NCBI GenBank assembly: GCA_030272155.1
Contig: CP126191.1
Span: 10,907,001 to 10,971,000 of the forward strand
DNA length: 64,000 nt
From: Tetradesmus obliquus
Lineage: Eukaryota > Chlorophyta > Chlorophyceae > Sphaeropleales > Scenedesmaceae
Direction of reading: 5' to 3'
This document shows, piece after piece, positions 1 to 64,000 of the stretch (positions are counted from its first letter, which is position 1; each line of letters starts with the position of its first letter). The position numbers and the translations under genes are program-made. The notes below the pieces were generated by a model, which was given only the letters and a program-made list of their open reading frames with translations, searched no databases and had not been told where the DNA came from.

Positions 1-3000
1 CATACTGCACTAGCTGGTGTCTTCTGTGCCTGTCAAATAGATAGATCAAAAATAAAGGCATATAGCATGCTCCTGACATCGTCAGCTAAATGGCTGAAGC
101 GCTGCGACGCCCCTGGTGGGCCGGGGAAAACCCCGGTGATCGACTAACTGTACATCACCCCTAGTGGGATTCGGCTGGAGAACAGCTCCAATGATACTGA
201 ACTTGTTGCGGGCGTCTGTGCATTTCAAACAGAAAAACCAAAGTAACAGGCATATATCATGCTCCAGACATCGTCAGCAGAGTAGTCTAAGCACAGTGAC
301 GCGCCCGGTGGGCTGGGGAAAACTCCGGTGATCAAAAACTTCCATAGTGCGATTTGGCAGGCATACAGCTCTAATGATACTGCACTAGCTGGTGTCTTCT
401 GTGCCTGTCAAATAGATAAATCAAAAATAAAGGCATATAGCATGCTCCTGACATCGTCAGCTAAATGGCTGAAGCGCTGCGACGCCCCTGGTGGGCCGGG
501 GAAAACTCCGGTGATCGACTAACTGTACATAACCCCTAGTGGGATTCGGCTGGAGAACAGCTCCAATGATACTGAACTTGCTGCGGGCGTCTGTGCATTT
601 CAAACAGAAAAACCAAAGTAACAGGCATATATCATGCTCCAGACATCGTCAGCTGGGTAGTCTTAGCACAGTGACGCGCCCGGTGGGCCGGGGAAAACTC
701 CGGTGATCGAAAAACCCTAGTGCGATTCGGCGGGCGTACAGCTCCAATGATACTGCAGTCGCTGTGGGCTTCTGTGCATTTCAAATAGATAAATCAAAAT
801 TACAGGCATATAGCATGCTCATAACATCGTCAGCTAGTTGGTTGAAGCGCTGCAACACACCTGGTGGGCAGGAGAAAACTCCGGTGATCGAAAACCTGCA
901 TAGTGCGATTTGGCAGGCATACAGCTCAAATCATACTGCACTAGCTGGTGTCTTCTGTGCCTGTCAAATAGATAGATCAAAAATAAAGGCATATAGCATG
1001 CTCCTGACATCGTCAGCTAAATGGCTGAAGCGCTGCGACGCCCCTGGTGGGCCGGGGAAAACCCCGGTGATCGACTAACTGTACATCACCCCTAGTGGGA
1101 TTCGGCTGGAGAACAGCTCCAATGATACTGAACTTGTTGCGGGCGTCTGTGCATTTCAAACAGAAAAACCAAAGTAACAGGCATATATCATGCTCCAGAC
1201 ATCGTCAGCAGAGTAGTCTAAGCACAGTGACGCGCCCGGTGGGCTGGGGAAAACTCCGGTGATCAAAAACTTCCATAGTGCGATTTGGCAGGCATACAGC
1301 TCTAATGATACTGCACTAGCTGGTGTCTTCTGTGCCTGTCAAATAGATAAATCAAAAATAAAGGCATATAGCATGCTCCTGACATCGTCAGCTAAATGGC
1401 TGAAGCGCTGCGACGCCCCTGGTGGGCCGGGGAAAACTCCGGTGATCGACTAACTGTACATAACCCCTAGTGGGATTCGGCTGGAGAACAGCTCCAATGA
1501 TACTGAACTTGCTGCGGGCGTCTGTGCATTTCAAACAGAAAAACCAAAGTAACAGGCATATATCATGCTCCAGACATCGTCAGCTGGGTAGTCTTAGCAC
1601 AGTGACGCGCCCGGTGGGCCGGGGAAAACTCCGGTGATCGAAAAACCCTAGTGCGATTCGGCGGGCGTACAGCTCCAATGATACTGCAGTCGCTGTGGGC
1701 TTCTGTGCATTTCAAATAGATAAATCAAAATTACAGGCATATAGCATGCTCATAACATCGTCAGCTAGTTGGTTGAAGCGCTGCAACACACCTGGTGGGC
1801 AGGGGAAAACTCCGGTGATTGAAAACCTGCATAGTGCGATTTGGCAGGCATACAGCTCAAATCATACTGCACTAGAAGGTGTCTTCTGTGCCTGTCAAAT
1901 AGATAAATCAAAATTACAGGCATATAGCATGCTCCTGACATCGTCAGCTAAATGGCTGAAGCGCTGCGACGCCCCTGGTGGGCCGGGGAAAACCCCGGTG
2001 ATCGACTAACTGTACATCACCCCTAGTGGGATTCGGCGGGAGAACAGCTCCAATGATACTGAACTTGCTGCGGGCGTCTGTGCATTTCAAACAGAAAAAC
2101 CAAGGTAACAGGCATATATCATGCTCCAGACATCGTCAGCTGGGTAGTCTAAGCACAGTGACGCGCCCAGTGGGCCGGGGAAAACTCCGCTGATTGAAAA
2201 ACCCTAGTGCAATTCGGCGGGCGTACAGCTCCAATGATACTGCAGTCGCTGTGGGCTTCTGTGCATTTCAAATAGATAAATCAAAATTACAGGCATATAG
2301 CATGCTTATGACATCGTCAGCTAGGTGGTTGAAGCGCTGCAACACAACTGGTGGGCAGGGGAAAACTCCTGTGATCGAAAACCTGCATAGTGCGATTTGG
2401 CAGGCATACAGCTCAAATCATACTGCACTAGCTGGTGTCTTCTGTGCCTGTCAAATAGATAGATCAAAAATAAAGGCATATAGCATGCTCCTGACATCGT
2501 CAGCTAAATGGCTGAAGCGCTGCGACGCCCCTGGTGGGCCGGGGAAAACCCCGGTGATCGACTAACTGTACATCACCCCTAGTGGGATTCGGCTGGAGAA
2601 CAGCTCCAATGATACTGAACTTGTTGCGGGCGTCTGTGCATTTCAAACAGAAAAACCAAAGTAACAGGCATATATCATGCTCCAGACATCGTCAGCAGAG
2701 TAGTCTAAGCACAGTGACGCGCCCGGTGGGCTGGGGAAAACTCCGGTGATCAAAAACTTCCATAGTGCGATTTGGCAGGCATACAGCTCTAATGATACTG
2801 CACTAGCTGGTGTCTTCTGTGCCTGTCAAATGGATAAATCAAAAATAAAGGCATATAGCATGCTCCTGACATCGTCAGCTAAATGGCTGAAGCGCTGCGA
2901 CGCCCCTGGTGGGCCGGGGAAAACTCCGGTGATCGACTAACTGTACATAACCCCTAGTGGGATTCGGCTGGAGAACAGCTCCAATGATACTGAACTTGCT

Positions 3001-6000
3001 GCGGGCGTCTGTGCATTTCAAACAGAAAAACCAAAGTAACAGGCATATATCATGCTCCAGACATCGTCAGCTGGGTAGTCTTAGCACAGTGACGCGCCCG
3101 GTGGGCCGGGGAAAACTCCGGTGATCGAAAAACCCTAGTGCGATTCGGCGGGCGTACAGCTCCAATGATACTGCAGTCGCTGTGGGCTTCTGTGCATTTC
3201 AAATAGATAAATCAAAATTACAGGCATATAGCATGCTCATAACATCGTCAGCTAGTTGGTTGAAGCGCTGCAACACACCTGGTGGGCAGGAGAAAACTCC
3301 GGTGATCGAAAACCTGCATAGTGCGATTTGGCAGGCATACAGCTCAAATCATACTGCACTAGCTGGTGTCTTCTGAGCCTGTCAAATAGATAGATCAAAA
3401 ATAAAGGCATATAGCATGCTCCTGACATCGTCAGCTAAATGGCTGAAGCGCTGCGACGCCCCTGGTGGGCCGGGGAAAACCCCGGTGATCGACTAACTGT
3501 ACATAACGCCTAGTGGGATTCGGCGGGAGAACAGCTCCAATGATACTGAACTTGCTGCGGGCGTCTGTGCATTTCAAACAGAAAAACCAAGGTAACAGGC
3601 ATATATCATGCTCCAGACATCGTCAGCTGGGTAGTCTAAGCACAGTGACGCGCCCAGTGGGCCGGGGAAAACTCCGGTGATCGAAAAACCCTAGTGCGAT
3701 TTGGCGGGCGTACAGCTCCAATGATACTGCAGTCGCTGTGGGCTTCTGTGCATTTCAAATAGATAAATCAAAATTACAGGCATATAGCATGCTTATGACA
3801 TCGTCAGCTAGGTGGTTGAAGCGCTGCAACACACCTGGTGGGCAGGGGAAAACTCCGGTGATTGAAAACCTGCATAGTGCGATTTGGCAGGCATACAGCT
3901 CAAATCATACTGCACTAGCTGGTGTCTTCTGTGCCTGTCAAATAGATAGATCAAAAATAAAGGCATATAGCATGCTCCTGACATCGTCAGCTAAATGGCT
4001 GAAGCGCTGCGACGCCCCTGGTGGGCCGGGGAAAACCCCGGTGATCGACTAACTGTACATAACCCCTAGTGGGATTCGGCGGGAGAACAACTCCAATGAT
4101 ACTGAACTTGCTGCGGGCGTCTGTGCATTTCAAACAGAAAAACCAAAGAAACAGCCATATATCATGCTCCAGACATCGTCAGCAGAGTAGTCTAAGCACA
4201 GTGACGCGCCCGGTGGGCTGGGGAAAACTCCATTGATCAAAAACTTCCATAGTGCGATTTGGCAGGCATACAGCTCTAATGATACTGCACTAGCTGGTGT
4301 CTTCTGTGCCTGTCAAATAGATAAATCAAACATACAGTCATATAGCATGCTCCTGACATCGTCAGCTAAATGGCTGAAGCGCTGCGACGCCCCTGGTGGC
4401 CCTGGGAAAACCCCGGTGATCGACTAACTGTACATAACCCCCAGTGGGATTCGGCTGGAGAACAGCTCCAATGATACTGAACTTGCTGCGGGCGTCTGTG
4501 CATTTCAAACAGAAAAACCAAAGTAACAGGCATATATCATGCTCCAGACATCGTCAGCTGGGTAGTCTAAGCACAGTGACGCGCCCGGTGGGCCGGGGAA
4601 GACTCCGGTGATCGAAAAAACCTAGTGCGATTCGGCGGGCGTACAGCTCCAATGACCCTGCAGTCGCTGTGGGCTTCTGTGCATTTCAAATAGATAAATC
4701 AAAATTACAGGCATATAGCATGCTCATGACATCGTCAGCCAGGTGGTTGAAGCGCTGCAACACACCTGGTGGGCAGGAGAAAACTCCAGTGATCGAAAAC
4801 CTGCACAGTGCGATTTGGCAGGCATACAGCTCAAATGATACTGCACTAGCTGGTGTCTTCTGTGCCTGTCAAATAGATAGATCAAAAATAAAGGCATATA
4901 GCATGCTCCTGACATCGTCAGTTTCATGGCTGAAGCGCTGCGACGCCCCTGGTGGGCCGGGGAAAACCCCGGTGATCGACTAACTGTACATCACCCCTAG
5001 TGGGATTCGGCGGGAGAACAGCTCCAATGATACTGAACTTGCTGCGGGCGTCTGTGCATTTGAAACAGAAAAACCAAAGTAACAGGCATATATCATGCTC
5101 CAGACATCGTCAGCAGAGTAGTCTAAGCACAGTGACGCGCCCGGTGGGCTGGGGAAAACTCCGGTGATCAAAAACTTCCATAGTGCGATTTGGCAGGCAT
5201 ACAGCTCTAATGATACTGCACTAGCTGGTGTCTTCTGTGCCTGTCAAATAGATAAATCAAAAATACAGTCATATAGCATGCTCCTGACATCGTCAGCTAA
5301 ATGGCTGAAGCGCTGCGACGCCCCTGGTGGCCCGGGGAAAACTCCGGTGATTGACTAGCTGTACATCACCCCTAGTGGGATTCGGCGGGAGAACAGCTCC
5401 AATGATACTGAACTTGCTGCGGGCGTCTGTGCATTTCAAACAGAAAAACCAAAGTAACAGGCATATATCATGCTCCAGACATCGTCAGCTGGGTTGTCTA
5501 AGCACAGTAACGCAGCCGGTGGGCCGGGGAAAACTCCGGTGATCGAAAAACCCTAGTGCGATTCGGCGGGCGTACAGCTCCAATGATACTGCAGTCGCTG
5601 TGGGCTTCTGTGCATTTCAAATAGATAAATCAAAATTACAGGCATATAGCATGCTCATGACATCGTCAGCTAGGTTGTTGAAGCGCTGCAACACAACTGG
5701 TGGGCAGGGGAAAACTCCTGTGATCGAAAACCTGCATAGTGCGATTTGGCAGGCATACAGCTCAAATCATACTGCACTAGCTGGTGTCTTCTGTGCCTGT
5801 CAAATAGATAGATCAAAAATAAAGGCATATAGCATGCTCCTGACATCGTCAGCTAAATGGCTGAAGCGCTGCGACGCCCCTGGTGGGCCGGGGAAAACCC
5901 CGGTGATCGACTAACTGTACATAACCCCTAGCGGGATTCGGCGGGAGAACAACTCCAATGATACTGAACTTGCTGCGGGCGTCTGTGCATTTCAAACAGA

Positions 6001-9000
6001 AAAACCAAAGAAACAGCCATATATCATGCTCCAGACATCGTCAGCAGAGTAGTCTAAGCACAGTGACGCGCCCGGTGGGCTGGGGAAAACTCCAGTGATC
6101 AAAAACTTCCATAGTGCGATTTGGCAGGCATACAGCTCTAATGATACTGCACTAGCTGGTGTCTTCTGTGCCTGTCAAATAGATAAATCAAAAATACAGT
6201 CATATAGCATGCTCCTGACATCGTCAGCTAAATGGCTGAAGCGCTGCGACGCCCCTGGTGGGCCGGGGAAAACCCCGGTGATCGACTAACTGTACATAAC
6301 CCCTAGTGGGATTCGGCTGGAGAACAACTCCAATGATACTGAACTTGCTGCGGGCGTCTGTGCATTTCAAACAGAAAAACCAAGGTAACAGGCATATATC
6401 ATGCTCCAGACATCGTCAGCTGGGTAGTCTAAGCACAGTGACGCGCCCAGTGGGCCGGGGAAAACTCCGCTGATTGAAAAACCCTAGTGCGATTCGGCGG
6501 GCGTACAGCTCCAATGATACTGCAGTCGCTGTGGGCTTCTGTGCATTTCAAATAGATAAATCAATATTACAGGCATATAGCATGCTCATGACATCGTCAG
6601 CTAGGTTGTTGAAGCGCTGCAACACAACTGGTGGGCAGGGGAAAACTCCTGTGATCGAAAACCTGCATAGTGCGATTTGGCAGGCATACAGCTCAAATCA
6701 TACTGCACTAGCTGGTGTCTTCTGTGCCTGTCAAATAGATAGATCAAAAATAAAGGCATATAGCATGCTCCTGACATCGTCAGCTAAATGGCTGAAGCGC
6801 TGCGACGCCCCTGGTGGGCCGGGGAAAACCCCGGTGATCGACTAACTGTACATAACCCCTAGTGGGATTCGGCGGGAGAACAACTCCAATGATACTGAAC
6901 TTGCTGCGGGCGTCTGTGCATTTGTAACAGAAAAACCAAAGTAACGGGCATATATCATGCTACAGACATCGTCAGCAGAGTAGTCTAAGCACAGTGACGC
7001 GCCCAGTGGGCTGGGGAAAACTCCAGTGATCAAAAACTTCCATAGTGCGATTTGGCAGGCATACAGCTCTAATGATACTGCACTAGCTGGTGTTTTCTGT
7101 GCCTGTCAAATAGATAGATCACAAATAAAGGCATATAGCATGCTCCTGACATCGTCAGCTAAATGGCTGAAGCGCTGCGACGCCCCTGGTGGCCCTGGGA
7201 AAACCCCGGTGATCGACTAACTGTACATCACCCCTAGTGGGATTCGGCTGGAGAACAGCTCCAATGATACTGAACTTGCTGCGGGCGTCTGTGCATTTCA
7301 AACAGAAAAACCAAAGTAACAGGCATATATCATGCTCCAGACATCGTCAGCTGGGTAGTCTAAGCACAGTGACGCGCCCGGTGGGCCGGGGAAAACTCCG
7401 GTGATCGGAAAACCCTAGTGCGATTCGGCGGGCGTACAGCTCCAATGATCCTGCAGTCGCTGTGGGCTTCTGTGCATTTCAAATAGATAAATCAAAATTA
7501 CAGGCATATAGCATGCTTATGACATCGTCAGCTAGGTGGTTGTAGCGCTGCAACACACCTGGTGGGCAGGGGAAAACTCCAGTGATCAAAAATTTCCATA
7601 GTGCGATTTGGCAGGCATACAGCTCAAATCATACTGCACTAGCTGGTGTTTTCTGTGCCTGTCAAATAGATAAATCAAAATTACAGGCATATAGCATGCT
7701 CCTGACATCGTCAGCTAAATGGCTGAAGCGCTGCGACGCCCCTGGTGGCCCTGGGAAAACCCCGGTGATCGACTAACTGTACATCACCCCTAGTGGGATT
7801 CGGCTGGAGAACAGCTCCAATGATACTGAACTTGCTGCGGGCGTCTGTGCATTTCAAACAGAAAAACCAAAGTATCAGGCATATATCATGCTCCAGACAT
7901 CGTCAGCTGGGTAGTCTAAGCACAGTGACGCGCCCGGTGGGCCGGGGAAAACTCCGGTGATCGAAAAACCCTAGTGCGATTCGGCGGGCGTACAGCTCCA
8001 ATGATCCTGCAGTCGCTGTGGGCTTCTGTGCCTGTCAAATAGATAAATTAAAATTACAGGCATATAGCATGCTCATGACATCGTCAGCTAGGTTGTTGAA
8101 GCGCTGCAACACAACTGGTGGGCAGGGGAAAACTCCTGTGATCGAAAACCTGCATAGTGCGATTTGGCAGGCATACAGCTCAAATCATACTGCACTAGCT
8201 GGTGTCTTCTGTGCCTGTCAAATAGATAGATCACAAATAAAGGCATATAGCATGCTCCTGACATCGTCAGCTAAATGGCTGAAGCGCTGCGACGCCCCTG
8301 GTGGGCCGGGGAAAACCCCGGTGATCGACTAACTGTACATAACCCCTAGTGGGATTCGGCTGGAGAACAACTCCTATGATACTGAACTTGCTGCGGGCGT
8401 CTGTGCATTTCAAACAGAAAAACCAAAGTAACAGGCATATATCATGCTCCAGACATCGTCAGCTGGGTAGTCTAAGCACAGTGACGCGCCCGGTGGGCCG
8501 GGGAAAACTCCGGTGATCGAAAAACCCTAGTGCGATTCGGCGGGCGTACAGCTCCAATGATCCTGCAGTCGCTGTGGGCTTCTGTGCCTGTCAAATAGAT
8601 AAATTAAAATTACAGGCATATAGCATGCTCATGACATCGTCAGCTAGGTTGTTGAAGCGCTGCAACACAACTGGTGGGCAGGGGAAAACTCCTGTGATCG
8701 AAAACCTGCATAGTGCGATTTGGCAGGCATACAGCTCAAATCATACTGCACTAGCTGGTGTCTTCTGTGCCTGTCAAATAGATAGATCACAAATAAAGGC
8801 ATATAGCATGCTCCTGACATCGTCAGCTAAATGGCTGAAGCGCTGCGACGCCCCTGGTGGGCCGGGGAAAACCCCGGTGATCGACTAACTGTACATAACC
8901 CCTAGTGGGATTCGGCTGGAGAACAACTCCTATGATACTGAACTTGCTGCGGGCGTCTGTGCATTTCAAACAGAAAAACCAAGGTAACAGGCATATATCA

Positions 9001-12000
9001 TGCTCCAGACATCGTCAGCTGGGTAGTCTAAGCACAGTGAAGCGCCCGGTGGGCTGGGGAAAACTCCGGTGATCGAAAAACCCTAGTGCGATTCGGCGGG
9101 CGTACAGCTCCAATGATCCTGCAGTCGCTGTGGGCTTCTGTGCCTGTCAAATAGATAAATTAAAATTACAGGCATATAGCATGCTCATGACATCGTCAGC
9201 TAGGTTGTTGAAGCGCTGCAACACAACTGGTGGGCAGGGGAAAACTCCTGTGATCGAAAACCTGCATAGTGCGATTTGGCAGGCATACAGCTCAAATCAT
9301 ACTGCACTAGCTGGTGTCTTCTGTGCCTGTCAAATAGATAAATCAAAATTACAGGCATATAGCATGCTCCTGACATCGTCAGCTAAATGGCTGAAGCGCT
9401 GCGACGCCCCTGGTGGGCCGGGGAAAACCCCGGTGATCGACTAACTGTACATAACCCCTAGTGGGATTCGGCTGGAGAACAACTCCTATGATACTGAACT
9501 TGCTGCGGGCGTCTGTGCATTTCAAACAGAAAAACCAAAGTAACAGGCATATATCATGCTCCAGACATCGTCAGCTGGGTAGTCTAAGCACAGTGACGCG
9601 CCCGGTGGGCCGGGGAAGACTCCGGTGATCGAAAAACCCTAGTGCGATTCGGCGGGCGTACAACTCCAATGATCCTGCAGTCGCTGTGGGCTTCTGTGCA
9701 TTTCAAATAGATAAATCAAAATTACAGGCATATAGCATGCTCATGACATCGTCAGCTAGGTTGTTGAAGCGCTGCAACACAATTGGTGGGCAGGGGAAAA
9801 CTCCTGTGATCGAAAACCTGCATAGTGCGATTTGGCAGGCATACAGCTCAAATCATACTGCACTAGCTGGTGTTCTGCGCCTGTCAAATAGATAGATCAC
9901 AAATAAATGCATATAGCATGCTCCTGACATCGTCAGCTAAATGGCTGAAGCGCTGCGACGCCCCTGGTGGGCCGGGGAAAACCCCGGTGATCGATTAACT
10001 GTACATAACCCCTAGTGGGATTCGGCGGGAGAACAACTCCAATGATACTGAACTTGCTGCGGGCGTCTGTGCATTTCAAACAGAAAAACCAAGGTAACAG
10101 GCATATATCATGCTCCAGACATCGTCAGCTGGGTAGTCTAAGCACAGTGACGCGCCCAGTGGGCCGGGGAAAACTCCGGTGATCGAAAAACCCTAGTGCG
10201 ATTTGGCGGGCGTACAACTCCAATGATCCTGCAGTCGCTGTGGGCTTCTGTGCATTTCAAATAGATAAATCAAAATTACAGGCATATAGCATGCTTATGA
10301 CATCGTCAGCTAGGTGGTTGAAGCGCTGCAACACACCTGGTGGGCAGGGGAAAACTCATGTGATCGAAAACCTGCATAGTGCGATTTGGCAGGCATACAG
10401 CTCAAATCATACTGCACTAGCTGGTGTCTTCTGTGCCTGTCAAATAGATAGATCAAAAATAAAGGCATATAGCATGCTCCTGACATCGTCAGCTAAATGG
10501 CTGAAGCGCTGCGACGCCCCTGGTGGGCCGGGGAAAACCCCGGTGATCGACTAACTGTACATATCCCCTAGTGGGATTCGGCTGGAGAACAACACCAATG
10601 ATACTGAACTTGCTGCGGGCGTCTGTGCATTTGTAACAGAAAAACCAAAGTAACGGGCATATATCATGCTACAGACATCGTCAGCAGAGTAGTCTAAGCA
10701 CAGTGACGCGCCCAGTGGGCTGGGGAAAACTCCAGTGATCAAAAACTTCCATAGTGCGATTTGGCAGGCATACAGCTCTAATGATACTGCACTAGCTGGT
10801 GTTTTCTGTGCCTGTCAAATAGATAAATCAAAATTACAGGCATATAGCATGCTCCTGACATCGTCAGCTAAATGGCTGAAGCGCTGCGACGCCCCTGGTG
10901 GCCCTGGGAAAACCCCGGTGATCGACTAACTGTACATCACCCCTAGTGGGATTCGGCTGGAGAACAGCTCCAATGATACTGAACTTGCTGCGGGCGTCTG
11001 TGCATTTCAAACAGAAAAACCAAAGTAACAGGCATATATCATGCTCCAGACATCGTCAGCTGGGTAGTCTAAGCACAGTGACGCGCCCGGTGGGCCGGGG
11101 AAAACTCCGGTGATCGGAAAACCCTAGTGCGATTCGGCGGGCGTACAGCTCCAATGATCCTGCAGTCGCTGTGGGCTTCTGTGCATTTCAAATAGATAAA
11201 TCAAAATTACAGGCATATAGCATGCTTATGACATCGTCAGCTAGGTGGTTGTAGCGCTGCAACACACCTGGTGGGCAGGGGAAAACTCCGGTGATCGAAA
11301 ACCTGCATAGTGCGATTTGGCAGGCATACAGCTCAAATCATACTGCACTAGAAGGTGTCTTCTGTGCCTGTCAAATAGATAAATCAAAATTACAGGCATA
11401 TAGCATGCTCCTGACATCGTCAGCTAAATGGCTGAAGCGCTGCGACGCCCCTGGTGGGCCGGGGAAAACCCCGGTGATCGACTAACTGTACATCACCCCT
11501 AGTGGGATTCGGCGGGAGAACAGCTCCAATGATACTGAACTTGCTGCGGGCGTCTGTGCATTTGTAACAGAAAAACCAAAGTAACAGGCATATATCATGC
11601 TCCAGACATCGTCAGCAGAGTAGTCTAAGCACAGTGAAGCGCCCGGTGGGCTTGGGAAAACTCCGGTGATCGAAAAACCCTAGTGCGATTCGGCGGGCGT
11701 ACAGCTCCAATGATCCTGCAGTCGCTGTGGGCTTCTGTGCCTGTCAAATAGATAAATTAAAATTACAGGCATATAGCATGCTCATGACATCGTCAGCTAG
11801 GTTGTTGAAGCGCTGCAACACAACTGGTGGGCAGGGGAAAACTCCTGTGATCGAAAACCTGCATAGTGCGATTTGGCAGGCATACAGCTCAAATCATACT
11901 GCACTAGCTGGTGTCTTCTGTGCCTGTCAAATAGATAGATCACAAATAAAGGCATATAGCATGCTCCTGACATCGTCAGCTAAATGGCTGAAGCGCTGCG

Positions 12001-13535
12001 ACGCCCCTGGTGGGCCGGGGAAAACCCCGGTGATCGACTAACTGTACATAACCCCTAGTGGGATTCGGCTGGAGAACAACTCCTATGATACTGAACTTGC
12101 TGCGGGCGTCTGTGCATTTCAAACAGAAAAACCAAGGTAACAGGCATATATCATGCTCCAGACATCGTCAGCTGGGTAGTCTAAGCACAGTGACGCGCCC
12201 AGTGGGCCGGGGAAAACTCCGGTGATCAAAAACTTCCATAGTGCGATTCGGCGGGCGTACAGCTCCAATGATCCTGCAGTCGCTGTGGGCTTCTGTGCAT
12301 TTCAAATAGATAAATCAAAATTACAGGCATATAGCATGCTTATGACATCGTCAGCTAGGTGGTTGAAGCGCTGCAACACACCTGGTGGGCAGGGGAAAAC
12401 TCCGGTGATCGAAAACCTGCATAGTGCGATTTGGCAGGCATACAGCTCAAATGATACTGCGCTAGCTGTTGTCTTCTGTGCCTGTCAAATAGATAAATCA
12501 AAATTACAGGCATATAGCATGCTCCTGACATCGTCAGCTAAATGGCTGAAGCGCTGCGACGCCCCTGGTGGGCCGGGGAAAACCCCGGTGATCGACTAAC
12601 TGTAAATAACCCCTAGTGGGATTCGGCTGGAGAACAACTCCAATGATACTGAACTTGCTGCGGGCGTCTGTGCAATTCAAACAGAAAAACCAAAGTAACA
12701 GGCATATATCATGCTCCAGACATCGTCAGCTGGGTAGTCTAAGCACAGTGACGCGCCCGGTGGGCCGGGGAAAACTCCGGTGATCGAAAAACCCTAGTGC
12801 GATTCAGCGGGCGTACAGCTCCAATGATCCTGCAGTCGCTGTGGGCTTCTGTGCATTTCAAATAGATAAATCAACATTACAGGCATATAGCATGCTTATG
12901 ACATCGTCAGCGAGGTGGTTGAAGCGCTGCAACACACCTGGTGGGCAGGGGAAAACTCCGGTGATCGAAAACCTGCATATTGCGATTTGGCAGGCATACA
13001 GCTCAAATGATACTGCGCTAGCTGGTGTCTTCTGTGCCTGTCAAATAGATAAATCAAAATTACAGGCATATAGCATGCTCCTGACATCGTCAGCTAAATG
13101 GCTGAAGCGCTGCGACGCCCCTGGTGGGCCGGGGAAAACCCCGGTGATCGACTAACTGTACATAACCCCTAGTGGGATTCGGCTGGAGAACAGCTCCAAT
13201 GATACTGAACTTGCTGCGGGCGTCTGTGCATTTCAAACAGAAAAACCAAAGTAACAGGCATATATCATGCTCCAGACATCGTCAGCTGGGTAGTCTAAGC
13301 ACAGTGACGCGCCCGGTGGGCCGGGGAAAACTCCGGTGATCGAAAAACCCTAGTGCGATTCGGCGGGCGTACAGCTCCAATGATCCTGCAGTCGCTGTGG
13401 GCTTCTGTGCATTTCAAATAGATAAATCAAAATTACAGGCATATAGCATGCTTATGACATCGTCAGCTAGGTGGTTGTAGCGCGGCAACACACCTGGTGG
13501 GCAGGGGAAAACTCCGGTGATCGAAAACCTGCATA
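1..13535 (+). repeat. Satellite family 1, left block (185-bp monomers in dimer/trimer higher-order repeat)
   Basis: Head-to-tail array of roughly 73 monomers of about 185-187 bp, all in one orientation, cut by the left window edge. Each monomer ends near CCGGTGATC. Three main types can be told apart just after that point: A (TAACTGTACAT...), B (GAAAAACCCTAGTGCGATTCGG) and C (GAAAACCTGCATAGTGCG), plus C' (AAAAACTTCCATAGTGCG). They are arranged as A-C' (375 bp) and A-B-C (556 bp). Block boundaries at about 522, 1078, 1453, 2009, 2565, 2940, 3497, 4052 and onward are spaced by only 375 or about 556 bp, and 375+556 gives a frequent 931-bp period. From about 7776 to 10554 only trimers occur. The short open frames of 64-125 codons inside it are by-products of the repeat, not genes. 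A centromere or heterochromatin role is inference. Confidence 0.95.
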
Positions 13536-13551
13536 CACTATGGTCAAGGCC

Positions 13552-13705
13552 CATCCACATCTCATCCACAAATCGTCCACATCAGGTCATACACAGTGCC
13601 ATCCACAGCGGACTACGGCCATCCACAGGCCATCCACATCCGTCTGGGTCCACACGGCGTGTGGATGAACTTCGAGCACTTGTGGATGAAGTTGTGGATA
13701 GGGCC
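13552..13705. repeat. Left subterminal repeat region of the CACTA element
   Basis: Within about 150 bp there are seven TCCACA motifs, mostly as CATCCACA, followed by three inverted copies (TGTGGAT). In plant CACTA elements, clustered short subterminal motifs are binding sites for the element-encoded DNA-binding protein (TNPA-like). Here that role is inferred from position and density. Confidence 0.8.
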
Positions 13706-14368
13706 AAATGAGCCTCGAATCACTGATAAAACATGTTAAACATTGATATATAACAATAATCGGTTATTTCCCGTCGCGCTGGTGCCGGGTACGCGAGCAC
13801 AGCGTGCAGCAGCAGAAGCAGCAGCAGGTAACAAAGCTTGCAAGGCCAAGTCACTGCTGCTCGTGCTGCAACTTCAACACCAGGCCACAGGTACAGAAAC
13901 ACAGACAAGACTGCCGCAAAGTGTGCTATGTCCCTGCAATGCAACACCATGCTGTGACGTGCCACATGCAACCTGAACCATTGTATTCTGTCTGATCAGA
14001 CAGAGTGTCATGACACTGCTCAGTAGCATGTTGCTTGCCACTCCAGCATCCCTTCTTGCTGTGTCAGGCCTTAAGCTGCTGCTAAACCGTGCATTTGATG
14101 AAATGCAAGCTCCACGACGCCTGCTTGCTGCGGCTACACATAGCTTGCAACTCGGCAACCTGCATATCAGCCTGCACTGCATTGGGCAAGTCAGCAGCAG
14201 TCGCAGTAGCAGCAGCAGCAACAACAAAGGCAGCAAAGTGTTTCAGAAGTCTGTGTTAGACGTGCAACTGCTACAGCAGCGCTGCTGCTGCCAAAACCAC
14301 ATGCAGGAACCGTATAACTTCGTCCATTTACATGCAAAGTGCGGCGCTGCTTCTTGAAGGAGTGGCCA

Positions 14369-14369
<1 letters not shown>

Positions 14370-14402
<33 letters not shown>
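14370..14402. repeat. (CTG)11 microsatellite inside the CACTA element
   Basis: Eleven uninterrupted CTG triplets. The surrounding transposon interior is generally rich in CTG/CAG, like the host genes on the right of the window, so it may have been acquired from host sequence or expanded in place. Confidence 0.9.
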
Positions 14403-14406
<4 letters not shown>

Positions 14407-16440
14407 TTCTCAGTATAGGAGCACTGACATGTCCCGACCCCACACAACATGTGGCACAAGTCTGACGCTGCTACTGCTGCGGAGGTGATCTGACACTAGG
14501 CAGGCACGTGATCTGTGTTGCGCTGCGCAATACCATGGATGGCGCCCTGCATGCTCGACCTTGCACGTACCTGTCAACAAGTCCCAGACTGCTGTTGACA
14601 GTGAGGTGGTTGTGCGCGAGTAAGCTGTCGCGCTGTTGGCTGCTTGCCTGCATACTGCTTGATGCACTGGACGAACCTGCAGCAAACCAACACGTGTGGT
14701 GAGTGCTGTGCAAACGGCAGCTGCTAATGCATCGAGGATTGCAGGCACCCGGTGGTACCACCCAAGCCATCAACATGCATCACATGTACTGCTGCTGCTT
14801 CTGCTGCCAGTGTTACCGTGGTGCCGCATGCATGCAGGGCTGCAGCCGCTAGTGCCATCACATGCTACTGCAGCCACTGCCAGCTGTTGTCGTTGCTGTG
14901 CACTGCCTCTGGGGTCATGTAGCTGTCGCTGCACCTGTGCTTCTGCTGTACACCTGGCAGCAAGATCCTCTCACCTGGCATCAAGCTGTTGCAGCCGTTG
15001 AGTGTGCTGTTGTTGCTTGACATTATTGGCGCAGCATCGCAACTTGGCAACTTGGCATCCAAGTCAAGGGATGTAGCCGTGGCAGCCTGTGCGCAGCGTG
15101 GCAGCACAACTTACCAGGATCAAGACACGGTGAACAGAGATGCGCTTGTGTCTTGCACAAGCCGACTTTTCTGTGTTAGCATGTGCACAAATGCGATTCG
15201 CCAAGCCAGGCATGCGCAACAACATACATGTGACCCGATGCATGTTTAGTATGCTACATAGCACTGCTTCACTTGCGCTACCCTGACAAAGCTGTTACGG
15301 GCTGAGCGTTCGCCCTACGGCGTAAGTGCCCCTCACAAAAATACCGCTGCCTGCCTGCAGGACAAGATGCACATGCGTGCATAGGGACTGCAGTCCGCTG
15401 CTGCTGTCAGCTGGTCAGCTGCTGATGTCACCACCTGCCTAGTGGCTTGCACAGCTTGCTCACCTGCTGTCTGCTGCTTTAAGTTTGGTGCAATTGCAGA
15501 TCCAGCATCCAGGATGTGCCGCCCGCACATGTGTGCCTTGCCGTGCATGTATGTTGTGCATGCCTGCTGCTGCTCCTGCTGCTGCTGCTGCTGTGCAACT
15601 CCTGCTGCATCAGCTGGCACTAGTATGGTCAACGCTGCAGTAGCTCTGCTAGCACCATTGCGTATGTGGATTTAGTAACGAACGAAGCAGGCGCACGACA
15701 GTGATCGGCCCAGGATAAACCACAACAGCCATGGTCGCTGTTGGCAGCAGCACTGTTGATCTGGCTGATCCTGGGCTGGTGACTTGCATTGCGCCTGCTG
15801 TGTTCAATGCAACCGTTGCGGCGTAACATATTGCTTGAAGATGGCGTCATCGATCGCTTGTGAAAGCAGCCAGGCAGGTACGCTGCATTCCCTCACGATG
15901 CTGTTTATGCAGGCATTACTCAGGCGCAGTTAGCAGGTCAGTTGGAGTCACGGCTTCTATTTGTTAAGCTTGCATCAGCCATGGGGTGCTCCGCTGCAGG
16001 GTGGGCTGTCAGTTCCAAACCACGATGTTTGAACAGATGTTAGGAGCGCGACCAATGCTGTCGAACGCTTTCCTTCTATCAAACCATCTGATTCAAAAGT
16101 ATACTGAATTTGGCCATCCAGTTTCTGCTGGCAGCAAGATGTGCCATCGGTACACCAAGTGCTTCACCTTAGTCCTGCAGGGTTGCAAGGGACTGCAGTA
16201 GTACAACAACCACGGCTAAACGAAAATTACTAATCAGAAAATAGCATAGTCTGCGTCTAATGTGCATGTATCCTGCCAGGCCTGCACTTGCACCTGGCAT
16301 CTGGCCCAGTCACTGGGTCGGGGGCTTCTGCAGTACACTGTTGCCGCTGGACAGGTGTGCTGTCCTTGTATAACCATACCATGCACTTAAACACTCATCG
16401 ACGGCATCAGTTGCAGCTTCTGCCGGCAGCCACTGAACAG

Positions 16441-16510
16441 TCATCCACAGCATGCTGCTGTGGATGCACCGGTCAGGCGCTGTGGACGACTTGAGGATGG
16501 TTTGTGGATC
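16441..16510. repeat. Right subterminal repeat region of the CACTA element
   Basis: Four copies of the same TCCACA/TGTGGA(T/C) motif, in both orientations, lie within 90 bp of the right terminal inverted repeat. The match with the left subterminal cluster supports both ends belonging to one element. Confidence 0.75.
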
Positions 16511-19500
16511 AGGCTTGGCCATAGTGATAGTGCGATTTGGCAGGCATACAGCTCAAATCATACTGCACTAGAAGGTGTCTTCTGTGCCTGTCAAATAGAT
16601 AAATCAAAATTACAGGCATATAGCATGCTCCTGACATCGTCAGCTAAATGGCTGAAGCGCTGCGACGCCCCTGGTGGGCCGGGGAAAACCCCGGTGATCG
16701 ACTAACTGTACATCACCCCTAGTGGGATTCGGCTGGAGAACAGCTCCAATGATACTGAACTTGCTGCGGGCGTCTGTGCATTTGTAACAGAAAAACCAAA
16801 GTAACAGGCATATATCATGCTCCAGACATCGTCAGCAGAGTAGTCTAAGCACAGTGAAGCGCCCGGTGGGCTGGGGAAAACTCCGGTGATCGAAAAACCC
16901 TAGTGCGATTCGGCGGGCGTACAGCTCCAATGATCCTGCAGTCGCTGTGGGCTTCTGTGCCTGTCAAATAGATAAATTAAAATTACAGGCATATAGCATG
17001 CTCATGACATCGTCAGCTAGGTTGTTGAAGCGCTGCAACACAACTGGTGGGCAGGGGAAAACTCCTGTGATCGAAAACCTGCATAGTGCGATTTGGCAGG
17101 CATACAGCTCAAATCATACTGCACTAGAAGGTGTCTTCTGTGCCTGTCAAATAGATAAATCAAAATTACAGGCATATAGCATGCTCCTGACATCGTCAGC
17201 TAAATGGCTGAAGCGCTGCGACGCCCCTGGTGGGCCGGGGAAAACCCCGGTGATCGACTAACTGTACATCACCCCTAGTGGGATTCGGCTGGAGAACAGC
17301 TCCAATGATACTGAACTTGCTGCGGGCGTCTGTGCATTTGTAACAGAAAAACCAAAGTAACAGGCATATATCATGCTCCAGACATCGTCAGCAGAGTAGT
17401 CTAAGCACAGTGAAGCGCCCGGTGGGCTGGGGAAAACTCCGGTGATCGAAAAACCCTAGTGCGATTCGGCGGGCGTACAGCTCCAATGATCCTGCAGTCG
17501 CTGTGGGCTTCTGTGCCTGTCAAATAGATAAATTAAAATTACAGGCATATAGCATGCTCATGACATCGTCAGCTAGGTTGTTGAAGCGCTGCAACACAAC
17601 TGGTGGGCAGGGGAAAACTCCTGTGATCGAAAACCTGCATAGTGCGATTTGGCAGGCATACAGCTCAAATCATACTGCACTAGAAGGTGTCTTCTGTGCC
17701 TGTCAAATAGATAAATCAAAATTACAGGCATATAGCATGCTCCTGACATCGTCAGCTAAATGGCTGAAGCGCTGCGACGCCCCTGGTGGGCCGGGGAAAA
17801 CCCCGGTGATCGACTAACTGTACATCACCCCTAGTGGGATTCGGCTGGAGAACAGCTCCAATGATACTGAACTTGCTGCGGGCGTCTGTGCATTTGTAAC
17901 AGAAAAACCAAAGTAACAGGCATATATCATGCTCCAGACATCGTCAGCAGAGTAGTCTAAGCACAGTGAAGCGCCCGGTGGGCTGGGGAAAACTCCGGTG
18001 ATCGAAAAACCCTAGTGCGATTCGGCGGGCGTACAGCTCCAATGATCCTGCAGTCGCTGTGGGCTTCTGTGCCTGTCAAATAGATAAATTAAAATTACAG
18101 GCATATAGCATGCTCATGACATCGTCAGCTAGGTTGTTGAAGCGCTGCAACACAACTGGTGGGCAGGGGAAAACTCCTGTGATCGAAAACCTGCATAGTG
18201 CGATTTGGCAGGCATACAGCTCAAATCATACTGCACTAGCTGGTGTCTTCTGTGCCTGTCAAATAGATAGATCACAAATAAAGGCATATAGCATGCTCCT
18301 GACATCGTCAGCTAAATGGCTGAAGCGCTGCGACGCCCCTGGTGGGCCGGGGAAAACCCCGGTGATCGACTAACTGTACATAACCCCTAGTGGGATTCGG
18401 CTGGAGAACAACTCCTATGATACTGAACTTGCTGCGGGCGTTTGTGCATTTCAAACAGAAAAACCAAGGTAACAGGCATATATCATGCTCCAGACATCGT
18501 CAGCTGGGTAGTCTAAGCACAGTGACGCGCCCAGTGGGCCGGGGAAAACTCCGGTGATCAAAAACTTCCATAGTGCGATTCGGCGGGCGTACAGCTCCAA
18601 TGATCCTGCAGTCGCTGTGGGCTTCTGTGCATTTCAAATAGATAAATCAAAATTACAGGCATATAGCATGCTTATGACATCGTCAGCTAGGTGGTTGAAG
18701 CGCTGCAACACACCTGGTGGGCAGGGGAAAACTCCGGTGATCGAAAACCTGCATAGTGCGATTTGGCAGGCATACAGCTCAAATGATACTGCGCTAGCTT
18801 TTGTCTTCTGTGCCTGTCAAATAGATAAACCAAAATTACAGGCATATAGCATGCTCCTGACATCGTCAGCTAAATGGCTGAAGCGCTGCGACGCCCCTGG
18901 TGGGCCGGGGAAAACCCCGGTGATCGACTAACTGTACATAACCCCTAGTGGGATTCGGCTGGAGAACAACTCCAATGATACTGAACTTGCTGCGGGCGTC
19001 TGTGCATTTCAAACAGAAAAACCAAGGTAACAGGCATATATCATGCTCCAGACATCGTCAGCTGGGTAGTCTAAGCACAGTGACGCGCCCAGTGGGCCGG
19101 GGAAAACTCCGCTGATTGAAAAACCCTAGTGCGATTCGGCGGGCGTACAGCTCCAATGATACTGCAGTCGCTGTGGGCTTCTGTGCATTTCAAATAGATA
19201 AATCAACATTACAGGCATATAGCATGCTTATGACATCGTCAGCTAGGTGGTTGAAGCGCTGCAACACACCTGGTGGGCAGGGGAAAACTCCGGTGATCGA
19301 AAACCTGCATATTGCGATTTGGCAGGCATACAGCTCAAATGATACTGCGCTAGCTGGTGTCTTCTGTGCCTGTCAAATAGATAAATCAAAATTACAGGCA
19401 TATAGCATGCTCCTGACATCGTCAGCTAAATGGCTGAAGCGCTGCGACGCTCCTAGTGGGCCTGAGAAAACCCCGGTGATCGACTAACTGTACATAACCC

Positions 19501-19666
19501 CTAGTGGGATTCGGCGGGAGAACAGCTCCAATGATACTAAACTTGCTGCGGGCGTCTGTGCATTTCAAACAGAAGAACCAAAGAACAGGCATATATCATG
19601 CTCCAGACATCGTCAGCTGGGTAGTCTAAGCACAGTGACGCGCCCGGTGGGCCGGGGAAAACTCCG

Positions 19667-21524
19667 GTGATCAAAAACTTCCATAGTGCGATTTGGCAGG
19701 CATACAGCTCTAATGATACTGCACTAGCTGGTGTCTTCTGTGCCTGTCAAATAGATAAATCAAAATTACAGGCATATAGCATGCCATCGTCAGCTAAATG
19801 GCTGAAGCGCTGCGACGCCCCTGGTGGGCCTGGGAAAACCCCGGTGATCGACTAACTGTACATAACCCCTAGTGGGATTCGGCTGGAGAACAACTCCAAT
19901 GATACTGAACTTGCTGCGGGCGTCTGTGCAATTCAAACAGAAAAAACCAAAGAAACAGGCATATATCATGCTCCAGACATCGTCAGCTGGGTAGTCTAAG
20001 CACAGTGACACGCCCGGTGGGCCGGGGAAAACTCCGGTGATCGAAAAACCCTAGTGCGATTCAGCGGGCGTACAGCTCCAATGATACTGCAGTCGCTGTG
20101 GGCTTCTGTGCATTTCAAATAGATAAATCAATATTACAGGCATTAGCATGCTCATGACATCGTCAGCCAGGTGGTTGAAGCGCTGCAACACACCTGGTGG
20201 GCAGGAGAAAACTCCAGTGATCGAAAACCTGCACAGTGCGATTTGGCAGGCATACAGCTCAAATGATACTGCACTAGCTGGTGTCTTCTGTGCCTGTCAA
20301 ATAGATAAATCAAAAATAAAGGCATATAGCATGCTCCTGACATCGTCAGTTTCATGGCTGAAGCGCTGCGACGCCCCTGGTGGGCCGGGGAAAACCCCGG
20401 TGATCGACTAACTGTACATCACCCCTAGTGGGATTCGGCGGGAGAACAGCTCCAATGATACTGAACTTGCTGCGGGCGTCTGTGCATTTGAAACAGAAAA
20501 ACCAAAGTAACAGGCATATATCATGCTCCAGACATCGTCAGCAGAGTAGTCTAAGCACAGTGACGCGCCCGGTGGGCTGGGGAAAACTCCGGTGATCAAA
20601 AACTTCCATAGTGCGATTTGGCAGGCATACAGCTCTAATGATACTGCACTAGCTGGTGTCTTCTGTGCCTGTCAAATAGATAAATCAAAATTACAGGCAT
20701 ATAGCATGCCATCGTCAGCTAAATGGCTGAAGCGCTGCGACGCCCCTGGTGGGCCTGGGAAAACCCCGGTGATCGACTAACTGTACATAACCCCTAGTGG
20801 GATTCGGCTGGAGAACAACTCCAATGATACTGAACTTGCTGCGGGCGTCTGTGCAATTCAAACAGAAAAAACCAAAGAAACAGGCATATATCATGCTCCA
20901 GACATCGTCAGCTGGGTAGTCTAAGCACAGTGACACGCCCGGTGGGCCGGGGAAAACTCCGGTGATCGAAAAACCCTAGTGCGATTCAGCGGGCGTACAG
21001 CTCCAATGATACTGCAGTCGCTGTGGGCTTCTGTGCATTTCAAATAGATAAATCAATATTACAGGCATTAGCATGCTCATGACATCGTCAGCCAGGTGGT
21101 TGAAGCGCTGCAACACACCTGGTGGGCAGGAGAAAACTCCGGTGATCAAAAACCTGCACAGTGCGATTTGGCAGGCATACAGCTCAAATGATACTGCACT
21201 AGCTGGTGTCTTCTGTGCCTGTCAAATAGATAAATCAAAAATAAAGGCATATAGCATGCTCCTGACATCGTCAGTTTCATGGCTGAAGCGCTGCGACGCC
21301 CCTGGTGGGCCGGGGAAAACCCCGGTGATCGACTAACTGTACATCACCCCTAGTGGGATTCGGCGGGAGAACAGCTCCAATGATACTGAACTTGCTGCGG
21401 GCGTCTGTGCATTTGAAACAGAAAAACCAAAGTAACAGGCATATATCATGCTCCAGACATCGTCAGCAGAGTAGTCTAAGCACAGTGACGCGCCCGGTGG
21501 GCTGGGGAAAACTCCGGTGATCAA
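19667..21524 (+). repeat. Recent 925-bp tandem duplication within satellite 1
   Basis: Two successive 925-bp segments, each a shortened A-C' dimer plus an A-B-C trimer, match almost base for base. They share private changes: the GCATGCCATCGTC deletion, ACAGGCATTAGCATGC lacking AT, CAGTTTCATGG, and AAAAAACC in the A monomer. The shared markers show one segment was copied as a block, as expected from unequal exchange or replication slippage on the higher-order unit. Confidence 0.85.
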
Positions 21525-24500
21525 AAACTTCCATAGTGCGATTTGGCAGGCATACAGCTCTAATGATACTGCACTAGCTGGTGTCTTCTGTGCCTATCAA
21601 ATAGATAAATCAAAATTACAGGCATATAGCATGCTCCTGACATCGTCAGTTTAATGGCTGAAGCGCTGCGACGCCCCTGGTGGCCCGGGGAAAACTCCGG
21701 TGATTGACTAGCTGTACATCACCCCTAGTGGGATTCGGCGGGAGAACAGCTCCAATGATACTGAACTTGCTGCGGGCGTCTGTGCATTTCAAACAGAAAA
21801 AACCAAAGTAACAGGCATATATCATGCTCCAGACATCGTCAGCTGGGTTGTCTAAGCACAGTAACGCGGCCGGTGGGCCGGGGAAAACTCCGGTGATCGA
21901 AAAACCCTAGTGCGATTCGGCGGGCGTACAGCTCCAATGATACTGCAGTCGCTGTGGGCTTCTGTGCATTTCAAATAGATAAATCAACATTACAGGCATA
22001 TAGCATGCTCATGACATCGTCAGCTAGGTGGTTGAAGCGCTGCAACACACCTGGTGGGCAGGGGAAAACTCCGGTGATCGAAAACCTGCATAGTGCGATT
22101 TGGCAGGCATACAACTCAAATAATACTGCACTAGCTGGTGTCTTCTGTGCATTTAAAATAGATAAATCAAAATTACAGGCATATAGCATGCTCTTGACAT
22201 CGTCAGTTTAATGGCTGAAGAGCTGCGACGCCCCTGGTGGCCCGGGGAAAACTCCGGTGATTGACTAACTGTACATAACCCCTAGTGGGATTCGGCGGGA
22301 GAACAGCTCCAATGATACTGAACTTGCTGCGGGCGTCTGTGCATTTGAAACAGAAAAACCAAAGTAACAGGCATATATCATGCTCCAGACATCGTCAGCA
22401 GAGTAGTCTAAGCACAGTGACGCGCCCGGTGGGCTGGGGAAAACTCCGGTGATCAAAAACCTCCATAGTGCGATTTGGCAGGCATACAGCTCTAATGATA
22501 CTGCACTAGCTGGTGTCTTCTGTGCCTGTCAAATAGATGAATCAAAATTACAGGCATATAGCATGCTCCTGACATCGTCAGCTAAATGGCTGAAGCGCTG
22601 CGACGCCCCTGGTGGCCCGGGGAAAACCCCGGTGATTGACTAGCTGTACATCACCCCTAGTGGGATTCGGCGGGAGAACAGCTCCAATGATACTGAACTT
22701 GCTGCAGGCGTCTGTGCATTTGAAACAGAAAAACCAAAGTAACAAGCATATATCATGCTCCAGACATCGTCAGCAGAGTAGTCTAAGCACAGTGACGCGC
22801 CCGGTGGGCTGGGGAAAACTCCGGTGATCAAAAACTTCCATAGTGCGATTTGGCAGGCATACAGGTCTAATGAACTGCACTAGCTGGTGTCTTCTGTGCC
22901 TGTCAAATAGATAAATCAAAATTACAGGCATATAGCATGCCATCGTCAGCTAAATGGCTGAAGCGCTGCGACGCCCCTGGTGGGCCTGGGAAAACCCCGG
23001 TGATCGACTAACTGTACATAACCCCTAGTGGGATTTGGCTGGAGAACAACTCCAATGATACTGAACTTGCTGCAGGCGTCTGTGCATTTGAAACAGAAAA
23101 ACCAAAGTAACAGGCATATATCATGCTCCAGACATCGTCAGCAGAGTAGTCTAAGCACAGTGACGCGCCCGGTGGGCTGGGGAAAACTCCGGTGATCAAA
23201 AACTTCCATAGTGCGATTTGGCAGGCATACAGCTCTAATGAACTGCACTAGCTGGTGTCTTCTGTGCCTGTCAAATAGATAAATCAAAATTACAGGCATA
23301 TAGCATGCCATCGTCAGCTAAATGGCTGAAGCGCTGCGACGCCCCTGGTGGGCCTGGGAAAACCCCGGTGATCGACTAACTGTACATAACCCCTAGTGGG
23401 ATTTGGCTGGAGAACAACTCCAATGATACTGAACTTGCTGCGGGCGTCTGTGCAATTCAAACAGAAAAACCAAAGAAACAGGCATATATCATGCTCCAGA
23501 CATCGTCAGCTGGGTAGTCTAAGCACAGTGACGCGCCCGGTGGGCCGGGGAAAACTCCGGTGATCGAAAAACCCTAGTGCGATTCAGCGGGCGTACAGCT
23601 CCAATGATACTGCAGTCGCTGTGGGCTTCTGTGCATTTCAAATAGATAAATCAAAATTACAGGCATTAGCATGCTCATGACATCGTCAGCCAGGTGGTTG
23701 AAGCGCTGCAACACACCTGGTGGGCAGGAGAAAACTCCGGTGATCGAAAACCTGCACAGTGCGATTTGGCAGGCATACAGCTCAAATGATACTGCACTAG
23801 CTGGTGTCTTCTGTGCCTGTCAAATAGATAAATCAAAAATAAAGGCATATAGCATGCTCCTGACATCGTCAGTTTCATGGCTGAAGCGCTGCGACGCCCC
23901 TGGTGGGACGGGGAAAACCCCGGTGATCGACTAACTGTACATCACCCCTAGTGGGATTCGGCGGGAGAACAGCTCCAATGATACTGAACTTGCTGCGGGC
24001 GTCTGTGCATTTGAAACAGAAAAACCAAAGTAACAGGCATATATCATGCTCCAGACATCGTCAGCAGAGTAGTCTAAGCACAGTGACGCGCCCGGTGGGC
24101 TGGGGAAAACTCCGGTGATCAAAAACTTCCATAGTGCGATTTGGCAGGCATACAGCTCTAATGATACTGCACTAGCTGGTGTCTTCTGTGCCTATCAAAT
24201 AGATAAATCAAAATTACAGGCATATAGCATGCTCCTGACATCGTCAGTTTAATGGCTGAAGCGCTGCGACGCCCCTGGTGGCCCGGGGAAAACTCCGGTG
24301 ATTGACTAGCTGTACATCACCCCTAGTGGGATTCGGCGGGAGAACAGCTCCAATGATACTGAACTTGCTGCGGGCGTCTGTGCATTTCAAACAGAAAAAC
24401 CAAAGTAACAGGCATATATCATGCTCCAGACATCGTCAGCTGGGTTGTCTAAGCACAGTAACGCGCCCGGTGGGCCGGGGAAAACTCCGGTGATCGAAAA

Positions 24501-27500
24501 ACCCTAGTGCGATTCGGCGGGCGTACAGCTCCAATGATACTGCAGTCGCTGTGGGCTTCTGTGCATTTCAAATAGATAAATCAAAACAACAGGCATATAG
24601 CATGCTCATGACATCGTCAGCTAGGTGGTTGAAGCGCTGCAACACACCTGGTGGGCAGGGGAAAACTCTGGTGATCGAAAACCTGCATAGTGCGATTTGG
24701 CAGGCATACAACTCAAATGATACTGCACTAGCTGGTGTCTTCTGTGCATTTTAAATAGATAAATCAAAATTAAAGGCATATAGCATGCTCTTGACATCGT
24801 CAGTTTAATGGCTGAAGAGCTGCGACGCCCCTGGTGGCCCGGGGAAAACTCCGGTGATTGACTAACTGTACATAACCCCTAGTGGGATTCGGCGGGAGAA
24901 CAGCTCCAATGATACTGAACTTGCTGCGGGCGTCTGTGCATTTGAAACAGAAAAACCAAAGTAACAGGCATATATCATGCTCCAGACATCGTCAGCAGAG
25001 TAGTCTAAGCACAGTGACGCGCCCGGTGGGCTGGGGAAAACTCCGGTGATCAAAAACCTCCATAGTGCGATTTGGCAGGCATACAGCTCTAATGATACTG
25101 CACTAGCTGGTGTCTTCTGTGCCTGTCAAATGGATAAATCAAAGTTACAGGCATATAGCATGCTCCTGACATCGTCAGCTAAATGGCTGAAGCGCTGCGA
25201 CGCCCCTGGTGGCCCTGGGAAAACCCCGGTGATTGACTAGCTGTACATCACCCCTAGTGGGATTCGGCGGGAGAACAGCTCCAATGATACTGAACTTGCG
25301 GTGGGCGTCTGTGCATTTAAAACAGAAAACCCAAAGAAACAGGCATATATCATGCTCCAGACATCGTCAGCAGAGTAGCCTAAGCACAGTGACGCGCCCG
25401 GTGGGCTGGGGAAAACTCCGGTGATCGGAAAACCCTAGTGCGATTCGGCGGGCGTACAGCTCCAATGATACTGCAGTCGCTGTGGGCTTCTGTGCATTTC
25501 AAATAGATAAATCAAAATTACAGGCATATAGCATGCTCATGACATCGTCAGCTAGTTGGTTGAAGCGCTGCAACACACCTGGTGGGCAGGAGAAAACTCC
25601 GGTGATCGAAAACCTGCATAGTGCGATTTGGCAGGCATACAGCTCAAATCATACTGCACTAGCTGGTGTCTTCTGTGCCCGTCCAATAGATAGATCAAAA
25701 ATAAAGGCATATAGCATGCTCCTGACATCGTCAGCTAAATGGCTGAAGCGCTGCGACGCCCCTGGTGGGCCGGGGAAAACCCCGGTGATCGACTAACTGT
25801 ACATAACCCCTAGTGGGATTCGGCTGGAGAACAACTCCAATGATACTGAACTTGCTGTGGGCGTCTGTGCAATTCAAACAGAAAAACCAAAGTAACAGGC
25901 ATATATCATGCTCCAGACATCGTCAGCTGGGTAGTCTAAGCACAGTGACGCGCCCGGTGGGCCGGGGAAAACTCCGGTGATTGAAAAACCCTAGTGCGAT
26001 TCGGCGGGCGTACAGCTCCAATGATACTGCAGTCGCTGTGGGCTTCTGTGCATTTCAAATATATAAATCAAAACAACAGGCATATAGCATGCTCATGACA
26101 TCGTCAGCCAGGTGGTTGAAGCGCTGCAACACACCTGGTGGGCAGGGGAAAACTCCGGTGATCGAAAACCTGCATAGTGCGATTTGGCAGGCATACAGCT
26201 CAAATGATACTGCGCTAGCTGTTGTCTTCTGTGCCTGTCAAATAGATAAATCAAAAATACAGGCATATAGCATGCTCCTAACATCGTCAGCTAAATGGCT
26301 GAAGCGCTGCGACGCCCCTGGTGGGCCTGGGAAAACCCCGGTGATCGACTAACTGTACATAACCCCTAGTGGGATTCGGCGGGAGAACAGCTCCAATGAT
26401 ACTGAACTTGCTGCGGGCGTCTGTGCACTTCAAACAGAAAAACCAAAGAAACAGGCATATATCATGCTCCAGACATCGTCAGCTGGGTAGTCTAAGCACA
26501 GTGACGCGCCCGGTGGGCTGGGGAAAACTCTGGTGATCAAAAACTTCCATAGTGCGATTTGGCAGGCATACAGCTCTAATGAACTGCACTAGCTGGTGTC
26601 TTCTGTGCCTGTCAAATAGATAAATCAAAATTACAGGCATATAGCATGCTCCTGACATCGTCAGCTAAATGGCTGAAGCGCTGCGACGCCCCTGGTGGGC
26701 CTGGGAAAACCCCGGTGATCGACTAACTGTACATAACCCCTAGTGGGATTCGGCGGGAGAACAGCTCCAATGATACTGAACTTGCTGCGGGCGTCTGTGC
26801 ATTTGAAACAGAAAAACCAAAGTAACAGGCATATATCATGCTCCAGACATCGTCAGCTGGGTAGTCTAAGCACAGTGACGCGCCCGGTGGGCCGGGGAAA
26901 ACTCCGGTGATCGAAAAACCCTAGTGCGATTCAGCGGGCGTACAGCTCCAATGATACTGCAGTCGCTGTGGGCTTCTGTGCTTTTCAAATAGATAAATCA
27001 AAATTACAGGCATATAGCATGCTTATGACATCGTCAGCGAGGTGGTTGAAGCGCTGCAACACACCTGGTGGGCAGGGGAAAACTCCGGTGATCGAAAACC
27101 TGCATAGTGCGATTTGGCAGGCATACAGCTCAAATGATACTGCACTAGCTGGTGTCTTCTGTGCCTGTCAAATAGATAGATCAAAAATAAAGGCATATAG
27201 CATGCTCCTGACATCGTCAGCTAAATGGCTGAAGCGCTGCGACGCCCCTGGTGGGCCGGGGAAAACCCCGGTGATCGACTAACTGTACATAACCCCTAGT
27301 GGGATTCGGCTGGAGAACAACTCCAATGATACTGAACTTGCTGCGGGCGTCTGTGCAGTTCAAACGGAAAAACCAAAGAAACAGGCATATATCATGCTCC
27401 AGACATCGTCAGCTGGGTAGTCTAAGCACAGTGACGCGCCCGGTGGGCGGGGAAAACTCCGGTGATTGAAAAACCCTAGTGCGATTCGGCAGGCGTACAG

Positions 27501-30500
27501 CTCCAATGATACTGCAGTCGCTGTGGGCTTCTGTGCATTTCAAATATATAAATCAAAACAACAGGCATATAGCATGCTCATGACATCGTCAGCCAGGTGG
27601 TTGAAGCGCTGCAACACACCTGGTGGGCAGGGGAAAACTCCGGTGATGGAAAACCTGCATAGTGCGATTTGGCAGGCATACAGCTCAAATGATACTGCGC
27701 TAGCTGGTGTCTTCTGTGCCTGTCAAATAGATAAATCAAAAATACAGGCATATAGCATGCTCCTAACATCGTCAGCTAAATGGCTGAAGCGCTGCGACGC
27801 CCCTGGTGGGCCTGGGAAAACACGGTGATCGACTAACTGTACATAACCCCTAGTGGGATTCGGCGGGAGAACAGCTCCAATGATACTGAACTTGCTGCGG
27901 GCGTCTGTGCACTTCAAACAGAAAAACCAAAGAAACAGGCATATATCATGCTCCAGACATCGTCAGCTGGGTAGTCTAAGCACAGTGACGCGCCCGGTGG
28001 GCTGGGGAAAACTCTGGTGATCAAAAACTTCCATAGTGCGATTTGGCAGGCATACAGCTCTAATGAACTGCACTAGCTGGTGTCTTCTGTGCCTGTCAAA
28101 TAGATAAATCAAAATTACAGGCATATAGCATGCTCCTGACATCGTCAGCTAAATGGCTGAAGCGCTGCGACGCCCCTGGTGGGCCTGGGAAAACCCCGGT
28201 GATCGACTAACTGTACATAACCCCAAGTGGGATTCGACGGGAGAACAGCTCCAATGATACTAAACTTGCTGCGGGCGTCTGTGCATTTGAAACAGAAAAA
28301 CCAAAGTAACAGGCATATATCATGCTCCAGACATCGTCAGCTGGGTAGTCTAAGCACAGTGACGCGCCCGGTGGGCCGGGGAAAACTCCGGTGATCGGAA
28401 AACCCTAGTGCGATTCGGCGGGCGTACAGCTCCAATGATACTGCAGTCGCTGTGGGCTTCTGTGCATTTCAAATAGATAAATCAAAATTACAGGCATATA
28501 GCATGCTCATGACATCGTCAGCTAGTTGGTTGAAGCGCTGCAACACACCTGGTGGGCAGGAGAAAACTCCGGTGATCGAAAACCTGCATAGTGCGATTTG
28601 GCAGGCATACAGCTCAAATCATACTGCACTAGCTGGTGTCTTCTGTGCCTGTCAAATAGATAGATCAAAAATAAAGGCATATAGCATGCTCCTGACACCG
28701 TCAGCTAAATGGCTGAAGCGCTGCGACGCCCCTGGTGGGCCGGGGAAAACCCCGGTGATCGACTAACTGTACATAACCCCTAGTGGGATTCGGCTGGAGA
28801 ACAACTCCAATGATACTGAACTTGCTGCGGGCGTCTGTGCAGTTCAAACGGAAAAACCAAAGAAACAGGCATATATCATGCTCCAGACATCGTCAGCTGG
28901 GTAGTCTAAGCACAGTGACGCGCCCGGTGGGCGGGGAAAACTCCGGTGATTGAAAAACCCTAGTGCGATTCGGCGGGCGTACAGCTCCAATGATACTGCA
29001 GTCGCTGTGGGCTTCTGTGCATTCCAAATATATAAATTAAAACAACAGGCATATAGCATGCTCATGACATCGTCAGCCAGGTGGTTGAAGCGCTGCAACA
29101 CACCTGGTGGGCAGGGGAAAACTCCGGTGATCGAAAACCTGCATAGTGCGATTTGGCAGGCATACAGCTCAAATGATACTGCGCTAGCTGTTGTCTTCTG
29201 TGCCTGTCAAATAGATAAATCAAAAATACAGGCATATAGCATGCTCCCAACATCGTCAGCTAAATGGCTGAAGCGCTGCGACGCCCCTGGTGGGCCTGGG
29301 AAAACCCCGGTGATCGACTAACTGTACATAACCCCTAGTGGGATTCGGCGGGAGAACAGCTCCAATGATACTGAACTTGCTGCGGGCGTCTGTGCACTTC
29401 AAACAGAAAAACCAAAGAAACAGGCATATATCATGCTCCAGACATCGTCAGCTGGGTAGTCTAAGCACAGTGACGCGCCCGGTGGGCTGGGGAAAACTCC
29501 GGTGATCAAAACTTCCATAGTGCGATTTGGCAGGCATACAGCTCTAATGAACTGCACTAGCTGGTGTTTTCTGTGCCTGTCAAATAGATAAATCAAAATT
29601 ACAGGCATATAGCATGCTCCTGACATCGTCAGCTAAATGGCTGAAGCGCTGCGACGCCCCTGGTGGGCCTGAGAAAACCCCGGTGATCGACTAACTGTAC
29701 ATAACCCCTAGTGGGATTCGGCGGGAGAACAGCTCCAATGATACTAAACTTGCTGCGGGCGTCTGTGCATTTCAAACAGAAGAACCAAAGAACAGGCATA
29801 TATCATGCTCCAGACATCGTCAGCTGGGTAGTCTAAGCACAGTGACGCGCCCGGTGGGCCGGGGAAAACTCCGGTGATCAAAAACTTCCATAGTGCGATT
29901 TGGCAGGCATACAGCTCTAATGAACTGCACTAGCTGGTGTTTTCTGTGCCTGTCAAATAGATAAATCAAAATTACAGGCATATAGCATGCTCCTGACATC
30001 GTCAGCTAAATGGCTGAAGCGCTGCGACGCCCCTGGTGGGCCTGGGAAAACCCCGGTGATCGACTAACTGTACATAACCCCTAGTGGGATTCGGCTGGAG
30101 AACAACTCCAATGATACTGAACTTGCTGCGGGCGTCTGTGCATTTGAAACAGAAAAACCAAAGTAACAGGCATATATCATGCTCCAGACATCGTCAGCTG
30201 GGTAGTTTAAGCACAGTGACGCGCCCGGTGGGCCGGGGAAAACTCCGGTGATTGAAAAACCCTAGTGCGATTCGGCGGGCGTACAGCTCCAATGATACTG
30301 CAGTCGCTGTGGGCTTCTGTGCATCTCAAATAGATAAATCCAAATTACAGGCATATAGCATGCTCCAGACATCGTCAGCTGGGTAGTCTAAGCACAGTGA
30401 CGCGCCCGGTGGGCTGGGGAAAACTCCGGTGATCAAAACTTCCATAGTGCGATGGCAGGCATACAGCTCAAATGATACTGCACTAGCTGGTGTCTTCTGT

Positions 30501-32899
30501 GCCTGTCAAATAGATAAATAAACAAAACAGGCATATAGCATGCTCATGACATCGTCAGCTAAATGGCTGAAGCGCTGCGACGCCCCTGGTGGGCCTGAGA
30601 AAACCCCGGTGATCGACTAACTGTACATAACCCCTAGTGGGATTCGGCGGGAGAACAGCTCCAATGATACTAAACTTGCTGCGGGCGTCTGTGCATTTCA
30701 AACAGAAGAACCAAAGTAACAGGCATATATCATGCTCCAGACATCGTCAGCTGGGTAGTCTAAGCACAGTGACGCGCCCGGTGGGCCGGGGAAAACTCCG
30801 GTGATCGAAAAACCCTAGTGCGATTCGGCGGGCGTACAGCTCCAATGATACTGCAGTCGCTGTGGGCTTCTGTGCATTTCAAATAGATAAATCCAAATTA
30901 CAGGCATATAGCATGCTCATGACATCGTCAGCTAGGTGGTTAAAGCGCTGCAACACACCTGGTGGGCAGGGGAAAACTCCGGTGATCGAAAACCTGCATA
31001 GTGCGATTTGGCAGGCATACAACTCAAATGATACTGCACTAGCTGGTGTCTTCTGTGCATTTTAAATAGATAAATCAAAATTACAGGCATATAGCATGCT
31101 CCTGACATCGTCAGTTTAATGGCTGAAGCGCTGCGACGCCCCTGGTGGCCCGGGGAAAACTCCGGTGATTGACTAACTGTACATCACCCCTAGTGGGATT
31201 CGGCGGGAGAACAGCTCCAATGATACTGAACTTGCTGCGGGCGTCTGTGCATTTGAAACAGAAAAACCAAAGTAACAGGCATATATCGTGCTCCAGACAT
31301 CGTCAGCAGAGTAGTCTAAGCACAGTGACGCGCCCGGTGGGCTGGGGAAAACTCCGGTGATCAAAAACTTCCACAGTGCGATTTGGCAGGCATACAGCTC
31401 TAATGAACTGCACTAGCTGGTGTCTTCTGTGCCTGTCAAATAGATAAATCAAAATTACAGGCATATAGCATGCTCCTGACATCGTCAGCTAAATGGCTGA
31501 AGCGTTGCGACGCCCCTGGTGGGCCTGGGAAAACCCCGGTGATCGACTAACTGTACATAACCCCTAGTGGGATTCGGCTGGAGAACAGCTCCAATGATAC
31601 TGAACTTGCTGCGGGCGTCTGTGCATTTCAAACAGAAAAAACCAAAGAAACAGCCATATATCATGCTCCAGACATCGTCAGCAGAGTAGTCTAAGCACAG
31701 TGACGCGCCCGGTGGGCTGGGGAAAACTCCAGTGATCAAAAACTTCCATAGTGCGATTTGGCAGGCATACAGCTCTAATGATACTGCACTAGCTGGTGTC
31801 TTCTGTGCCTGTCAAATAGATAAATCAAAAATACAGGCATATAGCATGCTCCTGACATCGTCAGCTAAATGGCTGAAGCGCTGCGACGCCCCTGGTGGGC
31901 CTGGGAAAACCCCGGTGATCGACTAACTGTACATAACCCCTAGTGGGATTCGGCTGGAGAACAACTCCAATGATACTGAACTTGCTGCGGGCGTCTGTGC
32001 ATTTCAAACAAAAAAAACCAAAGTAACAGGCATATATCATGCTCCAGACATCGTCAGCTGGGTAGTCTAAGCACAGTGACGCGCCCGGTGGGCCGGGGAA
32101 AACTCCGGTGATCGGAAAACCCTAGTGCGATTCGGCGGGCGTACAGCTCCAATGATACTGCAGTCGCTGTGGGCTTCTGTGCATTTCAAATAGATAAATC
32201 AAAACAACAGGCATATAGCATGCTCATGACATCGTCAGCTAGGTGGTTGAAGCGCTGCAACACACCTGGTGGGCAGGGGAAAACTCCGGTGATCGAAAAC
32301 CTGCATAGTGCGATTTGGCAGGCATACAGCTCTAATGATACTGCACGAGCTGGTGTCTTCTGTGCCTGTCATATAGATAAATCAAAATTACAGGCATATA
32401 GCATGCTCCTGACATCGTCAGCGAAATGGCTGAAGCCCTGCGACGCCCCTGGTGGGCCGGGGAAAACTCCGGTGATCGACTAACTGTACATAACCCCTAG
32501 TGGGATTCGGCTGGAGAACAACTCCAATGATACTGAACTTGCTGCGGGCGTCTGTGCATTTCAAACAGAAAAACCAAAGAAACAGGCATATATCATGCTC
32601 CAGACATCGTCAGCTGGGTAGTCTAAGCACAGTGACGCGCCCGGTGGCCGGGGAAAACTGCGGTGATTGAAAAACCCTAGTGCGATTCGGCGGGCGTACA
32701 GCTCCAATGAAACTGCAGTCGCTGTGGGCTTCTGTGCATTTCAAATAGATAAATCAAAATTACAGGCATATAGCATGCTTATGACATCGTCAGCTAGGTT
32801 GTTGAAGCGCTGCAACACACCTGGTGGGCAGGGGAAAACTCCGGTGATCGAAAACCTGCATAGTGCGATTTGGCAGGCATACAACTCAAATGATACTGC

Positions 32900-35423
32900 A
32901 CTAGCTGGTGTCTTCTGTGCATTAATAATTAATTAATCAAAATAACAGGCATATAGCATGCTCCTGACATCGTTATTTTAATGGCTGAAGCGCTGCGACG
33001 TCCCAGGTGGCCCGGGGAAAACTCCGGTGATTGACCAACTGTACATCACCCCTAGTGGGATTCGGCGGGAGAACTCTCCAATGATACTGAACTTGCTGCG
33101 GGCGTCTGTGCATTTCAAACAGAAAAACCAAGGTAACAGGCATATATCATGCTCCAAACATCGTCATCAGAGTGGTCTAAGCACAGTGACGCGCCCGGTG
33201 GGCCGGGGAAAACTCCGATGATCAAAAACCTCCATAGTGCGATTTGGCAGGCATACAGCTCACATGATACTGCACTAGCTGGTGTCTTTTGTGCCTGTCA
33301 AATGGATAAATCAAAATTAAAGGCATATAGCATGCTCATGACATCGTCAGCTGGATGGTTGATGCGATGCGACGCCCCTGGTGGGCAGGGGAAAACCCCG
33401 GTGATCGACTAACTGTACATAACCCCTAGTGGGATTCGGCGGGAGAACAGCTCCAATGATACTGAACTTGCTGCGGGCGTCTGTGCATTTCAAATAGATA
33501 AATCAAAACAGCAGGCATATAGCATGCTCATGACATCGTCAGCTAGGTGGTTGAAGCGCTGCAACACATTTGGTGGGCAGGGGAAAACTCCGGTGATCGA
33601 AAACCTGCATAGTGCGATTTGGCAGGCATACAACTCTAATGATACTGCACTAGCTGGTGACCTCTGTGCATCTCAAATAGAAAAATGACAATCACAGGCA
33701 TATAGCATGCTCCTGACATTGTCAGCTAGATGGTTGAAGCGCTGCGACGCCCCTGGTGGGCCGGGGAAAACCCCGGTGATCGACTAACTGTACATAACCC
33801 CTAGTGGGATTCGGCAGGAGAACAGCTCCAATGATACTGAACTTGCTGCGGGCGTCTGTGCATTTTCAACGGAACACCAAAGTAACAGGCATATATCATG
33901 CTCCAGACATCGTCAGCTGGGTAGTCTAAGCACAGTGACGCGCCCGGTGGGCCGGGGAAAACTCCGGTGATGGAAAAACCCTAGTGCAATTCGGCGGGCG
34001 TACAGCTCCAATGATACTGCAGTTGCAGTTGTCTTCTGTGCATTTCAAATAGATAAATCAAAATTACAGGCATATAGCATGCTCATGACATCGTCAGCTA
34101 GGTGGTTGAAGCGCTGCAACACACGTGGTGGGCAAGGGAAAACTCCGGTGATCAAAAACCTGCATAGTGCGATTTGGCAGGCATACAGCTCTAATGATAC
34201 TGCACTAGCTGGTGTCTTCTGTGCATTTCAAATAGATAAATCAAAATTACAGGCATATAGCATGCTCCTGACATCGTGAGCTAAATGGCTGAAGCGCTGC
34301 CACGCACTTGGTGGGCCGGGGAAAACCCTGGTGATCGACTAACTGTACGTAACCACTAGTGGGATTCGCCGGAAGAACACCTCCAATGATACCGAACTAT
34401 CTGCGGGCTTCTGTGTATTTTAAACAGAAAAACCAGAGAAACAGGCATGTATCATGCTCCAGACATCGTCAGCTGCGTAGTCTAAGCACAGTGACGCGCC
34501 CTGTGGGCCGAGCAAAACTCCGCTGATCTAAAAACCCTAGTGCGATTCGGCGGGCGTACAGCTCCAACGATACTGCAGTCGCTGTGGGCTTCTGTGCATT
34601 TCAAATAGATAAATCAAAACAATAGGCATATAGCATGCTCATGACATCGTCAGCTAGGTGGTTGAAGCGCTGCAACACACCTGGTGGGCAGGGGAAAACT
34701 CCGGTGATCGAAAACCTCCATAGTGCGATTCGGCGGGCGTACAGCTCCAATGATACTGCAGTCGCTGTGGGCTTCTGTGCATTTCAAATAGATAAATCAA
34801 AACAACAGGCATATAGCATGCTCATGACATCGTCAGTTAGATGGTTGAAGCGCATGCGACGCACCTGGTGGGCCGGGGAAAACCCCGGTGATCAATACTC
34901 CCCTAATGGGATTCGGCGGGCGTACAGCTCCAATGATACTGAACTTGCTGCGGGTTTATGTGCGTTTCAAACAGAGAAACCAAAGTAACAGGCATATATC
35001 ATGCTCCAAGCATCCTCGGCTGGGTAGTCTAAGCACAGTGACGCGCCAGGTGGGCCGAGGAAAACTTCGCTGATCAAAAAACCCTAGTGCGATTCGGCGG
35101 GCGTACAGCTCCAATGATATTGCAGTCGCTGTGGGCTTCTGTGCATTTCTAATAGATAAATCAAAACAACAGGCATATAGCATGCTCATGACATCTTCAG
35201 CTAGGTGGTTGAAGCGCTGCAACACACCTGGTGGGCAGGGGAAAACTCTGGTGATTGAAAACCTCCATAGTGCGATTTGGCAGGCATACAGCTCTAATGA
35301 TACTGCACTAGCTGGTGTCTTCTGTGCATCTCAAATAAAAAATCACAGTCACAGGCATATGACCTGCTCCTGACATTGTCAGCTAGATGGTTGAAGCGCT
35401 GCGACGCACCTGGTGGGCCGGGG
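32900..35423 (+). repeat. Degraded right edge of satellite 1
   Basis: Monomers here carry many more private substitutions and indels than the core. Examples are an AT-rich TTAATAATTAATTAATC segment near 32923-32939, altered starts such as AACTGTACGTAACCACTAG, missing C monomers and fused B-B order near 34640-34900. Greater divergence at array margins is the usual result of homogenisation acting mainly in the interior, so this looks like a genuine array border and not an assembly cut. Confidence 0.75.
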
Positions 35424-35495
35424 TTGGTGCTGGCATGTCTGTTGTTATGTTAAGTCAGGATGGGGATATTGTAACACACCTAAGGCAATCATGAT
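35424..35495. other. 72-bp spacer between the two satellite families
   Basis: This short unique stretch (from TTGGTGCTGGCATG to GGCAATCATGAT) belongs to neither repeat. No gene, target-site duplication or terminal repeat is visible in it. Confidence 0.7.
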
Positions 35496-38400
35496 CCATG
35501 TATGTGTTACTTGATGTTCCCTGATTTGTGTGGCCCGATGAGAAGGTTTAGGCACCGGCCGCTCACCTGCAGACCTGTCACTGATGCTGCAGCTTGCAGG
35601 CGCTGTGCCGCTGCCGCTGCACACACCGACCGCTTCACAGCACTATCACTGTGTTTTTGCAACCTGCAAATCCTGTTTGTATCAAGGACCGTTGAAACTC
35701 ACAAAATCAAGGCCAGCAGCTGCGGTTTAGGGGTCCTGACAACGTCGGCTGTTGTCGGCCAGAAACGGCTGCAACCTGATCCTGTGTGTGACATGAATGA
35801 TGCGTCAACTGCAGCTGTTCCGTACACTATCACTGCAATTCAAGCACACTCAATGGTGCCATGTATGTGTTCCTTGATGTTCCCTGATTTGTCTGGCCAG
35901 ATGAGAAGGTTTAGGCACCGGCCGCTCACCTGCAGACATGTCACTGATGCTGCAGCTTGCAAGCGCTGTGCCGCTGCCGCTGCAAACACCGACCGCTTCA
36001 CAGCACTATCACTGTGTTTTTGCAACCTGCAAATCCTGTTTGTATCAAGGACCGTTGAAACTCACAAAATCAAGGCCAGCAGCTGCGGTTTAGGGGTCCT
36101 GACAACGTCGGCTGTTGTCGGCCAGAAACGGCTGCAACCTGATCCTGTGTGTGACATGAATGATGCGTCAACTGCAGCTGTTCCGTACACTATCACTGCA
36201 ATTTAAGCACACTCAATGGTGCCATGTATGTGTTCCTTGATGTTCCCTGATTTGTCTGGCCAGATGAGAAGGTTTAGGCACCGGCCGCTCACCTGCAGAC
36301 TTGTCACTGATGCTGCAGCTTGCAAGCGCTGTGCCGCTGCCGCTGCAAACACCGACCGCTTCACAGCACTATCACTGTGTTTTTGCAACCTGCAAATCCT
36401 GTTTGTATCAAGGACCGTTGAAACTCACAAAATCAAGGCCAGCAGCTGCGGTTTAGGGGTCCTGACAACGTCGGCTGTTGTCGGCCAGAAACGGCTGCAA
36501 CCTGATCCTGTGTGTGACATGAATGGTGCGTCAACTGCAGCTGTTCCGTACACTATCACTGCAATTCAAGCACACTCAATGGTGCCATGAATGTGTTTCT
36601 TGATGTCCCCTGATTTTTCTGGCCAGATGAGAAGGTTTAGGCACCGGCCGCTCACCTGCAGACCTGTCACTGGTGCTGCAGCTTGCAGGCGATGTGCCGC
36701 TGCCGCTGCACACAGCGACCGCTTCACAGCACTATCACTGTGTTTTTGCAACCTGCAAATCCTGTTTGTATCAAGGACCGTTGAAACTCACAAAATCAAG
36801 GCCAGCAGCTGCGGTTTAGGGGTCCTGACAACGTCGGCTGTTGTCGGCCAGAAACGGCTGCAACCTGATCCTGTGTGTGACATGAATGGTGCGTCAACTG
36901 CAGCTGTTCCGTACACTATCACTGCAATTCAAGCACACTCAATGGTGCCATATATGTGTTACTTGATGTTCCCTGATTTGTCTGGCCAGATGAGAAGGTT
37001 TAGGCACCGGCCGCTCACCTGCAGACCTGTCACTGATGCAGCAGCTCGCAGGCGATGTGCCGCTGCCGCTGCACACACCGACCGCTTCACAGCACTATCA
37101 CTGTGTTTTTGCAACCTGCAAATCCTGTTTGTATCAAGGACCGTTGAAACTCACAAATTCAAGGCCAGCAGCTGCGGTTTAGGGGTCCTGACAACGTCGG
37201 CTGTTGTCGGCCAGAAACGGCTGCAACCTGATCCTGTGTGTGACATGAATGGTGCGTCAACTGCAGCTGTTCTTTACACTATCACTGCAATTCAAGCACA
37301 CTCAATGGTGCCATGTATGTGTTACTTGATGTCCCCTGATTTGTCTGGCCAGATGAGAAGGTTTAGGCACCGGCCGCTCACCTGCAGACCTGTCACTGAT
37401 GCTGCAGCTTGCAGGCGCTGTGCCGCTGCCGCTGCACACAGTGACCGCTTCACAGCACTATCACTGTGTTTTTGCAACCTGCAAATCCTGTTTGTATCAA
37501 GGACCGTCGAAACTCACAAAATCAAGGCCAGCAGCTGCGGTTCAGGGGTCCTGACAACGTCGGCTGTTGTCGGCCAGAAACGGCTGCAACTTGATCCTGT
37601 GTGTGACATGAATGATGCGTCAACTGCAGCTGTTCCGTACACTATCACTGCAATTCAAGCACACTCAATGGTGCCATATATGTGTTACTTGATGTTCCCT
37701 GATTTGTCTGGCCAGATGAGAAGGTTTAGGCACCGGCCGCTCACCTGCAGACCTGTCACTGATGCTGCAGCTTGCAGGCGCTGTGCCGCTGCCGCTGCAC
37801 ACACCGACCGCTTCACAGCACTATCACTGTGTTGTTGCAACCTGCAAATCATTTTTGTATCAAGGACCGTGGAAACTCACAAATTCAAGGCCAGCAGCTG
37901 CGGTTTAGGGGTCCTGACAACGTCGGCTGTTGTCGGCCAGAAACGGCTGCAACCTGATCCTGTGTGTGACATGAATGATGCGTCAACTGCAGCTGTTCCG
38001 TACACTATCACTGCAATTCAAGCACACTCAATGGTGCCATATATGTGTTACTTGATGTTCCCTGATTTGTCTGGCCAGATGAGAAGGTTTAGGCACCGGC
38101 CGCTCACCTGCAGACCTGTCACTGATGCTGCAGCTTGCAGGCGCTGTGCCGCTGCCGCTGCACACACCGACCGCTTCACAGCACTATCACTGTGTTTTTG
38201 CAACCTGCAAATCCTGTTTGTATCAAGGACCGTTGAAACTCACAAATTCAAGGCCAGCAGCTGCGGTTTAGGGGTCCTGACAACGTCGGCTGTTGTCGGC
38301 CAGAAACGGCTGCAACCTGATCCTGTGTGTGACATGAATGGTGCGTCAACTGCAGCTGTTCTTTACACTATCACTGCAATTCAAGCACACTCAATGGTGC

Positions 38401-41400
38401 CATGTATGTGTTACTTGATGTCCCCTGATTTGTCTGGCCAGATGAGAAGGTTTAGGCACCGGCCGCTCACCTGCAGACCTGTCACTGATGCTGCAGCTTG
38501 CAGGCGCTGTGCCGCTGCCGCTGCACACAGCGACCGCTTCACAGCACTATCACTGTGTTTTTGCAACCTGTAAATCCTGTTTGTATCAAGGACCGTCGAA
38601 ACTCACAAAATCAAGGCCAGCAGCTGCGGTTCAGGGGTCCTGACAACGTCGGCTGTTGTCGGCCAGAAACGGCTGCAACCTGATCCTGTGTGTGACATGA
38701 ATGATGCGTCAACTGCAGCTGTTCCGTACACTATCACTGCAATTCAAGCACACTCAATGGTGCCATATATGTGTTACTTGATGTTCCCTGATTTGTCTGG
38801 CCAGATGAGAAGGTTTAGGCACCGGCCGCTCACCTGCAGACCTGTCACTGATGCTGCAGCTTGCAGGCGCTGTGCCGCTGCCGCTGCACACACCGACCGC
38901 TTCACAGCACTATCACTGTGTTGTTGCAACCTGCAAATCATTTTTGTATCAAGGACCGTGGAAACTCACAAATTCAAGGCCAGCAGCTGCGGTTTAGGGG
39001 TCCTGACAACGTCGGCTGTTGTCGGCCAGAAACGGCTGCAACTTGATCCTGTGTGTGACATGAATGATGCGTCAACTGCAGCTGTTCCGTACACTATCAC
39101 TGCAATTCAAGCACACTCAATGGTGCCATGTATGTGTTCTTTGATGTTCCCTGATTTGTCTGGCTCGATGAGAAGGTTTAGGCACCGGCCGCTCACCTGC
39201 AGACCTGTCACTGATGCTGCAGCTTGCAGGCGCTGTGCCGCTGCCGCTGCACACACCGACCGCTTCACAGCACTATCACTGTGTTTTTGCAACCTGCAAA
39301 TCCTGTTTGTATCAAGGACCGTTGAAACTCACAAAATCAAGGCCAGCAGCTGCGGTTTAGGGGTCCTGTCAACGTCGACTGTTGTCGGCCAGAAACGGCT
39401 GCAACCTGATCATGCGTGTGACATGAATGGTGCGTCAACTGCAACTGTTCTGTACCTTATCACTGCAATTCAAGCACAATTAATGGTGCCATGTATGTGT
39501 TAATTGATGTTCCCTGATTTGTCTGGCCAGATGAGAAGGTTTAGGCACCGGCCGCTCACCTGCAGACCTGTCACTGATGCTGCAGCTTGCAGGCGCTGTG
39601 CCGCTGCCGCTGCACACACCGACCGCTTCACAGCACTATCACTGTGTTGTTGCAACCTGCAAATCATTTTTGTATCAAGGACCGTTGAAACTCACAAAAT
39701 CAAGGCCAGCAGCTGCGGTTTAGGGGTCCTGACAACGTTGGCTGTTGTCGGCCAGAAGCGGCTGCAACCTGATCCTGTGTGTGACATGAATGATGCGTCA
39801 ACTGCAGCTGTTCCGTGCACTATCACTGCAATTCAAGCACACTCCATGGTGCCATATATGTGTTACTTGATGTTCCCTGATTTGTCTGGCCAGATGAGAA
39901 GGTTTAGGCACCGGCCGCTCACCTGCAGACCTGTCACTGATGCTGCAGCTTGCAGGCGCTGTGCCGCTGCCGCTGCACACACCGACCGCTTCACAGCACT
40001 ATCACTGTGTTTTTGCAACCTGCAAATCCTGTTTGTATCAAGGACCGTTGAAACTCACAAAATCAAGGCCAGCAGCTGCGGTTTAGGGGTCCTGACAACG
40101 TCGGCTGTTGTCGGCCAGAAACGGCTGCAACTTGATCCTGTGTGTGACATGAATGATGCGTCAACTGCAGCTGTTCCGTACACTATCACTGCAATTCAAG
40201 CACAATCAAAGGTGCCTTATATGTGGAACTTGAAGCTCAATATGTTTTCTGGTTAGATGAGAAGGTTTAGGCACCGGCCGCTCACCTGCAAGCATGTCAC
40301 TGATGCTGCAGCTTGCAGGGGCTGTGCCGCTGCCGCTGCACACACCGACCGCTTCACAGCACTATCACTGTGTTTTTGCAACCTGCAAATCCTGTTTGTA
40401 TCAAGGACCGTTGAAACTCACAAAATTAAGGCCAGCAGCTGCGGTTTAGGGGTCCTGACAACGTCGGCTGTTGTCGGCCAGAAACGGCTGCAACTTGATC
40501 CTGTGTGTGACATGAATGATGCGTCAACTGCAGCTGTTCCGTACACTATCACTGCAATTCAAGCACAATCAAAGGTGCCTTATATGTGGAACTTGAAGCT
40601 CAATATGTTTTCTGGTTAGATGAGAAGGTTTAGGCACCGGCCGCTCACCTGCAAGCATGTCACTGATGCTGCAGCTTGCAGGGGCTGTGCCGCTGCCGCT
40701 GCCGCTGCACACACCGACCGCTTTGCAGCACTATCACTGTGTTTTTGCAACCTGCAAGTCTTGTTGGTATCAAGGACCGTTGAAACTCACAAAATCAAGG
40801 CCAGCAGCTGCGGTTTAGGGGTCCTGACAACGTCGGCTGTTGTCGGCCAGAAACGGCTGCAACCTGATCCTGTGTGTGACATGAATGATGCGTCAACTGC
40901 AGCTGTTACGTACACTATCACTGCAATTCAAGCACACTCAATGGTGCCATATATGTGTTACTTGATGTTCCCTGATTTGTCTGGCCAGATGAGAAGGTTT
41001 AGGCACCGGCCGCTCACCTGCAGACCTGTCACTGATGCTGCAGCTTGCAGGCGCTGTGCCGCTGCCGCTGCACACACCGACCGCTTCACAGCACTATCAC
41101 TGTGTTTTTGCAACCTGCAAATCCTGTTTGTATCAAGGACCGTTGAAACTCACAAAATCAAGGCCAGCAGCTGCGGTTTAGGGGTCCTGACAACGTCGGC
41201 TGTTGTCGGCCAGAAACGGCTGCAACCTGATCATGTGTGTGACATGAATGATGCGTCAACTGCAGCTGTTCCGTGCACTATCACTGCAATTCAAGCACAC
41301 TCCATGGTGCCATATATGTGTTACTTGATGTTTCCTGATTTGTCTGGCCAGATGAGAAGGTTTAGGCACCGGCCGCTCACCTGCAAGCATGTCACTGATG

Positions 41401-44400
41401 CTGCAGCTTGCAGGGGCTGTGCCGCTGCCGCTGCCGCTGCACAAAGCGACCGCTTCACAGCACTATCACTGTGTTTTTGCAACCTGCAAGTCTTGTTGGT
41501 ATCAAGGACCGTTGAAACTCACAAAATCAAGGCCAGAAACTGCTGTTTAGGGATCCTGACAACGTCGGCTGTTGTCGGCCAGAAACGGCTGCAACCTGAT
41601 CCTGTGTGTGACATGAATGATGCGTCAACTGCAGCTGTTCCGTGCACTATCACTGCAATTCAAGCACCAGCTCCATGGTGCCATATATGTGTTACTTGAT
41701 GTTCCCTGATTTGTCTGGCCAGATGAGAAGGTTTAGGCACCGGCCGCTCACCTGCAAGCATGTCACTGATGCTGCAGCTTGCAGGGGCTGTGCCGCTGCC
41801 GCTGCACACACCGACCGCTTCACAGCACTATCACTGTGTTTTTGCAACCTGCAAATCCTGTTTGTATCAAGGACCGTTGAAACTCACAAAATCAAGGCCA
41901 GCAGCTGCGGTTTAGGGGTCCTGACAACGTCGGCTGTTGTCGGCCAGAAACGGCTGCAACTTGATCCTGTGTGTGACATGAATGATGCGTCAACTGCAGC
42001 TGTTCCGTACACTATCACTGCAATTCAAGCACAATCAAAGGTGCCTTATATGTGGAACTTGAAGCTCAATATGTTTTCTGGTTAGATGAGAAGGTTTAGG
42101 CACCGGCCGCTCACCTGCAAGCATGTCACTGATGCTGCAGCTTGCAGGGGCTGTGCCGCTGCCGCTGCCGCTGCACAAAGCGACCGCTTCACAGCACTAT
42201 CACTGTGTTTTTGCAACCTGCAAGTCTTGTTGGTATCAAGGACCGTTGAAACTCACAAAATCAAGGCCAGAAACTGCTGTTTAGGGATCCTGACAACGTC
42301 GGCTGTTGTCGGCCAGAAACGGCTGCAACCTGATCCTGTGTGTGACATGAATGATGCGTCAACTGCAGCTGTTCCGTGCACTATCACTGCAATTCAAGCA
42401 CAATTAATGGTGCCATTTATGTGTTACTTGATGTTTCCTGATTTGTCTGGCCAGATGAGAAGGTTTAGGCACCGGCCGCTCACCTGCAGACCTGTCACTG
42501 ATGCTGCAGCTTGCAGGGGCTGTGCCGCTGCCGCTGCACACACCGACCGCTTCACAGCACTATCACTGTGTTTTTGCAACCTGCAAATCCTGTTTGTATC
42601 AAGGACCGTTGAAACTCACAAAATCAAGGCCAGCAGCTGCGGTTTAGGGGTCCTGACAACGTCGGCTGTTGTCGGCCAGAAACGGCTGCAACCTGATCCT
42701 GTGTGTGACATGAATGATGCGTCAACTGCAGCTGTTCCGTACACTATCACTGCAATTCAAGCACAATCAAAGGTGCCTTATATGTGGAACTTGAAGCTCA
42801 ATATGTTTTCTGGTTAGATGAGAAGGTTTAGGCACCGGCCGCTCACCTGCAAGCATGTCACTGATGCTGCAGCTTGCAGGGGCTGTGCCGCTGCCGCTGC
42901 CGCTGCACAAACCGACCGCTTCACAGCACTATCACTGTGTTTTTGCAACCTGCAAGTCTTGGTATCAAGGACCGTTGAAACTCACAAAATCAAGGCCAGA
43001 AACTGCTGTTTAGGGATCCTGACAACGTCGGCTGTTGTCGGCCAGAAACGGCTGCAACCTGATCCTGTGTGTGACATGAATGATGCGTCAACTGCAGCTG
43101 TTCCGTACACTATCACTGCAATTCAAGCACACTCCATGGTGCCATATATGTGTTACTTGATGTTCCCTGATTTGTCTGGCCAGATGAGAAGGTTTAGGCA
43201 CCGGCTGCTCACCTGCAGACCTGTCACTGATGCTGCAGCTTGCAGGCGCTGTGCCGCTGCCGCTGCACACACCGACCGCTTCACAGCACTATCACTGTGT
43301 TTTTGCAACCTGCAAATCCTGTTTGTATCAAGGACCGTTGAAACTCACAAAATCAAGGCCAGCAGCTGCGGTTTAGGGGTCCTGACAACGTCGGCTGTTG
43401 TCGGCCAGAAACGGCTGCAAACTGATCATGTGTGTGACATGAATGGTGCGTCAACTGCAACTGTTCCGTACACTATCACTGCAATTCAAGCACAATTAAT
43501 GGTGCCATTTATGTGTTACTTGATGTTTCCTGATTTGTCTGGCCAGATGAGAAGGTTTAGGCACCGGCCGCTCACCTGCAGACCTGTCACTGATGCTGCA
43601 GCTTGCAGGCGTTGTGCCGCTGCCGCTGCACACACCGACCGCTTCACAGCACTATCACTGTGTTTTTGCAACCTGCAAATCCTGTTTGTATCAAGGACCG
43701 TTGAAACTCACAAAATCAAGGCCAGCAGCTGCGGTTTAGGGGTCCTGACAACGTCGGCTGTTGTCGGCCAGAAACGGCTGCAACCTGATCCTGTGTGTGA
43801 CATGAATGATGCGTCAACTGCAGCTGTTCCGTACACTATCACTGCAATTCAAGCACATTCAAAGGTGCCTTATATTTGGAATTTGAAGCTCAATATGTTT
43901 TCTGGTTAGATGAGAAGGTTTAGGCACCGGCCGCTCACCTGCAAGCATGTCACTGATGCTGCAGCTTGCAGGGGCTGTGCCGCTGCCGCTGGCGCTGCAC
44001 ACACCGACCGCTTCACAGCACTATCACTGTGTTTTTGCAACCTGCAAATCCTGTTTGTATCAAGGACCGTTGAAACTCACAAAATCAAGGCCAGCAGCTG
44101 CGGTTTAGGGGTCCTGACAACGTCGGCTGTTGTCGGCCAGAAACGGCTGCAACCTGATCATGTGTGTGACATGAATGATGCGTCGACTGCAGCTGTTCCG
44201 TACACTATCACTGCAATTCAAGCACACTCAATGGTGCCATATATGTGTTACTTGATGTTCCCTGATTTGTCTGGCCAGATGATAAGGTTTAGGCACCGGC
44301 CGCTCACCTGCAGACCTGTCACTGATGCTGCAGCTTGCAGGCGCTGTGCCGCTGCCGCTGCACACACCGACCGCTTCACAGCACTATCACTGTGTTTTTG

Positions 44401-45022
44401 CAACCTGCAAATCCTGTTTGTATCAAGGACCGTTGAAACTCACAAAATCAAGGCCAGCAGCTGCGGTTTAGGGGTCCTGACAACGTCGGCTGTTGTCGGC
44501 CAGAAACGGCTGCAACCTGATCCTGTGTGTGACATGAATGATGCGTCAACTGCAGCTGTTCCGTACACTATCACTGCAATTCAAGCACAATCAAAGGTGC
44601 ATTATAGGTGGAACTTGAAGCTCAATAAGTTTTCTGGTTAGATGAGAAGGTTTAGGCACCGGCCGCTCACCTGCAAGCATGTCACTGATGCTGCAGCTTG
44701 AAGGGGCTCTGCCGCTGCCGCTGCCGCTGCACAAACCGACCGCTTTGCAGCACTATCACTGTGTTTTTGCAACCTGCAAGTCTTGTTGGTATCAAGGACC
44801 GTTGAAACTCACAAAATCAAGGCCAGAAACTGCTGTTTAGGGATCCTGACAACGTTGGCTGTTGTCGGCCAGAAACGGCTGCAACCTGATCCTGTGTGTG
44901 ACATGAATGGTGTGTCAACCGCGATTTTCCCGTACACTATCACTGCAATTCAAGCACACTTATAGGTTGCTTATATGTGGAACTTGAAGCTCCCAAAGTT
45001 TACTGGTTGGAATGAGAAGGCT
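35496..45022 (+). repeat. Satellite family 2 (363-bp unit, about 26 copies)
   Basis: Tandem array of a second, unrelated unit of 363 bp (occasionally 360, 365 or 369), each with ATGAGAAGGTTTAGGCACCG near its start. Unit starts fall at about 35540, 35903, 36266, 36629 and so on to 44642. Two subtypes occur. Type I ends with a CCTGATTTGTCTGGCCAG stretch. Type II ends with TGTGGAACTTGAAGCTCAAT then TTTTCTGGTTAG and prevails after about 40200. A local 1089-bp (three-unit) higher-order period is visible around 37300-39100. Because 363 is divisible by three, one forward frame stays open for up to 660 codons (36591-38573), with a 121-residue repeat starting MRRFRHRPLTC. In-frame stops appear in several units and one 2-bp insertion lies near 41670, so I treat it as satellite DNA, not a gene. 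The last unit is degenerate. Confidence 0.93.
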
Positions 45023-45129
45023 TTGTGTTCAGCAGCAGGCCACATGGTGTATGATGGTTGCAGTCAGAACATGAGTATGCCGTCACTGCAGTCAGCAGCT
45101 GGACACTGTGCGCGATTTGCTTGCCTGCC

Positions 45130-45131
<2 letters not shown>

Positions 45132-45184
<53 letters not shown>

Positions 45185-45191
45185 GCTGCTG
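45132..45191. repeat. (CTG)13-CTA-(CTG)6 microsatellite
   Basis: Interrupted CTG tract just outside the family-2 satellite. No gene can be assigned to it; the frames through it are homopolymeric Leu, Ala or Cys and have no supporting context. Confidence 0.9.
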
Positions 45192-46761
45192 CAGATCGAC
45201 AGTGCCATCCTGGTGTTTATCCTGCTCATCATCCAGTTCATCGTGATCGCCATGATATGGTGCGCATGTTATTTGTTCTTTGTTTTTTGTCCTGCAAGGG
45301 ACGTGTTTTGTATTGTGTTATGTAGTGGCGGCAATCTCTGGCTGTGCAAACTGTGCGGCTGAAGCCCAGCGCAGCTCAGCTGGTGTCTGGCCCCACTGGC
45401 AGAGCACGCGTGCGTGTGGGTAGCAGCAGCCCTGCAGATGCAGCTCATCAGCAGCCTCACGCCAGAGCTGACCAACCAACCCCCTGCCCTGCGCTGCCCG
45501 TTCATTGTGTCCGGTGTAGGTACTGCGTGACATACATACCAGGTGGGTGCCATGGAGCAAATCCTGACTGCAATGTTCAGCCACTGGATAGCATAGTTGT
45601 GCGACCTGCCCTGCAGCTTGCATTGAACGCTCAAGATCCTGCATTGTGTGTACCTGAAGCCTGCAGCTGCACGGGAACGCTTGCATGGTCCACACGCAAC
45701 AAGCTGCTGCTGTTGCTGCTGCTGCTGCTGGTATGTTTTGCAGGTGGCCAGGAGTTTATGAAGCGCACGGCATGACTGCATTGGTAATTCACATTTTTAA
45801 ACCTCTGAGGCTAATGAACTGCCGGTTTCTGATGAAGTTGTTATGTAGCCCAAGCATGATCGCAGAAGTTGAGCAGGCCAAGCAAGGACACTCTGTCTGG
45901 TGTTTTATGGTCTAGCTTCTGCGACCGCTGCAGGGCTGATACAGGTGCAAAACATAAATCTTGAGGCGGTCCATTTGGTGAAACACTCCCCTCATTACAA
46001 GCAGCCTGCTGCATGCAAAGTCATGCTTGCATAGGGGAGTCCGGGAAAATGTGAAGCCAAAGAAGTCGAGTCCTGACATCCGCTTCGAGCCTTCTGGGGC
46101 AGACATGCTGTAGCGTCCCGCTCTGGCTGGCACCCACTGCAGTTGCAGCTCATTCACACATCACCAGCAGTGGCGGCTGCACAGCAGCACCGTGCAGCGG
46201 GTTTCATTGGTCGCAAAGGGCTGTCCAGGCCAGCAAGGCACTGGCAGCCAGACGCGGGTATCACAACGAACAACAGTATGAATCCCTGAAGCGGCCGTCA
46301 TTGCATCACTCTTAGTACATTACATCAGCTGCTGACCAGGCAAGAGAGCGTTGCAAGGCCCAGTGGTCTCTTATAGTTAATGATTTGGATTGCACGCTGC
46401 GTCTGTCTGCGGCCATGTTGAGCTTGAGGAACAACATACATTTCGTGATATACTTGTTTGGCATGTCTGTGAGTCTCGCGAGGCCATTTGAGACAGTGTC
46501 GTCTGGCAGCCGCTGCCGATGACAGGTGCTTGCAGCGCAGTGCATCAACCTGCTGCCCATGCTGCAGCGCGCATGTGCAAGGGAACGTGCGGTGCCGCCA
46601 GGGTGGTGATGGCACTGTGGCCGCAGGTAACTGCACTTATTTCATGCTGTTGAGGTGGGCAGTGCAGTGCTTGCAACTTGGGCTGCATCCAGCAGATGGC
46701 GTATGGTGCATTTGACATCAATGTTCATGTTGGCGCACCAGATATTCATTACGTAATACGT
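45192..46761. other. Intergenic stretch, no gene recognised
   Basis: Both strands have frames up to about 170 codons (for example 45269-45781 minus and 45344-45775 plus). They overlap each other, are Cys/Gln/Ala-rich from CTG/CAG runs, and show no domain I can name and no convincing exon chain. A second CTG run lies near 45703-45731. I see no RNA gene. Confidence 0.5.
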
Positions 46762-46860
46762 AGATATGGCAGAAGGTCGTTTACAAATAGATGTTTGTGA
46801 ATTGTTACGTGGATGCACAATTCACAAACATCTATTTGTAAACGACCTTCTGCCATATCT
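46762..46860. ncRNA. Perfect 44-bp inverted repeat with 11-nt loop (candidate hairpin RNA)
   Basis: The arm 46762-46805 is the exact reverse complement of 46817-46860, with loop TACGTGGATGC. A transcript from either strand would form a 44-bp mismatch-free stem, long enough for Dicer processing; green algae are known to make small RNAs from long hairpins. Directly after it, ATCTATTTGTAAACG from the right arm is repeated at 46857-46871. It has no transposon-like flanking duplication that I can see. The lack of mismatches means either a very young foldback or selection for pairing. It lies about 285 bp downstream of the broken LRR gene's stop codon, so it could be in that gene's 3' untranslated region. 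The ncRNA label is a candidate only. Confidence 0.55.
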
Positions 46861-47144
46861 ATTTGTAAACGCCATTGCCATTGCTGCCTGAGTCCCTAGC
46901 ACCAAACCAATAGAAAGGCTGACCAGCCTCCACGGCAAGGCGCGGGCAACCCTTTGAGATCAGCAAGCGTGTTGCAACATGTATATTATGCAGCATCGTC
47001 ATTCTAACCGCTGAAAACTCTGCACTGCTGACAGCTCGTCAACATTGCCACACTACATTTCAACAATCACAGCCCGCAAGTCAAAAGCCAGGGCACCACC
47101 CACACCCCTGCCTCCGAAGAACCTGGCAAACTCTCACTGCCCTT
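46861..47144. other. Downstream region of the LRR gene
   Basis: About 280 bp between the hairpin and the stop codon of the minus-strand LRR gene, presumably its 3' untranslated region. A minus-strand TGTAA pentamer (TTACA on the plus strand, inside the hairpin near 46781) could serve as its poly(A) signal. Nothing else is seen. Confidence 0.4.
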
Positions 47145-48749
47145 TCAGCGTAGCCAAAATGCAGCCAACTCTCCACCAATTTCAACATCAGGCAGGCTGT
47201 TGATCAGTGCTTTCCAGTCTGGCGTCTGCATGTCAGGATCAGACTCTAGTTTAGACAGATCTAGGCGAGTGAGCTGTGTTGCTGCCTGCAGGCGCATGAT
47301 GGGATGCGGCTGATCCCCTTCTGCATATCCACTGCCAAACCAGGCAGCTTGGGCTGATAGGAGGCGCAGCTGCTTCAGCCCAACAATCGCTGCGGCAAGG
47401 CTCTCATCATGCTCCACATTAGCAAACAGCGAGGGCTTTCGAAGCATTGGACTTCTAACACCAGCCGCTGACAGCATCAGCTCCTGCAGGCCTGTCAGGC
47501 CCGCCAAGCTGGCAGCCACATCAGCCACTGCATAAGCCCATCCCACAAGCTGGTGAGGCTGGTCAGCTGCCCAAGCAGCCCTCCAAGGGCGGCTGGGCCG
47601 AACATGCCAGCTGCTGCTGCTTCTTGTGGCGTCCCATGTGATGCCACACCTAGCGACTTCAACGGCAGCGCAGCCAGAGCTGCAATGACCTGGGGCGCGT
47701 TATCATCTTCGATGTACATCGATGTACATGTACAGCATGTCTATGTTCATGTGCGTGAGCTGCGTGAGGCACAGCGCGATGCCTGCAAAGCCCTCTGGTA
47801 GCAGGCTGTCAATGCTGTTGACGTCCAGGCGCTGCAGGCGGCTGAGCTGCATCAAAGGCCGCTCATGCATCACGCAGGGCACTGTCAGGTTGATGGGGTT
47901 CGGTGGCAGCGTGGACTCCTCCTCGATGAAAAAGCGCTTGCGGGTCACATGAAGAGTAGTCAGTGCTGTGAGGTGGGCCATCTGCACGCTGTGCAGCGCC
48001 TGTAGGATCCTGTCCACGGCAATGCCGCCAGGGGCTCGGTCAGGCGTGCCCACATCCAGGCGCAGCTGCGGCAAGCTTGCAGGAAGCCCTCGCAGCAGCT
48101 TTGCAACTTCTGCAGGACTTCTGATGGTGCCTAGGCGGATGGAGGTGAGCTGGCTGAAGGTGGTTGACAGAATGGGCTTGGAGAGAAGGCATGCTGCTGC
48201 ACCTGGGCATGCAATGCTGATGCTCTGCAGGTTGGGAAGTGCTTCTAGCTCTGCGCGGATCATGCTGCAGCCGTGGCCATTGCTTTGTAGCTGCAGATTG
48301 ACCTTGCTGAGCGTCTTGGGCATGCTCCGCAGGATGGCAGCAGCGGCTGCTGCACTGATGGTGCTGCGGCCAAACATTCCTGTGAAGTGACTGGCCAGCA
48401 TTGCCCACGTCCACATGCCTGGTGCACTGCTGCATTTTGCAGTCGCTGCCCTGTCTAGCTTCAGCTGCAGGGTGCGAACGCCTTGCAGGAGGCATGCATT
48501 CTTCTCAAGCCACGTTGCTGCCAGCTGGGCCTTGCTGCTGCTGGTTAGATTCAGGTGCCGTTCCTGCAGCTGGTGGATGCGGGCAGTGCGTGCTGCAGTT
48601 GCTACTGTTCTGCTGGTGGCAAGCAGTCTGACTGTCACGCCCAGTGATGAGGAGATGGAGGGATGACAGAGAACGTAGGGCAGCTCTAAGATGCTGTTGG
48701 GGACGTGGCTGCGCTGCATCGCACCACTGCTGTTGCTGTTAGGGGCCAT
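47145..48749 (-). pseudogene. Leucine-rich-repeat protein with F-box-like N-terminus, frame-broken
   Basis: The first 348 codons (48749 to 47703) start at an ATG followed by MAPNSNSSGAMQ. Near residues 15-55 is an F-box-like segment (SILELPYVL ... LLATSRTVATAA). It is followed by irregular leucine-rich repeats such as LSKVNLQLQ, LPNLQSISI, FSQLTSIRL, LTALTTLHV, LSRLQRLDV and LTQLTHMNI. The frame then breaks where GATGTACATC/GATGTACATG is tandemly duplicated (47711-47730, a 10-bp gain). One copy alone would continue straight into the LRR sequence of the next frame (...ALPLKSLGV, then GQLTSLTSL). A second shift near 47545-47570 returns to the original frame, which runs through LTGLQELML, LKQLRLLS and ATQLTRLDL to a stop at 47145. 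Total about 530 residues. F-box/LRR proteins are usually substrate adaptors of SCF ubiquitin ligases. It could be a pseudogene, a polymorphic allele, or a gene with assembly errors or unrecognised introns. Confidence 0.7.
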
Positions 48750-51586
48750 GATAGCAGGCAGTGGAGCTTCGACAGGCCAGGGACGCGGCTACTTGTTGGG
48801 CGTTCGAATGGAGCGTTAGCAGGTCCGCACTGGTGTAAAAGGCGCCAATGGCAAATGTTGCGACCTAGTCCACTGCGGTCAACTGCACGTAGAAGTTCAG
48901 CCAGGGAAAGGGAAGAGCCGTTCTTTTATGTGACAGTCTGTGTAGGATTTAACGAGTGTTTCCAAAGCTGGTTGTGTGCACACTGGTCCCCACGTGCTTA
49001 AAAGCAGTGCCAAAACAAGGGAGAGGTTAGGGTTTGGGCGGTTCACTCTTCTGTTTGTTTCTTTCCTATAACGACATCAGTTGCAGAAATAAAATACAAA
49101 GCCAATTGAAAAGCACTAACACGATGATACGTCTTAAACAGGGTGATCTATTGTTCAGCTGCATGAGTCCCAGCGGCATCCCCCTGAGCCACAACCCCAT
49201 CGCCCCAACCCCGACACTCCAAATGAGCGTGTGTCTGGCATTGGGCCTGCAGTAGAGCTCAGGGGGATGCCGCTGGGACTTACGCGGCTCAGTGTATATG
49301 GCATTGGCCCTGCAGCAGAGCTCAAAGGGCTAATTAGCTTATAAGGAAGCCGACTCAGCTGCAGCAGCTGCAGCTCACATTTGAGCTTCCTGCAAAGCGG
49401 GCGGCGATGCAGCTCCTGCAGGAGCTGCTGCAGATGCTAGCGCTGCCTGCCAAGCTGCTGTGCTGCTGGCAGTGCTTCCCTGGGCTGTGCCGGTCGTAGA
49501 GGAGCTAGCTGGCCAGTGCAGCAGCAGGGGCTGAAAGCTGGTGTTTTTGAAGCGGCAGCAGAGGCCCGGTCCGCTGTCCGTGCAAGCTGGTGACTTTCGC
49601 CGCCATCCGGATCTGCGGCACAGGTCCTTCCACTCTCTGCTGATGAAGCAAGCAAAAACAGTCGCAACAGCAGCAGCAGCGGCAGCAGCGGCAGCAAAAG
49701 AGCATGCATTGCAGCGTCCAGAGCTTGCAGCGGCCGCAATGTCAAACACACAGACAGATGCCAGGAGTGCTGCATATGAGGCTGCCAGCAGTCAATTACA
49801 GCCTGCAGCTGCGAGGCATGCAGCAGCAGGAGTAGCCGCAAGGTGGCTGCGCCTGTGCCTGGGAGCTTTTAGGACCAGCAGAGGATTGGTGGCAGTGACG
49901 TGGCCTAAGAGGCTGGCGAGTTTTTGTTTGGCGCCTGATTTATAGTATGTAGCAAGCTTGGCTGCGGTGGTTGTCATGCTGACCTGTGATGTGGTCATCC
50001 ACACCTGCTTGCAGGCCACAGCTGCAGCTGCGCAACCATTACGGCAATGCAAACTTTGACAGCTGCGGTTGTAAGACAGGCAGTTTCATTTGGGTCCAAC
50101 ATCTGCGCCTTAGTTGATGCCACTTCTACTTTTGCAATACTTGGTAAGTACGCATACGATACTAGTACAGCACGCAATCAGCCGGGGCCGCACAACCGTC
50201 CCGAGCGACAAGCCACGACAGCAGCAGAACACGCACGACGAAGAGCAAGCAAGCACAGACGTTGTCAGACGCCGTAAATTGCACGACAGCCCTCTCTGCA
50301 CCTCCCAGGCCTCAAGAGGCCCGACACTCTCGCACCGGGCCCAACCCAGCCCTGAACCACAGTTACAGGCAACTCGCCCGCAAGGTACGACCAACTCGCC
50401 TCAACCCCTCCGCCCCGACCCCCAAAATCTCCGACACAGAGATACCAGTTACCAAAGCAGGGCCACAGGCCCACCCACTGAGGAGCCAGACAAGGCTCAT
50501 GAGGTGCAAATAGATCCTAAACAGGAACACAAACAATAGCTTTCACTGTGTTGCCACAAGTATGCATTTGCAGCAGCGGTGGTGTGCCTGACAGACATAG
50601 GTCTGTCTGTCCTAGCAACGCCAGAGTAGCCAGCACTGCCCGTGCATGCTGCACAATTTCTCCATGTCTATCAGAGCATCCTCAGGTGCAAGCAACCGAT
50701 CGCGACCAGCGGCCAACCACACAGTTACTGTTCACAAGCAGCAACGGTTTCAAAAGCAGCAGGTACAGCCACATATGCAGATATTGTCCAAAATGTAGAT
50801 GCACGAGGCCACGCTATAGACATGTCTGCTCCTACTGGACTCCGCAAACAATATCTGGCGGCAGATGCATCAGCATGAGCCTTCCTAAGCTTGCCCTGCT
50901 CAACATAACTTAGATCTGCCAGATGGCGCCGTCAAACAAGCAGCACTTCTGCTGTACAACACGATGCGACGTGGTATCTCATACATTGTGATGAGCCTTC
51001 ATGTGTGCCCACCAGATGACTGGGTGCCAACTGCCTACAACTCAGCGTGAGCATTTGAAAACACCACAAAAACGTGCTGCTGAACTATGAACAAAATGTG
51101 TGTCCAGCTGCTGATACTACAAACCGGCTCAATGGAAACACACAAGCGCCCGCACACACATATCTCAGGCAGGCCTCGGATATGCACCCCAGGTTTAACA
51201 CCCCTGCAGCACATAGCGGTGTACACCGCTGTATATCTGGTACAAAGAAACCTCCATAGTACATCCCTGACAACATCACACAAACCACGAGTGTGAGCAC
51301 GCCAGTCATGCACGGCGACTGGGGTCGCAGCACACGCCATTCCAGCGTACTGACCTAGCCACGCTGTGAGCTGCACACAAACACCTGGACATATCTATAC
51401 ATGATACAGCTTGCCTCTTCAGCTTCTGTGTCTGCGGTTTGAGCACTTGCTACTGCTCCTGACACAAATCATCAGCGGACCATCATTTGGTACACAAAGC
51501 TGCTAAGCTGTGACCAAGCAGAATAGGCGCTTGCCAGAAACAATCGCCTCATCTCCCATGTCGGAATTCACCACAGCCTCCTGGCT
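48750..51586. other. 2.8-kb intergenic stretch without a recognised gene
   Basis: The first few hundred bases are presumably the promoter of the minus-strand LRR gene. Frames of 120-140 codons at 49541-49945 (plus, Ala-rich), 49437-49841 (minus), 50114-50539 (plus, Gln/Pro/Arg-rich) and 50548-50913 (plus) have no domain I recognise, and the opposing ones overlap. A frame ending near 50878 contains YADIVQNV, too short to classify. The part next to 51586 should hold the 3' untranslated region of the GRAM-VASt gene. No tRNA or rRNA is evident. Confidence 0.45.
49166..49280. repeat. 24-bp perfect foldback with flanking direct repeats
   Basis: The arm 49166-49189 (AGTCCCAGCGGCATCC...) is the exact reverse complement of 49257-49280, with a 67-bp spacer. 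A motif around TGGCATTGGGCCTGCAGTAG (about 49235) recurs imperfectly about 63 bp later with TGGCATTGGCCCTGCAGCAG. It may be a small decayed foldback element or the product of a template switch. No coding content. Confidence 0.75.
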
Positions 51587-53250
51587 TCACAGCTGCCTGC
51601 ATGCAGCTCCCTGCTGCAGCTGCAGCAGGTCGACCACGCGTTGCTGCAGCAGCACCACCTGCCACAGCAGCGCCAGCTGCACACCCACCACAAGCAGCAC
51701 AGCAGCACCAGCCAGCTGCTGCCCCCCAGTCAGCCGCAAGCCGCCAGCAGCACCAACAACTGCCCGGCCTGCAGCCAGCATGCCTCGCAGCACAGCTGCC
51801 AGCATTGCCAGCACAGCAGCAACCAGCCGGCTGCCAGCACCAGCTGCAGCACCACGCGCAGCAGGTGCACCTTGTGGCAGTGCCATCACGCTGCTGCTGC
51901 TACTGCTGCGCGCCAGGGGGTGCCCTGGGGTCTTGCCAGCTGCGGCCAGGCGCAGCGCGCTGCTGCTGCCTGCGCTGCCTGAGCGGCGGTGCACGCCCTG
52001 GCCACGCAGTGGGCGGCCACCTGCTGCAGCAGCACCAGCAGAACGCAAGCGTGATCAGCAGTCAGGCCATGTTGATGAAGCAGTAAGAAGCAGTATCTGT
52101 GGGCGATGTTGCAAAACAGCTGCCATGCGTAAACAACATACTGCAACACAACACATGCTCAGGATTGTGTGGTGCCAGCTGACCGCGACGCACGCAACAT
52201 GCGACAAACACTCAAGACCATGCCTAATTCCAATTGCTCCACACCATGCCTGCTGCATCAACCCGTCCAGCCCACCTGCTGTGTGCTGGTGGCGCTGCGC
52301 AGCCACTGCAGCCGCCGCCTGTGGCATCACCTCAGCCAGGCTAACCCGCAAGCCCTCATCAGCCAGCCAGGCCTGGCCCTGTGCCACAATGTCAGCCAGT
52401 GAGGCTGCTGCAGTGGCCACGCAGTCCTTCTCAATCTTGGCCTGCACCATGTGCCACTTGGTGAAGGTCACGGCAGCACGCACCTGCCATTGCACGCCCG
52501 CTGCTGCTGCTGCTGCTGGTGCTGATGTGCCAGCTGCCGGGGTGCTGGCAGCTGCTGCAGAGTCTGCTGCAATGCCAGCAGCCGTTGCGTCTGCTGACAG
52601 CCTGCTGCTGCTGACCACCTCAGGGATAGCACTGAGGGTGCCACGCACAGGCTGCTGCACCATGGCAGCGTCAGCACCAGCTGCAGCGCTTGATGGTGCA
52701 CTGGAGGCAGCACCCTCGCCGGGTTGACCCCCAGCAGGCTGATCAGAAGCAGCATACAGGCTGGCAGCAACAGGCGCCGTGTCTGCAGCAGTGGCAGGGG
52801 TGAGTGCTGCTGCTGATGCTTGCGAAGGCGCTGTGCTAGCTGCTGCACTGCTGCTGTCACTGGATGCCGCCGGTAGCTGCTCTGCTGCAGCAGCCATTGC
52901 AGGCACCGGGCTTGGTGCCGCACCTGTGGCTGCAGTGCTCAGAGGAAGGCCTGCCGCTTGATATGGAAGCACTGCAGACAGCTGCGCAGGAGCACTCTTC
53001 TTGTCGCTGCTGGTGATGCTGCCGCTGCTTGCGCATGCAGTGAAGCTGCCCGGCCTGCTGCTGCTGCTACTGCTGCTGCCCCCAGAAGCAGCCGAGGCGT
53101 CTTGCTCTGACTGGTCCCTGCTGCTTGAGGCTGCCTTGGAAGTGGCATCGTAGGTAGGCTGGGCTAGTGCTGGCACTGCTGCATCGCCCAACTCCTGCAG
53201 CCGCTGGCCTGCTGCAGCAGCAATGCCAGCACCATAAGCAGGTGCTAGGC

Positions 53251-53281
<31 letters not shown>

Positions 53282-53745
53282 GGCTGTGCCGAGATTGCCA
53301 CCAGCTGCCGCCTCTGCAAAGCTCGCCTCCAGTGACCTCACTGCCGCTCCTACTGTCGTCCCTGATGTAACTGCTGCTGTTGGCGGCCTACCGTCCTGCA
53401 GAGCCATGCTGCTTGCCTCAAAGTGCTCCTGGGGCGTTGATCTGGCGGCTGCTGCTGTCAGCTCACTCATGCCCCTGCCATGTGGGCCAGATGGTGCAGC
53501 CACAGCAGACACGCCAGGCCCAGTGACACTGCCTACGGCCAGGCCCTGCTGTAGTGGGCCCCCACCAGCACGCGTCAGGCTGGGCGTGCTGCCGCCACTG
53601 GCCAGGCCCAGGCAGCCAAACGACAGCTGGGAGTGCGGCTCACCACCAGCAGCAGCAGCAGCAGCAGCAGTGCTGCCAGCAGCTGCATGCACAGGCGTGC
53701 TGCAGCCAGGCAGTGCCACTGCAGACGGATCAGCACCTGCAGCCT

Positions 53746-53776
<31 letters not shown>

Positions 53777-56700
53777 CGACGTGGACGTGGCAAGGCGGTT
53801 GCTGCCTGGCACGTCTGCAAGAGGTGTCACAGCTGGGGAAGCAGGCTGTTGCTGCAGCTGCTGCTCAGCTGCTGCATTCACACGTGCGTCAACAGAAGGG
53901 TCCGTCTGCTGCTGCTTGAAAGCAGTCACTCTGCTGGCCCCAGACGCTCCAGTTGCTAGAGGGCTTGCTGAGGTCGCCGCAATCCTACCCTGCTGCTGCT
54001 GCTGCTGCTGCCGCTCCATGCTGTCCCGCCGCATCACCAAGTTGCTCAGCACGCCAGCACCCACCAGCGGCGATGTAGCCAGCGTGTGCCTCTCTGCATG
54101 CTTGGCCGCGCTCTTGCGCAGCTCGCGCAAGCCCTGCTTTGTGGCTTTCAAGCTGTGCACAAAGCTGCTGCGGATCTGGCTGGGCAGCCGTTCGCAGCGG
54201 CCTACCACATCTTCTAAGCCCGCCTGCAGCTGCTGCGATGGCGTACCACTGCTGCTGCCCAGGCCGCGGCGGCTGGGGCTCAGCGGCTGGCTGCTGCTGC
54301 AGGTGCTGCTGTTGAAGCTGCTGTTGCTGGCATTGACTATGCTGCAGACGGCCTGCGCGGGCGCAGTCTTGGAGCCAATTATGGTGGTGCTGCATTGCGG
54401 CTTGCTGCTGCTGGCGTGCTGCAGCTGAGGCGGAGCAGCAACTGACAGCTGCTGCTGCTGTAGTTGCTGCTGTGGTTGCGGCCGCAGCAAGGCTGGGCAG
54501 CTGGCCGCAGTGGCGTGTGGGCTGCTGCTGCTGCTGCCCCCGCACGCCAGTGGTGAAGCCATCTGAGGAGAGATGATACGCAGCGGCTGCAGGCTGCTGT
54601 GGCTGCTGTCGGAGCTGTAGCCGTCATCATCATCATCCTCTTCATCTGTGGTGCCCTCGAACCCACCACCAGCAGCAGCAGCAGCTGCTGGTGTGCTGCT
54701 GCGGCTGGGCATGGCTGCCTTCACACCACTCCGTGACTGCAGCTGCTGCTGGTTTAAAGCGCCTGGTGGCACAGCGCGCGCCTGCGCGCTGCCGGCTGCT
54801 GCAGGCTGTGCGGCTGTGGGTGTGTGTGGAGACACGGGGTGCTCGCCCACCCACTGCTCTGCTGCTGCTCCTGCTGTGACGGCTTCTGCTGCTCCTGCAG
54901 GTGCTGCTGCTGCTGCGGGGTCTGCTGCAGCTGGGCTGATGTCCCAGCGGATGGTCATGTAGAAGCACTTGCCGGCGCCTGCAGCAATCGCAACACACAC
55001 ACAGCAGCAGGCCATGCAGGAGACATGGTGTGTCGGTGAACAGCGAAGCGCCAGACAGTGCAATGCGGCACAGCTGAGCGCAGCTTACTCGCAGGCAAAG
55101 CTCATCAGCGTCGTTGGCCAATTTCTAGCGCTGCAATGCCCAGCAGCAGCAGCAGTAGCATCAGCAGAACCACCACCAGAAGCAGCAGCAGCAGCAGCAG
55201 CCTCACCTGCAGGCAGATCCGGCATGCGCTGCGTGATCAGCAGCACCAGCCTCCCGCCGGGCGCGGCCAGCAGCAGCTGCTCCTGCACCACCAGGGAGCG
55301 CACCGCGCCCCAGGGGCCGCTTGTACTGTAGATGTACTGCAGTGTGCGGCTGAGGCTGCCGGGTGGGGGCTGCACGTGGGGTGCTGAGGGGCTAGGGTGG
55401 CGACCCGAGCACACCTGCGCAGGCGGCAGCAGCGGCAGCAGCAGCAGCGGCAAAACTTGTCAACCACCAACCACGTACTCCATCACAATATAGTTGCTCC
55501 GCATGTGGGTGTTACATGTGGCTGTGCCAAAACGCACAAACGAACACATGCAGCACAGTCACTGGTGCTCGTGTCCTAATGCATCGACTATGCTGCATGC
55601 TCTCTGCAGCTGCCGAGGTCATGCCTGCACACTGCTGCGCTGCATGCCTGCTGCCGTGCCGCCCACCTGCCATGGCGTGAGGCTGACCAGCTCGTTGCCC
55701 TGCGCCCTGTACACGGACGGCAGGAAGCCAGACTGGTCCGACAGCAGCACCTGCAGCAGGGCACAGGCAGGCAGGCGGGCAGCAACAGGTGGTAGCAGTG
55801 AATGCACACGGTGAGTGCAAAACATACAAGACACATCCATAGCTACATGCAAGTAGACAAAAAAGAGCTGTCGCAAGCGACGCTGCAGCACCTACTGGCA
55901 CACGCTGCAGCGGTCATGTCAGTGCAGCCGCCGCACCTCAGCCAGGCTGCGTGCAGTGACGCCAGGCAAGGTAACCCCAGCCATCAGCGCCATGCCAGGT
56001 GGCAGCACCAGCAGCCGCTCCGCAGCAGGCCCGGCCACCTCGCGCCAGGCAGGGAAGTGCAGCGGGCTGGCAGCAGCAGCAGCAGCAGCAGCACTGCCAG
56101 GGCCGCCGGCATCGCTGCCGCCTGAGCTCATCATTGCGGCGTAGTCTCCGCTGATGCTGCCGCTGCTGCTGCCTGGCAGCAGGCCCGCAGAGGGGCCGCT
56201 GCTGCTGGCGAGGCTTGACAGGTATGCGTCAGCAGCCTTGGGGCTGCGAAGGGTTGCAGGATGAAGGAGGAGGTGGGCCGGCAGCAGCAGCAGCAGCCGC
56301 AGGGCAAGCAATGAGCCTGATCAAGACCGTGTAGAGAAAAGTGTGCCGGCGCTGAGGCCGCGCGCAACTCTGCTGACAAAAAGCAACTGCTTGTACACGG
56401 CACCTAGCGCCTCCTACACTCCACTGCCGCAAAACTGCACAATGGGCAAACTACATGCGTTAATGCGACACCTGCTGCATAGCAACTACTTGCAGGCACA
56501 GCGCTACTCGAGCAGCACGCTGTCGCTGTCGCCTCACTTGGCTGCCCTCCAGCGTGCCACCATGAGCTCGAAGGCCTTGCGCCTGCTGGCAAACAGGAAG
56601 CTGGTGAACACGTCGTCACGCGTCGCCCCCGAGCAGGGGTCGCAGCGCACCACCTGCAGCACCCCGCAGCACACATTCAGCAGGTCAAGCAGCAGCATAG

Positions 56701-58097
56701 CAGTGAAAAGGAGGGAGTACACTGTAGTGCTTTTACACAGACAAGTGCAGCATCAGCTTTGCATAAGCTGCTGCTGCTGAGGCTGCCTGGTACATAGAGT
56801 GTAGCTGCTGCAGGCGCTGCCGTGGCTGCGCCGTGTGCCACGCTCAGGCGGCGCTTGTGATCCCTCCTGCGCCTGCTGATGCCGCTGCCGACCGTGACCT
56901 GCCTACTGCCGCTGCTCACCCAGGCGTGAAACCTGCCTGTAGCTGCTGCTCTGGCAGTGCTGCTGCTGCTGGCAGGCATTCCACGCTCTGCTGGCTGCTT
57001 ACCGCGATGGTGTTGGGCATGCGCATGAAGGAGCGCTTGCGGATGACCTGCACATCCTGCAGGGGCGACAAAACCACAACAGCAGCATGTTATGAGGATT
57101 GGCAGAAGCTGTGACGCAGTCCGCCTGTTGCTGTTGTGAATGCACTTCATTAAGCACATGCGCGCTGCTGTGCTGCCACCTGCACCTGACATTCGCCAGC
57201 ACCACCCTGCTGAGCCGCGCCACACTATGCTGCACTGCCGTATGCCGCTGCTGCTGCTGCCGTAGGCGCGAAGAAAGGAGTTGAGCTAGCATGTGGGGCT
57301 GCCGCCCTGACGCAGCACGCCATGCCCTGCCAGTTGCGCATTGCTGCTGGCCGCGCAACACGCTCAGCTGCCAGCGGTGGGCCCTCCCGCTGCATCACCC
57401 CAACCCCAACCCCAGCCCCACCATCCAACCGCTGCTGTGGGCCCGGCCCCACCTTGAAGGCGATGCGCTCCACCTTGATGACCGCCAGCAGGTTGGCGTG
57501 GAACACCATCACGCTGCTGAACACATACAGCTGGCCCTGGGGGGAGGAGGTAAGTACAGCAGCGCAGCAGCATGAATGCCAGCCACATGGTGTGGGCTTC
57601 CCCCATGGCGTGGAGCAAGCGCTGCAGCTGCCTACATCCGCAAGACGAATGAACAACCTGCTGCTCCAGGCTCCAAGGGCCAGGTACGCCAAGCTGAGTT
57701 GGTCTTACAAAACGGCGCTCAACTCCTGCGTGCACAGCACTATGCACTGCATGCGGAGCATTCATCCCAGGCTGGCTCAACAGTTGCAACACAGGCACTG
57801 CTGCCTGCGGAACCAGCGCCGCCGCACCTGCAGGAACTGCGCGCCCCAGCGCGGCCGCGTGTGTGCGCAGCTGAACTGGCCGTACAGCTCCTCGCCCTCA
57901 TCCAGGCCAAACGCGGTGCGCAGCTGTGCAATGCGCGCCCCCATGCTGCTGCTGTTGCTGCTCCGCCTGCGGCTGCGCCTCTGCAGCCAGGAGGGCAACG
58001 GCCATGGCATGAGCTGGTGATTGAGCGATGCCTCATGGTGTGTGGTGTCAAACTGCCCCTTGCTGATGCTGCTGGTTGGTGTGCTGCAAGAGTCCAT
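51587..58097 (-). CDS. GRAM-VASt domain membrane protein (VAD1/Lam/Aster-like lipid-transfer protein)
   Basis: Nine phase-consistent exons can be joined: 58097-57828, 57536-57453, 57056-57003, 56653-56538, 56243-55937, 55750-55667, 55414-55207, 54978-52276 and 52023-51587, giving about 1420 residues. All introns are GT-AG. A GRAM domain (about 62-172) begins FGLDEGEELYGQF and continues GQLYVFSSVMVFHANLL, VQVIRKRSFMRMPNT and FASRRKAFELMVARW. The VASt domain starts near 275 with LLSDQSGFLPSVYRAQGN, then TLQYIYSTSGPWGAVRS and KCFYMTIRWDI. About 800 Ala/Gln/Ser-rich residues follow before it resumes at VRAAVTFTKWHMVQAKIEKD. The last exon has one clear membrane helix (AGAAVLLVVGVQLALLWQ) and a weaker one before it. 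Proteins of this family move sterol or other lipids at ER contact sites; plant VAD1 affects cell death and defence. The start is uncertain: TTTTGCAG just upstream may be an acceptor for an earlier exon. Confidence 0.85.
52485..54938 (-). other. Low-complexity insert of about 800 residues within the VASt domain
   Basis: Between RWDISPA and VRAAVTF, two parts that are nearly adjacent in ordinary VASt domains, exon 8 stays open for about 2.45 kb. The stretch is dominated by Ala, Gln, Ser and Gly runs. It also holds an acidic patch (EEDDDDDGYSSDSS), a histidine run followed by glutamines (near 53757-53776), and one helix-like, basic segment (GLEDVVGRCERLPSQIRS and on through LKATKQGLRELRKSA). Both domain halves are in the same frame and I see no donor GT right after RWDI, which argues that it is exonic. 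It is probably disordered. Confidence 0.75.
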
Positions 58098-58647
58098 GCA
58101 AGCAGTTGCTGCAAAAGGATGCTGTCAATGCTGATCAACGTGCGTGCTGTCACAGGCCGAAACTGCGCACATATGTGTAAACAACATACCTAGACAGTTG
58201 GGACCAAGGCATTCGAGGGTTGGCACGTCATGAAGGTCGTTTGCTCCCTTGGCCTTCCTGAGCTGCTTGAGCTTCCTGCCAGCTCCTCTGCGTTCATGCA
58301 GCTGCTCGGCGGGGTTCGATCCAGCGAGAAAAAGCTGTACCAGTTACATTGTGAGGCAAACGCACCATATGCTTTGGCAACGGTGAAACGAGGCGATGCC
58401 ACTTGAGACGCACAATGACTCAGACACGTTGTCAGACAAGGTGCTGCTTCAAATTTTAGTGTACCATTCTTCAATGGATGACCATTGCAGTAAATCTTCC
58501 TTGCACAGGAGAGCTCAAGCGGAGGAGTGTCACTCAACGTCGAAATTGACAGAACGAGACCACATATGCTGGTCGATTGAACGTGCACGAGAGTTTTGAT
58601 TGACGTGCGACATTACTTTACTGAAAAGTGTTTGATCTGCCACCAAC
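58098..58647. promoter_or_regulatory. Shared divergent promoter region (GRAM-VASt gene and PLP3)
   Basis: About 550 bp separate the apparent start of the minus-strand GRAM-VASt gene from the plus-strand PLP3 start, so both promoters must fit here unless the former has an extra 5' exon. A 132-codon minus-strand frame (58588-58190) shows no domain and no good splice link, so I treat it as chance or leader. No clear TATA box or operator was identified. Confidence 0.5.
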
Positions 58648-60881
58648 ATGGCGCTGGTGCGTGCCTGCAGTCGCAACTCACAGCAGCTCTGCACTCACTT
58701 GCCTGTATCTGACAGGATCGATCATGTTTGCAGGACAAGAAGCAACTGGGCTCAGCCCTAACCACCATAGCCCATGGGCAGGCTATGATGGCAGCGGTCA
58801 GGGACTATGCGAAAGTGAGCGCGCCAAGAGAGGCAATACTGAGATAGGCACACCATCACATGTCCTGCAGCTGCAAAAAGATCGTTGTTTCAAATATGTA
58901 TGTGGTTCAAAACCAGCGAAGCACGGCTTGGCAGCATATGAGCCCAATCAATCCTGCAAGCACTGTAGCAGCAGCACAATAGCAGCACCCAGCAAGATCT
59001 GTACTTCTCTGTTGCACCCATCCATGACAGTATTCAGTGTGTATGTGTTGTTGTAATGTCGTGGCATGCTGCAAAATGCCATGCAACATGCCTACACATG
59101 CTGAATCGTCCGCTTTCAAAGTACTTTATTACTCTCGTTGGCAACTGCTGTTCTTTGTTATTTGCAGGAGCTAAAAGAAAACGAACAGCAAGGTCCGTGC
59201 TGTCAAGGCATGGACATCAACGTGGATGAGCTGCTGGATGATCCAGAGCTTGAGCGGCTGCACAGGTGCGCGCCTGCGCGACAGCAGCAGCGGCAAAAGC
59301 AGCCACAGCTTGGTAACGAGAGCCCAGCAGCAGCAGCACCAGAAGTGAAAGCCGCAGCAGCTGGTTCTCATGACACGGCGTGCAGCTGCAGCTGCTGATT
59401 AGCACACACCTCAGCGTCACCTGGTCAGCAGCTCTTGGTAAAGGGCTGTGCCGCGACACCAGCAGTGCCTGTGTATGTAGCTGCAGCTGCGCAGTGCAGC
59501 TGGAATCCTTGCGCAGAGCGCTGAGTTTTGATGCACCTGCACAGAGACCAAGCAGACAGGCACCATGGCATTGCATGACGGCAAGCACACAGCAACAGCA
59601 GCAGTGCCCTGGCACCCAGCACGCTTGTAACCATAATGGCGCGTGTGCTTTCCTGCTGCAGCGTGCACCAACCTCGGTCACACCTGCTCGAGCACACCTA
59701 GCCGCCACCATGCTGCACCAGGTGTGCTTAGCATGTCCAGTGCTGCTGCTGCAATCACGTTCTTTTGTTCACACCTCGCCCTGACCAATCCCGCCTGGCT
59801 GGGCTGCCTCGCATGCTGCTTGATGCCCCTGCAGGGACCGCGTGGCAGCCATGAAGCAGGAAGCAGAACGACGTGCAGCACTACAGCAAGCGGGGCACGG
59901 CAGCTACAGCGAGATAACAGAGGGCGAATTTCTGGAGATAGTGACCAAAACAGACGCTGTGGTGTGCCACTTCTTCCACAAGGACTTTGAGCGCTGCAAG
60001 ATTGTGGACAAGCACATGGGCGAGCTGGCGCCCAAGTACATGGAGGCGCGCTTCATCAAGCTGTCAGCGCCGGTGAGGCGGGGAGCGGGATGGTGAAGTA
60101 GGGTATTTGTGTAGTTTACAGGGGTTGAGAGGGCGGATATTGGTGCTGCAGCAGCAGCAGCCGTAGAAGCAACAGCAGCAGCATCAGGGCCACCGTGCAT
60201 GCGTTCTTTTGTCGTGCGTAGCGTTAAATACTGCTGCTCGACCACCACCACCACCAGCAGCAGCAGCAGCAGCAGCAGCGGTACTGCCAGGTGTGCGCGG
60301 CCCTTGCAGGCAGCTTTTGAACAGCAGTGGTTTGGTATTGTTGGTACGCTGTGTGGTGCAGACGCTGTGCACGCTTTGCGCTGCGGTCTCACCTGCGCTG
60401 CGCCAGGCACGCGGCGTGCACAGCTAGCTGCTCACCTCCATGTGCTCTGCTGCTGAGCTGCCTCACTCCTGGCTGCAGGACTCTCCCTGCTTCACTGCGA
60501 AGCTGGGTATGCAGGTGCTGCCTGTGAAGCTGGTTGCTCACACCGTTTGCCCTCACGGCGCTGCGTACTTTGTGCCTGCAGGACTCCCCCTTCTTCACAG
60601 TCAAGCTGGGCATCAAGGTGCTGCCTGCAGTGGTGGTCTTCAAGGGAGGCGTCAGCGTGGACAGGCTGGTGGGCTTCGAGCAGCTTGGGGGCCGTGATGA
60701 CTTCAGCACGGCAGCGCTGGAGGCGCGCCTGGCAGCAGCAGGCATCCGGACAGGCGTGCGGAAAGGCGCAGCAGCAGCGGGTGAGGAGAGCGAGGAGGAG
60801 GAGTGCCAGGTGGCTGCCAGCATACGGCGAGGCATCGTCCACAAGGGCTCGGATGACGAGAGCAGCGACTTTGACGACTAG
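58648..60881 (+). CDS. PLP3: Phosducin-like protein 3 (thioredoxin-fold, tubulin-folding cofactor)
   Basis: Five exons in phase: 58648-58656, 58734-58814, 59168-59265, 59835-60072 and 60582-60881, giving 241 residues. The order and spacing of motifs follow plant PLP3 from memory: GSALTTIAHGQAMMAAVRDY (N-terminal helix), VDELLDDPELERLH (about 49-62), GHGSYSEITEGEFL, then the thioredoxin-like fold with VVCHFFHKDFERCKIVDKHM, ARFIKLSAP, IKVLPAVVVFKGG and LVGFEQLGGRDDFST. The tail has ASIRRGIV and an acidic SDDESSDFDD end. The fold has no CxxC pair, so a redox role is unlikely. PLP3 proteins act with the cytosolic chaperonin CCT in beta-tubulin folding; Arabidopsis PLP3 is needed for microtubule arrays. 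The ATG sits in CACCAACATGG, and the first coding exon is only ATGGCGCTG before donor GTGCGT. That placement is inferred from phase and from alignment length. Confidence 0.9.
60473..60528 (+). repeat. Decayed duplicate of the PLP3 exon-5 acceptor and first codons
   Basis: In the last PLP3 intron, GCAGGACTCTCCCTGCTTCA and the following bases up to GTGCTGCCTG (60475-60524) match the true acceptor and exon start at 60578-60627 in 42 of 50 positions, 103 bp apart. The copy would read DSPCFTAKLGMQVLP against DSPFFTVKLGIKVLP. Its acceptor lies 103 nt upstream of the real one, so splicing there and reading through would shift the frame. It looks like a partial exon duplication that is losing function. 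Confidence 0.8.
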
Positions 60882-62043
60882 GCAGGCGCAATAGGGCAGA
60901 AGGCTTCAGCAATGCAATGGAGTTAGATATAGGTGCGATTGACACAGACCATGGCAGCTTCTGCACAGCTGCTGGTTATATGAGGAGTGTGCGGGGCTGA
61001 CTTGTGTTGGATCAAGGCAGTTGCGCGCCATGCAGGCACATCAGTCATGGCAGAGACTTGCGCAGGTGGCTTGCACTCTGTCGAAGATGCACTGCATGAG
61101 TTTTTTGCAGCTGCGGGGAACCCATTCGCTCCCATGCATCGTTTGCTTGTACATGGTGTGACCAGGCGGTGTGTGGCTAGCTGTGTAGCTGGAGCAAGTT
61201 TCACAAGCCAATCTCGGCCTAGCTGTGCAGCAAGCTCCTTGCTGCTGCAACCGGCGCATGTCTTGCTGCACGGTTGCATAGCCTGGCATCGACACATGCA
61301 CAACATTGTGCTGCTTGGGGGCGCTGTGTGCGTACACGTAAAAGCACAGCACTGCATGCACGCATGCGTGTGTATGGGGCTGGGCTACCGCCGTTCGGTT
61401 TAGTCAGCGGCTGCATCGCGCCCCTGTCTGGCAAAGGGCAAGCAACCAAACAGCTACTGCACGTCATACACAGCTGATGCTGCAAGTAATGGGCGGACAG
61501 TGCTAGCACCAAGCAAAAGCTTGCATTCTTGTACTGGTCCAGTGGTTTGTGGCCAGTGCCTGTAGGCACCTGCTGGTGGCATGCTCAGCATAAGATCATG
61601 ATGCGCAGCTCCTGCTGCAACCTTGTTTCAAGCCACCATGCCCTCAATGCACTTCACACATGTGGCATGCAGTGTGGCATGCAGTGCGTGTGCTTTTACG
61701 TTTGAACACATCTTGGATGGTCTGATGATGAATGTGGGTTGTCTGGTGATGCACAGGAGTGTGGTAGCGCTGCAGTCGACGACCACGAGGGCCTCACAGG
61801 GCCCCTTGGAAGGGCCCGGTGCAATTGACTAGAATCCTCGTTGAGTGGAGCATGTAATGTAATGTAATGTAATGAATCAGATTTGAGTTGCCGGAGCCAC
61901 TAAGCCCTGGAGCTGTCGAACAGTTTGCATACGCATCTGATGCTATGACGCTGCATAGCATAGGACTAAAAACAACTCGATCGACGGACACTGGCGTAAG
62001 CCAAGAAGTTCTGACTATTTGCAGGCACAGCACGATAGTCAAC
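60882..62043. other. 3' untranslated/intergenic region between PLP3 and the F-box-like gene
   Basis: About 1.16 kb without a convincing gene. Frames of 100-145 codons on both strands overlap each other and have no domain. It probably holds the PLP3 3' untranslated region, which may end near the TGTAA cluster at 61853, and the 5' leader of the next gene. Confidence 0.5.
61853..61872 (+). promoter_or_regulatory. Four tandem TGTAA pentamers (candidate poly(A) signal)
   Basis: TGTAA occurs four times without a gap. TGTAA is the usual chlorophyte poly(A) signal, and I found no other plus-strand copy when reading on from the PLP3 stop, about 970 bp upstream. It could be the PLP3 poly(A) site or simply a pentanucleotide microsatellite. 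Confidence 0.45.
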
Positions 62044-63958
62044 ATGGATGAAGATCCTTGGAGCACACTGCTTTCGTTTGGCCAGATGTCTTTAGACTCT
62101 TTTATCAGATTGGCTTGCGTCGACAAGCATCTACGGCAACTGTGCGAGGCGAAAGCTGCAGAAGGGACTGCAGCACAGGACCTGCTGCTGCAGGCTGTAA
62201 TAGCTGCATCGGCAGACGCTGTCAATGCCCCAGCGCACGTAGCAGGAGCTCCAGTGCTTCACGACCTTTCCACGGACCAAAAGGTGGCCTGGCTGCTGAA
62301 GCAGGTGCCTAGCCTCCTGCAAAATGATGACGTCATGTCAGCACTCATGCAGCAGCACAGCATGCCACACTGTATGGCAGCAGCACTGCTGCGACACGGA
62401 GCACAGTTCACCTGGCAGCAGCTGCAGGATGCAGCAGCCAGCCTGGTCCCAGGGCTGCAGGTGTGGGCTGAGCTCAGCAGGGCGCTGGGGGTGCAGCTGC
62501 ATGCGTCCGTGCCGCGCATTGCAGCAGCACTCTGCTGCGGAGATGTGCTGGAGCTGCAGGTGCGTTGTCACTGTGTCAGCGAAGCAAGCCGAAGTTTGCA
62601 GTGTGTTGCCAAGCAAACTGATGCAAGAATGTTTCCATGTGTCAGTGGTTACAGGGGCCGTGTTGTACTGTGTATGCAAAACCTTTGTGCGACCAGTGCA
62701 CAGCAGCTGCATGGACAGCAGAGTACGCCAGCTGCAACTGGCCTCTCAACCAAGTCTCTGCCTGGGGGGCACTCCAGCAGCCGGGGATGCCACTGCTAGG
62801 CTAGATGTAGAGTTGTTTTGCCTCTCTCTCGCAAGTGGCACAACTCATGGCATCTGCGCGGCTATGGGATGTGTTGTAGCAAAGTATCCTTGCAGCATAG
62901 TATCGTTGCACACGCCTCTCTGAGAGTTATGAAACACGTGCTGCACCTGCTGTTGTTGGCTGCTGCTGCGTTACAGAGCCCCCTGCAGTGGGACCTCCCA
63001 GCAGACACGCCACCTGGCACCCTCAGCAGCCGCCGCTCCGCACTGCTGCCTGGCTTGACACAGCTGGCAGTTGCCCTGCCAAGGGCTGGCGGCGCTACAG
63101 CCGCTCTGGCGGGCCTGTGCAGCTTGCAGGAGGCGGCAGGCCTGGACTGCAGCACTGTTGCTGGCCTGCTGAACGCAGCGCTGCAGGTACGTGGTGGGGC
63201 ACACAACGGGCTGGAGGGCTGGGCCAGAGACGCCATGTGCATGCACTGTGTGGTGCGGTGAGCTGCCTTGCACTGTGCATGGCAGCCGAGGCATTCTATA
63301 CCTGCAGCAATCTGCTTCGGATCAGACATCAGCAACTGCTTGTGGGTTGTGTTGTTTGCCTTGCTCTCTGGTTCCAACCTACAAGGCACCAGCTGTGTAC
63401 AGGCTTTTACGACACGCGGCTGACTTTGCTGCTGCTGCTGCTGTTCCTGTTGCTGTTGCAGATGCGCGCGACTGAGCGCGTAATGGTGCTGATGCGGCTG
63501 CCAGCAGTGCAGCAGCTGGAACAGGCAACAGCCCTGCAGCTGTTGCAGCATGCAGTGGACACGAAGCTCGCTGTCAGTGTGCAGCAGCTGTGCTCGCTGC
63601 CCGTCCTGCAAGCAGAGTATGACAGCAGTCAGAGCAACCCGTTGTGGTCACAGCTGTGGTCCAGTGCGTTGGTTACAGGGGCTCCTGCAATGCTGCGTGC
63701 GCTGAGTCAGCTGCCCGCGGTTCGTGCAATGCAGCAGCTGGATGCGCAGGCGCTGCTGCCGCTGCTGCATGCAGCTGTTCGTTGCCAGCACTCGGGCAGC
63801 CTTGGTTGGTTGTGCAAGCTGCCAGCAGCGGCAGATATCACCAGTGATGACGCAGCGGCACTGCTGCAGGTAGCTGTTGACAGCGGCAGCAGGGCGCAGG
63901 TGGCAGAGCTGCTGCAGCTTCAGGGCGTGCAAACGCTTACTCCTGCAAGCGTGCAGAG
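62044..63958 (+). CDS. F-box-like protein with helical repeats, 3' end beyond window
   Basis: Three phase-0-linked exons: 62044-62559, 62977-63186 and 63462-63958 (next donor GTGAGG at 63959), giving 407 residues so far. All donors (GTGCGT, GTACGT, GTGAGG) and acceptors (TTACAG, TTGCAG) are canonical. The N-terminus, MDEDPWSTLLSFGQMSLDSF followed by RLACVDKHLRQL, resembles an F-box. After a Gln/Ala-rich region come repeats of about 33-38 residues, each beginning near LPxV and containing LLxxAV (LPAVQQLEQATALQLLQHAV, LPAVRAMQQL..LLPLLHAAV, LPAAADITSDDAAALLQVAV, LQGVQTLT). They are helical and somewhat ankyrin-like, but I cannot name the repeat with confidence. A substrate adaptor of an SCF ubiquitin ligase is a guess from the F-box-like part. 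An in-frame ATG at 61945 is an alternative start; 62044 was chosen for its CAACATGG context and because the F-box-like part starts there. Confidence 0.65.
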
Positions 63959-64000
63959 GTGAGGGGAGGCTCTGGTGTTACCTTGGACGCCAAGCAGAGC

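Follow-up and report, generated by a model that had tools for sequence, protein, structure and literature searches.

Higher-order repeat structure of a satellite array from an apparent green alga and its possible role at a centromere

More than half of the 64-kb window (the whole stretch of DNA analysed here) is occupied by a tandem array, Satellite 1, which is a true higher-order-repeat (HOR) satellite, in that its multimers are more alike than its monomers and the order of the monomers goes beyond chance. The array comprises 174 full monomers and one fragment of 124 bp, arranged head to tail across 1..35423, which agrees with an earlier sequence-only reading of about 175 monomers in a single orientation. 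Its main parts are as follows.

1..13535, + strand: left segment of Satellite 1, made of A-B-C trimers and A-X dimers and open at the left window edge
16527..35423, + strand: right segment of Satellite 1, in the same orientation as the left segment
377..932, + strand: example of a 556-bp trimer (A 377-568, B 569-749, C 750-932)
933..1307, + strand: example of a 375-bp dimer (A 933-1124, X 1125-1307), X being a hybrid of B (5') and C (3')

Tandem Repeats Finder (TRF) reported a period of 183 over 2..35423 and a period of 375 in 2..13528 and 16528..35423. We cut Satellite 1 into monomers at a conserved anchor and clustered the resulting 175 pieces, the first of which is 193 bp long (one extra base) and the last of which is the end fragment. 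Average-linkage clustering at 15-20% distance yielded groups of 65 (A), 65 (B-like), 44 (C) and 1 (the fragment), and the B-like group separates according to the right-hand neighbour of each monomer, 42 being B and 23 being X. Consensus lengths are 192 (A), 181 (B), 183 (C) and 183 bp (X), bearing out the proposed monomer of about 185 bp, near nucleosome repeat length. Mean identity within classes is 94.5% for A, 95.7% for B, 94.4% for C and 96.8% for X, whereas A, B and C share only 72-78% with one another (mean difference 22-28%). The identity matrix that the sequence-only reading had suggested as a check therefore contains the block structure it looked for (94-97% within classes vs 72-78% among A, B and C); the nearest neighbour of 172 of 173 monomers belongs to the same class, and identity is higher at a lag of three monomers (0.873) than at a lag of one (0.741).

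Read as a string of classes, Satellite 1 resolves into 41 A-B-C trimers, 23 A-X dimers, five odd monomers and the end fragment. Exactly 556 bp is the length of 25 of the 41 trimers, one of the others holding a transposon, and 16 of the 23 dimers measure exactly 375 bp. The two-block grammar is obeyed by 169 of 172 adjacent monomer pairs; 5000 shuffled monomer orders averaged 59.6 such pairs and never exceeded 86. The two blocks of 375 and 556 bp proposed earlier (A-C' and A-B-C) thus hold for nearly the whole array but do not accommodate the five odd monomers, which start at 33267, 33459, 34753, 34936 and 35117, near the right margin. Likewise, the C' class is a distinct and recurring dimer partner (our X, n=23), but in the clustering it groups with B, and it is a hybrid of B and C. 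Separately, trimers and dimers alternate slightly more than random (37 runs vs 29.9, p 0.037), an observation on which we do not rely.

The composition of X suggests how the dimer arose. At the 24 leftmost columns that differ between B and C, 22 of the 23 X copies carry the B letter throughout and one carries it at 23 columns; further right, the C letter is present in every one of the 23 copies at seven columns, one column is B-like in all copies and two columns match neither the B nor the C consensus (in 20/23 and 22/23 copies). Between alignment columns 115 and 148, where the sequence hardly differs from class to class, X passes from B to C, and a single breakpoint fits 31 of the 33 informative consensus columns, which was equalled in 1 of 20000 permutations. 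Because all copies share the B-to-C switch and this one-breakpoint fit, X looks like a B/C hybrid with one switch point that was made once, and the 375-bp A-X dimer appears to have arisen from the 556-bp A-B-C trimer by deletion. X copies are interspersed among trimers and X has the lowest diversity of any class (monomers 1-159: X 2.7%, n=22; B 3.3%, n=39; A 4.4%, n=60; C 4.5%, n=38), as expected if it is the youngest. The reverse order, with the dimer first and the trimer derived from A and X, is disfavoured: X resembles B at 136/139 left columns and C at 39/44 right columns, while B resembles A at only 34/53 right columns and C resembles A at 122/139 left columns.

Copies appear to have been mixed across the array, given that identity is almost flat with distance. 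From near to far among monomers 1-159 it goes from 0.955 to 0.954 for A and from 0.966 to 0.971 for B, with a slight fall for C (0.963 to 0.934). Later duplication is indicated by three successive identical trimers, starting at 16560, 17116 and 17672, and by identical dimer pairs at 933/2420 and 20266/21191; there are also eight diagonal runs of five or six monomers at ≥98.5% identity. At the right margin, the median divergence from the class consensus is 5.7% in the last 15 full monomers vs 2.2% in the 158 preceding them (Mann-Whitney p 3e-7), and the dimer/trimer order breaks from 33267 onward. A decayed margin was part of the sequence-only reading and is confirmed by these values; the homogeneous core that went with it needs qualifying, its copies being about 95% alike and not near-identical.

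16560..18227, + strand: three letter-identical 556-bp trimers in succession, from a recent tandem duplication or an assembly effect
32530..35423, + strand: decayed right margin of Satellite 1, covering the final 15 full monomers plus the 124-bp end fragment
13536..16526, no strand assigned: CACTA-like DNA transposon of 2991 bp within a C monomer, with termini, subterminal repeats and target duplication

The last of these features, which the sequence-only reading did not mention, interrupts Satellite 1. CACTA elements are defined by CACTA termini in inverted repeat, a 3-bp target duplication and subterminal repeats. The insert ends in CACTATGG and CCATAGTG, with an imperfect end-to-end terminal match (56/74 positions), carries ATCCACA-type subterminal repeats close to both ends and is flanked by a 3-bp duplication, ATA, at 13533-13535 and 16527-16529. 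It matches CACTA elements in structure without a match to an En/Spm-type transposase, and we refer to it as CACTA-like. No transposase was recognised in it and it is presumably non-autonomous, because its open frames of 90 codons or more (nine, taken unspliced) all stay below the Pfam cut-offs.

To the right of Satellite 1, the window holds a second satellite, which the sequence-only reading did not mention, and then genes.

35424..35495, no strand assigned: 72-bp joint between Satellite 1 and Satellite 2
35496..44960, + strand: Satellite 2, about 26 copies of a 363-bp unit
47145..64000, no strand assigned: gene-bearing flank
between 59168 and 60881, + strand: thioredoxin/phosducin-like gene with at least three exons

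Satellite 2, which sits between Satellite 1 and the genes, has a mean identity of 94.5% among the 25 full units compared, with subfamilies intermixed in its right part. We found no likeness between the two satellites, and Satellite 1 is not matched among the 20 best BLAST rows. The unit is not an internal dimer (best self-shift 31%), nor is a gene favoured, variable columns being spread over codon positions 1, 2 and 3 without bias (22, 31 and 25). A 660-codon open frame in Satellite 2 passes the DUF5725 cut-off (45.9 bits vs 26.7), but single units fall below it (E 0.13 and 0.035) and the match is a sum of weak repeats. The flank holds CAG/CTG-rich, intron-bearing genes with GT-AG introns, and AG and GT were present at the five exon borders inspected in the thioredoxin/phosducin-like gene. 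Such genes, and a GC content of 0.49-0.64 in the window (about 0.50 in Satellite 1 vs 0.54-0.64 in the flank beyond 46 kb), would fit a chlorophyte, for example a scenedesmacean.

The reading that we favour, as likely as not on the sequence features, places Satellite 1 at a centromere or directly beside one, as an HOR satellite maintained by unequal exchange. Under this proposal, one crossover between B and C, misaligned one monomer out of register, would have removed a monomer length, and the resulting A-X dimer would have spread through the array by unequal exchange. The array would persist as a carrier of centromeric or pericentromeric chromatin, with each roughly nucleosome-sized monomer holding one nucleosome, and exchange would homogenise the core while leaving the edge to decay. 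Points in favour are the HOR grammar, the purity of the classes, the edge decay, the consensus lengths of 181-192 bp, the lower GC content and the nested transposon, together with the switch shared by 23/23 X copies, its one-breakpoint fit and the low diversity of X. The size of Satellite 1 also falls within the range of average centromere sizes (23-200 kb) given for four green algae in PMC11005252.

Counting against a centromere are the missing CENP-B box, the marginal phasing and the lack of a conserved box or of any special methylation sign. A CENP-B box (core pattern) with up to one mismatch occurs in neither array and once in the whole window, where 4.96 would be expected. The 10-bp WW periodicity of the ABC trimer was reached by 0.047 of 300 shuffles (14/300, uncorrected), which is marginal, and the shares by class, again of 300 and uncorrected, were 0.67 (A), 0.17 (B), 0.13 (C) and 0.037 (X). 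In the consensuses of A, B and C, 136 of 181 columns are invariant; a conserved protein-binding box in the tracts around GGCATATANCATGCTC and GGGGAAAACTCCGGTGATC was rejected, clustering being no better than chance (p 0.54, 0.53 and 0.68). A hairpin or dyad is not general to the monomers either (folding z vs shuffles: A -2.4, B -1.5, C +0.6, X +0.3). CpG is depleted throughout, to 0.72-0.73 in Satellite 1 and 0.49-0.62 in four gene segments, and within the array the rate of variation at CpG sites is about 1.7 times that at other sites; since depletion is weaker in Satellite 1 than in genes, it gives no sign of a special methylation mark. HOR structure is also present in non-centromeric satellites, and active human HOR arrays have copy identities above about 95%, so that copies only about 95% alike count as a further point against. 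Finally, the chlorophyte centromeres described in the sources we cite consist of clustered transposons, except for short AT-rich candidates in Auxenochlorella.

In six green algae, two of them studied by CENH3 ChIP, centromeres are largely composed of L1, Copia and RTE-X elements together with unclassified ones (PMC11005252); ZeppL LINEs mark them in Chlamydomonas and Copia elements in Chromochloris (PMC8226300), and Chlamydomonas centromeres have been defined through ZeppL clusters (PMC10030371). In PMC12636532 the green algal centromeres identified to date are described as enriched in transposons, and short AT-rich centromeres are proposed for Auxenochlorella, while those of Chlorella MEM25 are marked by 'featured sequences' from a repeated-unit search (PMC12902096). 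With the Auxenochlorella candidates excepted, the earlier statement that known algal centromeres are rich in transposable elements is supported. Of 171 species with Sanger data, 76 have HORs according to PMC4053949, which groups green algae with those basal plants that have small genomes and few tandem repeats; PMC9498494 bears on telomeres only. No satellite or HOR centromere in a chlorophyte was found among the literature matches listed (titles and abstract starts), and repeats of this kind may have been described already with the telomere-to-telomere genome of Scenedesmus obliquus UTEX 3031.

Other origins of Satellite 1 have to be weighed against a centromere. The array could be a heterochromatic block without centromere role (a knob, mating-locus flank, supernumerary chromosome or single-chromosome expansion) shaped by unequal exchange alone. 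Unequal crossing over by itself can create HORs, and exchange accounts for the hybrid monomer, the identical blocks and the near-flat identity over distance; that known algal centromeres are mostly based on transposable elements, in the sources cited above, fits as well. However, the large array, nucleosome-sized monomer and edge decay suit a centromere at least equally, and we regard a plain heterochromatic block as somewhat unlikely. An alternative that we consider unlikely is that the window lies near a chromosome end, with repeats outward and genes inward, and that Satellite 1 is a subtelomeric satellite which acts as a buffer for the end and is kept homogeneous through exchange between ends. 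The layout has this form, with two stacked arrays on one side, genes on the other and a left end open at the window edge, and algal subtelomeres are known to hold satellites. Nonetheless, neither a TTTAGGG pair nor a TTTTAGGG pair is found on either strand of the 64 kb at up to one mismatch (the array's left end lies beyond the window), the sole match to any telomere motif tried lies in the gene flank (a TTAGGG pair at 49027), and the monomer is far shorter than that of the Sultan satellites of Chlamydomonas.

The irregular order of dimers and trimers might instead reflect misassembly of a simpler array, and the three identical trimers to the right of the transposon could be assembly stutter. 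Against this, X carries letters absent from the B and C consensus at two columns (20/23 and 22/23 copies), copies differ by about 5% and the transposon insertion is clean, with its target duplication; we consider an artefact highly improbable. A coding repeat was rejected (longest stop-free run 139 codons, in 1..13535), as was a satellite derived from a tRNA, 5S or rDNA-spacer sequence, no RNA family being matched: Rfam gave no match in the window at gathering score and none at E≤1 in 1-1500 and 35424-36700, and no tRNA was found in the window with bacterial settings. No LINE or Copia element was matched by Pfam among 21 selected open frames of the window. Exact-pattern scans for both satellites returned 0 stretches in viral contigs and 0 in prokaryotic genome contigs, and a scan of the viral contigs for the transposon end likewise returned 0; with viral and prokaryotic collections, these results say little.

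Returning to the centromeric proposal, a satellite centromere in a chlorophyte would be notable because the centromeres described in this group, in the sources cited, are mostly transposon-based. We advance only tentatively the further idea that Satellite 1 may represent the first satellite-based HOR centromere in a chlorophyte, an independent alpha-satellite-like architecture in a lineage thought to use transposon clusters, whose two-step history (ABC trimer, then AX dimer via the B/C hybrid) would still be readable. Should Satellite 1 prove to be a centromere, chlorophytes too would have evolved satellite HOR centromeres, which would open the change between transposon and satellite centromeres to study in small, culturable cells. 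If it is not, it is still a heterochromatin marker in an algal assembly. The mosaic of dimers and trimers, with one hybrid switch point in common, documents in compact form how a new HOR form spreads in an array.

Among known systems, the Sultan arrays of Chlamydomonas are subtelomeric and, like Satellite 1, are algal tandem satellites, although of a different unit length. Primate alpha-satellite has hybrid monomers and decayed edges, both also seen in Satellite 1, and shares with it near-nucleosomal monomers in diverged classes that are ordered into multi-monomer units. Satellite 1 differs in having no CENP-B box and unit copies about 95% alike, and the likeness is one of architecture, with no sequence relation claimed. 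The human alpha-satellite monomer measures 171 bp and the Arabidopsis centromere repeat 178 bp, and HOR dimers occur in Sorghum (PMC4053949). Plant centromere satellites resemble Satellite 1 in monomer length, tandem orientation and HOR structure, but the host of Satellite 1 is apparently a chlorophyte, a group whose mapped centromeres are mostly based on transposable elements (PMC11005252 and PMC8226300). The Zepp/ZeppL LINE and Copia centromere clusters of green algae are similar to Satellite 1 in size and possibly in chromosomal role, but they are clusters of transposons, whereas Satellite 1 is a satellite with one CACTA-like insertion.

Satellite 2, the tandem array of a 363-bp unit at 35496-44960, is stop-free in one frame in runs of up to 660 codons, with each unit corresponding to 121 codons. 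The 660-codon frame passed the Pfam cut-off for DUF5725, single units matched this family with E-values of only 0.035-0.13, and no codon-position bias was seen in the array, which could be mistakenly annotated as protein. This array and the sequence to its right contain the following features:

39893-44640, subfamily mixture in the right part of Satellite 2
46761-46861, palindromic hairpin with 45-nt arms and an 11-nt loop
47145-48788 (-), two open frames side by side, with a leucine-rich-repeat look
59168-60881 (+), thioredoxin/phosducin-like gene with GT-AG introns

Identity is about 89-93% between the Satellite 2 subfamilies and 95-100% within each, and this right part forms a second, looser mosaic. 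In Satellite 1, the array of ~185-bp monomers, the site entered by the CACTA-like transposon resembles the element's own terminus: the transposon end CCATAGTG is similar to the target GCATAGTGCG (13528-16535).

The two hairpin arms are perfectly complementary, the RNA fold z is -16.6 and TA stands at both start and end. The element may be a miRNA-type hairpin, or else a MITE that is small and palindromic. The paired frames look like they encode a leucine-rich-repeat protein and had no Pfam match at E<=0.1. The thioredoxin/phosducin-like gene presumably resembles TXNDC9.
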